This document shows positions 1-64,000 of a stretch of DNA of 64,000 bases, one piece after another. How positions within the stretch are numbered: position 1 is the stretch's first letter; each line of letters opens with the position of its first letter. Below the pieces are notes generated by a model that saw nothing but the letters and a program-made list of their open reading frames with translations, made no database searches and had not been told where the DNA came from. The DNA is from Pseudoalteromonas tunicata (GTDB lineage: Bacteria; Pseudomonadota; Gammaproteobacteria; Enterobacterales; Alteromonadaceae). The translations under genes were made by a program, and so were the position numbers. The stretch covers positions 1,466,001 through 1,530,000 of the forward strand of contig NZ_CP011032.1 in the NCBI RefSeq assembly GCF_002310815.1, read 5' to 3'.

Positions 1-49
1 TGTGTAACATAGGTTATAAGATATAACTTAAAGTGATATAGAGTTGACC

Positions 50-2299
50 ATGCCAAACAATATTCAATTGCAACTAGATAATAACCAAATTTATTTAGAT
101 GCAAATGCGACAACTGCCGTATTACCTCAAATTGCAGAAGTCGTGTCTCATGCGATGAAAGTATGTTTTGGTAATCCTTCTAGTTCACATATTACCGGTA
201 TTAAAGCCAAGCATTTGATGGAGCAAACACGGCTATTGGCTAAGACGGTAATAGGTGCAAAAACAGGGCAAGTGCTGTTCACATCGGGTGCAACCGAAGG
301 GATCCAAACCGCGATAGTCTCTGCTTTGTTGAGTCAGAAAAATCATAGCATTAAAAAACCAGTATTACTGTATGGTGCAACAGAGCATAAAGCTGTGCCT
401 AATACGTTAAAGCATTGGAATGCAGTGCTTGAAATTAATGCAGAGATTTTGGCCATTCCTGTTAACCCTGACGGTTTGTTGGATTTAACTTTTATTGCAG
501 AGCATGTGCCAAACGCATTAATGATTTGCACTATGGCTGTGAATAATGAAACTGGGGTTTTTCAAGATTTAGAAAAATTAGAACATGCCATTCGAAATAA
601 TAATTCAACAGTTGCTTGGATGGTTGACTGTGTTCAAGCGCTCGGTAAAACCTCATTAAAACTAAGTGATACCAGTATTGATTATGCCCCTTTTTCTGGC
701 CATAAGTTATATGCTCCAAAAGGGATTGGCTTTTTATATATCAGAGAAAACAGCGCTTACACGCCTTTTATTGCCGGGGGTGGGCAAGAAAGTGGTATGC
801 GTTCAGGGACCGAAAACTTACCTGGGATCGCGGGGCTTAATTGTTTATTTAATTTATTACTTGATGAACAACAAACTGTGTTTAAATCTTATTCGCAATT
901 GCTTGCTTATCGAGAGCAATTAAGTCAAGTCCTACAGTTTGTTTTTCCTGAAATTGTATTTAATCATGATTTTAATAAGTCAGTACCCACAACAATAAAC
1001 TTTGCAGTGAAGAATGTATCTAGCAAAGAGATTATGGACTTATTTGATGCCGCAGGCATCAGGGTCAGTGCGGGTTCGGCCTGCAGTTCTGGAGCTTCTC
1101 GCAGTTATGTGCTTGATGCCATGAGCGTGCCAAACTGGCAATCAGAAAATGCAATTCGTTTGTCTTTTGGTCCTGCTGCAACCCAAATAGAAATTGATTT
1201 GGCATGTAAGCGTATTTCGCAGCTTAAGTCGGTTTTAGCATCGGCTTGTTTGATTGTTTCTGACCGTGAGCCTCTGGGTGATAAAGAAGTTTGTTCACTT
1301 GGTCTTAGCCAATTTAGGCATCAAGGCGCGTGTAGCTGGCTGTTTGTAACCGATGAAAAACAAGCCGTGGTTATTGACCCTGTTTTGGAGCTGATGCCTC
1401 GTTTAATTAATGTAATTCAAGGCCAAAAGTTAGAACTAGTTGCTGTGCTGGCCTCTCATCAGCACCCTGAACAAGAATCAATGATAGAGCTGTTTTACCA
1501 AATGGCGCAGCTTGAGCCTTTAGCTGCAATGAATCATTTAGGTTGGCCAGTGGGTGTGCAATCATTGAGATTAGGGCAGTACGAATTAAGTGCGATAGCA
1601 ACACCAGGTCACATATCAGATAGTGTGAGCTATCTACTAAAAAATAATGGGGTTACTGAGTTATGTTTTTGTGGCGATTTAATTTTAACGGGTGGGCTTG
1701 GTCGAACTAACTTAGAACAAGGCGATGCTGGAATTATGTATCAATCGATACAAGCATTATCAGAGCAAGTAACAGCGAACACGCTAATGTGCTCATCACA
1801 TGACTATTCGCAAAGTTTTGCAACTGATTGGCAAACTCAAATACGAACAAATCATCTTTTAGAGCAAGTTGTTAATGGTATCATTACGCAAAATGACTTT
1901 ATTACGCAAAAAGTAAAAATTGATGAAACCCTAGCGCAGCAAAACGAGTATTTTTGTGGGGCGGTATTGAACGTGGCAACCGATCCTTTGATAGAGCAAT
2001 CATTAGAGGACGCTATTGAGATGGTGTCGGATAACGTTGCGGTCCTGATTGATATTCGAGAGTCTTATGAACATAATGCTTCGCTTCCACAAAAGATGTT
2101 TGGCATTAATGCTTCACAAGTCATTAATATTCCGCTCAATCGTATATCGGATGCGATTTGGCAAGGTAAACTGTCTAAAAACCAATCATATGTATTGTTA
2201 TGCCGCAGTGGTAATCGTTCAAGGCAAGCATGCCTGAATTTAAAACAGTTAGGCTTTGAGCATGTCTTTAACATTAAAGGTGGAATGGCACTGGCTTAA
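50..2299 (+). CDS. Cysteine desulfurase - MBL-fold - rhodanese fusion protein
   Basis: Three sulfur-handling modules lie in one chain. Residue numbers count from an alternative TTG start at 44; the ATG at 50 is preferred because a GAG lies 7 bases upstream. Residues 15-400 are a class V aminotransferase/NifS-type desulfurase with the PLP lysine in SGHK (Lys221) and the persulfide cysteine in SACSSG (Cys347). Residues 410-640 look like the metallo-beta-lactamase fold of ETHE1-type persulfide dioxygenases, with GHISDS, CGD (Asp545), GRTN and SHDY (His586). Residues 650-751 form a rhodanese domain with CRSGNRS (Cys720). The expected HxHxDH metal motif reads HQHPEQ, so two ligands differ and the middle domain may lack catalysis. 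By family, the protein would extract sulfur from cysteine and pass persulfide to the rhodanese. It stands alone and converges on the LacI gene. Confidence 0.85.
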   Translation: MPNNIQLQLDNNQIYLDANATTAVLPQIAEVVSHAMKVCFGNPSSSHITGIKAKHLMEQTRLLAKTVIGAKTGQVLFTSGATEGIQTAIVSALLSQKNHSIKKPVLLYGATEHKAVPNTLKHWNAVLEINAEILAIPVNPDGLLDLTFIAEHVPNALMICTMAVNNETGVFQDLEKLEHAIRNNNSTVAWMVDCVQALGKTSLKLSDTSIDYAPFSGHKLYAPKGIGFLYIRENSAYTPFIAGGGQESGMRSGTENLPGIAGLNCLFNLLLDEQQTVFKSYSQLLAYREQLSQVLQFVFPEIVFNHDFNKSVPTTINFAVKNVSSKEIMDLFDAAGIRVSAGSACSSGASRSYVLDAMSVPNWQSENAIRLSFGPAATQIEIDLACKRISQLKSVLASACLIVSDREPLGDKEVCSLGLSQFRHQGACSWLFVTDEKQAVVIDPVLELMPRLINVIQGQKLELVAVLASHQHPEQESMIELFYQMAQLEPLAAMNHLGWPVGVQSLRLGQYELSAIATPGHISDSVSYLLKNNGVTELCFCGDLILTGGLGRTNLEQGDAGIMYQSIQALSEQVTANTLMCSSHDYSQSFATDWQTQIRTNHLLEQVVNGIITQNDFITQKVKIDETLAQQNEYFCGAVLNVATDPLIEQSLEDAIEMVSDNVAVLIDIRESYEHNASLPQKMFGINASQVINIPLNRISDAIWQGKLSKNQSYVLLCRSGNRSRQACLNLKQLGFEHVFNIKGGMALA

Positions 2300-2318
2300 A
2301 TATTTTTAAAAATTAAAC

Positions 2319-2346
2319 AAAAAAGCCATCATCCGATGGCTTTTTT
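2319..2346. terminator. Bidirectional terminator between desulfurase fusion and LacI gene
   Basis: Stem GCCATC/GATGGC with an ATCC loop, flanked by an A-run on the left and a T-run on the right, so it can end both convergent genes. Confidence 0.85.
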
Positions 2347-2365
2347 GTTATGAACAATCACATGT

Positions 2366-3388
2366 TTATTCTAAAGCGCCAGTGCTATCACGGATCACAA
2401 GTTCAGGTGTAAACATTTTGCGTAACTCTTTTGGCTTGTTACGTGTACCTCGTGTTTTGGTAAATAATAACTGAGCTGCGTGCTGTGCAATCGTCTCAAT
2501 TGATTGATGTGCAGTCGTTAGTTTTGGCCAAGTTTGGCGAGAGAAGGGGTTATCTTCAAACCCAGCAATCGAAAGTTGCTGAGGGATTTTTATTGTCATG
2601 AGCCGTGCCGCGAAAAGGGCACCAGCCGCAATTTCATCATTACAGGCAAAAATAGCGGTGACTGACTTATTCTCGCTTAATAAGGCTTTGGCATTATTAA
2701 CACCAGACTCAAATGAGTAGTGACCATCGATGATTAAGGCATCATCAATGTTGATGTTATTGCTCGATAATGCCTCTTTATAGCCAGCAAGGCGTTCAAG
2801 AGTTGATTTATGTTCTTTATCACCAGATAAAAAAGCTATATTGCGATGGCCAAGTCCAATTAAATGCTCGGTGATAGCAAACGAAGCATCTCGGTCATTA
2901 ACAAAAATACAGTCAGTTTGGGTCTCTTCGGTTTGGCGACCAGATAAAACTCGAACGTAGTTCACCTCGAGTTTATCTAGCGCTTCAATAACATCTTCAC
3001 GTTCAGACAGTGGAGGCGTTAAAATCAGCCCAGAAATACGAGCACGAGTCACCATGGTAGTTAACTCTTCGAGCATATTTTCATCTTTACCAGAGCAAGG
3101 GTGAATAAGTAATTCATATCCTTCATCTTTACAGCGCGATAAAATACCTTTTTGCATGTCAAGGACATAATAGGCGTTTGGATTATCGTACACTAAGCCA
3201 ACAGTAAAAGACTTTGTACCAGCCAAGCTACGTGCAGCAAGGTTAGGTTGGTATTTTAATTCGTTAACCGCTTTCATTACCTCATCATAGGTTTTTTTGC
3301 GTACTGATGGTTCGTTGTTCATCACACGTGAAACGGTTTTCATTGATACGCCAGCTAGTTTTGCGACGTCATTAATCGTTACTTTCAT
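2366..3388 (-). CDS. LacI-family transcriptional regulator
   Basis: A 340-residue protein with the standard LacI layout. The N-terminal helix-turn-helix (TINDVAKLAGVSMKTVSRVM) and the hinge region (LAARSLAG) are intact and are followed by a periplasmic-binding-protein-like effector domain of about 280 residues. It is divergent from pgi, and the shared 348-bp spacer contains two palindromes of LacI type. Identical or near-identical palindromes recur before both halogenase-locus TonB receptors, inside the DUF6445 gene and before the S8 protease. The inference is that it controls a regulon joining hexose-phosphate metabolism to uptake of an external substrate, probably a sugar. The effector cannot be read from the sequence. 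Class is certain; the link to the sites rests on position and site type. Confidence 0.92.
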   Translation of the reverse strand: MKVTINDVAKLAGVSMKTVSRVMNNEPSVRKKTYDEVMKAVNELKYQPNLAARSLAGTKSFTVGLVYDNPNAYYVLDMQKGILSRCKDEGYELLIHPCSGKDENMLEELTTMVTRARISGLILTPPLSEREDVIEALDKLEVNYVRVLSGRQTEETQTDCIFVNDRDASFAITEHLIGLGHRNIAFLSGDKEHKSTLERLAGYKEALSSNNINIDDALIIDGHYSFESGVNNAKALLSENKSVTAIFACNDEIAAGALFAARLMTIKIPQQLSIAGFEDNPFSRQTWPKLTTAHQSIETIAQHAAQLLFTKTRGTRNKPKELRKMFTPELVIRDSTGALE

Positions 3389-3576
3389 ATTGTTATTCTA
3401 TATTCGAATACAGCGTAAAATATCAGACCGGATCATTACAAAAACAGACCCTGTCGCGACCCCTTTAACTCATGTGAGCTTGATGTTTAACTTTTTTATT
3501 TACATCAATCGAATTGATTTAACCTAGTCTATCTAACTTCTGACTAAGATAGCAGAAAATATTTCATAATTAGCGA

Positions 3577-3590
3577 TGACAACGGTGTCA
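3577..3590. promoter_or_regulatory. Putative LacI-type operator 1 (pgi/LacI spacer)
   Basis: TGACAACGGTGTCA, an inverted repeat with perfect TGACA/TGTCA outer halves. It sits 19 bases before operator 2, in the divergent spacer between the LacI gene and pgi. Confidence 0.75.
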
Positions 3591-3609
3591 AATATTTCTT
3601 TTGGAGTGT

Positions 3610-3623
3610 TGACAGCGTTGTCA
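3610..3623. promoter_or_regulatory. Putative LacI-type operator 2 (pgi/LacI spacer)
   Basis: TGACAGCGTTGTCA, identical to the sites before the receptors at 9090 and 16524. It lies 113 bases before the pgi start. The centre-to-centre distance to operator 1 is 33 bases, close to three helical turns, which would suit cooperative binding. Confidence 0.82.
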
Positions 3624-3736
3624 TTTTTACTTATTGTTAACTTCTATCAAATAAAGTCATTCTAATAAATAGGATTGACTTGTAGTTAAGTAGTTAATTT
3701 TACCTTGGGGTAGAGCTAACTTTTTGAGGAATTAAT

Positions 3737-5383
3737 ATGAGTAACCGTACTGCATTGCCTAGTTGGCAATCATTGCAATTGTTAGCAAAAAACATTCAAG
3801 GTGTTCATCTAAAACAGCTTTTTTCAGATGATGCTGAACGTTTTGAGCGCTACTCAATTGCAATCGATGGATTACTTTTTGATTACTCTAAAAATTTAAT
3901 TACACCTGAAATTCACGAGCAATTATTAGCATTAGCCAAAGACGTTAATTTAATCGAATGGCGCGAAAAAATGTTTCGTGGCGAAAGAATTAATTTTACC
4001 GAAAATCGTTCAGTATTACACACGGCATTGCGCCAGCGCGCAGACAACCCTTTTATGCTTGATGGCGAGAATATTAATCAAGCGGTACATACTGAATTAA
4101 AAAAAATGAGCGTATTTGTTGAACAAGTACGTTCAGGTGCATGGTTAGGTTATGATAATCAAGCGATCACTGATGTGGTGAGTATCGGAGTTGGTGGTTC
4201 AAACCTTGGCCCACAAATGGCCACGGAAGCGCTCAAGCCTTATGCAGATGACAGATTAAACGTGCATTATGTCTCTAATGCTGATGGTGTTCAAATTCAT
4301 CAAGTATTAGCAAGGTTAAATCCGGCAACAACATTGTTTGTGGTTTCTTCAAAAACCTTTACTACATCAGAAACAATGACCAATGCACGCACCGCATTAG
4401 CGTGGCTAAATGCTGCGACAGATGTTGAAGGCGCAGTAGCAAAACATTTTGTAGCTGTTAGCTCAAACCTCACTAAAACCGCTGAGTTTGGCATTGATAG
4501 TGCCAATGTTTTTGCTATGTGGGATTGGGTAGGAGGACGTTTTTCGCTTTGGTCTGCCATCGGTTTACCGATTGCACTGTATTTGGGTTTTGATACGTTT
4601 ACTGAATTGTTAGCTGGGGCTGCTGATGCGGATGAGCACTTTTTTAATACCGAGCTAAGCCAAAATATCCCTGTGATTATGGCGCTTTTGAGTGTATGGA
4701 ATACCTCGTTTTTAGGCGCAAAAGCGCAAGCAATTTTACCTTATGATCAAACTATGCATATGTTGCCTGCGTATTTACAACAAGCAGAAATGGAAAGTAA
4801 TGGAAAATCAGTTACGTTTGCAGGTGACTCGGTTGATTATACGACCGTGCCATTAATTTGGGGGATGACAGGTATAAACGGGCAGCATGCTTTTTACCAG
4901 TATCTGCATCAAGGTACCACAATTGTACCTGCTGATTTTATTGGCTCAATTGAGCCAAGCGTTGCGGTTGGTCATCATCATCAAGTATTAATGTCGAATT
5001 TCTTTGCTCAGACCCAAGCATTAATGAATGGTGTAGATGCAAATGAAGTGCGTGCAGCGCTCGGTAAAAAAGGGCTTAGCGATACAGAAATAGAACAGTT
5101 AGTAGCACATAAAGTTCATCAAGGTAATCGACCAACAACGTCTATTATCTTAGATAAAATTGATGCCAGAGGCCTTGGTCGTTTAATCGCATTTTATGAA
5201 CATAAAATATTTTGCCAAGGTATCTTGCTTGAAATTTGTTCATTTGATCAATGGGGCGTTGAGCTTGGCAAGGGGCTTGCGAGTAATATTGAAGCCGAGC
5301 TTGCGACTAATAATATTGTTTTAGGTCATGATAGCTCGACTAACGGCCTAGTTAATTATTTTAAACAAAAACGTACAATCTAG
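3737..5383 (+). CDS. pgi: Glucose-6-phosphate isomerase
   Basis: Interconverts glucose-6-phosphate and fructose-6-phosphate in the cytoplasm. The 548-residue length matches bacterial Pgi. The SIS-type sugar-phosphate regions (GVGGSNLGPQMATEAL; SSKTFTTSETMTN) are present, as are the signature GRFSLWSAIGLPIAL and the C-terminal GQHAFYQYLHQGT and GVELGKGLASNIEAEL segments. The start is an ATG with GAGG about eight bases upstream. Two LacI-type operators precede it. zwf and pgl follow in the same direction after a 505-bp spacer, so regulation by the divergent LacI protein is likely. No entry-level sugar kinase or Entner-Doudoroff genes (edd, eda) are in the window. Confidence 0.97.
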   Translation: MSNRTALPSWQSLQLLAKNIQGVHLKQLFSDDAERFERYSIAIDGLLFDYSKNLITPEIHEQLLALAKDVNLIEWREKMFRGERINFTENRSVLHTALRQRADNPFMLDGENINQAVHTELKKMSVFVEQVRSGAWLGYDNQAITDVVSIGVGGSNLGPQMATEALKPYADDRLNVHYVSNADGVQIHQVLARLNPATTLFVVSSKTFTTSETMTNARTALAWLNAATDVEGAVAKHFVAVSSNLTKTAEFGIDSANVFAMWDWVGGRFSLWSAIGLPIALYLGFDTFTELLAGAADADEHFFNTELSQNIPVIMALLSVWNTSFLGAKAQAILPYDQTMHMLPAYLQQAEMESNGKSVTFAGDSVDYTTVPLIWGMTGINGQHAFYQYLHQGTTIVPADFIGSIEPSVAVGHHHQVLMSNFFAQTQALMNGVDANEVRAALGKKGLSDTEIEQLVAHKVHQGNRPTTSIILDKIDARGLGRLIAFYEHKIFCQGILLEICSFDQWGVELGKGLASNIEAELATNNIVLGHDSSTNGLVNYFKQKRTI

Positions 5384-5390
5384 AATTTAG

Positions 5391-5410
5391 TTAATCACAG
5401 TTGTGATTAA
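5391..5410. repeat. Short inverted repeat after pgi
   Basis: TTAATCACA and TGTGATTAA are separated by two bases, directly after the pgi stop. It could be a weak terminator or protein site. The half-sites run opposite to a CRP box (TCACA before TGTGA), so I do not call it CRP. Confidence 0.5.
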
Positions 5411-5423
5411 TGATGAGTAGCGC

Positions 5424-5690
5424 TGGCGGCTCGAAGATTATCGGGGTTCAACTCTGTGATCTTCGAGAGCCATTTTACTCAACCATATACCTTTGAACGG
5501 GTAGCGCTGAGTACTTTGGACCTGTAATTTTGTGAGAGGAGTTGCAGTGTCCCAAGGCTCATTATCTGCCTTAACTGGTAAAAGAACCTTTGAACGGGTA
5601 AGCGTGGGTGTCCTAGAGCCTTGCAATTTGTGAGAGGGTTGCAGGCTCTTAACCCCTTATCTTGCAAAAAACTGAATTAAAGCAAGATGT
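5424..5690. other. Tandem hairpin region between pgi and zwf, possible structured RNA
   Basis: The 505-bp spacer holds no convincing gene. Three strong hairpins follow one another. The first pairs GGCTCGAAGAT (from 5430) with ATCTTCGAGAGCC, ending near 5472. The second pairs GGACCTGTAA (5518) with TTGCAGTGTCC, ending near 5552. The third pairs AGAGCCTTGCAA (5615) with TTGCAGGCTCT, ending near 5649. The second and third belong to a direct repeat: both begin CCTTTGAACGGGTA (about 5490 and 5588) and share GTGAGAGG in the loop. The stems differ in sequence but still pair, which suggests selection on structure. A fourth hairpin, ATCTTGC/GCAAGAT (5659-5688), is followed by GTTTT and resembles a terminator. 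Strand and function are unknown. Confidence 0.5.
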
Positions 5691-5888
5691 TTTAATTGCC
5701 TCCTTAGTGTGCTTCGGGCATATTTATCATCTGTAAAATTAAACTTGCATACGAATTCATTAAAAAAGCTTTTAAATAATCTGCAATTCATTAAAGCAAT
5801 TGCCAATTAAACGATACTATTATCCTCAGCACGACAGTAAGAAGTGCCCAGACTTAGAGCTCTCGCTCCTAATAAAAGAGAATTAATT

Positions 5889-7358
5889 ATGCTAAACCCA
5901 TTTGATATTATTATTTTTGGTGGTGGTGGTGATTTATCACTACGTAAACTCCTACCGGCATGGTATCGCGCTTATCAAGAAGGTAATTTGCCTGCTGGTA
6001 GTCGTATTATGCCAACAGTAAGAGAATTAGCTGATCGAGCCGAATTTATTGAAAAAGTAGACAACGCCTTGCAAGCCCATTTAAGCACTGGCGAATATAA
6101 CAAAAAAGATTGGGCTGTATTTGCAGAGTTTATTCATCCGATAGCGATTAATGTTACAGAGATTGATGAAAACTGGACTTTATTAAAAGAACGTCTTGAA
6201 GCCGAAGCCTCAGATCGTTCGCGGGTGTTTTATTTATCTTTACCGCCAGCTGTTTACGGTCGTTGTTGTGAGTTGTTGTCGCAGATGGAGCTTATTACTG
6301 AAACTTCGCGTGTCGTGGTGGAAAAGCCAATCGGTTACTGCGGTGCTTCTGCTGAAGAAATTAACTCTCAAGTGGCTCTGTATTTTAAAGAAGAGCAAAT
6401 TTTCCGTATTGACCATTATTTAGGTAAAGAGACAGTACAAAATTTAATGGCATTGCGTTTTTCGAACGTATTGTTTGAGAATTTATGGGATGCTAAAACG
6501 ATTGATAATATTCAAATTAGTATTTCAGAAACCGTTGGTTTAGAAACTCGTGCTGGTTTTTATGACAAAGCAGGTGCACTGCGAGACATGGTGCAAAACC
6601 ACTTATTACAACTTTTATGTTTAGTTGCGATGGAATCGCCGCATAAATTGAATGCGAATAGTATTCGAGCTGAAAAATTAAAAGTACTTGAAGCGCTACG
6701 CCCTATAGTAGGTAAAGAAGTTAAAGAGAACATTGTGCGTGGGCAATATGTACCTGGAACAATGAATGGTAAAGTGGTACCTGGTTATTTAGAAGAATTA
6801 GGTGATAACTCCACCACAGAAACCTTTGTTGCTATTCGCGCTCACATTGATAACTGGCGTTGGGCAGGTGTGCCATTTTATTTAAGAACGGGCAAGCGTT
6901 TGAAAAAGCGTTGCGCTGAGATTGTGGTTGAATATAAATCGGTTTCACATAATGTTTATGAGCAAAATGTCGGTCCAATTCAACCTAATCGTCTGGTGAT
7001 CCAAATTCAACCAGAAGAAAGTATTCAACTAACTTTGATGTCAAAACGTCTTGATAGTCTAGAAATGCAACTTGAACCTGTAACGTTAAACATCGAATTA
7101 GCGGAAGATTATAATAATAACTATCAAGGTGATGCTTATAAGCGTTTAATGCTTGATGCAGCAGCCAATAATCCTGCGTTATTTATTCATCGTGACGAAG
7201 TTCGTCAAGCGTGGAAGTGGATTGATCCTATTGTTGAACAATGGCAAAAATCAGGTGTTCCAGCGCTTTATCGAGCTGGTTCTTGGGGCCCAATTGATGC
7301 TGATGAGTTATTAGCTGAGCGAAATCATACTTGGTACAACGCAGGAGATAATGTTTAA
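5889..7358 (+). CDS. zwf: Glucose-6-phosphate 1-dehydrogenase
   Basis: Oxidises glucose-6-phosphate to 6-phosphogluconolactone with NADP, the entry to the oxidative pentose phosphate and Entner-Doudoroff routes. The nucleotide-binding loop GGGGDLSLRKLLPAW is at the N-terminus and the active-site motif RIDHYLGKE is near residue 180. The ATG at 5889 is chosen over an upstream GTG at 5844: it has AAAAGAGAA before it and gives 489 residues, the usual family length. The last eight bases overlap the start of pgl, so the two are translationally coupled. Confidence 0.97.
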   Translation: MLNPFDIIIFGGGGDLSLRKLLPAWYRAYQEGNLPAGSRIMPTVRELADRAEFIEKVDNALQAHLSTGEYNKKDWAVFAEFIHPIAINVTEIDENWTLLKERLEAEASDRSRVFYLSLPPAVYGRCCELLSQMELITETSRVVVEKPIGYCGASAEEINSQVALYFKEEQIFRIDHYLGKETVQNLMALRFSNVLFENLWDAKTIDNIQISISETVGLETRAGFYDKAGALRDMVQNHLLQLLCLVAMESPHKLNANSIRAEKLKVLEALRPIVGKEVKENIVRGQYVPGTMNGKVVPGYLEELGDNSTTETFVAIRAHIDNWRWAGVPFYLRTGKRLKKRCAEIVVEYKSVSHNVYEQNVGPIQPNRLVIQIQPEESIQLTLMSKRLDSLEMQLEPVTLNIELAEDYNNNYQGDAYKRLMLDAAANNPALFIHRDEVRQAWKWIDPIVEQWQKSGVPALYRAGSWGPIDADELLAERNHTWYNAGDNV

Positions 7359-8067
7359 GATGGCGATTGTTGAGAAGTTTTTTGATTCCAAAGAAGCGCT
7401 TAATGCAGAATTATCGGCCTCATTAGAAAAATCGTTGGTGGCAGGTATTGAAGCTGATGGTCGCGCAACATTATTAGTATCTGGTGGTTCATCACCAGCA
7501 CCGGCATACAAACATTTATCTGGTTTAGCATTGCCTTGGCATGATATTGATGTGGCTATGGTTGATGAACGATGGGTTGATGCGACTCATGAGAAAAGTA
7601 ATGAAGTATTTATTAAAGAGACTTTATTACAAGGTTATGCCAAAGAAGCGAATTTCATTACGATGAAAAATAGTGCTTTGTCAGCTGTGCAGGGAACAGC
7701 GCAGTGCGAAGCTGAATATCAAAAGTTAAAGCAGCCATTTGATGTAACTATTTTAGGTATGGGGCCAGATGGCCATACTGCGTCACTTTTTCCACATGCT
7801 GATGGTTTAGCGCATGGTTTAACTACCAAGGAATTAGTGTGTGCCATAAATGCAATGCAAAGTGAAGTAACAGGTGATATTACCGAGCGTATGACTTTGA
7901 GTTTAAATGGTATTTTAAATTCAAAAGTGATTAAACTGTTGATTAGTGGTCAAGAAAAATTAGATGTGTACATGAAGGCAAAAGAAAAAGCTGATATCGA
8001 CGCAACACCAGTTAGTGCGGTATTACATCAAGATAACGTATTAGTTGAGGTATATTGGGCACCTTAG
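7351..8067 (+). CDS. pgl: 6-phosphogluconolactonase
   Basis: Hydrolyses 6-phosphogluconolactone to 6-phosphogluconate. It has the SugarP isomerase-like Pgl fold: LLVSGGSSPAPAYKHL near the N-terminus, VDERWVD in the middle, and the hallmark LGMGPDGHTASLFPH. The ATG at 7351 overlaps the zwf stop. A second ATG at 7360 (giving MAIVEKF) is equally possible, since AGGAG at 7343-7347 lies 3 bases from the first and 12 from the second. In many relatives edd and eda come next; here a long spacer and the receptor/halogenase locus follow instead. Confidence 0.95.
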   Translation: MFKMAIVEKFFDSKEALNAELSASLEKSLVAGIEADGRATLLVSGGSSPAPAYKHLSGLALPWHDIDVAMVDERWVDATHEKSNEVFIKETLLQGYAKEANFITMKNSALSAVQGTAQCEAEYQKLKQPFDVTILGMGPDGHTASLFPHADGLAHGLTTKELVCAINAMQSEVTGDITERMTLSLNGILNSKVIKLLISGQEKLDVYMKAKEKADIDATPVSAVLHQDNVLVEVYWAP

Positions 8068-8237
8068 GGTGTAAAAAGCATTTTAAATCAAACAGCTTTT
8101 TAACTTGATATCACAATAAAGGTATCACTTTAGTTGTTTGTACTAAATGTTAAAAATAACCCTCGAATGAGTCGGGGGTTAGCATCAATAATGGGCATCT
8201 TAAGGTGCCTTTATCCAAAATTTAAAAATTATAATTT

Positions 8238-8266
8238 GTGAGTTTATAATGCAAACTCACTTTTTT
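8238..8266 (+). terminator. Rho-independent terminator after zwf-pgl
   Basis: Stem GTGAGTTT/AAACTCAC with a 7-base loop, then six T. It lies 171 bases past the pgl stop. A weaker hairpin, GGCATC/GGTGCC followed by TTT, is just upstream near 8193-8211. Confidence 0.8.
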
Positions 8267-8488
8267 ATTGTACCCAACAATCAGTTTTTAAGGTCTATAG
8301 CTGTATCTTAGAAAATCACTTAAATTTCAGTTAATTCTATTAATACAAGCCAAACTCAAAATTTAACTCGCCTTAGCCAGCAATAGCATACTGAGTGAGT
8401 TGGATAATCAAAAGAACAGTGCCAGCATTTTAAAATACAAATAGTTGAATTTATCTTTAGGATTAATCTGTTTAATACTAGATTTTCA

Positions 8489-8554
8489 GCAAAGTAATAG
8501 TTAGAATACATAAATGACAGCGCTGTCATTTATGTATTCTAACTATTACTTTGC
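8489..8554. repeat. Perfect 66-bp palindrome centred on a LacI-type operator
   Basis: Every base from 8489 pairs with its partner to 8554: 33-bp arms, no loop, no mismatch. The centre (8515-8528) is TGACAGCGCTGTCA, itself a full match to the operator consensus. It lies between the pgl terminator and the first receptor. On DNA it could extrude as a cruciform or bind a dimeric repressor plus flanking proteins; as RNA it would be a very stable hairpin. Confidence 0.9.
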
Positions 8555-8639
8555 AAATAACTCCTGCCCGAATTATTTGTTGCTGTGATAGTGTATTGAT
8601 TTTCCCCCTTTGAATCTAATTACTGCGCTATTTATTTCT

Positions 8640-8682
8640 TTTTTAAGTCGAATAAGCTTTTAAGGCTTATTTGACTTAAAAA
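8640..8682. repeat. 18-bp-arm inverted repeat in the pgl-receptor spacer
   Basis: TTTTTAAGTCGAATAAGC pairs with GCTTATTTGACTTAAAAA across a 7-base loop, with one G-T position. It may be a bidirectional terminator or a second structural element next to the 66-bp palindrome. The rest of the 8267-9018 spacer shows no gene. Confidence 0.65.
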
Positions 8683-9018
8683 TCAATATCAGGTCGAGCT
8701 GGTCACTCCAGTTTAACTTATTCAAAGTGTAAAGTTCTATCCTGTTGTTTTAAATCAATATTTTATTTTTATTTAAGCTTGTTCATATTTTATTACATTT
8801 TAGTGACTATGTTTCTCATCGCTTTCGGCTTTACATCATGATGCATCGATAGGTAAGATAAAGTTTAGCAAAGGAGCGAAATGCTCTTTGCGGGCTTTTT
8901 TGTGCTTATTTTGTTAATTCAAAGTATTTTTTCGTTTAAATTAAGTGGAAAAATTGTACAAAGTACACAAAAAAAATGTAGCGAAGTTGTAATTTTGCGT
9001 GTATGGTTTGTTACTAGA

Positions 9019-9032
9019 TGACAGCGTTGTCA
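9019..9032. promoter_or_regulatory. Putative LacI-type operator before TonB receptor 1
   Basis: TGACAGCGTTGTCA, extended to GATGACAGCGTTGTCATC. It lies 58 bases before the start codon. Site, spacing and flanking bases are shared with the receptor at 16524. Confidence 0.82.
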
Positions 9033-9089
9033 TCATCACTGGGCAGAAGTGATTTAAAAAACCAACAAAATTGATTCAAGGGGAATCCT

Positions 9090-11738
9090 GTGTTAGCTAA
9101 AAATTTTAAAAAAAGCTTACTAGCAGTTAACATCGGTCTAATTATGACCGCTGGCTTGACTGGTACTGTTTATGCTGCAGATGAAGTTAAAGTTAAAGAA
9201 GACGTTGAAGTAATCGAAGTACGTGGTATTCGTCGTTCACTTGAAGCTTCAATGAATACAAAACGTTTTGCAAATGCTGTTGTTGATGCAGTGTCAGCAG
9301 AAGACATTGGTAAGTTTCCAGATAACAATGTTGCTGAAGCATTAGGCCGCGTTCCAGGTGTTACAGTATCTCGTCAATTCGGTGAAGGCTCTTCAGTATC
9401 AATTCGTGGTGCTTCTAACTCACTAACGTTAACGACTTTAAATGGTCAAAACGTAGCCTCAGCTGGTTGGTATTCACAACAAGCAATCGATCGTACATTT
9501 AACTATTCTATGTTGCCACCTGAGTTAATTGCAGGCATGGATGTTTATAAATCTTCACAAGCTGACCTTCTTGAAGGTGGTGTGGGTGGTACTGTTGTTG
9601 TTAAAACGCGCAAGCCTTTAGATTTAGATGCTTTAACTGTGTTTGGTTCAGCTAAAGCTACAAAATCTTCAATTGGTGATGAGACTGATCCTGCTTTATC
9701 TGCATTAGTTAGTTGGAAAAATGATACTGAAAACTTTGGTATTTTAGGCTCGATTGCTCGTTCTGATTATTCTTTAGAACGCCGCGGTGTTGAAGCGCTT
9801 CCTAACTGGGGTGGTCGTATCGCACCTACAGCATTTGTTCAAGAACGAGAACGAACAGCTGTTGATTTTGTTTTGCAATATGCTCCAACTGAAAATCTAG
9901 ATTTTGGCCTACATTATATGAACCTTGAATTAGGTGCTGATGGTGTTAACAATCAAGTTTGGGTACCGCAAAATTTATCTGATGCATGTGAAAAAAATGC
10001 TGATGGTGTTGAAATTAAATGTACTACAGATCAAGCTTGGGTTACTGAGAATGGTTTAGGTGGTAATGGTTATTACGATGTGCGTCCTCGTAATGCGACT
10101 ATGGAAACTGAACTTTTTGCATTTGATTTTAAATTCCAAGGTGATGGTTTTAAAGTTGAAGGTCAAATCGGTACGTCTGAAGCCACTGGTGGTACTAATT
10201 TTGAAACGAATGTTGCATACATCTCAGGTGTGGGTGGTGCTGTAGGTACTATCGATGCAACTGGTAATGTCATTGATTTAGACCTAGTTGATAAGTCTTT
10301 CCCACTTCCATCTGCGGGCGAATATGTTGGTTGGGAAGGTTTACAACCAAACTCAATCGTTAACGAGCCACGTACAGACGAAGAAACATATGCACAAATT
10401 GATCTAGAATTTGATACTGATTTTGGTTTAATTACGTCAATTAAAACGGGTGCTCGTTGGTCTGATCATGATGTTGTTCGTGACCAAAATCGTCCAATCC
10501 TAAAAGGATTTGATGGCGACGCACAAGCTGCGCTAGTGGATTCTTCTCGTTTTGTGAATGGCACAATTGCTGCGGGTATGGATAATACATCAATCCCTAA
10601 AGCTGATGGCGGAGCAATGGTTGCTTACTCTAAAGAGTTTATCGATGGCTGGGTAAGAGCTCGTTCAGGTTATGCCTCACTTAATGAAGAGTCGATTGCA
10701 CTTTATGTAATGGCGAATTTCCAAGGTGATAACTTCCGTGGTAACTTCGGTCTTCGTTACGTAAGTACAGATGCAAGTTCAACAGCATATGCACTAGATC
10801 CGACGTTAGTTGATACTGTTAACCCTATTAACAATGGTTACAGCATGAATACGGTAACAGAAGATCATGATTATTCTGAGTTTTTACCTAGTGTAAATAT
10901 TGCGTATAACTATTCTGAAGATATTATTATCCGTGCTTCAGCATCAACAGTAATTTCTCGTCCTAACTACAACGACATGTTTGCAAACTCTGCACTTAGC
11001 GGTTACGCAGATAATGATCCACAAAACCAAACAGTTGTTAAAGGTACTCCAACACTTAGCCCGTTTAAAGCAAATCAAGCTGACTTAGGTGTTGAATATT
11101 ATTTCTCTCCGTCGAGCTTAGTATCTGCTGCGATATTCTGGAAAGATGTAGCTACATTTACTACTTTCTCTCAGGTAGCAGACCAAGCAATTGGTATTGT
11201 TGATCCAGGTACAGGTGAAGATAGCTGGTTATTACAATCATATAAAGATGGTGATGGTGGTGATGTTTTAGGTTTAGAACTTCAATTACAACATTCATTT
11301 GATAATGGTTTTGGTGCAATTGTTAACTACACCTACGCTGATGCAAATGCAAATGCTGAAAACTTTGTTGATCACAACCCAATCTTCTCTGATTCATCAG
11401 AGCACACAGTTAATACCGTGTTATTCTATGAGAATGATGATTTCTCAGCTCGAGCTGCTTATTCATGGCGTTCAGAGTATATGATCCGTGAAACAGGTTT
11501 CTATGGTGCTCGTGAACATCAAGACTTTGGTACACTTGATTTAAGTGCTACATATAAGATTAGTGATAACTTCACTGTAATTGCTGATATTACAAATCTT
11601 CTTGAAGAAGATAGCGTTCAGATTGGTAATCATCAAAAGTGGGGCGGTTCAGATGCTAAACGCTTTAGCAAAGGTTATCCTGCATACGCTTACCAAGGTG
11701 AAGCGCGTTACTCACTAGGTGTTCAATTCCGTTTCTAA
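9090..11738 (+). CDS. TonB-dependent receptor 1 (Xanthomonas/Caulobacter-type)
   Basis: An outer-membrane, TonB-energised gated channel of 882 residues. A signal peptide of about 30 residues ends at VYAA. It is followed by a TonB-box-like VEVIEVRG and the family signature GIRRSLEASMNTKR ... VVDAVSAEDIGKFPDNNVAEALGRVPGV of the TonB-Xanth-Caul group. The plug runs to about residue 190 and the barrel to the C-terminal aromatic (VQFRF). The start is GTG with AAGGGG well placed upstream. A LacI-type operator lies 58 bases before it. The first 35 codons and about 75 bases of leader closely match the receptor at 16524, so the two arose by duplication. Its association with halogenase-like genes resembles carbohydrate-linked receptor loci in related bacteria. 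The substrate is unknown; a glycan is inferred from the regulon. Confidence 0.93.
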   Translation: MLAKNFKKSLLAVNIGLIMTAGLTGTVYAADEVKVKEDVEVIEVRGIRRSLEASMNTKRFANAVVDAVSAEDIGKFPDNNVAEALGRVPGVTVSRQFGEGSSVSIRGASNSLTLTTLNGQNVASAGWYSQQAIDRTFNYSMLPPELIAGMDVYKSSQADLLEGGVGGTVVVKTRKPLDLDALTVFGSAKATKSSIGDETDPALSALVSWKNDTENFGILGSIARSDYSLERRGVEALPNWGGRIAPTAFVQERERTAVDFVLQYAPTENLDFGLHYMNLELGADGVNNQVWVPQNLSDACEKNADGVEIKCTTDQAWVTENGLGGNGYYDVRPRNATMETELFAFDFKFQGDGFKVEGQIGTSEATGGTNFETNVAYISGVGGAVGTIDATGNVIDLDLVDKSFPLPSAGEYVGWEGLQPNSIVNEPRTDEETYAQIDLEFDTDFGLITSIKTGARWSDHDVVRDQNRPILKGFDGDAQAALVDSSRFVNGTIAAGMDNTSIPKADGGAMVAYSKEFIDGWVRARSGYASLNEESIALYVMANFQGDNFRGNFGLRYVSTDASSTAYALDPTLVDTVNPINNGYSMNTVTEDHDYSEFLPSVNIAYNYSEDIIIRASASTVISRPNYNDMFANSALSGYADNDPQNQTVVKGTPTLSPFKANQADLGVEYYFSPSSLVSAAIFWKDVATFTTFSQVADQAIGIVDPGTGEDSWLLQSYKDGDGGDVLGLELQLQHSFDNGFGAIVNYTYADANANAENFVDHNPIFSDSSEHTVNTVLFYENDDFSARAAYSWRSEYMIRETGFYGAREHQDFGTLDLSATYKISDNFTVIADITNLLEEDSVQIGNHQKWGGSDAKRFSKGYPAYAYQGEARYSLGVQFRF

Positions 11739-11754
11739 TAACGAATTGGACAAA

Positions 11755-11783
11755 AAAACCCGAGCTTAAGCTCGGGTTTTTTA
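11755..11783 (+). terminator. Terminator after TonB receptor 1
   Basis: Self-complementary stem CCCGAGCTTAAGCTCGGG flanked by A and T runs. It separates the receptor from the halogenase gene at 11901. Confidence 0.85.
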
Positions 11784-11900
11784 TATGTATTAAAATCAAC
11801 AGCATTTTATATAGCCGCTATCAGTATAAGCTATTGTATTTTTTGAAATAGTAATGATAGGGTTACTTCGTAGTCAATTAATATCTTCATTGGATTTAAT

Positions 11901-13421
11901 ATGGATATAAAAAAAGTCGCTATTTTAGGTGGGGGCACTGCGGGGTGGTTAACAGCAAATCACTTAGGTAAAGCTCTGATCGGGCAAGGTATATCAATTA
12001 CCGTAATTGAGTCTCCTGATATACCAACCATAGGTGTTGGTGAGGGGACTGTGCCTATGATGAGAGAAACACTCAAATACTTTGGGATCAGCGAAAGTCA
12101 ATTTATCAAAGAATGTGATGCGACATTTAAGCAATCTATCAAGTTTGTAAATTGGTTAGACAAAACGGCACACGGTGAAGGTAATTTTTATCATCACTTA
12201 TTTGATTTTCCTTTTCCAAATAATCGAGATTTAACTCCTTTTTGGCTACGCACACAACACAAGTCATTTGCCCAAACGGTCTCATTTCAAGCAAATGTAT
12301 GCGAGGCTAAAAAAGCCCCAAAAAAGATTTCAACACCTGAATATGTCGGCGAAACGACTTATGCATATCATCTTAATGCGAAAAAATTTGCCGAATTATT
12401 ACAAAACCATGCAGTAAATAAGTTTTCTGTTGCACATCAAGTGAGTACTGTGATTGATGCGACTGTTAATAATACTGACATTGAGTTGATAGTAACGGAC
12501 ACTCATGGTGAGCAAGTTTTTGATTTTTATGTAGATTGCTCGGGATTTAATTGTTACTTGTTGGGTAAAAAATTAAATATACCATTTGTGGATATGAGCC
12601 ATAAGCTCCCCATAGATAAAGCTATTACGGCGCAAATACCTACTGAGGATGATGCTGAAATCCCTCCATATACAATTGCTACTGCACATGAAGCAGGTTG
12701 GATATGGGATATAGCGCTAAAAAATAGGCGTGGAACCGGTTTTGTTTATTCGTCAAACTATCTTTCAGATGAAGAGGCAAAACAAAAGTTTGAGCGTTAT
12801 CTCGGTCAGTCTTTAGAGGGCATAGTTTCTCGAGTAATTCCAATGAAAATTGGCTATCGAGAACAGTTTTGGCAAGGCAACTGCGTTGCAATTGGTTTGT
12901 CCCAAGGTTTTGTTGAACCATTAGAAGCAACTGCCATTTTAGTAACCGATTTTTGTGCTCGACATTTAGCAGAGCGTTTTCCTCGCTCAAAATCAGAGCT
13001 ACCAGCTTGTCAGAGCCGGTTCAACCGTAATGTAAAATATGCATGGGATCGCGTTATTGATTTTATACAATTGCATTATTATTTATCAGATAGACAGGAT
13101 TCTGCTTTTTGGTTGGATTGGAAAAACGTCGATCGCTTATCTGATGAACTAAAACAAAAGTTAGCGATTTGGCAAAATAATCCGCCTTTATCGACCGACT
13201 TCTTTTCAAAGTTTGAAGTGTTTGATGTAGAAAATTATTTATATGTTTTGTATGGAATGCATTATTTAACTAAGCCATCATATATAGACGCTAAGTCATT
13301 CGAGCAAGATCAAATATTGGCTCAACAAGTAGAAGATCATAGTCAAAAATTAATAGCGAGCCTTCCTTCACATCGCGAATTAATAGATAAACTTGCTAGA
13401 TTTGACTTCAGTAAGCTATAA
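11901..13421 (+). CDS. Flavin-dependent tryptophan-halogenase-like protein 1
   Basis: A 506-residue member of the FADH2-dependent halogenase family. The FAD-binding GGGTAGW is at residues 11-16 and VGVGEGTVP-like sequence at about 45-52. The lysine that guides hypohalous acid in PrnA/RebH is kept (FKQSIKFVNW, Lys77), and so is the catalytic glutamate region FVEPLEATAI (Glu342). The WxWxIP signature reads WIWDIA (267-272), with alanine for proline. Characterised relatives chlorinate or brominate tryptophan or indoles; whether this one does is untested. It lies just after receptor 1's terminator, converges on the next halogenase-like gene, and needs an external flavin reductase not seen in the window. 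Confidence 0.88.
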   Translation: MDIKKVAILGGGTAGWLTANHLGKALIGQGISITVIESPDIPTIGVGEGTVPMMRETLKYFGISESQFIKECDATFKQSIKFVNWLDKTAHGEGNFYHHLFDFPFPNNRDLTPFWLRTQHKSFAQTVSFQANVCEAKKAPKKISTPEYVGETTYAYHLNAKKFAELLQNHAVNKFSVAHQVSTVIDATVNNTDIELIVTDTHGEQVFDFYVDCSGFNCYLLGKKLNIPFVDMSHKLPIDKAITAQIPTEDDAEIPPYTIATAHEAGWIWDIALKNRRGTGFVYSSNYLSDEEAKQKFERYLGQSLEGIVSRVIPMKIGYREQFWQGNCVAIGLSQGFVEPLEATAILVTDFCARHLAERFPRSKSELPACQSRFNRNVKYAWDRVIDFIQLHYYLSDRQDSAFWLDWKNVDRLSDELKQKLAIWQNNPPLSTDFFSKFEVFDVENYLYVLYGMHYLTKPSYIDAKSFEQDQILAQQVEDHSQKLIASLPSHRELIDKLARFDFSKL

Positions 13422-13447
13422 AAAAAAGCCCCTAAGGGCTTTTTTTA
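13421..13447. terminator. Bidirectional terminator between convergent halogenase-like genes
   Basis: AGCCC/GGGCT stem with A-run on the left and T-run on the right. It overlaps the stop of the upstream gene and touches the stop of the downstream one. Confidence 0.85.
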
Positions 13448-14977
13448 TAGATAATTTTGAATTAAATCGCGATTATTTTTTAATTGCTTTTTCGCGTTAG
13501 AGCCTTTGATTTGAATAGATTCAAATGCTTTATCGATTAATGTATCGGGTAATGGCGCTGATTCCACGTAATCAGGTAAAAACTCAAGCCCATAGAGAAT
13601 ATATTGCCAGCTGGCCAAGGTAAATAAGTCATATTTATATGGTAAGTCACCATCGGTAATACCATAATATTTCCATGCCTCAAGCCGAGCTTTTAAACTA
13701 GCAGGTAGTGTCTTACTACTGGTATGTTCTTGCCAAAAAGCCGTATCTTTTCGTTTAGAGAGACAATAATGAAGCTTGATGAAATCAATGATATTTTTCC
13801 AGCGCGATACAAAAATTTCATTGTATTGCTGTTGTCTTATGTCCATCGCAGCTCTGTGTTGTGGGAAGCGTGCAGCAAGAGAGCGAACTCCAGCCTCAAC
13901 CATCGCAATAGCCGTCGCTTCAAGAGGTTCAACAAATCCACTGGAAAAACCAATCGCACAGCAGTTTTTGTACCATGACTTTTCACGGTAACCCACATCA
14001 AAATGAATATGCCTTAGCGAAATATCAGTGTCTGCATCAATATTATGATAAGCCTTAAGAACGGCTTCTGCCCGTTCAGGAGTAGTATGTTTTGATGAAT
14101 AGACATAACCAGTCCCTCGTCTTGATTGAAGCGATATATCCCAAATCCAACCGGCTTCTTGAGCCGTTGAAATAGTATGGGTTGCTATTGGTGAGTCATC
14201 TTTTTCATACGATACTTGCAGCGTTACCGCTGAATCGACACTTAAATATTGCGACTGACTAACGAATGGTACTGTTAGTGCTTTGCCTAACAGTAAAGAT
14301 CTAAAACCCGTACAATCAACAAAAAAATCAGCTAAAAATGTTTTACCTTCATTACTTGTTATCGACGCGATATAACCATCGTTATCTATATTCACGTCTT
14401 CAATATCAGCAAAGATATGCTCAATATTGAGCTTTTCGGTACCATGCTTTTGTAGAACTTTTCCGAGTTTGGCGGCATCCAGATGATATGCATATTTAGC
14501 AAGCCATGAAAATTCGGGTGTTTCTGTAGTTTTGGGCGCTAAATTATGATCACATAATTGGGCCTGAACACAGGTAGCATGACTAAAATCATGTGACATT
14601 GTTCCTGCCTTTTTTCTTTTTACCCAATAGGCACTGAGGTCTATGCCTTTTGGCATTTCAGGTGGTTCAAAAGGATGATAATAGCCATGAGTGCGCTCTT
14701 GAGGGTCATGGAGCCAATTTTTAAACAGTGCACCTTGTTTAAAGCTCGCATCACAAGAGGCAAGGAAATCTTTTTCAGATAAACCTATTTCATACAAGGT
14801 ATTCACTATAGTCGGAAATGTACCTTCTCCGACACCAATCGTTGGAATGTTGGCTGATTCAATTAAAGTAACTTTGATATTACGGCCTGTTTTTTTAAAG
14901 CTACTTGCTAGATAAGTTGCACTTAACCATCCAGAGGTGCCACCACCGACTACAATTACATTTCTCAAATCTGTCAT
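13445..14977 (-). CDS. Flavin-dependent tryptophan-halogenase-like protein 2
   Basis: A 510-residue halogenase-family flavoprotein. The start is set at ATG 14977 (MTDLRNVIVVGGGTSGW) because AAGG lies seven bases before it; in-frame sequence runs further upstream to 15022 but would overlap the neighbour. GGGTSGW binds FAD, SFKQGALFKNW carries the conserved lysine, and GFVEPLEATAIAM the glutamate. The WxWxIP motif reads WIWDIS. It lies 16 bases after the DUF6445 gene on the same strand, forming a two-gene operon that opposes the surrounding + strand genes. Substrate and halide are unknown. Confidence 0.88.
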   Translation of the reverse strand: MTDLRNVIVVGGGTSGWLSATYLASSFKKTGRNIKVTLIESANIPTIGVGEGTFPTIVNTLYEIGLSEKDFLASCDASFKQGALFKNWLHDPQERTHGYYHPFEPPEMPKGIDLSAYWVKRKKAGTMSHDFSHATCVQAQLCDHNLAPKTTETPEFSWLAKYAYHLDAAKLGKVLQKHGTEKLNIEHIFADIEDVNIDNDGYIASITSNEGKTFLADFFVDCTGFRSLLLGKALTVPFVSQSQYLSVDSAVTLQVSYEKDDSPIATHTISTAQEAGWIWDISLQSRRGTGYVYSSKHTTPERAEAVLKAYHNIDADTDISLRHIHFDVGYREKSWYKNCCAIGFSSGFVEPLEATAIAMVEAGVRSLAARFPQHRAAMDIRQQQYNEIFVSRWKNIIDFIKLHYCLSKRKDTAFWQEHTSSKTLPASLKARLEAWKYYGITDGDLPYKYDLFTLASWQYILYGLEFLPDYVESAPLPDTLIDKAFESIQIKGSNAKKQLKNNRDLIQNYL

Positions 14978-14993
14978 GGTAAACCTTGTCTTT

Positions 14994-15692
14994 TTATTTT
15001 TTGATACAAAAGAAAGAAGCAACGGTTAATCTACCCAAACTTAAATCAGAGGTTTGGTTAATTTCACCTTTTAAATCAGCACAGTGTAGTATATTTCCAG
15101 AATAAATAATGATGCGATTAAACTTAGGCTTCACGGTAAAAACTTGTTCGAATAAGCGTGTGCTTCCTTGTAAGTAACCAGAGTGCTCATTTTCAAACTC
15201 TTTTAATGATTTAATCATATCGATGACAGCGTTGTCACCATTAATTTCTGTTTCACCGGTAGATTTGTATTTATAAAAAGAAGTCCCACCATGTTGTTCG
15301 CTGCATAAATAATGAACAGTCGCAAATTCGTTATTCTCGTAACAATCTACATGGGGTAGCTTTTGATAAATAGAGAGCTCATTTTCTTTTAAGGTGGTTA
15401 TTGAAATTTCACTTCTATAAACATCTACATCTAAAAATTTATCACTATAACCTTGTGTAGTGAGTGTATGCAGTAATTCACTAAGAGCACGTTTATAAGG
15501 TGCAGGCATTTTATCTCTTTTTCCGGGATAAAATGTGCCATCTGCACCTGGAGGGTTAAAATAAGCTGTGTTTTTGGCGAAGTTAACAAGAACTTCTGGG
15601 TTCTTTAAGAAGTCGTCAATGATAAATAGTATGTGATTTGATGAAGGGATCGTAATTTTTTTAACCGTGAAGTCATTATTTAAATAAAACAT
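14994..15692 (-). CDS. DUF6445-type protein, putative Fe(II)/2-oxoglutarate enzyme
   Basis: A 232-residue soluble protein without signal peptide. It resembles the DUF6445 group often found beside TonB receptors and tryptophan-halogenase-like genes. An HxD...H facial triad is plausible: HVD at 114-116 and His203 in the segment IIIYSGNILHCADL. A 2-oxoglutarate-binding arginine may be among Arg193 or Arg221. It is the first gene of an operon with the halogenase-like protein at 13445. A full match to the LacI-type operator is embedded in its codons 152-157. The enzymatic role is inferred from motif spacing only; the reaction is unknown. Confidence 0.7.
   Translation of the reverse strand: MFYLNNDFTVKKITIPSSNHILFIIDDFLKNPEVLVNFAKNTAYFNPPGADGTFYPGKRDKMPAPYKRALSELLHTLTTQGYSDKFLDVDVYRSEISITTLKENELSIYQKLPHVDCYENNEFATVHYLCSEQHGGTSFYKYKSTGETEINGDNAVIDMIKSLKEFENEHSGYLQGSTRLFEQVFTVKPKFNRIIIYSGNILHCADLKGEINQTSDLSLGRLTVASFFCIKK
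15224..15237. promoter_or_regulatory. Intragenic LacI-type operator inside the DUF6445 gene
   Basis: TGACAGCGTTGTCA on the + strand, identical to the sites before pgi and both receptors. It encodes residues around GDNAVI on the minus strand and lies about 455 bases inside the gene. A chance exact match in 64 kb is very unlikely. Confidence 0.65.
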
Positions 15693-15871
15693 AAGTATCC
15701 AGATAAAACAGAGCTTAGAGCATTATGTGAGTTTTTTTGTATATTAGTCAAACGCCATTCTGGCCGATTTATATTTCAACCTCTGTTATTTTTTAATCTA
15801 TTAATGAGCCGTTATTTTAGGATTTAAATCAAAAAATTCAACGATAGACACAGTACTCGCAAAAAAAGAGT

Positions 15872-16072
15872 AATCACCTCAGTTTTGGATAAGAAAATTA
15901 CTAACTCATTGAATTAAAATTAAATCTTAAAATTATTTATCTCGAGCATGAGATTTTCAAGGCTAGCAAGGAAGATTGTCATGTTAATAGGGGTTTATTG
16001 CTCGTTGATCCTACGCTGTTGCGTTGAAAATCGCAGCTTTAGATAGATTTATTATCCAGTATTGAGGTTAAT
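15872..16072 (-). repeat. MITE-like element, copy A
   Basis: About 200 bp. Read on the minus strand it starts ATTAACCTCAATACTGG and ends near TTATCCAAAACTGAGGTGAT, so it has imperfect terminal inverted repeats. It aligns along its whole length with 63489-63693, sharing ATAAATCTATCT, AACAGCG, CCTTGAAAA and TAATTTTAATTCAA in the same order. It has no coding capacity. The rest of the 830-bp spacer (15693-16523) shows only the operator at 16455. Confidence 0.7.
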
Positions 16073-16454
16073 ATAAGCCAAACTGAGTTTCGAACATGTT
16101 TATGGTTACCAGAACATAAAACGTGATTTACTAACGCTAAAAGAAGTAGTTTAAAGCACTGAAGAACATAGAGAGTAAATTTTTGAAACCAAACATGTTT
16201 TACTTTTAAGCCTTTTGCCTGGCAATTCCCGTTATTTATTTCTATTGATCATTAATATTTTTGATTGCGGAAGTATTTATCAGCGATTTTTTATATTGAT
16301 TTATAAAGCACACATAATACCAATTGTTAACAAAAAGTATTTTTCATTATTAGTTATAATCGTCACTAGGTATTGCCTAGACGTCATATCGCGGAATTAA
16401 GGTTAAAAATTTGTGGTCTTTATGTTAATTGTGTTGTATGTTTTGTTGTAATTA

Positions 16455-16468
16455 TGACAGCGTTGTCA
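16455..16468. promoter_or_regulatory. Putative LacI-type operator before TonB receptor 2
   Basis: TGACAGCGTTGTCA, 56 bases before the start codon. The whole leader from the operator to the start closely matches the leader at 9019-9090. Confidence 0.82.
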
Positions 16469-16523
16469 TGATCGCTGGGTAGAAGTGATATAAAACCAAC
16501 AATATAGATTCAAGGGGAATCCT

Positions 16524-19073
16524 GTGTTAGCTAACAATTTTAAAAAAAGCATATTAGCAATAAACATCGGTCTAGTATTGACCGCAGGTATGACGGGCAC
16601 TGTTTATGCTGCTGATGAAGTTAAAGTTCAAGAAGAAGTTGAAGTTATTGAAGTGCGTGGTATACGCCGCTCGTTAGAAGCTGCATTAAATACGAAACGT
16701 TTCGCTAACGCGGTAGTTGATTCAATTTCAGCTGAAGACATTGGTAAAATGCCAGATAAAAATATCGCTGAATCGCTTCAACGCATTCCTGGTGTGTCAA
16801 TTACTCGTAACTTTGCGGGAGAGGGCGGTTCAGTTTCAATCCGTGGTACGAATCCCGAGTTAACGGCCATTTCTTTAAATGGGAACTATGTTGCTTCGAC
16901 AGGTTGGTTTTCTCAACAAGCAATGTCGCGCTCTTTTGATATGGATTTAATGCCAGCTGAAATGGTTGCAGGGGTAGATGTTTATAAATCACCAACAGCT
17001 TCATTAGATGAAGGTGGTGTGGGCGGTAGCGTGGTAATGCGTACTCGCAAACCACTAGAGCTAGACTCAATGACCATCTTCGGTTCATTAGAAATGCAAG
17101 ATAACAGCATTGCTGATGACAATGGGTTTGGCGGTACGGGTCTTGTTAGCTGGAAAAATGAAGAAAGCAATTTTGGTATTTTAGGCTCACTTTCTACCCT
17201 TGAAACAGTTGGCCGGGCACATAAAGCTGAAAACTACATGGACGATGGTTGGGCGGGTGCCGGTATTGCTGAGTTTAACCAAACACGTAAGCGTGATGCG
17301 GTAAACTTTGTTGTGCAATATGCGCCTTCTGATGCGCTAGAAATGTCATTTAACTATTTTGGTGTTGATTTAGATGCGGGTAACTCAAATCAAAACTACT
17401 TAATTATCGCAGGTACTGATGTAGCAGGATTTAATTCAACGGTTTCAGGTGCAACTGAATTTGGTCCGTTAGGTTTTGCACTCAATGGTACACGCACAGG
17501 CGGTCCATTTGATGATCAAAATACCCGTAATGCAGAGGTTGATACCAAAGTGTATTCGTACGAAGCTAATTATACAGCAGAATCGTACACCGCTAAGTTT
17601 ATCTTAGGTAAAACCGAAGCATCAGGTGGTGATGGTGGTAACTATAACATTGGTTGGACGTCAACTAATCCTAATCAAACCATTGAGTTTGATATGACAC
17701 GTAAAAACGATATGTTGTTAAAACCAAGCAATACCGATGCTGGCAATCATGCTGAATACGTAATGAATACGCCGGCAGTGACAGAAGGTGTTCGTTCAGA
17801 TGAAGAAACTTTTGCGCAATTAGATCTTGATTTTGCTGTTGAAATTGGCTCAATTACCAATATCAAAACAGGTTTAAAAGTACGTGATCATGAGTTTTTA
17901 AGCTACTCAAATAGATGGAGTTTTGCACCAGGAATTAACCTAGGTGCCAATGGCCAACCACTTACTAAAGCAGATTTTGCTGATGGTCATTTTGATCACT
18001 CAGGAGTTGGTTTAGTTGCAGGCTCACCCACTAATATTGCTCGAACTGATGGCGCGGCACTGCGTAAACATATTAACAGCTTTAAAAATGGCTCAACCTT
18101 AAATAAAGATGGTTGGGGTAAAGTATCAGAAGATATTACAGCAGCATATGTGCAAAGTGATTATTCTGGCGATGGTTTCCGAGGTAACGTAGGGTTACGT
18201 TATGTTCAAACTGATACCACATCAACATACTACGATTTTGTTACCCTAGATTTTAAAACAACTGAAAAGCGTAATTATGCAGATTGGTTACCAAGCTTTA
18301 ATTTAGCCTTAGACCTTGATGATACTTTAATTTTACGTATGTCAGCGGCAAAAGTTATGAGCCGTCCCAACTATACCTTTATGAATCCAGCATCAAGCTA
18401 TAACGAAACAACGCAAACCTATACCCGTGGTTCGGTTGATCTTGATCCGTATCGTGCAAACCAAGCTGATATTGGTATTGAGTGGTACTTCAATGAGTCG
18501 TCATTGATTTCTGCGTCACTCTTTAGCAAAGATATTAAGTCATTCATTATCCAAGGCGGGAATGTGTCACAAATCCAGGTTGGAGGTCAAACGCGCTTTG
18601 TTAGTGCTCCAGCACAAGGTCTAGGCGGTCAAATTGAAGGCCTTGAACTGCAATACCAACAAGCATTTGGTGAATTTGGTGTACTTGCTAACTTAACGTA
18701 TGCCGAAGGTTATGGTTTACAACAATCAAATGGTCAAATCGTTAAAGCAGGTTTACCGGGTTTATCTAAGCTAACCATGAACTTAACTGGTTACTACGAA
18801 ACAGATTTGTACTCAGTACGTGTAGCTTATAATCACCGTGATGAATACCTAGCTGAAAGCACAGGGATTGGCGGTACAACACTTTGGGATGCGCACGGTT
18901 ATGTTGATTTATCAGCAACGTGGCATATCAATGAAAACCTAGATTTAAGCCTAGAAATGACTAACTTGCTTGAAGAAACAACAACGCAACGTTTAGATGG
19001 TGCGTATGACGCAATGCGTTTAGCAGCAGAAAATGGTCGTAATAGTTATTTGAAATTGTCTTACCGTTTCTAA
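16524..19073 (+). CDS. TonB-dependent receptor 2 (Xanthomonas/Caulobacter-type)
   Basis: An 849-residue outer-membrane receptor and paralogue of receptor 1. Its signal peptide is nearly the same and ends VYAA. The TonB-box-like VEVIEVRG and GIRRSLEAALNTKR ... AEDIGKMPDKNIAESLQRIPGV follow. The barrel differs strongly from receptor 1, and it ends in a typical LSYRF. The start is GTG with AAGGGG upstream, identical to receptor 1. A LacI-type operator lies 56 bases before it. Two halogenase-like genes and a SapC-family gene follow in the same direction. The barrel divergence suggests a different or differently sized ligand under common control. Confidence 0.93.
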   Translation: MLANNFKKSILAINIGLVLTAGMTGTVYAADEVKVQEEVEVIEVRGIRRSLEAALNTKRFANAVVDSISAEDIGKMPDKNIAESLQRIPGVSITRNFAGEGGSVSIRGTNPELTAISLNGNYVASTGWFSQQAMSRSFDMDLMPAEMVAGVDVYKSPTASLDEGGVGGSVVMRTRKPLELDSMTIFGSLEMQDNSIADDNGFGGTGLVSWKNEESNFGILGSLSTLETVGRAHKAENYMDDGWAGAGIAEFNQTRKRDAVNFVVQYAPSDALEMSFNYFGVDLDAGNSNQNYLIIAGTDVAGFNSTVSGATEFGPLGFALNGTRTGGPFDDQNTRNAEVDTKVYSYEANYTAESYTAKFILGKTEASGGDGGNYNIGWTSTNPNQTIEFDMTRKNDMLLKPSNTDAGNHAEYVMNTPAVTEGVRSDEETFAQLDLDFAVEIGSITNIKTGLKVRDHEFLSYSNRWSFAPGINLGANGQPLTKADFADGHFDHSGVGLVAGSPTNIARTDGAALRKHINSFKNGSTLNKDGWGKVSEDITAAYVQSDYSGDGFRGNVGLRYVQTDTTSTYYDFVTLDFKTTEKRNYADWLPSFNLALDLDDTLILRMSAAKVMSRPNYTFMNPASSYNETTQTYTRGSVDLDPYRANQADIGIEWYFNESSLISASLFSKDIKSFIIQGGNVSQIQVGGQTRFVSAPAQGLGGQIEGLELQYQQAFGEFGVLANLTYAEGYGLQQSNGQIVKAGLPGLSKLTMNLTGYYETDLYSVRVAYNHRDEYLAESTGIGGTTLWDAHGYVDLSATWHINENLDLSLEMTNLLEETTTQRLDGAYDAMRLAAENGRNSYLKLSYRF

Positions 19074-19089
19074 TAATTCGATGATAAAA

Positions 19090-19120
19090 AAGGGAAGGCG
19101 CATGCCTTCCTTTCTTTTTT
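19090..19120 (+). terminator. Terminator after TonB receptor 2
   Basis: GGAAGGC/GCCTTCC stem with GCAT loop, flanked by A-run and T-rich tail. Confidence 0.8.
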
Positions 19121-19181
19121 ATGTTTTTATCACAGTAATTTGAGGTAGATTATTGTGATAAGTACATAGTCTGAGGTTGTT

Positions 19182-20744
19182 ATGTCACATCGAGTAAATC
19201 AAGTTGTCATCATAGGTGGTGGTACCGCAGGTTGGTTAACTGCTGCCGTTTTATCGAGTCAGCTACAAAGTACAAATAAAGAAGCGGTGCAAGTAACTCT
19301 TGTTGAATCACCAAATATTCCTATTTTAGGTGTCGGAGAAGGTACTTGGCCAAATCTTAGGGCAACGCTTAAACAGATTGGCGTCAGTGAAGCTGAGTTT
19401 ATGAAAGGGTGTGATGCTACCTTCAAACAAGGGGCATTATTTTGTAATTGGATGAAGTCAGTAAACGAGCAAACTCATCAGTATTATCATCCGCTTAACA
19501 CCGTATTTCACTCATCGTATGAATTTAGCCTCGCGCCATATTGGTTGTTAGGTCACAGCGAACGTTCACGCTATGATCATGCGGTTGCGACCCAAAGTTT
19601 AGTCTGTGAAGCAGGCCTTGGGCCTAAAGAAAAAACGACTCCAGAATACCAAGCAGTACAAGAATACTCATATCATTTAAATGCCAATAAATTTGCCCGC
19701 TTTTTAACCAAACATTGCACTGAAAAACTGGGTGTAAAATACATTCAAGCCAATGTATTAAAAGCAAATCGCGATGGCGATGATTATGTCACCTCTGTCA
19801 CTACCGACAGTGAGCAATACGACGCAATTTGTGGCGATTTATTTGTTGATTGTAGTGGTACAACACCGGTTTTATTTGAGCAAACCTACCACATTCCTTG
19901 GGTTGATATTAGTGATGTCATCCTCAATGATACCGCTATTGCCATGCAAGTACCGTACGCCGATCCTGAGCGTGACATTGCTTCACACACCATTATGACC
20001 GCGCAAGACAACGGTTGGATTTGGGATATTGGTTTATATAACCGTCGTGGTGTAGGCCATGTTTTTAGTAGTAAACACACTGATATCAAGACTGCGGAAA
20101 AACAACTACGCGATTACATAGGCCAAGAAGCCGAAGGTTTAACTGCCAGAGTGATCCCATTAAAATTGGGCTATCGTGAAAAGTTTTGGCATAAAAACTG
20201 TGTTGCCATTGGCATGTCTGCTGGATTTGTAGAGCCACTTGAAGCATCAGCTATCTACCTTTATGACGCAGCGGCAAAAATGTTGGCAGATCAATTTCCG
20301 CGAACTCGAGAGTCTATGCAATATGTTGAAGAGAAATTTAATCGCTCGTTTAACATGCGGATGATCAGAACTATTGATTTTATTAAGTTACATTATTGTA
20401 TTTCAGATCGTGATGACAGTGCTTATTGGCGCGATAACTGTTCAAATAAAACCATTCCTAAAGCACTGCAGCAACGTTTATTGCATTGGAAAGAGCATCC
20501 ACCGACAAAGTATGACTTTGATAATGCGTGGGAGCCGTTTAATTTAGATAGTTATCTTTATGTGCTTTATGGCATGAAATACCAAACGAGTCTTGCTCAC
20601 AATCAAGATGGCTTTATTTATTCAGACAAAGCCAAGGCTAAGTTTCGTGATGTAAGTATGATGGCCGATAAATTAGTCACGCATTTACCTAAGCATCGTG
20701 ATTTACTAAAAAAAGTTTATCAGTTTGGTTTTACAAAGATTTAA
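19182..20744 (+). CDS. Flavin-dependent tryptophan-halogenase-like protein 3
   Basis: A 520-residue halogenase-family flavoprotein with GGGTAGW for FAD, TFKQGALFCNW with the conserved lysine, and GFVEPLEASAIYLYD with the glutamate. The WxWxIP motif reads WIWDIG. It starts with an ATG after GAGG and ends 9 bases before the next halogenase-like gene, so the two are certainly co-transcribed. The pair probably arose by tandem duplication: they share LAPYWLLG, the LGVK region and the C-terminal SKYDF/TKYDF region. The substrate is unknown. Confidence 0.88.
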   Translation: MSHRVNQVVIIGGGTAGWLTAAVLSSQLQSTNKEAVQVTLVESPNIPILGVGEGTWPNLRATLKQIGVSEAEFMKGCDATFKQGALFCNWMKSVNEQTHQYYHPLNTVFHSSYEFSLAPYWLLGHSERSRYDHAVATQSLVCEAGLGPKEKTTPEYQAVQEYSYHLNANKFARFLTKHCTEKLGVKYIQANVLKANRDGDDYVTSVTTDSEQYDAICGDLFVDCSGTTPVLFEQTYHIPWVDISDVILNDTAIAMQVPYADPERDIASHTIMTAQDNGWIWDIGLYNRRGVGHVFSSKHTDIKTAEKQLRDYIGQEAEGLTARVIPLKLGYREKFWHKNCVAIGMSAGFVEPLEASAIYLYDAAAKMLADQFPRTRESMQYVEEKFNRSFNMRMIRTIDFIKLHYCISDRDDSAYWRDNCSNKTIPKALQQRLLHWKEHPPTKYDFDNAWEPFNLDSYLYVLYGMKYQTSLAHNQDGFIYSDKAKAKFRDVSMMADKLVTHLPKHRDLLKKVYQFGFTKI

Positions 20745-20753
20745 GGCGTTTAG

Positions 20754-22298
20754 ATGAATCATAAGAGTCGTATCGTCATTGTTGGCGGAGGCACAGCAGG
20801 CTGGTTGAGCGCCGCAAAACTGGCCAAAGAGTTAGCAGCTAATCAACCCAATGGGGTGCAAGTAACCTTGCTTGAGTCATCAGATATTCCGACCGTTGGA
20901 GTCGGTGAGGGCACCTGGCCAACGATACGTAAAACGTTGGCGAGTATCGGTATTGATGAAGCTGAATTTATAAAAGAAACGGATGCTTCGTTTAAACAAG
21001 CCACCCAGTTTGTCAATTGGAAATCAGATCCAATCAGTACCAATAACACCTATTATCATTTGTTTAGCTCCGTCAGTGACAGTGCGCAATTTAACTTAGC
21101 GCCTTATTGGTTGCTTGGAGATAAACACACCTCATATGCTCAAGCGGTCAGTGCGCAAGATATTCTTTGTGATAAAGGGCTTGCGCCTAAGCTCATTACT
21201 AACAAACCTTACGAAGGCATTCAAAATTACGCTTATCACCTCGATGCAGGTAAATTTGCGACGTTACTTAAACGCCACTGCATTGAAAAGTTAGGCGTAA
21301 AACACCTTATAGGAAATGTGGTGCAGGTCAATACAGATGAAGAGGGCGCCATTGCATCACTTGTAACGGATACCCAAGGTATGTTGGCCGCAGACTTATA
21401 TGTTGATTGCACCGGATTTAAAAGCCTATTAATTGGCCAAGCGCTTGGCGTAAAATTTAACAGTATTGCAGACACTTTATTTGTTGATAATGCCATCGCA
21501 ATTCAAATGCCCTATGAAAATGATGAAGCCGATATTGCCAGTGCCACCTTATCGACAGCGCAACAAGCAGGCTGGATATGGGATATAGGTTTACAGTCTC
21601 GCCGTGGCACAGGGCATGTTTATAGCTCAGAATTTATCAGTCATGATGAAGCAGAACATACTTTACGCCAGTATTTAGGGCCAAAAGCCACCGATTTACC
21701 AGCCAAACACATTAAAATGAACTGTGGCTATCGTGAAAAGTTCTGGCATAAAAACTGTGTTGCAATTGGATTATCCGCAGCCTTTGTTGAGCCGTTAGAA
21801 GCATCCGCTATTTTTTTAATTGAAGCATCCGCCAATATGGTGGCAGAGCTGTTTCCAATTAATAAAGCGCTGATGCAAGCGAGCGCACAGACATTTAATG
21901 ATTCATTTAATTATCGTTGGCGCAAAACCATCGACTTTATTAAATTACATTATGTATTATCAAATCGCTCGGCACCATTTTGGCAAGCCAATAAGCGCCC
22001 CGAGAGCATTCCTAGCTCGTTATCTGAGATGCTCAACCAGTGGCAGCATCGACCTATCAGTAAATATGATTTTGCTCATGTATTTGAACCATTTCCACAA
22101 GAGAGTTATCAATATGTACTCTATGGCATGGGTTATCACCCTGATTTAGCCATGAGCCAAAGTCGGTATGCCAACCTGGATACCGCCGAAAATTTGTTCG
22201 GTCAAGTCAGTCAAATGCGGTCAAATTTTGAGAAACACTTAACAACAAATCGAGCGTTACTCAATAAAGTTAAAAAATATGGTTTTCAAAAGTTATAA
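20754..22298 (+). CDS. Flavin-dependent tryptophan-halogenase-like protein 4
   Basis: A 514-residue paralogue of the preceding gene, 9 bases downstream. GGGTAGW, SFKQATQFVNW (lysine kept) and AAFVEPLEASAIFL (glutamate kept) are present. The WxWxIP motif reads WIWDIG and continues LQSRRGTGHVYSS. Its C-terminal half carries the conserved IDFIKLHYVLS segment shared by all four copies. Two tandem copies under one promoter may act as partners or on two sites of one substrate; this is inference. Confidence 0.88.
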   Translation: MNHKSRIVIVGGGTAGWLSAAKLAKELAANQPNGVQVTLLESSDIPTVGVGEGTWPTIRKTLASIGIDEAEFIKETDASFKQATQFVNWKSDPISTNNTYYHLFSSVSDSAQFNLAPYWLLGDKHTSYAQAVSAQDILCDKGLAPKLITNKPYEGIQNYAYHLDAGKFATLLKRHCIEKLGVKHLIGNVVQVNTDEEGAIASLVTDTQGMLAADLYVDCTGFKSLLIGQALGVKFNSIADTLFVDNAIAIQMPYENDEADIASATLSTAQQAGWIWDIGLQSRRGTGHVYSSEFISHDEAEHTLRQYLGPKATDLPAKHIKMNCGYREKFWHKNCVAIGLSAAFVEPLEASAIFLIEASANMVAELFPINKALMQASAQTFNDSFNYRWRKTIDFIKLHYVLSNRSAPFWQANKRPESIPSSLSEMLNQWQHRPISKYDFAHVFEPFPQESYQYVLYGMGYHPDLAMSQSRYANLDTAENLFGQVSQMRSNFEKHLTTNRALLNKVKKYGFQKL

Positions 22299-22315
22299 AG
22301 TGATTTTTTAGGAAA

Positions 22316-22339
22316 TTGACGCTTCCATTTTAGCGTCAA
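22316..22339. repeat. Inverted repeat between halogenase-like 4 and SapC gene
   Basis: TTGACGCT pairs with AGCGTCAA across an 8-base loop. There is no T-run, so it is a weak or Rho-aided terminator, or an RNA processing or stabilising hairpin. Confidence 0.5.
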
Positions 22340-22405
22340 AACCAGTAGCCTTGGGCTTAACAGTAAGTTGAATGTATAAAAACTATATTTTTTTGGAGCA
22401 GTAAA

Positions 22406-23122
22406 ATGACGGATTCTAATATTCAGCCGTTACATAATGTAACTCATGCCAATACAAAAATTAAAAATGGCATTAACATCGAATTCATGAAAAACCAGCA
22501 CTTAGTACCAATCGTTGCACACGAGTTTTCTCGCGTTGCCAATGAGTACCCAATTGTGTTTGTTAAAAACTCAGAAACAGGTGAGTTCCAACCAGTTGCA
22601 ATGCTAGGTCTAGAGCCAGGTGAAAACTTATTTATCAACGAAGATCGCTGGACTGGTTTATACGTACCACATGCATTAGTACGTTACCCGTTAGCACTTG
22701 TTGCAAGCCCTGAAGATCAACAACGTTTAATCGTTGCTGTTGTGCAATCAAGCAACTTAGTGAGCGAAGATGAAGGTCGTGCGCTGTTTGATGAAAAAGG
22801 CGAAGAGACAGATTATTTAAAACGTCGTAAAGAGTCTTTAATCTCTTACCTTGAGTTCTCTCAAGTAACGGCTGCGTTTTCTAAATATTTAGCAGATAAA
22901 GAATTGTTATCAGCTCAAACACTAACGATTGAAATTGATGGCGAAAAACGCGATATCAATGGTATCTATTTAGTTGATGAGAAAAAATTAAACGAGCTAT
23001 CAGATGAAGATTTCTTAGATTTACGCAAGCGCGGTTTCTTAGGCCCAATCTTCTCGTCGTTAACATCAATGCACCAAGTTAACCGTTTAGCACGTGTTAA
23101 AGCTGAGAAAAACCCAAAATAA
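22406..23122 (+). CDS. SapC-family protein
   Basis: A 238-residue soluble protein resembling the SapC family, named from a Campylobacter S-layer locus. Recognisable stretches are HLVPIVAHEFSRVANEYPIVFVKN, EDRWTGLYVPHALVRYPLAL and the C-terminal KRGFLGPIFSSLTSMHQVNRLARVK. No signal peptide or membrane segment is seen. The start has GGAG eight bases upstream. It closes the receptor 2 / halogenase-like cluster, as in comparable loci of other proteobacteria. Biochemical function is unknown; a role in handling the imported ligand or assembling the envelope complex is a guess. Confidence 0.8.
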   Translation: MTDSNIQPLHNVTHANTKIKNGINIEFMKNQHLVPIVAHEFSRVANEYPIVFVKNSETGEFQPVAMLGLEPGENLFINEDRWTGLYVPHALVRYPLALVASPEDQQRLIVAVVQSSNLVSEDEGRALFDEKGEETDYLKRRKESLISYLEFSQVTAAFSKYLADKELLSAQTLTIEIDGEKRDINGIYLVDEKKLNELSDEDFLDLRKRGFLGPIFSSLTSMHQVNRLARVKAEKNPK

Positions 23123-23137
23123 AGGTTTAACTTAGTT

Positions 23138-23167
23138 AAAAAAAGAGCAGCTAGTCTGCTCTTTTTT
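23138..23167 (+). terminator. Terminator after the SapC gene
   Basis: AAAAGAGCAG/CTGCTCTTTT stem with CTAGT loop and T-run. Confidence 0.88.
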
Positions 23168-23222
23168 ATGCTTAAAATTCAATTGATTAGTTATTTCCCC
23201 TTGGGTAAGTCGTTAACCAAAG

Positions 23223-23246
23223 AAAAAAAGCGCCCTGAGGCGCTTC
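23223..23246 (-). terminator. Terminator for the minus-strand DUF465 gene
   Basis: AAGCGCC/GGCGCTT stem with CTGA loop; the A-run on the left is a T-run on the minus strand. Confidence 0.8.
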
Positions 23247-23277
23247 GAGTGCAAGTAACAAACCAATTGAGGTAGGT

Positions 23278-23529
23278 TTATACGCAGGCCGAATGTTGTT
23301 TCAGCATGGCGTAAATTTCGTCTTTTAAACGTAAGCGTTTGACCTTTAAATGCTCTAGGTAATCATCAGCAGTATTTTCTACCCCTTCTTCAATGCGGAT
23401 CACCTCATGGTCGAGCTCATGGTATTCTTTAAAAAGACGAGAAAAGTGGGCGTTATTCATTTTTAAATCACGGATTTCGTCTTTAAATTCAGGAAACTCA
23501 TGGTGAATGTCATGTTTTTCGATAGTCAT
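23278..23529 (-). CDS. YdcH/DUF465-family small helical protein
   Basis: 83 residues starting MTIEKHDIHHEFPEFKDEI. The rest is a charged helical hairpin (MNNAHFSRLFKEYHELDHEV ... LKVKRLRLKDEIYAML) typical of DUF465. The ATG at 23529 has GGAAG upstream; sequence in frame further upstream belongs to the neighbouring gene's end. It follows the DksA-like gene by 13 bases and shares its transcript. Function is unknown. Confidence 0.85.
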   Translation of the reverse strand: MTIEKHDIHHEFPEFKDEIRDLKMNNAHFSRLFKEYHELDHEVIRIEEGVENTADDYLEHLKVKRLRLKDEIYAMLKQHSACV

Positions 23530-23542
23530 ATTTTTCTTCCTA

Positions 23543-23854
23543 TTAAGCGCAGTCAATACAAGTTTGGGTATAAGGGAGAGCCTCAAGCCGAGCGGGGGCA
23601 ATTGCTTTTAGGCACTGCTGGCAAACCCCATAATGGCCTTGGTGCAGGTTTTCAATCGCCTGATTAACCAATTGCAATTCGCTTTTGGCTTCATTGCGAA
23701 TGGTATTGAGTACTTGGTCATTTTCAGTTTCACTCACATATTCGGCAAAATCAGCGCTGCGGCCTTGTTTAAAATCGTTTTCAATCGCGTTAATACGATT
23801 AATAAGCTCAGCTTGCTGTTGCTCAAGTTTGAGTAAGAGAGTGTCATTTGCCAT
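23543..23854 (-). CDS. TraR/DksA-type C4 zinc-finger protein
   Basis: A 103-residue short DksA-like protein. An N-terminal coiled coil (about 1-70) leads to a CxxC...CxxC zinc finger (CQQC and CIDC). Proteins of this type enter the secondary channel of RNA polymerase or act as general regulators. AAGGAG lies before the ATG. It is co-transcribed with the DUF465 gene. It is shorter than true DksA (about 150 residues), so it is not the housekeeping DksA. Confidence 0.85.
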   Translation of the reverse strand: MANDTLLLKLEQQQAELINRINAIENDFKQGRSADFAEYVSETENDQVLNTIRNEAKSELQLVNQAIENLHQGHYGVCQQCLKAIAPARLEALPYTQTCIDCA

Positions 23855-24024
23855 GTGTTTTCTCCTTATTGCTTGAGTTTTAAATTACGCCTTTTTGAAA
23901 TTCAGAACTTGATCTAGAACAAATACTCAACACTTTCCATTTATCGCAATTTATTTGTGTTTAACCATTAAACGCTGCACATTGATTTTTACTTATAAAA
24001 ATTAATAACAAAATTGGATGTGTT

Positions 24025-25056
24025 ATGAAGCAATTATTATCCGTGGGTGCGTTATCCTTCGCTTTATTTAGCCAAGCCTTACAGGCACAAGCAGAAGTAC
24101 CTTTTGCGATTGCGATTCATGGTGGTGCGGGCACGATAGCTAAAAGTCGTTTCACTCCAGAACAAGAACAAGCCTATCGCGTTACATTACGCCAAGCCGT
24201 CGAAGCGGGCCATGCGGTTTTAGCAAAAGGTGGTCAAAGTCTTGATGCCATTACCACGGCTATTAATGTATTAGAAAACTCCCCTTTTTTTAATGCAGGA
24301 AAAGGGGCGGTGTACACCTATGATGGGCAGCACGAACTGGATGCGTCCATTATGGAAGGAAAGTCGCGTCAAGCAGGTGCCGTTGCTGGGGTTAAGCGCA
24401 TCGAAAATCCAATTAATTTAGCGCGTTTGGTGATGGAAAAATCAGTCCATGTCATGTTGGCAGCTGAAGGGGCAGAGCAGTTTGCCCAAACTCAAGGTGT
24501 GCCACTGGTCGACAATACCCTCTTTGATACAAAAGAGCGTTATGAGGCTTTGCTCAAAGCCAAAGAAAAACTCGAAAAAGCTACTAACCACACTAAAGAT
24601 TATCAAGCTGCGCATCAAGCGTTACCTAGTGAATATAAAATGGGCACTGTGGGTGCGGTGGCGTTAGATCAATTTGGCAATATTGCAGCTGGCACGTCAA
24701 CCGGAGGCATGACAGCTAAACGGTTTGGTCGTATTGGTGATGCGCCGATTATTGGTGCCGGCACCTTTGCTGATAATCAATCGTGCGCAGTGTCAGCAAC
24801 AGGTCATGGTGAATTTTTTATTCGTTATAATGTTGCGGCAGATATTTGTGCTCGGGTGCAATACCAAGGCAAAACCATCGAGCAAGCGGGTAAAGAGGTG
24901 ATTTTTGGCCCGATGTTTCAAGCTGGTGGTACGGGCGGTGTGATAATTATCGACCCTAAAGGCAATATTAGCATGCCGTTTAATACCTCAGGCATGTATC
25001 GCGCCAGCAAATCTAATTTATCACCTACTTATGTGGGTATCTTTGCAGACGAATAA
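24025..25056 (+). CDS. iaaA: Isoaspartyl peptidase / L-asparaginase (Ntn hydrolase)
   Basis: A 343-residue threonine-nucleophile hydrolase that removes isoaspartyl residues from dipeptides or hydrolyses asparagine. A signal peptide ending QAQAE sends it to the periplasm. The alpha-subunit start IHGGAGTI and the autoprocessing site MGTVGAVALD (Thr208 becomes the nucleophile) are present, followed by GTSTGGMTAKRFGRIGDAPIIGAGTFAD. It is followed by the secreted prolyl oligopeptidase, and the pair may serve peptide scavenging. A spacer of 162 bases suggests separate promoters. Confidence 0.92.
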   Translation: MKQLLSVGALSFALFSQALQAQAEVPFAIAIHGGAGTIAKSRFTPEQEQAYRVTLRQAVEAGHAVLAKGGQSLDAITTAINVLENSPFFNAGKGAVYTYDGQHELDASIMEGKSRQAGAVAGVKRIENPINLARLVMEKSVHVMLAAEGAEQFAQTQGVPLVDNTLFDTKERYEALLKAKEKLEKATNHTKDYQAAHQALPSEYKMGTVGAVALDQFGNIAAGTSTGGMTAKRFGRIGDAPIIGAGTFADNQSCAVSATGHGEFFIRYNVAADICARVQYQGKTIEQAGKEVIFGPMFQAGGTGGVIIIDPKGNISMPFNTSGMYRASKSNLSPTYVGIFADE

Positions 25057-25218
25057 CCTCATCGTGAAGCGGCGTTATCTGCAAAAGCCATTGTAATTTA
25101 GATGTGTAGGTATAATGAGAAAATTCGTTACATTTTATAAAAATCAATAAAGTAAGTACATTGCGTCCCCGATAGAGGTTTTATACTATTGGGGAGTTTA
25201 TAATTTAGGGAAATAACA

Positions 25219-27294
25219 TTGAAAAAATCGATTCTTTTATCAGGTGCGGTGCTCGCCACCACACTGACTTCGTTTGTAGCAAAGGCAACCAATGAAGATC
25301 CATACATTTGGCTTGAAGACGTCGAAGGCGAACAAGCGTTAAACTGGGTTAAACAACAAAACGAGTTGTCTTTAGCGCAATTAAAGGCCCATCCAAGTTA
25401 TCAGCAAATTTATAATAATACGCTCGCAATTTTAAACGATAAAGAGCGCATACCTTATGCTTCTGAGCGTGCTGGGTATTACTATAATTTTTGGCGAGAT
25501 GAAACTCATACCCGTGGTGTGTATCGCCGGACGACATTTGAAGAATACCAAAAAGCTTCACCAAAATGGGAAACCGTACTTGATTTAGATGCACTGGCCA
25601 AACAAGAAAACGAAAACTGGGTCTATAAAGGCATAAGTTGCCATTATCCACAATACCAACGGTGTTTATTGTCTTTATCACGCGGTGGTGCCGATGCTAC
25701 TGTGGTGCGCGAATTTGATATTTCCACTAAGTCGTTTGTGAAAGACGGTTTCAGTTTAGCTGAAGCAAAAAATGCCATTAGTTGGTTTGATGAAAATACT
25801 GTTTTTGTTGGCACAGACTTTGGTCCAGGCTCGATGACAGATTCAGGTTATCCTAGTGTGGTGAAACTATGGCAACGCGGCACTGCACTTGCCGATGCTA
25901 AAACGTTATTTACAGCCGATAAAACCTCAGTTTCTGCCGCAGGTTACACCGCTTATGATAGCAGTACGGCTTATCATTTTATTTTTGATGGCACTAGTTT
26001 TTACACTCGCGACATGTATCTACTCCATAATGATAAACAAGTTAAATTAGCGATCCCAAACGACGCCTCAGTCAAAGGGATCAATAATGGGCAGATTTTT
26101 ATTGAGCTAAAATCACCTTGGCAGGGATTTGCCCAAGCTGAAGTCATTTACACCGATGTGAATGATTTAATTGCCAATAAACCGAAATTTAAAAGCTTCA
26201 TCAAAGCGACAGATAAAGTCTCGATTGAAGGGCTTAGCTTCACTAAATCGGCCATTTTAGTTTCTGTGATGGAGGATGTGAAAAGTAAAGTTTACCGCTA
26301 TCGTGCAAAACCAGATGGTCAGTGGCAAATCGAACAAATTGCTTTTCCTGAAACTGGCACTATTTCGGTATTTAATACCGATACAGATAAAGACGACTTC
26401 TTTGTTAGTTATACCGACTTTTTAACTCCAGCAAGCCTGTTTTTGGTTTCTGGCGACGACTTAAAAATCACTAAATTAAAAGGTGCCAAATCGCATTTTG
26501 ATGGCAATAAATTTGTTGCAGAGCAGCGGTTTGCTACCTCAAAAGATGGCACCAAGGTGCCGTATTTTATTGTTCATGCAAAAAACATGAAACACGATGG
26601 TAAAAACCCAACCTTATTATATGGTTACGGTGGTTTTGAAGTGTCGATGCAGCCTTATTATTCTGCTAGCACAGGTAAAAACTGGTTAGAACAAGGGGGC
26701 GTATATGTATTGGCAAATATTCGTGGCGGCGCTGAATATGGCCCGCGTTGGCATCAAGCGGCTTTAAAACAAAATCGCCATAAAGCTTATGAAGATTTTG
26801 AAGCCATTGCTGAAGATTTAATTGCACATAAAGTGACATCATCGAAACATTTAGGCATTCAAGGTGGCAGTAACGGTGGTTTGTTAGTAGGCGCTGCATT
26901 TACTCGTCGTCCTGATTTATATAATGCAGTGATTTGCCAAGTGCCACTGCTTGATATGAAACGTTTTAGTCACTTGTTAGCGGGCGCAAGTTGGATGGGT
27001 GAATACGGAAATCCTGATATTGCTGAGGAATGGGATTACATTAAAACCTACTCACCGTATCATAATTTAAATAAAGAGACGGTTTATCCTAAAGTATTTT
27101 TCACGACGTCTACACGTGACGATCGGGTACATCCGGCCCATGCCCGTAAAATGGTGGCGAAGATGAAAGAAATGGGGCATGACGTCTTGTATTTTGAGAA
27201 TATGGAAGGTGGTCACTCAGGGGCCGCCAATAATGAGCAGCGCGCCATGGTCAGTAGCCTAAGTTTTGCTTATTTAATGGACCGTTTAAAATAA
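25219..27294 (+). CDS. Prolyl oligopeptidase family S9A serine peptidase, exported
   Basis: Cleaves short peptides after proline. The 691 residues start with a signal peptide (MKKSILLSGAVLATTLTSFVAKA), then EDPYIWLEDVEG, a beta-propeller, and the alpha/beta hydrolase with GGSNGG (Ser551) and the catalytic histidine in GGHSGAANN. The start codon is TTG with AGGGA upstream. The length matches exported prolyl endopeptidases. It ends at a strong terminator. Confidence 0.93.
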   Translation: MKKSILLSGAVLATTLTSFVAKATNEDPYIWLEDVEGEQALNWVKQQNELSLAQLKAHPSYQQIYNNTLAILNDKERIPYASERAGYYYNFWRDETHTRGVYRRTTFEEYQKASPKWETVLDLDALAKQENENWVYKGISCHYPQYQRCLLSLSRGGADATVVREFDISTKSFVKDGFSLAEAKNAISWFDENTVFVGTDFGPGSMTDSGYPSVVKLWQRGTALADAKTLFTADKTSVSAAGYTAYDSSTAYHFIFDGTSFYTRDMYLLHNDKQVKLAIPNDASVKGINNGQIFIELKSPWQGFAQAEVIYTDVNDLIANKPKFKSFIKATDKVSIEGLSFTKSAILVSVMEDVKSKVYRYRAKPDGQWQIEQIAFPETGTISVFNTDTDKDDFFVSYTDFLTPASLFLVSGDDLKITKLKGAKSHFDGNKFVAEQRFATSKDGTKVPYFIVHAKNMKHDGKNPTLLYGYGGFEVSMQPYYSASTGKNWLEQGGVYVLANIRGGAEYGPRWHQAALKQNRHKAYEDFEAIAEDLIAHKVTSSKHLGIQGGSNGGLLVGAAFTRRPDLYNAVICQVPLLDMKRFSHLLAGASWMGEYGNPDIAEEWDYIKTYSPYHNLNKETVYPKVFFTTSTRDDRVHPAHARKMVAKMKEMGHDVLYFENMEGGHSGAANNEQRAMVSSLSFAYLMDRLK

Positions 27295-27327
27295 ACCAGT
27301 GTGTACTCTCGTTTTTTAAGCTTAGTA

Positions 27328-27352
27328 ACGGCACCTTTAGGTGCCGTTTTTA
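27328..27352 (+). terminator. Terminator after the prolyl oligopeptidase gene
   Basis: ACGGCACC/GGTGCCGT with TTTA loop and T-run. Confidence 0.88.
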
Positions 27353-27363
27353 AACCGTCAATA

Positions 27364-27780
27364 TCAAGGTTTAATTTTACGCCAGACTTCTGTTTCAAGT
27401 ACGCCGTTCACTTCACCTTGATGATGCCAAAATACGGTTTTGACGCCATCGATTTCTTTGGTTTCAAGCCAGCCTTTAAAGGTAAACGTTTTGCCCAAGT
27501 GCTCTTCGCTGGTGCCAGAGGTGATAACTTCTGAATAATGCTGCTCATCAGTGGTAAAGTCACCGGCTAAATAGCCACTAAAAGTGCCTGCTTTCATATT
27601 GGTGAGCGCGAATTTATTACCTTTTACCGTTTTTATGGCCACCACAGTGTTGTTATCGGCATAAATAATCTCACCGTTGCCAAGTGTATATTGCCCTTTA
27701 ATAAAGTACCAAGCGCCATCGTAATTAGCACTTATGCAGTTAAAACTGATTAAAAATAGTAAAGCAAAAAGATGTTTCAT
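27364..27780 (-). CDS. Hypothetical exported beta-rich protein
   Basis: 138 residues with a signal peptide ending ISA, then a small beta-rich domain with repeated aromatic strands (YDGAWYFIKGQYTLGNGEIIY ... KTFTFKGWLETKEIDG). The pattern resembles lipocalin-like or DUF4488-like proteins, but I do not recognise it with certainty. The start has a near-perfect AAGGAGG. It converges on the prolyl oligopeptidase gene. Function is unknown. Confidence 0.75.
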   Translation of the reverse strand: MKHLFALLFLISFNCISANYDGAWYFIKGQYTLGNGEIIYADNNTVVAIKTVKGNKFALTNMKAGTFSGYLAGDFTTDEQHYSEVITSGTSEEHLGKTFTFKGWLETKEIDGVKTVFWHHQGEVNGVLETEVWRKIKP

Positions 27781-27905
27781 ATTTCCTCCTTAAACGTTTT
27801 CACTACCTTAACAAGCTCGATGAATTAACTCGATGTCAAATCTAAAAAATCAGAAAAAATTCAGCTTTTAAATGGTTGAATCAAAAAATAAAAAGGATTT
27901 TATTT

Positions 27906-29984
27906 GTGCTACAGTTAAGTCTAACTACTGTTATTGCTAATGTAACAATGCTGATAAAAGATTCGAAATTCCATTGGTCCTCACTGTATTTATTACTAGC
28001 AACATGTATTTTTTGTTGTATTTATACACGGCCAGTAGAAGCAACTTCCTCTGAGCCCATAGATGATTTTTTTGCGTTAAGCCTCGAAGACCTTATCAAT
28101 GTTGAAATTGATATCGCTTCGAACAAAAAAACCACCTTACGGGAACAACCAAGCACAGTCACTTTAATTACGAGCGAGCAAATCAAGTACACAGGTGCAA
28201 TGTATTTGATGGATTTACTCAAGCAAGTGCCAGGCTTTTGGCTGGGTACAGATACCATCGGCACATTTTCAAGCAGTTTTCGTGGTGTCTGGGGGATGGA
28301 AGCTAAAATTTTATTGATCATCGATGGAATAGAACAAAATGAGTTGGCATTTGGTTCTATGGTGCTTGGCAATCGTTATCCAACTAACTTGATTGATAAA
28401 GTTGAAATAATTCGCGGTCCGGGTTCAGTACGATATGGTGGCCAAGCTGCGCTTGCTGTGATCCGCGTTACTACAAAAAGTGCTAGCCAATTAGGAAATG
28501 CTGTTTCTTATACTAGCCACTTAGGCCAAGGGGGTAATCATCAAACCAATGTGAGTATGCGTACTGCTCATCAATTAACGGTTAATAATCAACCGATGAG
28601 ATTAGGCCTTTCTGCTACTGTTGGTCAGGGGGATTATAGCGATAAACAATGGACCGGACTTGATGGTTATCAGTTTAACTTACGTGATAATAGTAATTCA
28701 AAGCCTATTGAAGTGAACTTAAATCTTGATTATTTAGGTTGGCAGCTTCACTTGCAACACAATGAATTTAAACAACAAGATAAACTTTTATTTGGCGATT
28801 CAGGCTTGTTTTATGCGCCAAATCGTCGTTATACCCAGCCCAATGAGTTATCTTTTTTGCATCAGGCTATAAGCCTTAGTAAATTATGGCAGCTGAATGA
28901 TGCACTTAGTCTTGAAAGTAAAATGAGTTATGTCAGTCAGAAGCCTTGGAATAGCCAAGGGCAATACCAGCATGATTTGACCCGAAAACTTGCAAGAACT
29001 CGGCTAGATTTAACGGCAATGGCTACCTTATCAGCGCGTTCAAATATTTTATTTGGCAGCACGATTTATCATGAAACTGCCGAAGTCACGCAGTCTTACA
29101 TCTTTGATCCCTCGACTCGTTATCAAGGTGATTCACAGTCCAGCATTGATGATGCTGCAGTTTTTTTACAATATGAAACCGTGTTTGATTGGGGAAATCT
29201 GACGCTTGGTGGTCGCTTTGAAAGTCACGAATATGCAGGTAGTAAATTTGTGCCACGAATTTCAATTACAAAGCTTTGGCAACGGCTGCATTTAAAATTA
29301 GTTTATAACGAAGCATTTAAAATTCCTCAGTTTGATACGGTTGCCAGTGCCCAAAATGCAGATACGCCCATCAATCAAGCAGAAACAACCCAAAGCTGGG
29401 AAATAGAACTGGGTTATCAATTGAGTGATTCATTGGCACTAGTAAGTAATGTATTTTTACAACAAATTGATAACTACATTGGCTTTAATCCGCAAACTGC
29501 ATCAAATGCAACGCTCGGTAGCCTTGGTACTTACGGAGCAGAATTACAAGCTAATTGGCATTACCATCAGTTTGGACTCAATGCCAGCTACAGTTATTTT
29601 GCTATAGAACAAAATAATATTGGCGCTTTGCGTGTTCTTGGCAGTGAAAATGATGTGCTAGGTATTCCAAATCACATGTTAAAAATAGATGCTCATTATT
29701 CGTTTGATCGCTCGTCATCACTGCATTGGGTAGCACAATCGGTGTCAGCACGTTACGCTTGTATTGATGACATTAATTGGGTTTGTGGGGAAGAAAAAGC
29801 CATGCCAAGCGAAACCGATATGCGGGTATTTTATCAGTTTGACAATCAACAATGGCTTGTTAATGTCGGAGTAGAGCGACTGCTAAATAATAAGCATGTC
29901 ATGATTCAACCGTATCGGGGGAGTCAATCGCCCATTCAAGGCCAAGGGCGTCAGATCATTTTAGATGTTGAATATCGTTTTTAA
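27906..29984 (+). CDS. TonB-dependent receptor 3 (BtuB/FyuA-like plug)
   Basis: An outer-membrane receptor of about 692 residues. The GTG at 27906 is chosen because AAGGA lies eight bases before it; a TTG at 27876 and an ATG at 27948 are alternatives. The signal peptide is long and hydrophobic (SSLYLLLATCIFCCIYTRPVEA). The plug has LEDLINVEIDIASNKKTTL, LLKQVPGFWLG and the conserved VEIIRGPGSVRYGGQAALAVI. The barrel ends in LDVEYRF. It lacks the GIRRSLEA signature and belongs to a different subgroup from receptors 1 and 2. No LacI-type operator lies upstream. It ends at a terminator; the ligand is unknown. Confidence 0.88.
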   Translation: MLQLSLTTVIANVTMLIKDSKFHWSSLYLLLATCIFCCIYTRPVEATSSEPIDDFFALSLEDLINVEIDIASNKKTTLREQPSTVTLITSEQIKYTGAMYLMDLLKQVPGFWLGTDTIGTFSSSFRGVWGMEAKILLIIDGIEQNELAFGSMVLGNRYPTNLIDKVEIIRGPGSVRYGGQAALAVIRVTTKSASQLGNAVSYTSHLGQGGNHQTNVSMRTAHQLTVNNQPMRLGLSATVGQGDYSDKQWTGLDGYQFNLRDNSNSKPIEVNLNLDYLGWQLHLQHNEFKQQDKLLFGDSGLFYAPNRRYTQPNELSFLHQAISLSKLWQLNDALSLESKMSYVSQKPWNSQGQYQHDLTRKLARTRLDLTAMATLSARSNILFGSTIYHETAEVTQSYIFDPSTRYQGDSQSSIDDAAVFLQYETVFDWGNLTLGGRFESHEYAGSKFVPRISITKLWQRLHLKLVYNEAFKIPQFDTVASAQNADTPINQAETTQSWEIELGYQLSDSLALVSNVFLQQIDNYIGFNPQTASNATLGSLGTYGAELQANWHYHQFGLNASYSYFAIEQNNIGALRVLGSENDVLGIPNHMLKIDAHYSFDRSSSLHWVAQSVSARYACIDDINWVCGEEKAMPSETDMRVFYQFDNQQWLVNVGVERLLNNKHVMIQPYRGSQSPIQGQGRQIILDVEYRF

Positions 29985-30020
29985 TTATCTAAATTTACTT
30001 ATTTATCTTTTAACATCTCT

Positions 30021-30052
30021 AAAAAACAGGCCTGTAACTGAGCCTGTTTTTT
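30021..30052 (+). terminator. Terminator after TonB receptor 3
   Basis: AAAAAACAGGC/GCCTGTTTTTT stem with a 10-base loop. Confidence 0.85.
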
Positions 30053-30157
30053 GTTATCTGCTGGCAGCGACGAAGGCCGTAAAAATACAGCGTCAACTAA
30101 TGCCACCTTATTGATAAAAATCGGGTAAACTCGGCACTGAAATTAAAATTGGCAATA

Positions 30158-30517
30158 ATGAGAGTGTGTATGAGTATAGCAATGGCCAGTGTGATGTTTT
30201 GTTTTAATAACCTCAATAAGTTACAAGCGCTCACTTTACAGCGAGAAGTACAATCAGCACGCTATCTGCAACAAAACAGCACAACTCAATCGCCTGCGTT
30301 GTTTAGTGGCCAGATCCCGCTTTATGAAGGACAGATTGACGACATCATCAGTTTTTTTATCAAACAACAACTCAGTGTTGAACAATGTCAGATTGTAATA
30401 TCAGGGCAAAAGCTACAATCGTCTGACGGATCAACAGAGCCTACGGTATTACCTGTGCCAAACATTGTTAATCACATGCTTAAACACATCGATTGTACAC
30501 TTATAATTGAACGCTAA
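30158..30517 (+). CDS. Hypothetical small exported or membrane protein
   Basis: About 119 residues with an N-terminal hydrophobic stretch (MRVCMSIAMASVMFCFNN) and a two-cysteine body. The start is uncertain: ATG at 30158 or 30170, with only weak ribosome-binding sequence. It lies between a receptor terminator and an EamA transporter. I recognise no family. It could be a signal-peptide-bearing periplasmic protein. Confidence 0.5.
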   Translation: MRVCMSIAMASVMFCFNNLNKLQALTLQREVQSARYLQQNSTTQSPALFSGQIPLYEGQIDDIISFFIKQQLSVEQCQIVISGQKLQSSDGSTEPTVLPVPNIVNHMLKHIDCTLIIER

Positions 30518-30618
30518 TTTATGGGGTGAATGAGGTATCAGCGTGTTACTCGTTGCTACCTGAGTCAAGTGCGAACCATTAACAAGCCTGATAATTAACT
30601 TAACGTAACCGGCAAAGT

Positions 30619-31482
30619 ATGAATAACTCCCTCAAAACTATCAGCTATACCCTTATTGCGCTTATCGCCTTTGCGGCCAATTCGGTATTGTGTCGTTTAG
30701 CTCTCAAAGATCACGCCATTGACCCTTCAAGCTTTACTGTTATTCGCCTGCTTGCCGGTGTGGCGATGTTTGCTTTATTACTGGGTTTTAACTCGATAAA
30801 AGCAAAACCCAGCACGCCGCAGTTGCACAAAACAACAAAATGGCCCGCTATTTTATTGTTCGTTTACGCAATCACCTTTTCGTGGGCATATTTATCGGTT
30901 GAGACTGGCACAGGTGCCTTGGTATTGTTTGGCGCAGTGCAATTAACCATGATTTTAGCAAGTTTGCGCTCAGGAAATCGGCTGCGCTTAATTGAATGGT
31001 GTGGGATCAGTTTATCATTTTTGGGTTTGGTCTACCTCGTGTGGCCCAACCTTGCAACCCCGAGTATGACAGGATTTATCTTGATGGCCATCGCTGGTAT
31101 CGCATGGGGTTTATACAGCGTGAGTGGGCGTGGAGTGTTAACCCCAAGCACACAAACGGCTGTTAATTTTACTTATACCTTACCGCTGGTGGCGCTATTA
31201 AGCATCATTATGTATCCAAGTTTTGATATTAGCTGGCAAGGTGTATTGCTGGGCGTTTTATCTGGCGCATTTGCTTCTGCGTTAGGTTATACCATTTGGT
31301 TTATCGCGCTAGGGTACTTGTCTGCAACGGAAGCTGCGGTGGTGCAGCTCTCAGTGCCCGTTATTGCTGCATTTGGCGGGGTTATATTTGTATCTGAACC
31401 TATTACGTTACGTTTAATGGTTGCCAGTGTACTGGTCCTTGGCGGCATTTTAGCTGTGCTGTTAGTGAAAAAGAGAGGGTAG
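30619..31482 (+). CDS. EamA/DMT-family inner-membrane transporter
   Basis: 287 residues with ten predicted hydrophobic helices in two repeated EamA halves. Each half begins with a conserved pattern (NSVLCRLALK; FILMAIAGIAWGLYSVSGR). Members export amino acids, nucleotide sugars or drugs; the substrate here cannot be told. The C-terminus is KKRG. The gene stands alone. Confidence 0.88.
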   Translation: MNNSLKTISYTLIALIAFAANSVLCRLALKDHAIDPSSFTVIRLLAGVAMFALLLGFNSIKAKPSTPQLHKTTKWPAILLFVYAITFSWAYLSVETGTGALVLFGAVQLTMILASLRSGNRLRLIEWCGISLSFLGLVYLVWPNLATPSMTGFILMAIAGIAWGLYSVSGRGVLTPSTQTAVNFTYTLPLVALLSIIMYPSFDISWQGVLLGVLSGAFASALGYTIWFIALGYLSATEAAVVQLSVPVIAAFGGVIFVSEPITLRLMVASVLVLGGILAVLLVKKRG

Positions 31483-31661
31483 GACGTCATAATTGAATTT
31501 TTTTGTGATTGTTCAATGAGAGCTTGGTTACACCATTAAATACACACTCATTCCTAATCAGCCAAATTGAACTGGATTATTTGGATAACAAAACAGTGTT
31601 TTACTTTGTGATGGCTCTGCCGCTATGATTACGCCATCCCCAATTGAAATAAGAAAAATGT

Positions 31662-32198
31662 ATGAAATTATCAACCTTAGTGATGAGCAGTGCGCTCGTT
31701 TTTGCTTCTCACTCAGCGGTCGCGGGTTTATCTGATTTAACTAAATCACTCGAAAACCAAGCTAAAAGTGTCGCTAAAGACGTAGCACAACCTACTGCGC
31801 AGCCTGCAATGACATCGGGTTTAATAGACATGGCAGCAAGCCAATTTGGCTTAAGCCCTGAGATAGCGCAAGCTGGTTTGGGGAGCTTATTAAAAGTGGC
31901 ACAAGACCATGTATCAAAAGAAAATTTTTCCATGATCAGCAGCGCCTTACCTGATACTAAACAATACATTCAATCAGCGCCAAGTATTAAAATGTCCGGT
32001 TTAAGTGCCATGTTTGGCAAATCAAGTGATGAAGCGCAAACCGCTGCAAGCTTAGGTTATTTAGATAAAGCCTTTAAAAAGTTAGGCATTCCCAAAGAAA
32101 CTATTTTACCTATGGCCGAGATGCTAACAGGTTATTTAGAGCAAAGCGGTTATGGCCAAGCGTCATCGTTATTAAAACAAGGCTTAAATTTCTTATAA
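31662..32198 (+). CDS. DUF2780 (VcgC/VcgE-type) exported protein
   Basis: 178 residues with a signal peptide (MKLSTLVMSSALVFASHSAVAG), then a helical domain containing ASQFGLSPEIAQAGLGSLLKVAQDHVS and a C-terminal EMLTGYLEQSGYGQASSLLKQGL. It resembles DUF2780 proteins of Vibrio and relatives. Function is unknown; it is likely periplasmic. No operon partner. Confidence 0.8.
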   Translation: MKLSTLVMSSALVFASHSAVAGLSDLTKSLENQAKSVAKDVAQPTAQPAMTSGLIDMAASQFGLSPEIAQAGLGSLLKVAQDHVSKENFSMISSALPDTKQYIQSAPSIKMSGLSAMFGKSSDEAQTAASLGYLDKAFKKLGIPKETILPMAEMLTGYLEQSGYGQASSLLKQGLNFL

Positions 32199-32269
32199 AT
32201 GATGGTCATTCAGATAAAAACTCACTTTTAATCATAGTTAGCTGTTTTATTTTTGAGCTTTTTTATCTG

Positions 32270-32299
32270 GGCGCTACGAAATACGCATTTTGTAGCGCC
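32270..32299. repeat. Inverted repeat before the pseudogene
   Basis: GGCGCTAC/GTAGCGCC with further AAAT/ATTT pairing around a short loop. It may be the terminator of the DUF2780 gene or a mark at the boundary of the truncated gene. Confidence 0.5.
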
Positions 32300-32318
32300 A
32301 TAAATATTCCCGCAACAA

Positions 32319-33224
32319 CCTGTTTTTCAATTAGGTTCTGTGACTAAAATATTCACGGCGGCGATATTAAAACTGGTTGATGCACAAAAACTCTCAGTTA
32401 GTGATCCCTTAGGAAACTATATTCCAGACATCAACCCCTGAGTTAAAACACTTAACCATTGAGCGAGTTCTCAGCCATAGCGCAGGCTTGCCTGATTATG
32501 TTAATGATGAAGCGGTCAATAATCTTTGCCATCGCTATGCAATACTCGATGAGTTTATCAAAACAATTAGCACTGGGTCACCGCCGTTTGCAATGGGCCG
32601 TGAGTATCGCTATTCAAACTCAGGTTACCTTTATTTAGGCAAAATTATTGAAGTGGTATCGGGTAAAAGTTATCACGATTACCTACGTGATAGCTTTTTC
32701 ATTCCGCTTAATATGAACAATACGTTTGTGATTGAAAAAGGCGTAACGGCAGGCAATGTAACCGCTTACACCCGCCGTGAAAGCGCCCCTGATACCTACT
32801 TAGAGCCTGCGCTCGAGCAAAAATGGTTGGTAGATCGTAGTTGGATTTCTGCCGCAGGGGCAATTGCATCAACTCTTACAGACATAAGCCGCTGGCAAAT
32901 AGCACTGCACTCGGGCAAAGTGATTTCAAACCATAATTATCATTTAATGACCACTCAAACCAAGCTTAATAATGGTGAATTTATTCACTATGGCTTGGGA
33001 TTAAATGTTTATCCAATAAGTAACAAATTAACTTACAAGCATGATGGCATGGTGCCAGGTTTTTTTCATGGATGGTGTATTTTCATGATGATGATTTAAC
33101 CGCTATCGCCTTGACTAATAACGACACTCAACATCCTGGCCCCGCATTAACGCCTTTTGCGACCAACGATTGCACTTTCTTAATGTCTTTAAACATGATT
33201 GCATTGATTAAAAGTGTGAGTTGA
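32319..33224 (+). pseudogene. Serine beta-lactamase/PBP-like hydrolase, truncated and frameshifted
   Basis: Class C beta-lactamase-like serine hydrolase in ruins. The first recognisable part (PVFQLGSVTKIFTAAILKLV) includes the SxxK nucleophile motif but has no start or signal peptide; a TAA lies six codons before it. This frame stops at TGA 32439. The following frame carries on with ELKHLTIERVLSHSAGLPDY, the tyrosine motif YSNSGY, and YKHDGMVPGFF. A second frameshift near 33080 moves the C-terminus (HDDDLTAIALTNNDTQ ... LIKSVS) to a third frame ending at 33224. At least two frame changes plus N-terminal loss make it non-functional. It lies beside an IS110-type remnant. Confidence 0.88.
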
Positions 33225-33539
33225 TTTGCTTTATCAACAATAGGGAGGCAATTTTTTTACTAAAATGATAATGGGAGTAAACCTTAGCTGTCATCTCAGT
33301 ATCAGAAATAGCTAGCACTTGCAGGTTACCCAAGTTTTTTAGCTTAACCGTCATACCTTCAATTGTATAAGGGTCGGTAGATGTATAGGCTTGTTTGATG
33401 GTATAAGTTCCATTTTTATAACAACACTTACATCCTCCTGAAACGTTTAGGTATTTAAACACCAATCACCTAAAAGAAGCGGTGTTAAATCAGTCTGTGC
33501 AAATACTGTTGATGATGAACTCAGTAATAAAATATCCCC
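33208..33539 (-). pseudogene. Broken gene for a small secreted protein
   Basis: The minus strand first encodes a signal-peptide-like end (ILLLSSSSTVFAQTDLTPLLLGDW), then reaches a stop at 33447. A one-base frame change continues the mature part: FKYLNVSGGCKCCYKNGTY ... LQVLAISDTEMTAKVYSHYHF, ending at 33208. The N-terminus is replaced by an IS110-type fragment, so the gene lacks its own start. A cluster of four cysteines (GCKCC with a later gap) is notable. Family unknown. Its 3' end overlaps the end of the beta-lactamase pseudogene. Confidence 0.6.
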
Positions 33540-33592
33540 TAAACTTGAATAACATTCTTGGCTAAATCGAGAGAAATTATTGTATGCTTCAT
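33540..33592 (-). mobile_element. IS110-family transposase N-terminal remnant
   Basis: The minus strand from ATG 33592 encodes MKHTIISLDLAKNVIQV then a stop. The GLDLAKNVFQV-like pattern is the hallmark N-terminus of IS110/IS1111-family DEDD transposases, including the first catalytic aspartate. Only 17 codons remain. A 65-bp inverted-repeat segment lies immediately upstream of its start. Confidence 0.7.
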
Positions 33593-33594
33593 TT

Positions 33595-33659
33595 TGTATG
33601 GACTCCTTTGGTTTTGGTCGACACCACTGTAGCTGGACTTGAGTGGTGGAGTCCATACA
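33595..33659. repeat. 65-bp inverted-repeat segment beside the IS110 remnant
   Basis: 12-bp perfect outer arms TGTATGGACTCC/GGAGTCCATACA with inner CCACT/AGTGG. It abuts the transposase start at 33592. It probably represents the non-coding end of the lost insertion sequence, where IS110 elements carry structured sequence. Confidence 0.65.
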
Positions 33660-33830
33660 TCGAACTCAGATCAGTTACTGTATTTTCTTTAATATCATTA
33701 CATTCCTAAATGGCGTTCTTTAATGCAGGATACTTTTGTTAGTAAGTATCTGTTTACATTATTATAATGCGTAGTCATTATAGGCACGAATTAAGTCGCA
33801 ACACGTCTTAACAATATGGAGTAAATAAAA

Positions 33831-34361
33831 ATTATAAAAAATATAAAATCTGATCGGATAGAATTGATAACGTCTTCGGCTGCTCATCTTCGTATTGAGC
33901 TTGAAACCCCTCATTTACTTGCTGAAAAATTAAATGCAATTGTGTCAAGTGCTTGGCCTTCTGGAGAATACGACCAAGATGCGATGGCGTTTTTCCTTAC
34001 CTGTTTTGAAGAGGGAGGAGATGCTGCCCAAGGTTGGTACGGTTGGTATGCAATTGATATTGACTCTTTGTCAGGCGCAAGAACTCTGGTTGGCTCCGGT
34101 GGTTATTTTGGCCCACCAGATAATAATGGGGTGGTTGAAATAGGTTATTCAGTATTACCGCAATGGCAGCGTCTTGGTTATGCAACTGAAATAGTTAAGA
34201 TGCTTGTTTCACATGCTTTTTCTTTTGCGAAAACAAAATGTATTATTGCGCACTCTGGGCCACAAAATGAAGCCTCGCAAAAGGTGCTGATAGCGACTGG
34301 TTTTAAAGAAGTTGGCATTGATGAGGGTAATTTACGTTTTGAATTAAAAATAAATACCTAA
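33831..34361 (+). CDS. GNAT-family N-acetyltransferase with apparent ATT start
   Basis: Acetyl-CoA-dependent acetyltransferase. Beta-4 and the pyrophosphate loop are GVVEIGYSVLPQWQRLGYATEIVKMLVSHAF, and the C-terminus has NEASQKVLIATGFKEVG. The first strand of the fold (SDRIELITSSAAHLRIELE) is only complete if translation begins upstream of the TTG at 33864. GGAG at 33818-33821 sits nine bases before ATT 33831, and a stop at 33822 closes the frame above. So the gene either starts at ATT or has lost its ATG. Nearby genes are decayed, so loss is possible. RimJ/RimL-like; acceptor unknown. Confidence 0.75.
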   Translation: MIKNIKSDRIELITSSAAHLRIELETPHLLAEKLNAIVSSAWPSGEYDQDAMAFFLTCFEEGGDAAQGWYGWYAIDIDSLSGARTLVGSGGYFGPPDNNGVVEIGYSVLPQWQRLGYATEIVKMLVSHAFSFAKTKCIIAHSGPQNEASQKVLIATGFKEVGIDEGNLRFELKINT

Positions 34362-34371
34362 GTGGTTGAGT

Positions 34372-34542
34372 ATGAAACGCCTTTTCATGGTCAACAGCAT
34401 GGTCACCGAGGCTAAAAAATTGCAAACAAGGATAGCTGCTCTTAACAATTTAACGCGGCTACCTTTGGTTTTGTTGCTGCCAGTGACAGTATTTGCAACG
34501 CAACTTTCCTCTGAGATGGTTATTCAACCGCACTGTTTTTAG
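34372..34542 (+). CDS. Possible small protein, 56 codons
   Basis: A short reading frame starting MKRLFMVNSMVTEAKK with a hydrophobic stretch LPLVLLLPVTVFA in the middle. It could be a small membrane protein or the leftover N-terminus of a larger membrane gene. The ribosome-binding sequence is weak. Its end overlaps a hairpin TTCAACCGC/GCGGTTGAA (34523-34551). Confidence 0.25.
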   Translation: MKRLFMVNSMVTEAKKLQTRIAALNNLTRLPLVLLLPVTVFATQLSSEMVIQPHCF

Positions 34543-34602
34543 CGCGGTTGAAAAAATATGAAATCAATACGGCAATGCTGGCTTCTTCCTTGCCTCGAAC
34601 CT

Positions 34603-35112
34603 TTAGTGTTGCAGCATTCGGTAGCGTTGTAATATGGTTTGTAGGCGATTAGGCACTGAGCCATAAATTTCTTCTGAGATATTATAGCGTTCGACATTAT
34701 CGGCCATAAATTGTAGCGATGGCAGTAATCTTTCCATCACCGGCAGAATATTTTCGGGGTATTCATTAAGTTTTTCCAGCACTAAGGTAAATAGACAATC
34801 GATCGCCATGTCCGCCTCGTTTTCAAGATAATTATCCTCCATGATGAAGTGACTAAGGGCAAAAATATAATAACGAAAGGGGCGAACAGGCATAAAACGC
34901 AGCTCGTCTGCTCTTTCAATCACTGACTGGCGAAATTCCTCTGTTAACTCATAGATGGTTTTACCAAAAAAATATTCGTAGGCATAACGAGCATCAATGT
35001 CGTCTTGATAACCTTCCCAGTCTTGTTCTGTAGGTATGTGGTTGTGCATTTGTGTTCTTATAGATTCAGTAATTTCTTTTATTGGGGCTGAATTGTAATA
35101 AGTTGGTTTCAA
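34603..35112 (-). CDS. Hypothetical acidic cytoplasmic protein
   Basis: 169 residues, helical, rich in Glu, Tyr and Arg, without signal peptide or membrane segment. It begins MKPTYYNSAPIKEITESIRTQM and has a central RYAYEYFFGKTIYELTEEFRQSV. I recognise no family. It stands alone; a 240-bp spacer without features lies upstream. Confidence 0.65.
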   Translation of the reverse strand: MKPTYYNSAPIKEITESIRTQMHNHIPTEQDWEGYQDDIDARYAYEYFFGKTIYELTEEFRQSVIERADELRFMPVRPFRYYIFALSHFIMEDNYLENEADMAIDCLFTLVLEKLNEYPENILPVMERLLPSLQFMADNVERYNISEEIYGSVPNRLQTILQRYRMLQH

Positions 35113-35352
35113 ATCATCAAGTTACTAATTTGTAAAGAAAAACATATTCCAATGATTGTGATATTCAAATCAAAAAAGGAGGTGTTTTTTAAGCTGTTTT
35201 TTCTGGCTGAGTGTTTTGATGTGATACACACTACTGATAAATACTCGAAGAGTTAATAGACCGGCATGACCAACATTTTTGCTGCTCTAATCATCCAAAA
35301 TTGACCCTCGTTGGAGAGCCGCGAATGTTTGGTTCCGTTGTTGGCAACCCCC

Positions 35353-35898
35353 TTAAATCACCTTTTGCACTGTTTTACCCCTGCGTCCAAGCATTACAAT
35401 AAGCGCTACTAATACATCAAGTACCATTGCCAACAAAATGCCGAATACTAAGCCAATCCCAATCGCAATCGGTTTAAGTACGATAAGGTAATCGTAGCTT
35501 TGCCATACTTGGCTGCGAATGTCGCTAATGGGGGCGAGGGCGACGTGTTGAAATTGCGCCAAGGTTGATTGGTTAAACGCTTGCCATGCCGTTTTTAGCA
35601 TCGCTTGGCGAGTTGCGATGGCGGTAATGCTATTTGCGCCAGCGGTGATCACTACATCGTTTTTGGCTTGGTAGTAGGCAATCAGTTTATTGATATCACC
35701 GTCAAAAAATTTATCAGCATCGGCTTGAAATTGATTGAGGGCTTGGCTCGATTCGAGTAACCGAGCTTCGAGGTTTTTACCGTATTGATCAACAAAGCCC
35801 GGTACTTGTACGCCAATTAATACCCCAGCCATAAACAAGGCTAATCGTAAGTAGCTGGCAACTTTCTTGCCAAAGCGTTGTAAAAAAGTGGAGGCCAT
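35353..35898 (-). CDS. DUF2937-family inner-membrane protein
   Basis: 181 residues with an N-terminal membrane helix (LALFMAGVLIGVQVPGFVDQYG), a periplasmic helical region of about 100 residues, and a C-terminal membrane helix (IAIGIGLVFGILLAMVLDVLVALIVML). This layout and the VPGFVDQYG segment match DUF2937. Function is unknown. It is divergent from hrpA. Confidence 0.8.
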   Translation of the reverse strand: MASTFLQRFGKKVASYLRLALFMAGVLIGVQVPGFVDQYGKNLEARLLESSQALNQFQADADKFFDGDINKLIAYYQAKNDVVITAGANSITAIATRQAMLKTAWQAFNQSTLAQFQHVALAPISDIRSQVWQSYDYLIVLKPIAIGIGLVFGILLAMVLDVLVALIVMLGRRGKTVQKVI

Positions 35899-35963
35899 GT
35901 AAGTGGAGTCCTTTTTGAAACTAGGGTGACGCTAATTTAAACTTAGCGAGAATTGACGCTAAC

Positions 35964-36008
35964 AATAATTGCTTGATTTGCCAAGTGATAACTTGGCATT
36001 CAATTATT
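35964..36008. repeat. Two-part hairpin in the hrpA leader
   Basis: Inner stem TGCCAAGT/ACTTGGCA with GATA loop, outer stem AATAATTG/CAATTATT. It ends 98 bases before the hrpA start. It may act in the 5' leader or be a terminator without T-run. Confidence 0.55.
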
Positions 36009-36105
36009 ACCACTTAATTGCTAATAGGCAGTGTGTAAAGGTTTTCACTCCCTTGCAGAGTTTGATAAACTCACGGTCCTTTTGCAAATTGGTATTGTAA
36101 GTCGT

Positions 36106-39100
36106 ATGGCACAGGCAACTCGTGAGTTATATCGCTCATTAAAACAGTGTTTAAACAAAGATCAGTTTTTCTTTAAACGTCGCTTAGACGGTATAGCAAA
36201 AATAAAAAATGAAGAAAAACAAGCCAAAGTACTCGCTGAAGTAACTCTGGCGATTGAAAAAAGCATCGCCACACGGGCGCAGCGTTTAGCCAATTTGCCT
36301 AAAGTGTCTTATCCCGAAAATTTGCCGGTCAGTCAGAAAAAAGACGACATCAAAGAGGCCATCGCCAATAACCAAGTGGTGATTGTTGCGGGCGAAACGG
36401 GCTCGGGTAAAACCACGCAGTTACCTAAAATTTGTTTAGAGCTTGGCCGAGGTGCAGCGGGCTTTATTGGTCATACTCAGCCACGCCGATTAGCCGCACG
36501 TACCGTTGCCAACCGAATTGCTGAAGAGCTTAATTGCCCACTTGGTCAAGAGGTTGGTTTTAAAATTCGATTTAACGATCAGGTATCTGATAAAACCGCG
36601 GTTAAACTGATGACCGACGGTATTTTATTGGCGGAAATTCAGCACGACCGCTTTTTAAATCAATACGATACTATCATCATCGATGAAGCCCATGAGCGTA
36701 GTTTAAACATCGACTTTATTTTAGGTTATTTAAAAAACCTATTACCGCGACGCCCCGATTTAAAAGTCATTATTACGTCTGCCACTATCGATCCTGAACG
36801 TTTTTCTAAGCATTTTAATGATGCGCCCATTATTGAAGTATCGGGTCGTACGTTTCCGGTTGATGTGCGTTATCGTCCCATTACCGAGGTTGATAAAGAC
36901 GAAATGGAAGCCGAAGGCGACCAACTGCAAGGGATTTTTGATGCGGTTGATGAGCTGATGGCAGAAGGCCCAGGCGACATTTTGATTTTTATGAACGGTG
37001 AGCGCGAAATTCGCGATACCGCCGAAGCCCTCGGTAAACGTAACCTCAAACATACCGAAGTGCTGCCGCTTTATTCGCGCTTATCAAATGCAGAGCAAAA
37101 CAAAATTTTTGCCAGCCATTCAGGCAGGCGCATTGTGCTGTCAACAAACGTCGCTGAAACTTCGTTAACCGTGCCTGGCATTAAATACGTTATCGACCCC
37201 GGCACAGCCCGTATTAGCCGTTACAGTTACCGCACCAAAGTGCAACGTTTACCGATTGAGGCGATTTCACAAGCGTCGGCCAATCAACGAAAAGGCCGTT
37301 GTGGTCGTGTACAAGCGGGTATTTGTATTCGCTTATATTCAGAAGACGATTTTTTAGGTCGCCCAGAATTTACCGATCCTGAAATACTGCGCACCAATTT
37401 AGCCTCGGTTATTTTGCAAATGCTGGCTTTAGGGCTCGGCGACATTAGCCAGTTCCCATTTGTTCAGCCGCCGGATAATCGCAATATTACCGATGGTTTA
37501 CGTTTGCTGGAAGAACTCGAAGCCGTTGAAGAAGTTCAAGCGGGTAAAACGCCAAAACTGACACAATCCGGTAAAGAATTAAGTCGTTTACCCGTTGATC
37601 CGCGTTTGGCCAAAATGGTACTGGCAGCCAAACAATTTAATTCAGTATTCGAAGTGATTGTGATTGTCGCGGCGATGTCGATTCAAGACCCGCGCGAACG
37701 ACCACGTGAGAAAAAAGCGCAAAGCGAAGAAAAACACCAGCGCTTTAATGAGCCAGATTCTGATTTTATCGCCTTTTTAAATTTATGGCGTTACCTTGAA
37801 GAGCAACAACAAGCGCTTTCGAATAATCAATTTAGACGTATGTGCCAGCAAGAGTTTTTGGCCTATATGCGCGTGCGTGAATGGCAAGATTTGGTTTATC
37901 AACTGACCACAGTTTGCCAAGAAATGAATGTGGCGATAAACAATGAACCTGCGGGGTTTGATGCTATTCATCAAGCGTTATTGGCCGGTTTGCTGAGCCA
38001 CATTGGTTTTAAAGATGAAGATAACAGTTATAAAGGTGCACGTAATTCGCGTTTTCATGTTTTTCCTGGGTCAAGTTTATTCAAAAAGAGTCCAAAATGG
38101 CTTATGGCGGCGGAGCTAGTCGAAACCAGCCGTTTGTTTGCCCGCATTAATGCCAAAATCGATTTAAAGTGGGTTGAGCCATTAGCACAGCATTTAATTA
38201 AGCGCAGTTATTCAGAACCACACTGGGAGAAAAAGCCCGGCTGTGTGATTGCACTTGAGCAACAAACGTTATACGGGCTGATTATTGTCAATCAGCGCCG
38301 CACTGTGTACAGCAAAATCGACCCAAAACTGAGCCGTGAGCTATTTATTCGCGAAGCGCTTGTGAATCAAGAGCTGGGTAAAGACGAGGGCTTTTTAAAG
38401 CATAATTTGGCCTTAGTTGAAGATATTCAAAGCCTTGAAAATAAAGCGCGTCGTCGCGATATTTTGGTTGATGACCAAACCTTGTTTGAGTTTTACGACA
38501 AAAAAATCCCTGAGCATGTTAATAACCGTAACGATTTTGCTCACTGGTGGAAAAAACAGCAAAAAGCGGACGCTGGTTTTTTAAATATGACCCGCGAAAA
38601 CTTGATGATGCATCAAGCGAATCATATTTCGGCAGCAGATTACCCCGATGTTTGGCAACAAGACCGTTTAATGTTGCCACTTGAGTACCATTTCGAACCG
38701 GGTAAAGCGGTCGATGGGGTCGCGCTGCAAATCCCATTGGCGCTACTGAATCAGGTTGAGGACATTGGCTTTGATTGGCATATTCCAGCGTTTCGCCACG
38801 AGCTTATTACAGGTTTAATTAAATCGTTGCCTAAAGCAACGCGCCGCAATTTTGTACCCGCGCCTAATTTTGCTGATGCGGTGATGGCGACCCTTGCGCC
38901 AATGCAAGGCAAGTTCATTGAAGCGGTGAGCCAAAAGCTGCTGAAAATGAGTGGGATCCGCATTGATGAAAACGAGTGGGATTACACTGCGCTTGCATCA
39001 CATTTACGCATAATGTTTGAAGTGCGTGACGACAAAGGCGCGTTGCTTGCGCGTAACCACAATTTACAGGCGCTCAAAGATCAGTTGCAAGGTAAAGTCA

Positions 39101-39996
39101 GCGATACCTTGTCTAAAGTGGCGGATAAAGGGATTGAAAAAACCGAGCTAATCGAATGGGATTTTGGTGCGTTACCCGAAGCTTATGTAAAAAAACAAGC
39201 TGGTTACGAAATCAAGGCGTTTCCAGCTTTAGTCGATAAAAAATCATCGGCGGCGGTTGAGCTGTTCGATTCTCAGCTCAAAGCAGAGCAAGCCCATAAA
39301 CATGGATTGCGCCGCTTAATTTTGCTCAATATTCCATCGCCAATTAAATACTTACAGCAAAAACTGCCAAATAAAGCCAAGCTTGGGCTTTATTTTAATC
39401 CTTTTGGCCAAGTTAAAGATTTAATTGATGACTGTATTGCCGCAGGGGTTGATACCTTATGTCCTGACTTTGCGCTGATCCGCGATGAAGCGGACTTTAA
39501 CCGTGCCAAAGAAAAAGTGCGCGGTGAGCTTGGCGATGCCGTGGTGCAAATTGCCACGGAAGTTGAGCAAGTGCTGAGCCTTGCTAATGCGGTTCATAAA
39601 CGCCTAAAAGGTAAAGTTGATTTGAGTATGATCACCGCTCATGGTGACATCAAACAACAGCTTTCAACATTAGTTTTTAAAGGGTTTGTGTGTCAATTTG
39701 GTGCTGAAAAACTCAAAGATTTGGTACGTTATTTACAAGCGATAGAAAGGCGCCTGGAGAAATTACCCGTTGATCCAAATCGCGACCGACTGTGTGTACT
39801 TGAACTTAATAAAGTGGCAGAGGCCTATCAAGGCGAAGTGAATAAAGTGCCAAAAGGCTATGTGTTACCTGAAGCATTACAGGCTATTTTTTGGATGCAA
39901 CAAGAATTGAGAGTGTCGTTTTTTGCGCAAACTCTTGGCACCCCGTATCCAGTTTCGGCAAAAAGAGTGCTAAATGCGATTAATGAACTAAAATAA
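36106..39996 (+). CDS. hrpA: ATP-dependent RNA helicase HrpA
   Basis: A 1296-residue DEAH-box helicase, close to the 1300 of E. coli HrpA, which resolves stalled ribosomes on mRNA. Walker A GETGSGKTTQ, DEAH, SAT (ITSATID), and the motif VI region QRKGRCGRVQAG are present, followed by winged-helix, HA2, OB and DUF3418 domains. The ATG at 36106 is preferred to a GTG at 36031 because it aligns with the family start (MAQATRELYRSLKQCL). The upstream sequence holds a hairpin. Confidence 0.96.
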   Translation: MAQATRELYRSLKQCLNKDQFFFKRRLDGIAKIKNEEKQAKVLAEVTLAIEKSIATRAQRLANLPKVSYPENLPVSQKKDDIKEAIANNQVVIVAGETGSGKTTQLPKICLELGRGAAGFIGHTQPRRLAARTVANRIAEELNCPLGQEVGFKIRFNDQVSDKTAVKLMTDGILLAEIQHDRFLNQYDTIIIDEAHERSLNIDFILGYLKNLLPRRPDLKVIITSATIDPERFSKHFNDAPIIEVSGRTFPVDVRYRPITEVDKDEMEAEGDQLQGIFDAVDELMAEGPGDILIFMNGEREIRDTAEALGKRNLKHTEVLPLYSRLSNAEQNKIFASHSGRRIVLSTNVAETSLTVPGIKYVIDPGTARISRYSYRTKVQRLPIEAISQASANQRKGRCGRVQAGICIRLYSEDDFLGRPEFTDPEILRTNLASVILQMLALGLGDISQFPFVQPPDNRNITDGLRLLEELEAVEEVQAGKTPKLTQSGKELSRLPVDPRLAKMVLAAKQFNSVFEVIVIVAAMSIQDPRERPREKKAQSEEKHQRFNEPDSDFIAFLNLWRYLEEQQQALSNNQFRRMCQQEFLAYMRVREWQDLVYQLTTVCQEMNVAINNEPAGFDAIHQALLAGLLSHIGFKDEDNSYKGARNSRFHVFPGSSLFKKSPKWLMAAELVETSRLFARINAKIDLKWVEPLAQHLIKRSYSEPHWEKKPGCVIALEQQTLYGLIIVNQRRTVYSKIDPKLSRELFIREALVNQELGKDEGFLKHNLALVEDIQSLENKARRRDILVDDQTLFEFYDKKIPEHVNNRNDFAHWWKKQQKADAGFLNMTRENLMMHQANHISAADYPDVWQQDRLMLPLEYHFEPGKAVDGVALQIPLALLNQVEDIGFDWHIPAFRHELITGLIKSLPKATRRNFVPAPNFADAVMATLAPMQGKFIEAVSQKLLKMSGIRIDENEWDYTALASHLRIMFEVRDDKGALLARNHNLQALKDQLQGKVSDTLSKVADKGIEKTELIEWDFGALPEAYVKKQAGYEIKAFPALVDKKSSAAVELFDSQLKAEQAHKHGLRRLILLNIPSPIKYLQQKLPNKAKLGLYFNPFGQVKDLIDDCIAAGVDTLCPDFALIRDEADFNRAKEKVRGELGDAVVQIATEVEQVLSLANAVHKRLKGKVDLSMITAHGDIKQQLSTLVFKGFVCQFGAEKLKDLVRYLQAIERRLEKLPVDPNRDRLCVLELNKVAEAYQGEVNKVPKGYVLPEALQAIFWMQQELRVSFFAQTLGTPYPVSAKRVLNAINELK

Positions 39997-40145
39997 TTTT
40001 GAGCTAATTTAGTGATAACACAAATACTTAGTCTTGGCTTTGGATAATGGTTGTACTAAATGCTTGCAAAAAAAATCAACCGCTTTACTTTATAGTCATG
40101 CGCAACGGACTGACATTGCACTTGACTATCATCATGGAGGGTAGA

Positions 40146-40544
40146 ATGAACAAGGAAGCTGCAATGGATATTTGCCAAAAACGAGCAAAAATTTTATTGG
40201 TCGATGATGAGTATTTTAATTTTGAGTTGCTAAAAGGGGTCATTCCTGAGCGTTTTCAATTAGAGTACTTAGCCAGTGGTCAGTTGTGCCTTGGGCAGAT
40301 TGTTACAGATCATCCAGATTTGATTTTATTGGATGTGTGTATGCCCGGTTTAGACGGTTACGATACCTGCAGAATGATAAAAAACACGCCAGAAACCCAA
40401 GACATTCCAGTGCTAATGCTGACTGGCTTGGAATCTGATCGAGATAAAAAAGCAGGCTTTGATGCTGGCTGTGACGATTACATAGTCAAACCATATTCGT
40501 TGCCACAATTAATAGAAAAAATATCTCATTATGTTGCCAAATAA
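40146..40544 (+). CDS. Single-domain response regulator
   Basis: 132 residues, a lone CheY-like receiver domain. LLVDDE holds the acidic pocket, Asp63 in LILLDVCMPGLDG is the phosphorylation site, and the conserved lysine is in IVKPYS. The ATG at 40146 has GGAGGG upstream; an earlier in-frame start at 40047 has none. A PilZ gene follows 38 bases later in the same direction, so the pair may link phosphorelay signalling to cyclic-di-GMP. Confidence 0.9.
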   Translation: MNKEAAMDICQKRAKILLVDDEYFNFELLKGVIPERFQLEYLASGQLCLGQIVTDHPDLILLDVCMPGLDGYDTCRMIKNTPETQDIPVLMLTGLESDRDKKAGFDAGCDDYIVKPYSLPQLIEKISHYVAK

Positions 40545-40582
40545 GCGCACCGAGATAACACAGGATGAGATAGGGGGTTGTT

Positions 40583-40879
40583 ATGTTATATGAAGATAAA
40601 CGGAATTTTTTCAGAATGATGGTCAATGCCGAAGTGCAGTTAACCTTAATTGATTCTGAAGCAGGTCGTCAAATTGATGGTGTGTGCCGTGACTTAAGTG
40701 CCACTGGTATGGCGATTGAAATTGATGAGCCGATTGAGATGAATATCACACTAAAAGTAAAAATAGCATCATCGAATAACAGTGTGCCATCCCTTGAAGC
40801 CCTTGCCAAAGTTGTGCGTTGTACCTCGTTAGAATCAAATGAATATTTACTTGGGTTAGAAATCATTGAGATGAATTAA
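40583..40879 (+). CDS. PilZ-domain cyclic-di-GMP-binding protein
   Basis: 98 residues, one PilZ domain. The RxxxR motif is RNFFR at residues 7-11 and the DxSxxG motif is DLSATG near residue 37. Both are intact, so c-di-GMP binding is likely. The start has GGGGG about six bases upstream. It is transcribed with the receiver protein upstream and ends at a strong terminator. Confidence 0.88.
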   Translation: MLYEDKRNFFRMMVNAEVQLTLIDSEAGRQIDGVCRDLSATGMAIEIDEPIEMNITLKVKIASSNNSVPSLEALAKVVRCTSLESNEYLLGLEIIEMN

Positions 40880-40898
40880 TCTTAGTGTTTGTCCCAAT

Positions 40899-40932
40899 AA
40901 AAAAGCCCTAGCTAACTGCTAGGGCTTTTTTT
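40899..40932. terminator. Bidirectional terminator between PilZ gene and S8 protease
   Basis: GCCCTAGC/GCTAGGGC stem with A-run and T-run on either side. Confidence 0.9.
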
Positions 40933-40948
40933 GTTTCTTCAGTGTAAC

Positions 40949-43042
40949 TTACTGACAGCTGCCATTAGCAGTCCATACTTTATATTGGCCTGAGTTATCG
41001 GCAGGATTATCACCTTTGGTCCACCAATTAGCGGTGTATTTGGTATTTTGATATGCGACCTGATCGCCTGCGACATACACTGAGCTTGTTGACCACGCAA
41101 CTACACCAGAGCAACCTTGCTGGCTTTCACTCACTTGAACTTGTTGGGTTTTTGTTGCTTCAAGTCCTTCGGCATCTTTTACCGTAAGCGATACCAAATA
41201 GCTGCCAGCTTGAGTATAAGTATGGCTTGGTGACGCTTGCATTGACGTTGCGCCATCACCAAATGACCAAGCGTAGCTTGCAACAGCTTTATCGTCGCTG
41301 GAGGTGTCAGTAAAGCTGACCGAAAGTTGGTTGGTATTAAAACTAAAGTTTGCGACAGGTGCTTTATTTGTATTATCGCCATCACCAGAGCAGTTGCCTA
41401 AGCGCTTCCAAACGTTACTGTATACTTCTGGGTTTGCGCCGGTTGACCACCAGGTTGCTTCATATATCTTGTTATTGTGGGCAACTTTATCACCAATTTT
41501 GTATGAGGTTGCATTGTTCCATGAAGCTAAACCATCACAACCTGTATTAGTATCTGTATTGATAGTAACAACCTGAGTGAAGAAAGCAGATTGGCCTGCG
41601 GTATCTTTTACCGTTAAACGAACCGTATATTGGCCATCAGCATTGTAGGTAAAGCTTGGATTTTGCGCTGTAGATGTGGAGTTATTACTATCACCAAATT
41701 GCCAAGCATAACTGGTTATGCCTTTATCATCTGTTGATTGATTAGTGAAGCTGACTTGTTTACCGGTTACATTAGCACTAAAGCGTGCAATTGGGGCCGC
41801 ATCAGTGCCGCCACCTGTACCACAATCGTTGGCTAAATAATCAGCAGCGGCTTTGGCTTGAATTAAACCAAAACCATAAGAAGTATCACGACCTGCAGCG
41901 CCTTTATCTTTTGCTGTTTTATTAATTGCGTCACGAACTTGTTGGTTACTACAGCTAAGGTTGTTGCTCCACACAAGTGCTGCAACACCTGAAACATGCG
42001 GTGTAGCCATTGATGTACCACTAATACTTTTATAGCCATTATTGTTCCAAGTAGAATTAACCCCAACACCTGGCGCTGCGATTTCAACTTGATTGTTAAA
42101 TTGTGAGAATGATGCTTTGTTTTCTGAGCTATCAACGGCCGCAACAGAGACCACAGAATTATAAGAAGCAGGATAACTTAAAGAGCTGTTGCCATCATTA
42201 CCCGCAGCGGCAATATGGAGCATACCTTGCGCATAGCTATTATCAAACGCTTGGCGCTCAGCAGTAGACGAGCCTGAGCCCCCTAAACTCATACTAGTAA
42301 TGTTTGCACCCGCAGCCTGACACTGTGAAATGGCTTTGATCAAATCTGAACCGTATGCCCAATTGCCTTGATCATTAAATACTTTAACTATGTGTAAACC
42401 AAGCTGTCCTGATGGATTAACCCCAACCACACCTTGGTTATTACCACCAATTGCAGCGATGGTACCGGCTACGTGAGTACCATGACCATTACCATCGTTA
42501 TACCAATTTCCGGTATCGTTATTACCATAACCGTCATCGCCTGTGATGCCTGTACTTGGTAAATCAGGGTGATTAAGCGTATAGCCGGTATCCATAATAC
42601 ATACTTTACGATTACCGCTCATGGCATCAGATAGCAAAGGTGCTTGCACCATATTGATACCATAAGGTGTACTTTCTGCCAGTAAGTAGCGCTTAGGATC
42701 GACCTCAATGCTTGCCACATCAGGATTAGTTTCGAGCATCGCTTTTTGCTCGGCACTCAAAATTAATGCAACGGCGTTTATGGAAGGGAGTTCTTGTATA
42801 ACATTGGCTTGCACTGATGCCGCAATTGTCTGCACCATATTTTGTTTAAGCGTAGTAAGCTGGTGTGATGATGCGCTTTGATTGCTTTCAAATACAGGGT
42901 TGAGTTTGTATTGCACTATAAAACGCTCAGTCTCAGGCGTCGCTAATTGTTGCTCTGTTGCGATGGTATTAAAACCAACCCCGCCCAATAACGCCATCAA
43001 AATGGCATTTTTACGAAAGTTAACCGTGTTGTACTTGCTCAT
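40949..43042 (-). CDS. Secreted subtilisin-like protease with alternating PKD and CBM5 domains
   Basis: A 697-residue exported S8 peptidase. The ATG at 43042 is set by GGAG nine bases upstream. Signal peptide to about 29; inhibitor I9 propeptide 35-120; catalytic Asp151 (IMDTG), His187 (NGHGTHVAG) and Ser344 (GTSMATPHVSG). Then come PKD (about 417-500), a chitin-binding CBM5/12-type module (about 505-557, ATWWSTG), a second PKD (about 562-640) and a second CBM5/12 (about 647-697, ANWWTKGDNP). By family it degrades protein in polysaccharide-protein matrices such as chitin-rich material. A one-mismatch LacI-type operator lies 90 bases before the start. Confidence 0.93.
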   Translation of the reverse strand: MSKYNTVNFRKNAILMALLGGVGFNTIATEQQLATPETERFIVQYKLNPVFESNQSASSHQLTTLKQNMVQTIAASVQANVIQELPSINAVALILSAEQKAMLETNPDVASIEVDPKRYLLAESTPYGINMVQAPLLSDAMSGNRKVCIMDTGYTLNHPDLPSTGITGDDGYGNNDTGNWYNDGNGHGTHVAGTIAAIGGNNQGVVGVNPSGQLGLHIVKVFNDQGNWAYGSDLIKAISQCQAAGANITSMSLGGSGSSTAERQAFDNSYAQGMLHIAAAGNDGNSSLSYPASYNSVVSVAAVDSSENKASFSQFNNQVEIAAPGVGVNSTWNNNGYKSISGTSMATPHVSGVAALVWSNNLSCSNQQVRDAINKTAKDKGAAGRDTSYGFGLIQAKAAADYLANDCGTGGGTDAAPIARFSANVTGKQVSFTNQSTDDKGITSYAWQFGDSNNSTSTAQNPSFTYNADGQYTVRLTVKDTAGQSAFFTQVVTINTDTNTGCDGLASWNNATSYKIGDKVAHNNKIYEATWWSTGANPEVYSNVWKRLGNCSGDGDNTNKAPVANFSFNTNQLSVSFTDTSSDDKAVASYAWSFGDGATSMQASPSHTYTQAGSYLVSLTVKDAEGLEATKTQQVQVSESQQGCSGVVAWSTSSVYVAGDQVAYQNTKYTANWWTKGDNPADNSGQYKVWTANGSCQ

Positions 43043-43131
43043 TTGTTGCAACTCCAATGTTAATTAATTATGGTTTTTTAGATTTAGTGAATAACGTTAC
43101 AAAATGTTCACATACCTAAAAAAGCAACAAA

Positions 43132-43145
43132 TGATAACGCTGTCA
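43132..43145. promoter_or_regulatory. Near-match LacI-type operator before the S8 protease
   Basis: TGATAACGCTGTCA, one base from the TGACARCGYTGTCA consensus, 90 bases before the protease start on the minus strand. The rest of the 43146-43552 spacer shows nothing else I can support. Confidence 0.5.
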
Positions 43146-43552
43146 ATTTATGTTTTTAGCAACATAAAGCATTTTTTATTCAAAAATCGAACGTACCGAT
43201 TTTTGTACAGCAGATCTTTTTTGCAGTAACAGCACTGAATCACCTCAAGAGTATTTACTCCAAATTGTCTGTTTGGATGCATTATCTGTAGCGAATTAAT
43301 GACAATTTTTATAACTGAATTTGGGGTAGGTATGTTTTTTTAATCTGAATAAAACCAATTAATTTCATTTGGCAGTGAACATATTTAACAGGAGAAATAC
43401 CAAGTTTTCTTTTAGCAAGTTAACTTTTATTGTGACTAATTCAATTGCTGAGTCACTAGCAGGTGTGGGATTACACAGCCGATTAAAAATAAATCAGAGC
43501 CAATAAATAATCGTGCAATAGAGGGTGAAAAGAGTCGTAGTTTGTAAGGCTA

Positions 43553-43580
43553 AGCAAACCTTAAATAAATAAGGTTTGCT
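43553..43580. terminator. Probable terminator region after rlmI
   Basis: AGCAAACCTTA/TAAGGTTTGCT stem with a short A/T loop, 34 bases past the rlmI stop. The T-rich tail is on the + strand, so it is weak as a minus-strand terminator. Confidence 0.5.
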
Positions 43581-43613
43581 TTATTTTAAAAGTATAACTT
43601 ACTGATTTTTAAG

Positions 43614-44804
43614 TTAATATACTTTACACACTAAGCCTTTTAAATAAAACCCTTCAGGGTATGGGCCTGAAATCGGGTGGTCGGCCGCTTGATTTAAGCG
43701 CTCCATAATCAATAAATCTTTACCTGCATCTAGCGCTGCATCGGCCACTACTTTTTGAAATAAGTTTTGGTCCATTAAACCAGAGCACGAAAACGTGAGT
43801 AATGTGCCGCCTGGTTTTAAAATTTGCATCGCAATCATATTGATATCTTTATAACCACGACATGCGCCAGTAAGCTGCGCTTTATTATCAGCAAACTTTG
43901 GTGGGTCCATTACAACAGTATCAAATAAGCGGCCTTCTTCGCGGTATTGGCGTAGTAGTTTAAATACGTCCTGCTTAACAAATTCTGCTTTGGTTAAATC
44001 TAAATTATTGATTTCAACATTGCGTTTTGCCGTATCAAGTGCCGGTTGTGACACATCCACATTGATCACGCTTTTACAGTTGCCCCGTAGTGCGTATAAA
44101 CCAAAAGTACCGGTATAACAAAAACAGTTAAGAACATCGTTGCCCTCTGAAAAACGCTCGAGGGCAGCGCGGCTATCTCGTTGATCAAGATAAAATCCTG
44201 TTTTATGACCGCCAATAATGTCGACTTCAATTTTGAGGCCGTTTTCTTCGATGATAACAGGGGCTGTGGGGGCAACGCCGTGTAATACGCCAACTGTGGG
44301 TTCTAAGCCTTCTTTGGTGCGTACATCAACATCAGAACGCTCATAGACATTACACTCAGGGAAAATAGCACGTAGCGCAATAACGATATCACCTTTATGA
44401 CGTTCTGCACCGGCACTTAATAGCTGACAAACTAAATAGTTATCAAACTTATCTATAGTGATCCCTGGTAAGTAATCTGATTCTGCAGCCACTAAACGAA
44501 AGCCTGTTAAGCCACCGGCTTTAATCACTGCTTGGCGCGCATCAAGCGCTCGGCGAATGCGTTTTTCAAAAAATGCAGGGTCAATTGTTTCGTTTTGATC
44601 AAAACTCCAGACCCTTGCACGAATTTGCGAATGCGGGCTATATGAAGCAATTGCTAAAAACTGACCATTGGCATCGTAAATATCAACTGTGTCTCCAAGG
44701 CCTGGTTTTCCCTTCATTTTTTTAATGGCTTTTGAAAAAATCCAAGGGTGTTTGCGTTTAAGTGCTTTTTCGCGACCGGCTTCAAGATAGATAGCAGAGG
44801 ACAT
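43614..44804 (-). CDS. rlmI: 23S rRNA m5C methyltransferase RlmI
   Basis: Methylates a cytosine (C1962 in E. coli) of 23S rRNA. 396 residues, the same length as E. coli RlmI. An N-terminal PUA domain ([19 protein letters not shown]) leads to a SAM-binding fold ([17 protein letters not shown]), a DPPKFA motif and the catalytic-type TFSCSGLMD. The start has GGAAT upstream. It is followed on the minus strand by no obvious partner. Confidence 0.95.
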
Positions 44805-44915
44805 AGAGATTCCAATAAAGAGATAAGGGCGCTAATTTTAGAGAAGCGCCCCCCAAGTTACAATCTAAAATCTGTATTTTGGACAATCATTCCATTTAAG
44901 TGCACAGGTTAGTGA

Positions 44916-46259
44916 TTATTCTCGTTGAAAATCATACACAGAGCCTAGCTGTAACATCTGCGTCAGCTCATCAAGCGCAATTTGGCACTCGTTCAACAAG
45001 CTGATGTCGGCTAAGTCGGTTTCTGTGAGCCTATCGCGATAATGCTTTTCAACCCATTGGCATAAACTATGATAAAGATGAGTTGAAAACAAACAATGCT
45101 GATTGACGGCGCCAAGTTCTTTTGCTGACAAAGGGACACGCAAACGTAAACAAGCGGGGCCGCCGCCATTTTGCATGCTCTGGTTTAAATCAAAATAGTG
45201 AATTTGGCTAATTGGATTGTCTGCTTGTTGAAGTAAAGCCAAATACGTAGCGACTTGGTCGTGATGCTGGCATTCACTTGGTGCAATTAAAGCCATGCCA
45301 CCAAAAGGTAAACTGACTAATTGAGAGTTAAATAAATAGCTTCCCACCGCATCATTTATTCCCACATGATGCTCTTTGACTTCAATTAAATGAAGCGGTC
45401 GTTGCCCTTGGAAGGCGTTTGTAATTTGGCTGATCACCTCGTCACTATTTAAAAAGGCATGTTCATGAAAGAGCATGACATTTTCATTGGCAACTGCAAT
45501 CACATCATTGTGGAACACACCAGCATCAATGACATTCGGATTTTGTTGAATAAATAGCGTCTGCGACTCACTCAATTGATGTAAGCGAGCAATGGCCTGA
45601 CTTGCCTCTAATGATTGGCGTGCAGGGTAGCGGCTCGGCTTTGGGCTGCTGGGATCAAAGCTACTCGTGCCATAAACAAATAAGTTTAGCCCTTGATGGC
45701 CATGAGTATCACATAACCGCATGTGGTTAGCTGCGCCTTCATCAGAAAAATGCACCCCACTTGGTAACGCGCTGTGATGAGCAAAAGAGTCTTCATTATT
45801 GAACATGGCTTTGAGTAAACGCTCGGTCGTTGGCGCCTCAATTGCACGATGAAATTTGTTGGCCAAATTGGCCGCGGTAAAATGAACCTTGTTATCATCA
45901 CAATCACTACTGGATGATACTGTAGCTGCATTTGCTGTCCACATTGATGAGGCTGAATAACAGGCTTTGAGTAGGTGCGGCGCTTGGCGCGAGACCTGAT
46001 TTAAAATATAACTATCTGTTCCTGTGAACCCTAATTGACGTAATGTGCGAAGGTCGGGACGTGCATGGGGTGCAAATACACCTTGCACCAGACCTTCGTC
46101 ATGCATTGCTTTCATTTTTGCTAAGCCTTGCAACGCGGCTTGTTTGGGATTGGCAATGTTGGTGGCATTTTTTTGCGAGGCAACATTACCAAATGAAAGA
46201 CCTGCGTAGTTGTGGCTTGGGCCAACGAGGCCATCGAAATTAACTTCATAATAATGCAT
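44916..46259 (-). CDS. astB: N-succinylarginine dihydrolase
   Basis: Second step of the arginine succinyltransferase pathway: converts N-succinylarginine to N-succinylornithine, CO2 and ammonia. 447 residues, the usual length, with the N-terminal NFDGLVGPSHNYAGLSFGN and the C-terminal QNGGGPACLRLRV typical of the guanidino-group-modifying fold. No other ast gene lies beside it, so the pathway is split in this genome or the rest lies elsewhere. A short divergent spacer separates it from the hydrolase-like gene. Confidence 0.95.
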   Translation of the reverse strand: MHYYEVNFDGLVGPSHNYAGLSFGNVASQKNATNIANPKQAALQGLAKMKAMHDEGLVQGVFAPHARPDLRTLRQLGFTGTDSYILNQVSRQAPHLLKACYSASSMWTANAATVSSSSDCDDNKVHFTAANLANKFHRAIEAPTTERLLKAMFNNEDSFAHHSALPSGVHFSDEGAANHMRLCDTHGHQGLNLFVYGTSSFDPSSPKPSRYPARQSLEASQAIARLHQLSESQTLFIQQNPNVIDAGVFHNDVIAVANENVMLFHEHAFLNSDEVISQITNAFQGQRPLHLIEVKEHHVGINDAVGSYLFNSQLVSLPFGGMALIAPSECQHHDQVATYLALLQQADNPISQIHYFDLNQSMQNGGGPACLRLRVPLSAKELGAVNQHCLFSTHLYHSLCQWVEKHYRDRLTETDLADISLLNECQIALDELTQMLQLGSVYDFQRE

Positions 46260-46444
46260 GGGCTGCTCTGTCCTTGTGCGCTTTAAAGCAACGTTGCACT
46301 AGATGGGTGCAAAGGAGGCTGAAAAGCGTGTTGTTGTCATTGGATACAGAGAGATTGCGAGGATCATGCCATAAAATGAGCTGCTCTTTTGTTCAGGCTC
46401 GGTTATTATCTAATAGAATTTACTAATAAATTCAAGGTGCTGTT

Positions 46445-47020
46445 ATGAAAGTGATTTTAGTGACTGATATTTTTGGTCATACCACTCATTTAAATGAATG
46501 GGTGATACGTCTTAGTGCCTTAGGCGCAAAATGCCACATTATTAGCCCGTATGAGTATCCATCGCCAGAGTTTGAACACGACCAATTAGCTTATGAATAT
46601 TATACTGCGCAAGGTGGCCACGATGTTTATCGACAGCGTTTATTAGACCAAACTCAATTACTTCAGCGGGCCGATTTAATTATCGGTTTTAGTGCCGGCG
46701 CTTCTGCGCTATGGCATTTTTGTAGTCAAACTTTTGCAAACGCATTGCCAAAAACGGTACTTTTTTATCCAAGTCATATTCGCAATCAACTGACCTTAAC
46801 GCCTAAGTTACCAACAGAGATTATATTTGCCAGTCACGAGCCCCACTTTAGTGTTGATGAGGTGATGGCGTCATTGGCCCATCAACAAAATGACAAGTTA
46901 ACTTTAACTAAAAGTGCTTATTTACATGGTGTTATAAATCCGGCATCACAAAATTATAATTTACAAGCCGCGGAGCTGTTTTTTAACTTTATAGCGCAAA
47001 AAATAATTCAAAGAGACTAA
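46445..47020 (+). CDS. Alpha/beta-hydrolase-like protein
   Basis: 191 residues with a nucleophile-elbow-like GFSAGASALW near residue 80 and a C-terminal histidine (YLHGVINPAS). It is short and like dienelactone-hydrolase-type proteins. It starts a gene string with the decarboxylase-like and FAD proteins downstream. A serine hydrolase role is plausible; the substrate is unknown. Confidence 0.7.
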   Translation: MKVILVTDIFGHTTHLNEWVIRLSALGAKCHIISPYEYPSPEFEHDQLAYEYYTAQGGHDVYRQRLLDQTQLLQRADLIIGFSAGASALWHFCSQTFANALPKTVLFYPSHIRNQLTLTPKLPTEIIFASHEPHFSVDEVMASLAHQQNDKLTLTKSAYLHGVINPASQNYNLQAAELFFNFIAQKIIQRD

Positions 47021-47047
47021 AAAATTCATCGTAAGGAAGTACCTAAA

Positions 47048-47149
47048 ATGACAAAAGCCGATTACAGTTATGGGTCTAAGAATAAAATGAAGGAATTGTT
47101 ATGTCAGACCCAATCCGCCCAAACTATGTGCATTTTCCTGGAAATGTGA
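47048..47149 (+). CDS. Possible 33-residue leader peptide overlapping the decarboxylase-like gene
   Basis: The ATG at 47048 follows AAGGAAG by seven bases, a stronger site than most in the window. It encodes MTKADYSYGSKNKMKELL and further residues to a stop at 47147, and overlaps the next gene's start by 49 bases in another frame. It may couple translation, be a real small peptide, or be chance. Confidence 0.35.
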   Translation: MTKADYSYGSKNKMKELLCQTQSAQTMCIFLEM

Positions 47150-48072
47150 TTGCTAAACCGCCGTGCCGCATGCTCAATGCCAATATGTACGGCTTTTTTG
47201 TTAAAGGTGATTTAGCGCTCATTCAAGCTTATATCGACCAAACATTAAACACAGTTGCAACCAGTGACATGCGCTTTAAAGCCTTGTCGGCGTACACCTT
47301 ATTGACCTTTACAGATATAGAAAATATTGCTTCAAAAGTGCCGCCATATCAGCAACAAGGTTGGATGCAAGAAACCGATGTGATTATTTGGTTACCGGTT
47401 GCCAAAATGGTTAAAAAGTTGGGCAAAGAGAAGGTTGATCATATTTATTGGTATCCGGCTTTTATCTGTGTAAACAATATTTATGCTCTGATCAACGGAC
47501 GTGAAACATGGGGCTATAACAAATATTTATGCCAATACGTGATGCCAAACATTGGCGAGCAAGCCAATTATTTTTCGCTGTCAGTGGATGCATTTGAGCC
47601 GTTTTCATTAGAAACTAAAATGGCCGAACACATGTTGCTTGAAGTAAAAAAGGTGGCTGAGGGCAGTGAAAATCCCATTGTTGAATTTGTCGATTTAGTG
47701 AAAGAAGTCTTTGCATTATTAAAATCAGAACACGATTTTTTTGATTTAGATTTTAATGCGCTAAAGCAACTGCTTGATGGTTTTGTGCATCCGCAAATGG
47801 ATCAAATATTATTTAAACAGTTTCCTGATGGCCTAGGTGAAAAAGCTGTGTATCAAGCGGTGATGCACTCACCCTCAATGATTAAAAAAGTCCATAAAGC
47901 TGCGATTTTAACCCATGAATATCAAGTAACATTTCATCAGCTCGATACGTTTCCACTGGAACAAATGTTTGGTTTAAAAGTAGGCACTCAAGATGCGATT
48001 TTACCTTTTAGTGTGCTGATGGATTTTGATCAAGAACCCGCTTTTGAAGTTGCAACTAACCCAGCATGTTAA
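47101..48072 (+). CDS. Acetoacetate-decarboxylase-fold protein
   Basis: 323 residues. The segment INGRETWGYNKYL matches the GRExxGYPK region of the acetoacetate decarboxylase fold. The aligned lysine is kept, but the chemistry may differ, since members include decarboxylases, lyases and non-decarboxylating relatives. The start has AAGGA six bases upstream. It ends 10 bases before the FAD protein, so the two are co-translated. The pairing with a COG3349-like oxidoreductase suggests modification of a ketone or polyene substrate; this is inference. Confidence 0.75.
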   Translation: MSDPIRPNYVHFPGNVIAKPPCRMLNANMYGFFVKGDLALIQAYIDQTLNTVATSDMRFKALSAYTLLTFTDIENIASKVPPYQQQGWMQETDVIIWLPVAKMVKKLGKEKVDHIYWYPAFICVNNIYALINGRETWGYNKYLCQYVMPNIGEQANYFSLSVDAFEPFSLETKMAEHMLLEVKKVAEGSENPIVEFVDLVKEVFALLKSEHDFFDLDFNALKQLLDGFVHPQMDQILFKQFPDGLGEKAVYQAVMHSPSMIKKVHKAAILTHEYQVTFHQLDTFPLEQMFGLKVGTQDAILPFSVLMDFDQEPAFEVATNPAC

Positions 48073-48082
48073 GGACAAACCA

Positions 48083-50329
48083 ATGACAAAACAAAAAATT
48101 GCCATTTTAGGCGGTGGTGTCTCTGCGATGACATCTGCTTTTTACTTGACTCAGCAAGCCAACTGGCAAGACAAATATGACATCACAGTCTATCAGCAAG
48201 GTTGGCGTTTAGGTGGTAAAGGGGCCAGTGGTCGTAACGCCCAGCTAGGCGAGCGGATTGAAGAGCATGGCTTACATGTTTGGTTTGGTGCTTATGTTAA
48301 CTCCTTCAAAACTATTGAAGCGGTATATGATCAATTAGCACGCCCTGCTGGAGTGCCACTTGCAACCTGGCAAGATGCTTTTAAACCTCACAGCTTTGTG
48401 GTGCTACAAGAATTGATTGAAGAGCAGTGGGATACCTGGTCTATCGATTTTCCACAAATTCCAGGAAATCCTGCAAATGGCACTTTAGAATTTCATTTTT
48501 GGGAAATAGTGCAATTTGTTTATGTTTGGCTGAAAAAGTTTATTGATGATTTAGAGTACAAAGGTAAATTGCTGAAAAAAAGCAGCAAAGTGGCGGTGTA
48601 TGAAGATGATCATGAAGGATTACTCACGCATTTTTATGAGCAAATTAAAGACAAAGTCGATGATATTGCTGATGAGTTTGCCGAATTTAAAGATGATGTT
48701 GAAGAATCATTAGCGCAAATAAGCGATCATATTCGGGTATCAAGTTTACAAGTTGGGCAGTTCTTACAAAAACGGGTCGATGATAAAGAGCTTAATAATA
48801 GTAAACATCACAGTGCGCTTGCATTTTTATTACGCAAAATGAAGAAATGGCTGGTGAACGAATTCGATGATTTGCTTGAAGATCACGATGATATTCGCCG
48901 TATCTATATTTGTGTTGATTTAGGTTTGGCGATTTTAACTGGCCTGCTTGATGACAAAGTGTATAAAAAGGGCTTTGGAGTCCTAAATCAATATGATTTT
49001 AGGCAATGGTTATTAAAAAGTGGCGCGAATGATAAATATTCGGTGCATTCGGCGCCAGTACGTGGTTTTTATGATTTAGTATTTGCTTATGAAGATGGAA
49101 ACTTTGACCAACCAAATGTTGAAGCTGGGGTGGCGTGTTTAGCTATGCTGCGCATTGCATTGTGTTATCGCGGTGGAGTGATGTGGAAAATGCAGGCGGG
49201 CATGGGCGATACCATTTTTAGTCCAATGTATGAATTGTTAAGTCGTCAAGGGGTGAAGTTTGAGTTTTTTAATCAAGTTACCGAGTTAGTGCCAGGCAAA
49301 GACTTATTGCAACAAGACTGTATCGAACAAATCAATTTAGTGCAGCAAGTTACGTTAATAAACCCCGACAAAGAATATGTCCCGCTGGTGGATGTAAAAG
49401 GATTAGCATGCTGGCCAAGTGCACCGTTACTTGCGCAAATTGACCCAAGCCAAGCGGCTTTAATCATTGAGCATAACATTAATTTAGAAGCATTTTGGTC
49501 GACGTGGCCACACGTGTATCAAGCGGCGTTTGGCCAACCTTTACCAACAAAAACCTTGAAACGTGGGGTTGATTTTGATGAGGTTATTTTTGGTATTTCA
49601 GTGGGTGGTTTACCGCATGTGGCGGCAAAATTACTGGATATTGACGTGGCACTAAAACAAACTTCAGATCAAGTCAAAACGGTTGCCACCCAAGCGTTTC
49701 AACTGTGGCTTGATGTGCCATTACAGCAATTGGGTTGGACAGATATCCCCGACTCTGGTGAAGAGCCAATTTTAAGTGGTTTTAGTGAACCTTTTGATAC
49801 GTGGGCTTCGATGGATCAACTCATTTGCCGCGAAACTTGGTCACCCGAACTTGAACCTAAAAATGTCGCTTATTTTTGTAGTGCGTTGCCTGTGGACAAT
49901 TATCCGCCTCAATCTCAAACCGACTTTCCCGACATTTGTACTGATAAAGTGAAAGATAACGCAATTTTTAAACTTAAAAATCAGATGTTTGAACTTTGGC
50001 CTGATGTCGCAAGTGTAGGGGAGTTTGCATGGCAACATTTAATCGACCCGCAAAATCGCAGCGGTGAAGCCCGCTTTGACAGCCAATATTGGCGGGCAAA
50101 TGTTGACCCATCAGAGCGCTATGTCTTGTCGGTTACGGGGAGTAGCGCCTATCGATTAGATACAGACGGTAGTATTTTTCAAAATCTGTATTTAACTGGT
50201 GATTGGATTAAAACCGGTGTGAATGCAGGATGTGTTGAAGCGGCGGTGATGGCTGGCATGCAAACATCACGTGCAATTAGTGGTTATCCTACTCATATTG
50301 ATGGAGAAAATGGCTTTGACCCCGATTAA
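48083..50329 (+). CDS. Large FAD-dependent oxidoreductase (COG3349-like)
   Basis: 748 residues. The ATG at 48083 follows AAGGAC. The N-terminal dinucleotide fold has ILGGGVSAMTSAFYL, then GWRLGGKGASGRN and EEHGLHVWFGAYVNSF, the pattern of phytoene-desaturase/amine-oxidase-like flavoproteins. Residues about 170-300 are a large acidic helical insertion. The C-terminus has NLYLTGDWIKTGVNAGCVEAAVMAGMQTSRAI, the FAD-closing motif. It is longer than most phytoene desaturases. The substrate is unknown; it works with the decarboxylase-fold protein. Confidence 0.8.
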   Translation: MTKQKIAILGGGVSAMTSAFYLTQQANWQDKYDITVYQQGWRLGGKGASGRNAQLGERIEEHGLHVWFGAYVNSFKTIEAVYDQLARPAGVPLATWQDAFKPHSFVVLQELIEEQWDTWSIDFPQIPGNPANGTLEFHFWEIVQFVYVWLKKFIDDLEYKGKLLKKSSKVAVYEDDHEGLLTHFYEQIKDKVDDIADEFAEFKDDVEESLAQISDHIRVSSLQVGQFLQKRVDDKELNNSKHHSALAFLLRKMKKWLVNEFDDLLEDHDDIRRIYICVDLGLAILTGLLDDKVYKKGFGVLNQYDFRQWLLKSGANDKYSVHSAPVRGFYDLVFAYEDGNFDQPNVEAGVACLAMLRIALCYRGGVMWKMQAGMGDTIFSPMYELLSRQGVKFEFFNQVTELVPGKDLLQQDCIEQINLVQQVTLINPDKEYVPLVDVKGLACWPSAPLLAQIDPSQAALIIEHNINLEAFWSTWPHVYQAAFGQPLPTKTLKRGVDFDEVIFGISVGGLPHVAAKLLDIDVALKQTSDQVKTVATQAFQLWLDVPLQQLGWTDIPDSGEEPILSGFSEPFDTWASMDQLICRETWSPELEPKNVAYFCSALPVDNYPPQSQTDFPDICTDKVKDNAIFKLKNQMFELWPDVASVGEFAWQHLIDPQNRSGEARFDSQYWRANVDPSERYVLSVTGSSAYRLDTDGSIFQNLYLTGDWIKTGVNAGCVEAAVMAGMQTSRAISGYPTHIDGENGFDPD

Positions 50330-50537
50330 CTGATTATTTGTTAATCACATGTCGCTGAGTTTTTTGTTTTTTGTTTAAACTTCGGCGAAAAATGTTTTTA
50401 ATTGATGATTTTTACGCAATAATGATGGCTAAATGGCTGTTATTATTGCGTCTATTTGATGGCATATTCTTTTTATCTACTATACTGCAGCTTGGAATTC
50501 AATTTTTGCTTTGCTAAATAAAATAATGGATCTTTTT

Positions 50538-52784
50538 ATGACCTCCTATCCGGTTTTTTTTGCTTTATCAGCGCTCTCTCTTGCACTCAATACTGCAGTG
50601 AATGTTGCCCAAGCTAATGATGGTGCAATGCAAGATATTGAAGTGATTGAAGTCTATGCACAAAAAAGATTACAGCGAATTCAAGATGTCAGTGTAGCAG
50701 TTACATCAATTAATGGTGCTGCACTTAGTGAGCAACGGATTAAAGATACCACTGAGCTTGCTTCGTTTTCCCCCAATGTGAAAATTAGTCAAAACGCTGC
50801 AGAAGGCACACCTCCTGCTATTAATATCCGTGGTGTGGGCCTCATCGATTACAATACCTCTAATACGTCACCGGTCAGTTTTTATATAGACGATGTGGTA
50901 GCTGGCTCTGCAAATAATCAAATTGTTAATTTATTTGATATGGAGCAAGTTGAAGTATTACGAGGCCCGCAAGGCACCTTATTTGGTCGCAACAGTACGG
51001 GTGGCGCAATTATTTTACGTTCAACTCGCCCTGATAGTGAGTTTGGTGGTTATATTACAGCGGGACTTGCAAATAATGATCATCAGACTTTAGAAGGTGC
51101 GATTAATTTGCCCTTGACTGATGATAGCGCAGCACGTTTTGCTTTTAGTCACCAAGATTATGATTATTCAACAAATAACTTACTCAAAAGTTCACCAGAA
51201 GCCGGCATGCGACAAGATAATTATCGCTTTTTGTTGAGCAGCGATTTTGGCAAGCTTGATGTGCTGCTCAAAGCACATCTTGAGGATTGGAGTGGGATAG
51301 TTCAGCCTGTTGGAAGCATTGGTTTGTTCAAAAATCCTGCTACTAAAGCGCCTTGCTCGGTTAGCGAGGCTGGCTCAACCAGCTGTTTTGATTTATTTGG
51401 TTATAATTCAGGCAGTAATGATTTTTATGATGTAAAAGTAAATAATAACAGTCCACATAAAACAGATTCTAAAGGTTTAAGCCTTAATTTAACCGGACAA
51501 CTCACTGACAATACTAGTTTAATTTCTGTCACTAGTTGGGATAAATTAAAAAGACAACATGCTTTTAATTGTGATGGATCACCTAGCCGTTTATGTGAAG
51601 GCAATTTAGGGCTTGAAAATCAAGTGATCACTCAAGAGCTTAGACTTCATCACCAGCTAGGTGAGCATTACTTGATCGCTGGCGCATTTTGGCTTGATGA
51701 AAGCATAGTGCAAGATAACTACAATGATATTTTTCGTGATCTTCGTGGTGTACTTTCTCAAGCAGTTACTTTTATTTATGACAATCAAATTGATGTAGAT
51801 TCTAGCGCCTTGTTTGCTCAGTATGATTATCGCTATAGTCCTGCAACTACTTTCACCGTGGGTCTGCGTTATACTGCAGAATCAACAGATTATCAAAGTA
51901 TTACTCATTTAAATGTAGGCACGGATCCGAATGATTATGTTGGTTTAACCATTCCTTTTTATCAGGTATCTGGGTCGCAAGATGATAATAAATGGTCAGG
52001 AAAACTGGCGGTAAATCATCAGCTTGATAGCAATAATTCAGTCTATTATAGTTTTTCAAATGGCTTTAAAAGTGGGGGCTATAACGGCGGTTTTTTATCA
52101 TCGCTTGAACAAGCTCAGCTGGCTGATTATGGCGCAGAAACCCTCAATGCGCATGAAGTTGGTGCTAAACTGACTTTGCTCGATCAAGATTTAGCTATCA
52201 ACATGGCGGCGTTTTATTACGACTATCAAGATCAGCAAGTATTTATGAATCAAGCGTCGACGGTGCCAAATACTCCTCCACTACAACTGCTTGAAAATGT
52301 TGGCTCATCTACTATTTATGGTTCTGAAATCGAGCTGTTTTACACTCCAACGGCACAACTTTATTTTCAATTAGGGTTAGGGTATTTACCTGAGGCTAAT
52401 TTTGATAAATTTATCGACCCCACAGGACGGGAGCTTACGGATAATCGATTACCTTTTACTTCTAAATGGAATATCAGTGGCTTAGCTAATTATGAAATGC
52501 CATTATTGAGTCATAACTTGGTTTTACAATTAAATTTTGATTACCAATCAGATTATTATTTCGATCAAAACGAAAACCCATATGCAGAGCAGACAGGTTA
52601 TACGCTATGGAATGGTTTTATCCGTTATGAAAGTGATGATTGGGATGTATCTTTATGGGGTAAAAATTTATTTGGCCAGCATTACAGTAACTTGAAGTTT
52701 GATTTAAGTAGTTTTTTGGGCATGCTTGAAGACTTTAAAGGCGAAGGTCGTCGTTATGGTATGGTATTCCAATATCATTTTTAA
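50538..52784 (+). CDS. TonB-dependent receptor 4 (siderophore/polyphenol-type plug)
   Basis: 748 residues from ATG 50538, preferred because GGA lies seven bases before it and it gives a clean signal peptide ending AQA. The TonB box is IEVIEVYAQKR. The plug has VEVLRGPQGTLFGRNSTGGAIILRSTRP, the conserved FecA-like loop. The barrel ends in MVFQYHF. It belongs to the group with RNSTGGA plugs, whose ligands range from siderophores to glycosides. A hybrid sensor kinase follows 42 bases later and may sense the same ligand. Confidence 0.9.
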   Translation: MTSYPVFFALSALSLALNTAVNVAQANDGAMQDIEVIEVYAQKRLQRIQDVSVAVTSINGAALSEQRIKDTTELASFSPNVKISQNAAEGTPPAINIRGVGLIDYNTSNTSPVSFYIDDVVAGSANNQIVNLFDMEQVEVLRGPQGTLFGRNSTGGAIILRSTRPDSEFGGYITAGLANNDHQTLEGAINLPLTDDSAARFAFSHQDYDYSTNNLLKSSPEAGMRQDNYRFLLSSDFGKLDVLLKAHLEDWSGIVQPVGSIGLFKNPATKAPCSVSEAGSTSCFDLFGYNSGSNDFYDVKVNNNSPHKTDSKGLSLNLTGQLTDNTSLISVTSWDKLKRQHAFNCDGSPSRLCEGNLGLENQVITQELRLHHQLGEHYLIAGAFWLDESIVQDNYNDIFRDLRGVLSQAVTFIYDNQIDVDSSALFAQYDYRYSPATTFTVGLRYTAESTDYQSITHLNVGTDPNDYVGLTIPFYQVSGSQDDNKWSGKLAVNHQLDSNNSVYYSFSNGFKSGGYNGGFLSSLEQAQLADYGAETLNAHEVGAKLTLLDQDLAINMAAFYYDYQDQQVFMNQASTVPNTPPLQLLENVGSSTIYGSEIELFYTPTAQLYFQLGLGYLPEANFDKFIDPTGRELTDNRLPFTSKWNISGLANYEMPLLSHNLVLQLNFDYQSDYYFDQNENPYAEQTGYTLWNGFIRYESDDWDVSLWGKNLFGQHYSNLKFDLSSFLGMLEDFKGEGRRYGMVFQYHF

Positions 52785-52826
52785 ATGCTTCGAGGGAATT
52801 TAGCTAATTAGGCGGTAAATGTAAAA

Positions 52827-55538
52827 GTGAAGTACGAGTTTAAGGGCGGGAAAATATTATCGGCAGTATTTTTATTGCTGTTTTTTGTCACGAGTTTTTT
52901 TTCAGTGGCAAATGCAGTTGAGCCTTTAAAAACCTTTATTTTGACCACCGATACTTTGCAAGATAATTTATTAGTTGAAGGGCAGTTATTTAGCGCCACC
53001 GATAATCAATTCCCGAGCGATTTTGATACAATAGACGAATGGCTTGCCACTAAAAAGCCGTTGGAGGAAATCAGTTATTTTGGTGGGCAATACTGGTTCA
53101 TTGTTAAATTAGAAAACAAAACCAATCAACAGGATATGGTGTTTTATCCTTATAATACTGTGATGGACAGTATTAAATCTCATATTTACTCTCCCAGTTT
53201 TACCCAAAAAGTTGAAACCGGTGCTCAGTTTCAAACAGAATTTGATTATCATTACGGTAACCGTGTTTTTGTTGCAAAAGATAAGCCTCATTATATTGTC
53301 ACCTTATTCACCAGTGAATATTTTTACACTCCTGCAAAACTTGTATTAGTGCCAGAGCAAGAGTTTGAGAAAAAAGTAACTAATGAAACCGTTATATTAT
53401 TGCTTTGTTTAGGTTTTGGTTTAGCTTTAGGCTTTTATAATCTACTGATTTATATTGGATCGCGAGATATCACCAACCTCTATTATGCTATTTTTACGGT
53501 GACATGGATTTTTGCTTGGGTATTCTTTTTTCACTTACCCAAAGAGTTGTTTGATATCCATAATTCAAGCTTGCATTGGGTTGGATTTACCTTAACGCCT
53601 ATCACTAATATTTTGTTTTATAATCATTTTTTAAAGTTAAGAGAGGCTGCACCACGCCAAGCTAATATTTCATTAACCATAGGTTGGGTTGCGGCGCTCG
53701 GTATTCCATTTGTAATGTATTCGCCAGGTTTTGGTTTTATCTGGGCTTCATTAGTGACAGGCATTGCCATGATGTTTGGTTTTTATGTTGGTGTCTGTGC
53801 CTGGCTAAGAGGATTTAAGCCTGCTAAATATTTTATTATGGCCTATTTGGCGATGTTTTTACCGAACATGTTTGCCAATATGACTAACCTTGGCGTATTG
53901 CCGCCGATTGATTTTAACTTGTACTTATTAGGATTGATTGGCACTACATTAGATGCGCTGTTATTGGCATTTGCTGTCGCAGATAAACTGCGGTTATTGA
54001 ATAATGAAAATTTCGAACTGACAAAAAATTTAGAAGAAAAAGTCTTTTTGCGCACTCAAATGCTTGAACAAATGACCCATGAGCTACGTGATGCAAATGA
54101 AGCAAAAAGCCGCTTTTTAGCGAATATGAGTCATGAAATTCGCACACCTATGACCTCAATTATCGGTTATGCCGACGGCATTATTTTAGGGGATATTGAA
54201 CCTCGAAATCATGCTAAAGCTGTGCAAGTTATCGCGCAAAATGGCAATCATGTTCTTGGCATCATTAATGACATTTTAGATATGTCGAAAATTGAGGCGA
54301 ACAAGTTGGAAGTGGAGTGGATTGAAACCGATTTGTTTGCCACCATTGCCAATGTTGAGTCTATTTTAGGTAAGCAAATTCGTGATAAAGGACTTGAATT
54401 TAAAGTGCTGTATGAGTTTCCTCTACCAAATAAAATTATTATTGACCCAACTCGCTTACGGCAAATTTTGCTGAATCTGACTAATAACGCAATGAAATTT
54501 ACAGACTATGGCGCAATCACTTTAATCGTGTCTTTTAAAGACGAAAAGTTGATTATTCGAGTCAGAGACAGCGGTATTGGTATGACTAAAGAACAAACTC
54601 AAAAGCTGTTTGAGGCTTTTTCGCAAGCGGATACCTCCACTACGCGCAAATATGGTGGTACAGGTTTAGGGTTGAATATTTCTAAAAACTTGGCTCATAA
54701 GTTAGGTGGTGATATCTCGGTTAAAAGTGAGATAGGTAAAGGCTCGGAGTTTATTGTGACGTTGACATGTCGCTTGGCCCATAACAATCGCATGATCAAA
54801 GATATGCTTGATTTGATTAAATTGCCTGATACGGGTTATCAAGTAGAGCAGGCGCCACAAAAACTGACAGGGACAGTATTGCTGGCAGAAGATCACCCCG
54901 ATAATCGAGCATTGGTAAAACGTATTTTAGAGCGAATGGGTCTGCAGGTTACGGCAGTGGCAAACGGGCAAGATGCGGTACAAGCAACGCTAGATGACGA
55001 ATTTGACCTTATTTTGTTAGATATTCAAATGCCAGTGATGGACGGGATTCAGGCCATCAGTATTATTTTAGCAACTGGTTGTACTACACCAATTATTGCC
55101 CTTACTGCTAATGCGATGGATCATGAAGTGCAGCGCTATTTAAAACTTGGTTTTAGTGATCATTTAGCTAAACCGATTGATAGAACGATTTTTGTCAAAA
55201 AAATCTCTCATTATTTGCAAGTCGAATTAGATGACGACATTGAGTTATCTCCCGCGGAACTTGCTAAGTTAAAAGCTAATTTTGTCAAAAGCCTGCAAGA
55301 AAGCATTAGTTCGATAGAGTTACAAATGCGCTCTAAAAGTTGGCAAGATTTGGCGCTAAACGCTCATGCTATTCGAGGGGCTGCTGGCATGTTCGGCTTT
55401 GAACACATCAGTGAACTAGCCAGTCTGCTTGAAAGTACGATAAAAGAAAAGGGTGAGGCTGACATTGTATTGGCAACCGATGCCTTATTACTTGAAATCA
55501 AAAACTGCTTTTCAGAACACGCTTCACACGATATCTAA
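52827..55538 (+). CDS. Hybrid sensor histidine kinase with 7TMR-DISM sensor
   Basis: A 903-residue membrane kinase. Signal peptide 1-30; periplasmic 7TMR-DISMED2-like sensor about 40-175; seven membrane helices about 185-385; a short coiled coil; HisKA with His436 (MSHEIRTP); HATPase (NAMKFT, DSGIGM, GTGLGL) about 540-650; receiver with Asp732 ([13 protein letters not shown]); and HPt with His847 (NAHAIRG). All phosphotransfer residues are intact, so it can carry a full internal relay. Start is GTG at 52827. It follows receptor 4 closely; the cognate output regulator is not adjacent. Confidence 0.9.
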
Positions 55539-55610
55539 ACGCTTGATTAGGGATGTCTGTGCTCTTTAATTGTGGCACAATTACACATCGGGTGTTTTTT
55601 AGGTTAAGTC

Positions 55611-56150
55611 ATGTTTCCCACAATTCAAGTTAGAGTCGGGTCTACCAATCCGGTCAAAGTTAACGCAGTTAAAACAGCGTTTTCGGCGGCATTTGTTGAT
55701 CATATTATCGAGTGTATTGCGACTGATGCGCCTTCAGATGTTGCTGCTCAACCAATGACAGAGCAAGAAACCTTGCAAGGCGCCATTAATCGTGTGGCAT
55801 TTTGTCAGCAATTTGCGGCCGATTATTATGTTGCTATTGAAGGCGGAGTGGATCATTTTAGTTACGGTGCTGCCACCTTTGCATATGTTGTGATTGCTAA
55901 CGCAAACGAACAACATGTTGGCAGAGGCGCAAATTTGCCACTGCCTACCGCGATTTATCAATCCTTGCTTGAAGGGAAAGAGCTCGGACCCCTGATGGAT
56001 GAGTTATTTAATACACACAATATTAAGCAAAAAGGTGGGGCGATTGGGTTATTAACCAATGGGCTTGCGAACCGAGAAGGTAATTATCACCATGCATTAT
56101 TGCTTGCATTGGCGCCATTTTTGCATCCAGCTTTGTTTGCAAAGCAGTAA
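55611..56150 (+). CDS. yjjX: Inosine/xanthosine triphosphatase
   Basis: Removes non-canonical ITP and XTP from the nucleotide pool. 179 residues, with VRVGSTNPVKVNAVKTAF at the start and the mid-section VAIEGGVDHFSYGAATFAYVVI of the YjjX family. It converges on yjjG with a shared terminator. Confidence 0.93.
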   Translation: MFPTIQVRVGSTNPVKVNAVKTAFSAAFVDHIIECIATDAPSDVAAQPMTEQETLQGAINRVAFCQQFAADYYVAIEGGVDHFSYGAATFAYVVIANANEQHVGRGANLPLPTAIYQSLLEGKELGPLMDELFNTHNIKQKGGAIGLLTNGLANREGNYHHALLLALAPFLHPALFAKQ

Positions 56151-56151
56151 C

Positions 56152-56179
56152 AATAAGGCCGTACTGATACGGCCTTATT
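56152..56179. terminator. Bidirectional terminator between yjjX and yjjG
   Basis: AATAAGGCCGTA/TACGGCCTTATT with CTGA loop. Confidence 0.8.
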
Positions 56180-56182
56180 AAT

Positions 56183-56863
56183 TTAAGATTTAAGATTTAA
56201 GATTTCAATTAATTGCGCCATATTGCTGATATTAAACGTAGGCGCAGGCTCTTGAGGTATGGCCAATTGTTTTGGGTTATACCAACAGGTATCAAATCCT
56301 GCTTTTTGACCGCCAATGACGTCAGGTACAAAGTTGTCACCCACCATCAGTACTTCTTCTTTAGCGACATCGCCCATCAAATTAAGGGTGTAATTAAAAA
56401 TACCAATATCAGGTTTAGCAACACCCGCTTGCTCAGAAGAGACGACAATCTTAAACGTGTCGGTTAAGCCAAGTTTTGCCAAGCGCACACTTTGCAGTGC
56501 TTCAAAACCATTGGTAATAATACCTAACTGAGCCTGACCTTTTAGCGCACTTAATAACGGTGCAACCCCTTCAATAAGCTGGGTGATATTGGCCATCGAT
56601 TGCAGAAAACGACTGTTTAATGTGGCTGGTGCAATATCGAGTTTACTTCCCCATTGCGCAAACCGACGATGTTGTAATTGCTCTGCATTGATTTGCCCAA
56701 GTTGAAAGGCGTGCCATAAAGGCTGGTTTGTTGCTTGATATTGGGTAAAATCTTCTTGGCTGAACGCAACGCCAAACTCGCTAAACATGGCCTGTAAGCC
56801 CGCGTATGCATCGAAATGAAACAGGGTTTCATCGGCGTCAAATAAAATCCACTTATAGTTCAA
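56183..56863 (-). CDS. yjjG: Pyrimidine 5'-nucleotidase, HAD superfamily
   Basis: Dephosphorylates pyrimidine nucleotides including unusual ones. 226 residues. HAD motif I is FDADETLF (Asp9, Asp11), motif II ITNGFE, motif III with AKPD and motif IV GDNFVPDV. The N-terminus closely follows E. coli YjjG. Its pairing with yjjX groups two nucleotide house-cleaning enzymes. Confidence 0.93.
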   Translation of the reverse strand: MNYKWILFDADETLFHFDAYAGLQAMFSEFGVAFSQEDFTQYQATNQPLWHAFQLGQINAEQLQHRRFAQWGSKLDIAPATLNSRFLQSMANITQLIEGVAPLLSALKGQAQLGIITNGFEALQSVRLAKLGLTDTFKIVVSSEQAGVAKPDIGIFNYTLNLMGDVAKEEVLMVGDNFVPDVIGGQKAGFDTCWYNPKQLAIPQEPAPTFNISNMAQLIEILNLKS

Positions 56864-57001
56864 AACAGTACCTTTTTAACAATCGAGGAGTAGCCAGTTT
56901 AAAGGCTATGGTATTATTTTGCAGTAATAAATTGTAACTGGACTTTAATCGCGCTGTGGCAAAGCAATGGCCTTGCTCACAGCAACAGCAAGTGTGTGAG
57001 G

Positions 57002-57574
57002 TTAGTGCATACGATAGGCTAAGCTATCGTTGCATGTATTGTTGTTTTTAGGTGTATTTGGTCCAACAACTTGCAGGTATTGATAGCTCATACCACCTAG
57101 AGTGGGTTTGATACTTTCCTCGAACTGTTGTGCTATGGATTCTATTTGGCTTGCTGTTTTTTCTAACCTATCAAAATCAGCTTGATGCTGTGCTATGAAG
57201 TTTTCTAGTTGCTTAGCGGCCTGTTCTTGTTTTGCCAGCAGAGTTTTATTTATGGTGAGCGTATGCTCATTTTCAACAACTGCTAATTCGGTTATGGCTG
57301 ATATTTCAGTTGAGTAGGCATTTATTTGTTGTTCAATTTTTTCAATTGGCGACTGAGCTATTTCAATCGCTTTTTGTGCTGTCTCCAGTTTTTGATAGAG
57401 CGTAATTTGAGGTGCTGTCATTGGTATATCGGCGACTTGGTTGCAATTATTGTAGGCTTGTATCCGATATTCGGTTGCCGTATCACTGGCAGTGTGATAG
57501 GTCGTTGATGCTGTTGCCGCAAGCGCAATGAGGATGCACGGGAGTGCGATTAGTAATGGATTAAAGTGTTTCAT
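57002..57574 (-). CDS. Hypothetical exported coiled-coil protein
   Basis: 190 residues with a signal peptide (LLIALPCILIALAATAS), then a long helical region (about 65-165) with heptad-like Leu/Ile and Gln/Glu content, ending in a polar tail with two cysteines. No known family recognised. Stands alone between yjjG and the fifth receptor. Confidence 0.6.
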   Translation of the reverse strand: MKHFNPLLIALPCILIALAATASTTYHTASDTATEYRIQAYNNCNQVADIPMTAPQITLYQKLETAQKAIEIAQSPIEKIEQQINAYSTEISAITELAVVENEHTLTINKTLLAKQEQAAKQLENFIAQHQADFDRLEKTASQIESIAQQFEESIKPTLGGMSYQYLQVVGPNTPKNNNTCNDSLAYRMH

Positions 57575-57673
57575 GCTGACTATCCTGTGTGGTTAATGGT
57601 GTTAGGCCGTTTATCAGTTAGTCGTGCAGGAGCTGAAAATAGTTTGTTATGGATTATTATTTTTTGTCGTTTA

Positions 57674-57699
57674 TAAAAAAGACGACCGAAGTCGTCTTT
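57674..57699 (-). terminator. Terminator for the minus-strand TonB receptor 5
   Basis: GACGAC/GTCGTC stem; read on the minus strand it has a TTCG loop and a T-run. Confidence 0.85.
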
Positions 57700-57726
57700 A
57701 AAGGTATCGTTTTTTAAATAAATTAC

Positions 57727-60174
57727 TTAAAAACGGTAGCTGGTGCTGAGATAGAAAGTACGACCCACAACATCATATAAACTTGGGATTGTATTCATAT
57801 CGTTACCATCTGGAACGTATTCAGGATCGGTATCAAGCAGGTTTTTAACGCCCCCGTTAATACGCCATTGATCATTCACTTCGTAGGCAGCACTTACGTT
57901 GTGATAAACCACATCATCGGTAGTGTATTTATCACCATCGTTATTGCCATCCATACCTTGAATATACTGCGCGTTATAGGCAAGCGTCACTGCATCAGTT
58001 AGATTGTAATCAACCGTAAAGTTGGCTTTTAGTTTTGAGTATCCACCCATATTGCCATCAATAGTCCCTTCATAATTAATACCATCTTCTTTAAATTCAA
58101 TTAAATAAGTAGTATCTAACGTGATACGGTAACTATCTTGGCGGTAGCCGATGTTCCAATCAATCCCAGATGTTTGTTGCGAACCAACATTGGTTAAAAC
58201 CGATGTCATATCCGATAAATCACCAGCAGGTGTGATGTTAATTGAATCACATGCTTGTTGTTGACCGGCAAAACAATTATTCATTTGGTTTTGTACATTT
58301 AAACGGCTGATAGCGTCGGTAATATCAAATGACCAGTAATCTAATGTGCTTGATAAACCATCAGTGATTTCCCACACCATACCAAAGGTGAATGATTCAC
58401 TTTCTTCAGGTTGTAAGTTTAAATCGCCCGTATAGTTCACTAAAATTTGTGCATCGGGTGCATTGCCCCACGGATCGTCTAAGTAATCGAACGAACCTGA
58501 GTTACCGCCGTAAAGTTCAGCAACATTTGGTGCTCTAAAGCCTGTTGCTGCAACTGAGCGCATCATAAACTCATCGTTGAAACGGTATGTTGCACCCACT
58601 TTCCAAGTTACTGCTGTACCAAAGGTTGAGTAGTTATCAAAGCGAGTTGCCGCTTCAAGTGATAATTGATCGTTCACTGGCATTGATACTTCGCCATAAA
58701 CAGACTGTACCGAGTAGTTACCTGAAGTAGGGTCTTGTTGTGCTGCGGTACTTTCACCTGCTTGAGTAATTAAATCAGGGGTATAAAAACCACTTTCAAA
58801 ACGGTTTTCAATACCTACGGCATAGCCTAAGTCAAATGAAGTCACACCGCTTAATCCTGCTGCCATGATGAATTGCTCATTGCCACCTTTGTTGGTTTCG
58901 GTGTACATGGTACCTTGGCTGGCTAAAAAGTCGCGCGAGAGTGCATCACCGCTGAACCATAAATCTTGGTTAGCATAAATGCTCTTTTCCATGTTGCCGG
59001 CGTGAATTGAGTTTTGTACTTTATCTTCAGAATCATTACGACCATAGGTGACAGATACATCCCAGCTTGCATCTGACTCTAGCTCACCTGTAATACCTAA
59101 AGAGAAACGGTATGTATCGGTTACTTGCTCCGAAATACGTGGGCCTGCATCGGTCATGCGACGGCGGTAGTTTAATTCTTGCGCTACATTACCATCGGTG
59201 TCTGCAAAAAGTTGCGAGTATTTATCGGCAAGTTTAGCGCTTAATAAATCGATGTTGGCTGGTTGTGGTGCCATTTGTTGATTTGATTCACGACGAGTGT
59301 ACATTAAGTCTGCATTAATGCGTGTATCTGCGTCTAATTCAGTGGTGAAGCTTGAAAATGCACTGAATAATTCGTTAGGTGTTTGAGCGTAACTATCTTG
59401 AGTAAAGTCATAGCAGTGTTGACGTTTTTTAAAGCCACCTTGACCATCTGGTGTTTTGCCACCTAATGTACCTTCAGGTATAAATGATGAACAACCAGGT
59501 TCAACATGATCACGATCGGCCTGAATAATTTTGCCACGTTCTGAGAATTGTGCACCAATGACCAAGTTACCACCGGCAAACTCAACACCATGCAATATAC
59601 TCACGCCACCACTTGTACCATCACCTTGAGCTGTTTCGCTAACATCCGCGGCGATTTTAGTGCCTTCAAAATCTTGTTTTGTGATGATATTAACGACACC
59701 AGCAATAGCATCTGAGCCGTATACCGCAGATGCGCCATCTTTCAATATTTCGATTGATTTGATCATCGCCACAGGAATGGTATTTAAATCAACAGATGAA
59801 TCAGCACCTGTGCCTGATGCCACCATACGACGGCCATTTAATAATACCAAGGTACGATTAGTGCCCATACCGCGAAGGTTAACTGTGGCAGAGCCACCTG
59901 AACCATTATTTGATGTAGCACCTAGGTTCATACCTGCCGCAACAGGTTGCTTTGATAAAATCTCTTCAACAGATGCATAACCACTTTGTGCGATTAACTC
60001 AGCTGAAATTACTGTTACAGGGCTTGCGGTTTCCATATCCGTACGATTAATGCGAGAGCCTGTTACTTGAATTGTCTCAATGGCATCAAGAGACGATGTT
60101 TCTGCAACACTGACGGTACTATAAAAAAGGGGAAGTGCAGCAAGCACTGCTAAATTCAGAGACGTTTTGTTCAT
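57727..60174 (-). CDS. TonB-dependent receptor 5
   Basis: 815 residues. The signal peptide ends SVAE. The TonB-box-like ETIQVTGSRINRTD is followed by a plug with NLRGMGTNRTLVLLNGRRMV and IEILKDGASAVYGSDAIAGVVNIIT. The barrel contains SVAATGFRAPNVAELYGG and ends in STSYRF. It is the RINRTD/NNGR subgroup, whose members often take peptides, sugars or vitamins. The 666-bp upstream spacer (60175-60840) holds no gene; a TTGATA/TATAAT pair on the + strand (60436-60466) has 19-base spacing and is too uncertain to call. Confidence 0.9.
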   Translation of the reverse strand: MNKTSLNLAVLAALPLFYSTVSVAETSSLDAIETIQVTGSRINRTDMETASPVTVISAELIAQSGYASVEEILSKQPVAAGMNLGATSNNGSGGSATVNLRGMGTNRTLVLLNGRRMVASGTGADSSVDLNTIPVAMIKSIEILKDGASAVYGSDAIAGVVNIITKQDFEGTKIAADVSETAQGDGTSGGVSILHGVEFAGGNLVIGAQFSERGKIIQADRDHVEPGCSSFIPEGTLGGKTPDGQGGFKKRQHCYDFTQDSYAQTPNELFSAFSSFTTELDADTRINADLMYTRRESNQQMAPQPANIDLLSAKLADKYSQLFADTDGNVAQELNYRRRMTDAGPRISEQVTDTYRFSLGITGELESDASWDVSVTYGRNDSEDKVQNSIHAGNMEKSIYANQDLWFSGDALSRDFLASQGTMYTETNKGGNEQFIMAAGLSGVTSFDLGYAVGIENRFESGFYTPDLITQAGESTAAQQDPTSGNYSVQSVYGEVSMPVNDQLSLEAATRFDNYSTFGTAVTWKVGATYRFNDEFMMRSVAATGFRAPNVAELYGGNSGSFDYLDDPWGNAPDAQILVNYTGDLNLQPEESESFTFGMVWEITDGLSSTLDYWSFDITDAISRLNVQNQMNNCFAGQQQACDSINITPAGDLSDMTSVLTNVGSQQTSGIDWNIGYRQDSYRITLDTTYLIEFKEDGINYEGTIDGNMGGYSKLKANFTVDYNLTDAVTLAYNAQYIQGMDGNNDGDKYTTDDVVYHNVSAAYEVNDQWRINGGVKNLLDTDPEYVPDGNDMNTIPSLYDVVGRTFYLSTSYRF

Positions 60175-60840
60175 TTGGACCTACTTGTTGTTAATAAAAC
60201 AGAGCCAACAGAGTGTGATTTTATTGAGAGACTGTTGGAGACGACACGCAAAGTAGGATTTTGAAACTGAACGGCAAATGAATGGTAGGTTGTTTATTGT
60301 TCTTATTATTTTGTTTTACACAATTAAAGTGGTTTTTAGTTTGAATGTGAATTATTTGTACAAATAAAAACACTTTAGATTCATCATACTAGATAATTTT
60401 TAAATGGCAATTGAAACAAGTGTAATAGTTATAACTTGATATGTAATCAAATGTAATCGGTATAATAAAAGTCCTATAAAAATGGTTGGTTACAATTGAT
60501 TTACCTATTTTTAATCCTTAGCTGATGTCCCGTAAAACTTTGTTTTCAAACCAACTGTATCCAAAAACAACAGCGAGTTTTTTGTGACATTAAATGCTCT
60601 TAAAAATAGCCTTTTTGGCGTATTTATTGTGCAATTATTACCTGGTTATCATCCAGTGTGTTTTTAAAATCATCATTTTTTGATGCTGCTACTATTAATT
60701 TAATTCATTCAATATGAACTTAGTTCTATGCTCATCATGGTGAAAAAAGGGGGCATTAATTGGAATTATGCAGTAAATAGATGGCAAACAGGTTACACTG
60801 CGCATAGATAAATTAGTGATTAAAGTTGTGAGTCCAAAAG

Positions 60841-61146
60841 ATGAAAATGAGTAAAATTTGCCAGCGTTTAAACGAAAAACTATTAGCGGTACTTGCACAC
60901 ATGAGCGAAGAGGCAAAACAAATAGAGGGTTTTAGCCATTTAAGCCATACCGTTGAGTTTGATTGTTTTCCGGGTAGTTTATTAGTGCATTATCATTTTA
61001 CGGATACACAAACATTGCGTATTGCACTTGATAGCCATGTTGAAACTAAATTACAAAAACAACTGCATAAGTTACTTTTTAAAAAGGGGATTTTATTAAA
61101 AGACCCTAAAATGAATTTAAAGCTACAAGGGCCAAAGCAGCTGTAA
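60841..61146 (+). CDS. Hypothetical small cytoplasmic protein
   Basis: 101 residues, basic C-terminus, no signal peptide. It begins MKMSKICQRLNEKLLAVLAHMSEEAKQIEG and has a beta stretch LLVHYHFTDTQTLRIALDSHV. I recognise no family. It converges on the S46 peptidase with a terminator between. Confidence 0.65.
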   Translation: MKMSKICQRLNEKLLAVLAHMSEEAKQIEGFSHLSHTVEFDCFPGSLLVHYHFTDTQTLRIALDSHVETKLQKQLHKLLFKKGILLKDPKMNLKLQGPKQL

Positions 61147-61207
61147 TTCTTTAGCTTAGCTTAGCCAACACGAGTTATATTGTGCTCGTATTTGGCTTAC
61201 AGAAATT

Positions 61208-61233
61208 AAAAAGGGCGCTTGTGCGCCCTTTAT
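61208..61233. terminator. Bidirectional terminator before the S46 peptidase stop
   Basis: AAAGGGCGC/GCGCCCTTT stem with TTGT loop. Confidence 0.85.
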
Positions 61234-61235
61234 TG

Positions 61236-63395
61236 TTATTTAACGATATTCATTTCATCTAATAAATTTTGTGCATTATCTACTTTATCCATCACCCACA
61301 GCATGTAGCGTGAATCAACATGGATTGAACGATTAAATTCAGGATTGTAATCCCAATCGCCAATAATACTTTCGTACACACCATCAAACAGTAAGCCTAC
61401 AAGTTCAGCTTTACCATTTAAGGTTGGGGAACCTGAGTTACCACCGGTTGTATCTACGTTTGATAAGAAGTTCACTGGTACGGTGTTCATGCCACCGGTG
61501 TAGTCACCAAATAATTTTGCTTTAATCAAATCTTGCTGTTTTTTCGGCGCATTAAATGGATCTACATCGGTGTTTTTGGCTAATAAACCTTCTAAAGACG
61601 TAAATGGAGTGGCAACTAAACCATCTTGTGGCGAATAGCCACCCACGGTGCCGTATGTGACGCGTAATGTGCTGTTGGCATCGGCATAGACAGGTTTATT
61701 TTGTGCTTTGTTAAAGGCAATAATAGCCGACATAAGCTGTGGGCGAGCAGCTTGTAATTTACCTGCAAGTGCTTTGTCTTTATCTTCCTCAGCTTTCATT
61801 ACCGCAAAAATTGCATTTGCGTATTGGATGAAAGGATCTTGGCTGTTTTTAAGCTCATTAAATGGCTGTTGGTACAAGGCTAAACGTGCCGCTTCATCAT
61901 TAAGTGCTGAGCTGGCATACATTTGTGCAAGTAATTCACTGTGTTTTGTTTTATCAAAACCGTTTTCTAATTTAAACGCTTTGTCGACTTCAGCAAAACG
62001 CTCTTCTTTTGGTAACGCAGCATATAGCTCTAAAAAGTGCAGTAAAATAGCTTGGTCAACTGTCGCATCAAAGCGGCGAGTCATGCGTTTTAAACTTGCT
62101 TCAAAACGTGGTAAATCACGTTCTTGATAGCCTGATTCACGTTCGGCATCAGGTTTTTGCATTTCATATGATAAACGATATAAACCACGGGCTGTGCTAA
62201 TCATTTGTGAACGATGAACATACCCTAACATGCGGTCGCGTTCATTATGCTCTTGTGATTGTGCCACTAACGTTGACAATTCCTTTAAGACTTTGCCATA
62301 TTGTTTTTTACGTTTTCGGTCGCTATTGATCCACGCACTTAGCTCTTGCTCAAACTGTTTTTTACGTTCAAACATGGTGCCTTTGTTAAAGCTTTCAATC
62401 ATTGAGCCGTAGTTTTTAATGTAGTTATTGTAGCCTGCGATAGTGCTTTCATAAGCAATACGAGCTTTGCTGCCATCTTCTGAGTTTTCTTCAATCAGTG
62501 ATACATATTTTGAGTTATGTTCACGTGATTTTGGATAACTGGTATTAAAGGTGTAATCAACCTCAGCCGCAATGCGATAGCGATTGGTGCGACCTGGATA
62601 GCCCGTTACCATAACAAAATCACCATCTTGTACACCTTTAGCACTCACACTGAGGTAAGACGCTGGCACATATGGGACGTTATCTTGGCTAAACTCAGCT
62701 GGTTTTCCATCTTTGCCAACATAAGCGCGGTAAAAGGCAAAATCACCGGTATGGCGCGGCCACATCCAGTTATCGATATCGCCGCCATATTTACCTACAC
62801 CCATTGCTGGGGTGTACGCTAAGCGTACGTCTTTAATTTCAAGCGATTTAATTAAGTAAAACTCTAATCCGCCGTGGAATGAATACACATTACAACGGTA
62901 GTTTTTATCGGCTTCACATTCTGCCACTAAGGCTTTTTCATTTTTCTCTAGGGCATCATAACGAGCTTTTGCATTGAGCTTTTGTGTGCCTTTAATTACT
63001 TTATCGGTCACATCAGTCACAGTTTCTGTTACATAAACACGCGAGCCAGGTGCTGCAGGTAAGTCTTCTGCAGGTGACTTGGCTAAAAATCCATTTTCTA
63101 AAATATTATTTTCAGGTGTTGAATTATATTGAATTGAACCATAAGCACAGTGATGGTTGGTGACAACTAACCCTTGTGGTGATACAAATGAAGCAGTACA
63201 ACCACCTAGGCTGATAACGGCGTTCATTGGAAATTCAGTCAGTTTTGAAATTGATTTAGCATCAATTTCAAGCCCTTTAGCTTTTAATATTGATTCAAGC
63301 TCAGGAAGTTGGTGTGGTTGCCACATGCCTTCATCGGCAATAGCTGTACCACAAAGTGCAAGCGATAGCGTTGCAACAAGAGGTTTTAAGCGCAT
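61236..63395 (-). CDS. S46-family dipeptidyl peptidase, exported
   Basis: Periplasmic exopeptidase removing dipeptides (DPP7/DPP11 family). 719 residues from ATG 63395, preferred because AAGGAAC precedes it; a start at 63422 gives an implausible leader. Signal peptide MRLKPLVATLSLALCGTAIA. Chymotrypsin-like His in VTNHHCAYGSIQ and Ser in GGNSGSP are present. The P1 specificity residue is not assigned. It is likely to work with the prolyl oligopeptidase and isoaspartyl peptidase in peptide use. Confidence 0.94.
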   Translation of the reverse strand: MRLKPLVATLSLALCGTAIADEGMWQPHQLPELESILKAKGLEIDAKSISKLTEFPMNAVISLGGCTASFVSPQGLVVTNHHCAYGSIQYNSTPENNILENGFLAKSPAEDLPAAPGSRVYVTETVTDVTDKVIKGTQKLNAKARYDALEKNEKALVAECEADKNYRCNVYSFHGGLEFYLIKSLEIKDVRLAYTPAMGVGKYGGDIDNWMWPRHTGDFAFYRAYVGKDGKPAEFSQDNVPYVPASYLSVSAKGVQDGDFVMVTGYPGRTNRYRIAAEVDYTFNTSYPKSREHNSKYVSLIEENSEDGSKARIAYESTIAGYNNYIKNYGSMIESFNKGTMFERKKQFEQELSAWINSDRKRKKQYGKVLKELSTLVAQSQEHNERDRMLGYVHRSQMISTARGLYRLSYEMQKPDAERESGYQERDLPRFEASLKRMTRRFDATVDQAILLHFLELYAALPKEERFAEVDKAFKLENGFDKTKHSELLAQMYASSALNDEAARLALYQQPFNELKNSQDPFIQYANAIFAVMKAEEDKDKALAGKLQAARPQLMSAIIAFNKAQNKPVYADANSTLRVTYGTVGGYSPQDGLVATPFTSLEGLLAKNTDVDPFNAPKKQQDLIKAKLFGDYTGGMNTVPVNFLSNVDTTGGNSGSPTLNGKAELVGLLFDGVYESIIGDWDYNPEFNRSIHVDSRYMLWVMDKVDNAQNLLDEMNIVK

Positions 63396-63488
63396 TTTTT
63401 GTTCCTTATTGTTATATCTCATTTAGGGTACGTGTATTGCGCTATTGACGTCAATGGCTCTGCGACGAGCTGTTATAATATAACGCTA

Positions 63489-63693
63489 ATTAACCTCAAT
63501 ACTGGGTATAAATCTATCTCAGGCAGCTATTTTTAACGCTAACAGCGTTGAATTCGCTTGCAATAGATCCGCTATTGACGCACCAATCCGCCTCGTTACC
63601 CTTGAAAAGCCGCTTGCTAGAGATGAATTAAAATTAGATATCTAATTTTAATTCAAAGTATTGGTAAATATCTTATCCAGAATTGAGGTTAAT
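63489..63693 (+). repeat. MITE-like element, copy B
   Basis: About 205 bp bounded by ATTAACCTCAATACTGG and CCAGAATTGAGGTTAAT in inverted orientation. It aligns throughout with copy A at 15872-16072 on the opposite strand. It fills the spacer between the S46 gene and the edge gene and has no coding capacity. Confidence 0.75.
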
Positions 63694-63731
63694 TATACTT
63701 GGAACTTATGTAAGAGGAGTAAGGTGAACGA

Positions 63732-64000
63732 TCATGTTTTTGAACAAGGTAGCTTTGCTTGTGTTTGACACCGAGCTTGAGCGCTTTCAATGCTATCACC
63801 CCCCAAACAATAATCTAAACGAATAACTTGCTCGCTCGCTGCTGCAACTTGGCCTGCTTGAGGTTGCCACTTAAAGCGTTTTAACGTTTTAATCGTCTCT
63901 TTAGCTAATGATTTTTTGTTCGTTACCTCTGAGATTAAGCTCACTTTGTTTGTTTTGCCCTCGGCTGAAATTTCAACATTAAAAATGCCACAGCCGATAA
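63732..64000 (-). CDS. TonB-like C-terminal domain protein, partial at window edge
   Basis: The last 89 codons of a minus-strand gene that continues past the right edge. The visible part reads CGIFNVEISAEGKTNKVSLIS ... ETIKTLKRFKWQP ... EQVIRLDYCL, the beta-alpha-beta pattern of a TonB C-terminal or related energy-transducer domain, followed by a cysteine-containing tail. The N-terminus is outside the window, so role and length are open. Confidence 0.65.
   Translation of the reverse strand, partial: IGCGIFNVEISAEGKTNKVSLISEVTNKKSLAKETIKTLKRFKWQPQAGQVAAASEQVIRLDYCLGGDSIESAQARCQTQAKLPCSKT

What the first reader, a model, noticed from the sequence alone, without database searches (positions are those of the whole stretch)
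2366..43145. One operator family links pgi, two TonB receptors, a halogenase-like cluster and a secreted protease
Seen: TGACARCGYTGTCA palindromes at 3610, 8515, 9019, 15224 and 16455, a close variant at 3577, and a one-mismatch form at 43132. Four are in promoter position. Known: LacI-family regulators bind even palindromes with a central CG, and the only LacI-family gene here sits beside two of the sites. Inferred: a regulon joining uptake, hexose-phosphate flow and the halogenase-like proteins.
Basis: partly seen in the sequence, partly recalled or inferred. Interest (0 to 1): 0.85.

Follow-up and report, generated by a model that had tools for sequence, protein, structure and literature searches.

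The report
GlcNAc regulon with receptor-pairing RNA
The repeated DNA motif is most likely the switch site of a known repressor for chitin-sugar use, and one copy sits at a promoter that probably makes an undescribed RNA able to pair with, and perhaps block, the messenger of the sugar receptor encoded just downstream.

Summary
The sites are real: 7 hits, 0.74 expected. The owner is very likely NagR, the LacI-family repressor of N-acetylglucosamine (GlcNAc) and chitin use. Outside the window the only exact sites precede nagK-nagA-nagX and nagB; one-mismatch sites precede nagP and a GH19 chitinase. Relatives of the LacI gene often sit in nag clusters (nagK nearby in 46 of 80 loci). The 'secreted protease' carries chitin-binding modules. 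That regulon is a known kind; site 15224 lies inside a gene.

The unexpected part is site 8515. Across the genus it marks a sigma-70-like promoter 300-504 bp before the receptor's own operator and aimed at the receptor (72 of 77 loci score at least 10/12, the window only 8/12). The RNA there carries a CUGCC-type loop complementary to a conserved receptor-leader hairpin, and a stretch complementary to its ribosome-binding site. The loop is in 58 of 58 loci and 18 of 19 held-out ones. A second RNA with this loop lies elsewhere in the genome. I infer a NagR-controlled base-pairing brake on the receptor; cis or trans is open; nothing was measured.

The parts
2366..3388 (-). NagR orthologue (LacI family, 340 aa)
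   Evidence: PF00356 and PF13377; homologue at E <= 1e-100 in 92 of 108 same-genus genomes, own included; in 80 named loci nagK-like is nearby in 46 and GH20 in 46
3577..3590 (.). NagR operator, 1 mismatch, nagR-pgi divergent region
3610..3623 (.). NagR operator, exact, nagR-pgi divergent region; an exact site lies there in 28 of 29 genus loci examined (the other, L053, is cut off before pgi)
3737..5383 (+). pgi, glucose-6-phosphate isomerase
   Evidence: NCBIfam above cut-off
5892..7358 (+). zwf, glucose-6-phosphate dehydrogenase (ORF open from 5844)
   Evidence: TIGR00871 above cut-off
7351..8067 (+). pgl, 6-phosphogluconolactonase
   Evidence: TIGR01198 above cut-off
8238..8270 (+). intrinsic terminator-like hairpin with T run, after pgl
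8479..8507 (+). distal promoter TAGATT-17-TAGAAT (8 of 12 here; at least 10 of 12 in 72 of 77 genus loci); not listed by the general promoter scan
8489..8554 (.). 66-bp perfect palindrome centred on the operator
8515..8528 (.). distal NagR operator, exact, 7 nt after the -10 box
8515..8640 (+). putative NagR-controlled regulatory RNA (ends not known)
   Evidence: RNA fold z -4.4 for 8520-8640; genus comparison
8554..8579 (+). RNA hairpin 1; predicted loop CTGCCC (8564-8569), complementary to GGGCAG of the receptor leader
8598..8616 (+). RNA hairpin 2; predicted loop TCCCCCTTT, complementary to the receptor SD region (longest Watson-Crick run 6)
9019..9032 (.). proximal NagR operator, exact, 71 nt before the receptor start codon
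9035..9053 (+). receptor leader hairpin ATCACT-GGGCAGA-AGTGAT; its core TCACTGGGCAGAAGTGA is found exactly, once, in 77 of 108 genus genomes, own included
9073..9087 (+). SD hairpin GATTC-AAGGG-GAATC before start codon GTG 9090
   Evidence: this leader end occurs only before the two receptors in this genome
9090..11738 (+). TonB-dependent receptor 1
   Evidence: TIGR01782 above cut-off
11901..13421 (+). halogenase-like flavoprotein (PF04820)
13445..15022 (-). halogenase-like flavoprotein (PF04820)
14994..15692 (-). DUF6445 protein (PF20043), holding an intragenic operator match at 15224-15237
16455..16468 (.). NagR operator, exact, before receptor 2
16471..16489 (+). receptor 2 leader hairpin ATCGCT-GGGTAGA-AGTGAT, candidate second target
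16507..16521 (+). receptor 2 SD hairpin, identical to that of receptor 1
16524..19073 (+). TonB-dependent receptor 2 (39% identical to receptor 1)
19182..20744 (+). halogenase-like flavoprotein (Pfam not run on this one)
   Evidence: same weak NCBIfam relatives as the two PF04820 proteins
20754..22298 (+). halogenase-like flavoprotein (Pfam not run on this one)
   Evidence: same weak NCBIfam relatives as the two PF04820 proteins
22406..23122 (+). SapC-family protein (PF07277)
40949..43057 (-). secreted S8 protease with PKD and two CBM5/12 chitin-binding stretches
43132..43145 (.). NagR operator, 1 mismatch, 75 bp before the protease ORF start

Best explanation
The palindromes are operators of NagR, which represses GlcNAc/chitin uptake and catabolism and links them to pgi-zwf-pgl. 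The copy at 8515 controls a separate promoter upstream of receptor 1. The RNA made there folds into hairpins: one presents CUGCC(C/A), which pairs with the GGGCAG loop of the receptor leader, and another stretch pairs with the receptor SD. When a GlcNAc metabolite releases NagR, receptor and RNA are made together and the RNA limits receptor translation (an incoherent feed-forward brake). Receptor 2, whose leader is nearly the same, is a likely second target, and a separate terminator-ended RNA at C1:2233220-2233362 is a likely second regulator. Shown by sequence comparison: operators, promoter, hairpins, conserved complementarity. Inferred: that the RNA is made, the direction of its effect, action in trans, the inducer.
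For: NagR: the only exact sites outside the window precede nagK-nagA-nagX and nagB; one-mismatch sites precede nagP and GH19 chitinase; nagK-like near 46 and GH20 near 46 of 80 orthologues. RNA: promoter at least 10/12 in 72 of 77 loci, shuffles 1.5%. Watson-Crick complement of at least 7 nt to the leader loop in 52 of 58 and 11 of 19 held-out loci (shuffles 3-4%), to the SD in 49 of 58 and 16 of 19 (shuffles 7-8%); a control stretch of the same gap gives 0 of 58 for both. Loop predicted open in 55 of 58. Over 39 distinct sequences the hairpin arms pair with their own partner in 78% of five positions, against 60% with another species' partner, while the loop stays. The two complements stand in either order in different clades (by eye). 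Of 11 loci without the RNA, 7 also lack the GGGCAG loop. Second RNA: fold z -6.9; 7 of 12 terminator pairs change on both sides; in this genome it stands without the receptor gene that precedes it in six relatives.
Against: No expression data. The window copy is among the weakest: promoter 8/12 and not picked up by the general scan, which finds no excess of promoters there (5 against 4.5); longest Watson-Crick complements 6 and 6; duplex energy not unusual (z -0.44, 67 of 200 shuffles as good). With G-U pairs allowed the SD complement does not stand out (at least 8 nt in 36 of 58, shuffles 46%, control stretch 29 of 58). Intrinsic terminators before receptor 1 are seen in only 12 of 77 loci, against 13 of 77 on the other strand, so a separate small RNA is not shown. 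Four loci keep the GGGCAG loop without a visible partner (L213-L215, L220), and their genomes are not among the hits for the second RNA; held-out G039 has lost the hairpin. In the second RNA the loop hairpin itself shows no two-sided changes, and the count of pair types is below shuffles. Species are related, so counts are not independent.
Confidence: 0.6

Rival explanations
1. Cis version: the distal promoter reads through into receptor 1, giving a long leader in which the upstream hairpin and anti-SD fold onto the downstream loop and SD. The long mRNA is then poorly translated, while the short mRNA from the proximal promoter is translated.
For: The promoter points at the receptor; no general intrinsic terminator in between (12 of 77); the element lies upstream of the same receptor in all 58 loci with a separate distal operator.
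Against: A second RNA with the same loop lies about 760 kb away and has its own terminator. Receptor 2 has nearly the same leader, with no such element seen in the DNA read upstream of it (15000-16600). The stretch between the operators varies in length (300-504 bp).
Confidence: 0.2
2. Plain NagR regulon: 8515 is an auxiliary operator for looping with 9019, and the RNA complementarity has no function.
For: LacI-family proteins can loop DNA (recalled); in the window the spacing is 504 bp, 48 turns of 10.5.
Against: Spacings over the genus show no helical phase (30 distinct distances, Rayleigh p 0.54-0.99 for repeats 10.3-10.7). Looping does not explain the promoter, the hairpin with variable arms and fixed loop, or complementarity absent from the control stretch.
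Confidence: 0.1
3. The leader hairpin and the RNA hairpin are separate binding sites of an RNA-binding protein such as CsrA, not partners of each other.
For: The SD hairpin holds GGGGA, a CsrA-like feature (recalled); Csr-type RNAs are reported in Alteromonas (PMC5864184, passages) and Pseudoalteromonas (PMC9927453, search listing only).
Against: The conserved features are complementary to each other (CUGCC against GGCAG), which a shared protein site would not need; the CUGUCC change in L152 keeps pairing through G-U.
Confidence: 0.05
4. The operators belong to another LacI-family protein and not to the adjacent gene.
For: Six further LacI-family hits in the genome.
Against: Those are 26-39% identical, and the nearest in sequence lies beside a glucokinase-like ORF (by eye). 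In the named loci exact motif copies usually lie just upstream of this orthologue.
Confidence: 0.05

Closest known systems
NagR regulon of Shewanella, other Gammaproteobacteria and Xanthomonas (PMC5343134, PMC2996990; passages read)
   Same: LacI-family regulator, nag catabolic and transport targets, TonB receptors, chitin genes
   Different: pgi-zwf-pgl divergent from nagR and an RNA at a NagR operator are not mentioned in the passages read; the published NagR site letters were not found in the library
ChvR sRNA and chvT receptor mRNA, Caulobacter (PMC6237742; abstract and section 21 read)
   Same: small RNA represses a TonB receptor through two pairing sites, stem-loop 2 at -70 to -59 and stem-loop 3 at -20 to -10
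   Different: ChvR is run by ChvI-ChvG; here promoter and target share the sugar repressor and lie side by side; no sequence test of kinship was made
MicX, Vibrio cholerae (PMC1976385; passages read)
   Same: sRNA overlapping the end of a transport gene, lowers an outer-membrane protein mRNA; predicted to pair with start codon and SD of a second target
   Different: no MicX match to the RNA regions in the stretches scanned (one sub-threshold match lies elsewhere)
CrfA-SisA, Caulobacter (PMC12559287; passages read)
   Same: nutrient-linked RNAs set TonB receptor levels
   Different: CrfA is a sponge for other sRNAs; here the complement is to the receptor leader
ChiX-chiP, enterobacteria (recalled; search listing only)
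   Same: sRNA blocking the SD of a chitin-sugar outer-membrane channel (recalled)
   Different: no ChiX match in the stretches scanned; the target is a TonB receptor and the RNA is under NagR

Membership tests
NagR (LacI-family GlcNAc repressor) | LacI-type DNA-binding and sugar-binding domains | tested here: met
   PF00356, PF13377
NagR (LacI-family GlcNAc repressor) | operators before nag catabolic and transport genes | tested here: met
   exact sites before nagK-nagA-nagX and nagB; one mismatch before nagP
NagR (LacI-family GlcNAc repressor) | orthologues lie in nag clusters | tested here: met
   nagK-like in 46 of 80 and GH20 in 46 of 80 named loci; not in the window's own neighbourhood
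NagR (LacI-family GlcNAc repressor) | released by a GlcNAc metabolite | not testable with these tools
   needs binding assay
base-pairing small RNA with two target sites (ChvR-like in action) | conserved complementarity to two leader sites including the SD | tested here: met
   held-out set; not met at 7 nt by the window copy itself (6 and 6)
base-pairing small RNA with two target sites (ChvR-like in action) | separate transcript with its own terminator | tested here: inconclusive
   12 of 77 loci show a terminator-like hairpin; the second RNA at C1:2233220 has one
base-pairing small RNA with two target sites (ChvR-like in action) | repression restored by compensatory changes | not testable with these tools
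   bench test
known Rfam RNA family | match at gathering score | tested here: not met
   only sub-threshold matches in window 8000-9300 and in the eight loci scanned
LacI-type DNA loop with auxiliary operator | helically phased spacing | tested here: not met
   Rayleigh p 0.54-0.99 over 30 distinct spacings

The most novel reading that the evidence does not exclude
Pseudoalteromonas ranks nutrients at the outer membrane by RNA. A GlcNAc-repressor-controlled RNA and an unrelated RNA lying in the 3' UTR of another TonB receptor both carry a CUGCC loop, and often an anti-SD stretch, aimed at the same receptor leader. Each receptor system can thereby brake the chitin-sugar receptor, and the 3'-UTR RNA can outlive the gene it came from.
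Probability: 0.3. Interest if true: 0.8.

Novelty: new variant of a known kind. Interest (0 to 1): 0.62.

Why it matters
TonB receptors are major gates for sugar uptake in marine bacteria, and the cases of RNA control of such receptors that I found here are mainly from Caulobacter. A repressor that switches on a receptor together with an RNA complementary to that receptor's own leader would be a compact way to cap outer-membrane load. The element is seen in 76 of the 108 genus genomes searched (58 plus 18), so it can be tested directly in chitin-degrading laboratory strains.

Tried and rejected
Entner-Doudoroff-only explanation for pgi in the regulon (no phosphofructokinase): rejected, a PFK family hit is present.

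DNA looping between 8515 and 9019: suggested by 504 bp = 48 turns in the window, not supported across the genus (the 19 held-out spacings in that script were typed).

Intragenic site 15224 as an active operator: at the same codons only in L179 among 29 relatives aligned; two others (L186, L187) have a one-mismatch site at +38 and three (L197, L201, L204) about 104 bp before the start codon. Left undecided.

Long-range duplex energies alone: 46 of 58 loci have at most 10 of 200 shuffles as good, but not the window. With G-U pairs allowed, a loop complement of at least 8 nt is in 53 of 58 (shuffles 29%, control stretch 16 of 58) and 14 of 19 held-out (shuffles 33%), while the SD complement does not stand out. 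The Watson-Crick count was made after that; both are reported.

Universal terminator after the RNA: not found.

Element outside the genus: among 58 named loci with a receptor hit (57 with an operator match upstream), GGGYAG in the leader was seen in L069, itself Pseudoalteromonas, which has the hairpin, and in L076, where it is not in that hairpin (by eye).

One locus (L166) was dropped from the leader counts because its contig starts too near the proximal operator.

Literature: the listings showed no paper on this RNA or on NagR in Pseudoalteromonas; only titles, abstract starts and the passages named were seen, and the library lacks most subscription papers.
Full report
Observation. In the whole genome (two contigs, 4.96 Mb) 26 places match with at most one mismatch, against 5 for the reversed pattern. 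Sixteen of the 26 lie outside ORFs of 80 aa or more, 10 inside. Among the seven exact sites only 15224 is inside a gene.

What the regulator is. The only exact sites outside the window precede nagK-nagA-nagX and nagB; all four genes exceed an NCBIfam cut-off. One-mismatch sites precede a NagP transporter, beside a GH20 hexosaminidase, and a GH19 chitinase. The 43132 site precedes an S8 protease with PKD domains and two CBM5/12 chitin-binding stretches. Other one-mismatch sites (before an amidase, a pilin-like gene and others) were not resolved; about five are expected by chance. In 80 named loci of the LacI orthologue, nagK-like is nearby in 46, GH20 in 46, receptor 1-like in 49, SapC in 41 and pgi in 5. 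This fits NagR, described as the LacI-family GlcNAc regulator (PMC5343134 and PMC2996990, passages read). The host is taken to be Pseudoalteromonas from the two named loci with the same gene order (L068, L069); the assembly itself is unnamed. The pgi link is regular in the genus: an exact operator lies between nagR and pgi in 28 of 29 loci examined, the other being cut off. GlcNAc yields fructose 6-phosphate, which Pgi turns into the substrate of Zwf (established pathway). My idea that this is forced by lack of phosphofructokinase failed.

The odd site. Site 8515 is 575 bp before receptor 1, after a terminator-like hairpin that follows pgl (8238-8270). Of 70 same-genus genomes with a receptor 1 hit at E <= 1e-200, own included (108 searched), 69 had readable upstream DNA. 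Of these, 58 have a distal operator 300-504 bp before the proximal one, two have operators 32 bp apart (L150, L220), and nine have one operator. The distal operator lies on or within 13 nt after a sigma-70-like -10 box: in these 58 plus 19 further loci, 72 of 77 score at least 10 of 12 and 76 of 77 at least 9, against 1.5% and 8% of shuffles. The one below 9 is the window (TAGATT-17-TAGAAT, 8 of 12).

The RNA. Downstream of the distal operator 58 of 58 loci hold a YTGYC(C/A) element, and the best RNA duplex with the receptor leader spans the GGGCA or GGCAGAAG stretch in 58 of 58. Energies beat shuffles in most loci (median z -3.3; 46 of 58 with at most 10 of 200 shuffles as good) but not in all; the window has z -0.44. 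Counting Watson-Crick pairs only, a complement of at least 7 nt to the leader loop is found in 52 of 58 (shuffles 3.6%) and to the SD stretch in 49 of 58 (shuffles 7.2%); a control stretch of the same gap gives 0 of 58 for both. In 38 less redundant sequences the figures are 25 and 32 (shuffles 3.1% and 8.0%). The window has 6 and 6. With G-U pairs allowed the loop match still stands out but the SD match does not. The hairpin arms differ between clades but pair with themselves (39 distinct sequences: 78% of five positions, against 60% with another species' arm, and 34-55% when slid), and the loop is predicted open in 55 of 58. In some clades the anti-SD comes first; in others, the window included, it follows in a second hairpin loop (by eye). 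That is what selection on pairing, rather than on one sequence block, would give.

The leader. TCACTGGGCAGAAGTGA occurs with no mismatch, exactly once, in 77 of 108 genus genomes (one mismatch allowed). It is followed by an SD hairpin, GATTC-AAGGG-GAATC. In this genome that SD block occurs only before the two receptors; receptor 2 (39% identical) has GGGTAG in the loop, still pairable through U-G.

Held-out test. Nineteen genomes with the leader were not in the first set, because they gave no receptor 1 hit at that cut-off. All 19 have a distal operator, 311-472 bp before the proximal one. Seventeen show the loop element within 100 nt; G028 has it further on, after a TTGAA-type repeat expansion; G039 has lost it. 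Strict complements: loop at least 7 nt in 11 of 19, SD at least 7 nt in 16 of 19. These loci were picked by the leader, so they test the partner only.

Co-loss. Of 11 first-set loci without the RNA, 7 also lack the GGGCAG loop (L209, L212, L230, L233, L234, L235, L150) and 4 keep it (L213, L214, L215, L220). The latter four are unexplained. Several of these look like one clade, so this is a handful of events.

A second RNA. Searching for the leader motif exposed an inverse copy at C1:2233231. The RNA there (C1:2233220-2233362) folds far better than shuffles (z -6.9): a closed multi-hairpin domain with CUUCUGCCCAGAAG, then an intrinsic terminator whose loop holds CCCCUUG. A model of it finds 12 of 108 genus genomes, ten strongly (stricter filters). 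Eight aligned sequences show 22 cells changed on both sides against 8.6 in shuffles, nearly all in the terminator helix (7 of 12 pairs); the loop hairpin has no two-sided change, and the count of pair types is below shuffles. In the six relatives examined it lies 11-28 nt after the stop codon of a TonB-receptor-like ORF, which in G036 (L302) reads only 447 aa. In this genome no such ORF is there, while the neighbouring gene and promoter-like DNA look like those of relatives (by eye); loss of the gene with retention of the RNA is the inference. The anti-SD loop is present in this genome and in G004, G082, G083 and G088, not in the other five seen.

Mechanism. Most likely: NagR release by a GlcNAc metabolite turns on both the receptor and an RNA that blocks receptor translation. 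Direction and inducer are inferred from the SD overlap and from known analogues. Cis or trans is open, since terminators before the receptor are not general (12 of 77 forward, 13 of 77 reverse, shuffles 2.7). The second RNA and the receptor 2 leader favour trans.

Comparison. The closest working analogue is ChvR of Caulobacter, which represses a TonB receptor through two pairing sites, at -70 to -59 and -20 to -10 (PMC6237742, section 21). The action is alike; kinship was not tested by alignment, and no Rfam family matched at threshold in the stretches scanned. NagR itself is known; the RNA was not found in the literature listings named in Tried and rejected.

Noticed in passing
window 8489-8554; L358 (G103): A perfect 66-bp palindrome centred on the operator. 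G103 has a perfect 48-bp palindrome at the same place with several changed positions, each matched in the other arm (compared by eye); its upkeep is unexplained (hairpin-templated repair or selection).
   Followed up: partly
L337 (G028): About 17 copies of a TTGAA-type pentamer repeat between the distal operator and the RNA hairpin.
   Followed up: no
L162, L171, L174, L226 upstream of the distal operator: A second operator-like palindrome (TGACACCGGTGTCT) lies by the -35 region in these loci.
   Followed up: no
window about 5488-5660 (pgi-zwf gap): Two imperfect copies of a stretch beginning ACCTTTGAACGGGTA and holding a TTTGTGAGAGG...TTGCAG block; function unknown (by eye).
   Followed up: no
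L019 (C1:664381): One-mismatch operator at the start of a pilin-like gene run; could be chance or a chitin-linked pilus.
   Followed up: no
L250-L253 (C2:274428, 297112, 303664, 310428): Four CACTGGGCAGCAGTG copies; L250 is coding DNA resembling an NRPS adenylation domain by eye, unrelated to the leader; the other three were not read.
   Followed up: partly
L148 4158-4254, minus strand (about window 11750-11846): Sub-threshold Rfam matches (Leu_leader 40.2 bits of 50; MicX 26.9 of 75) in the gap after receptor 1.
   Followed up: no
window 9035-9087 and 16471-16521: The leaders of receptors 1 and 2 are far more alike than the proteins (39% identity).
   Followed up: partly
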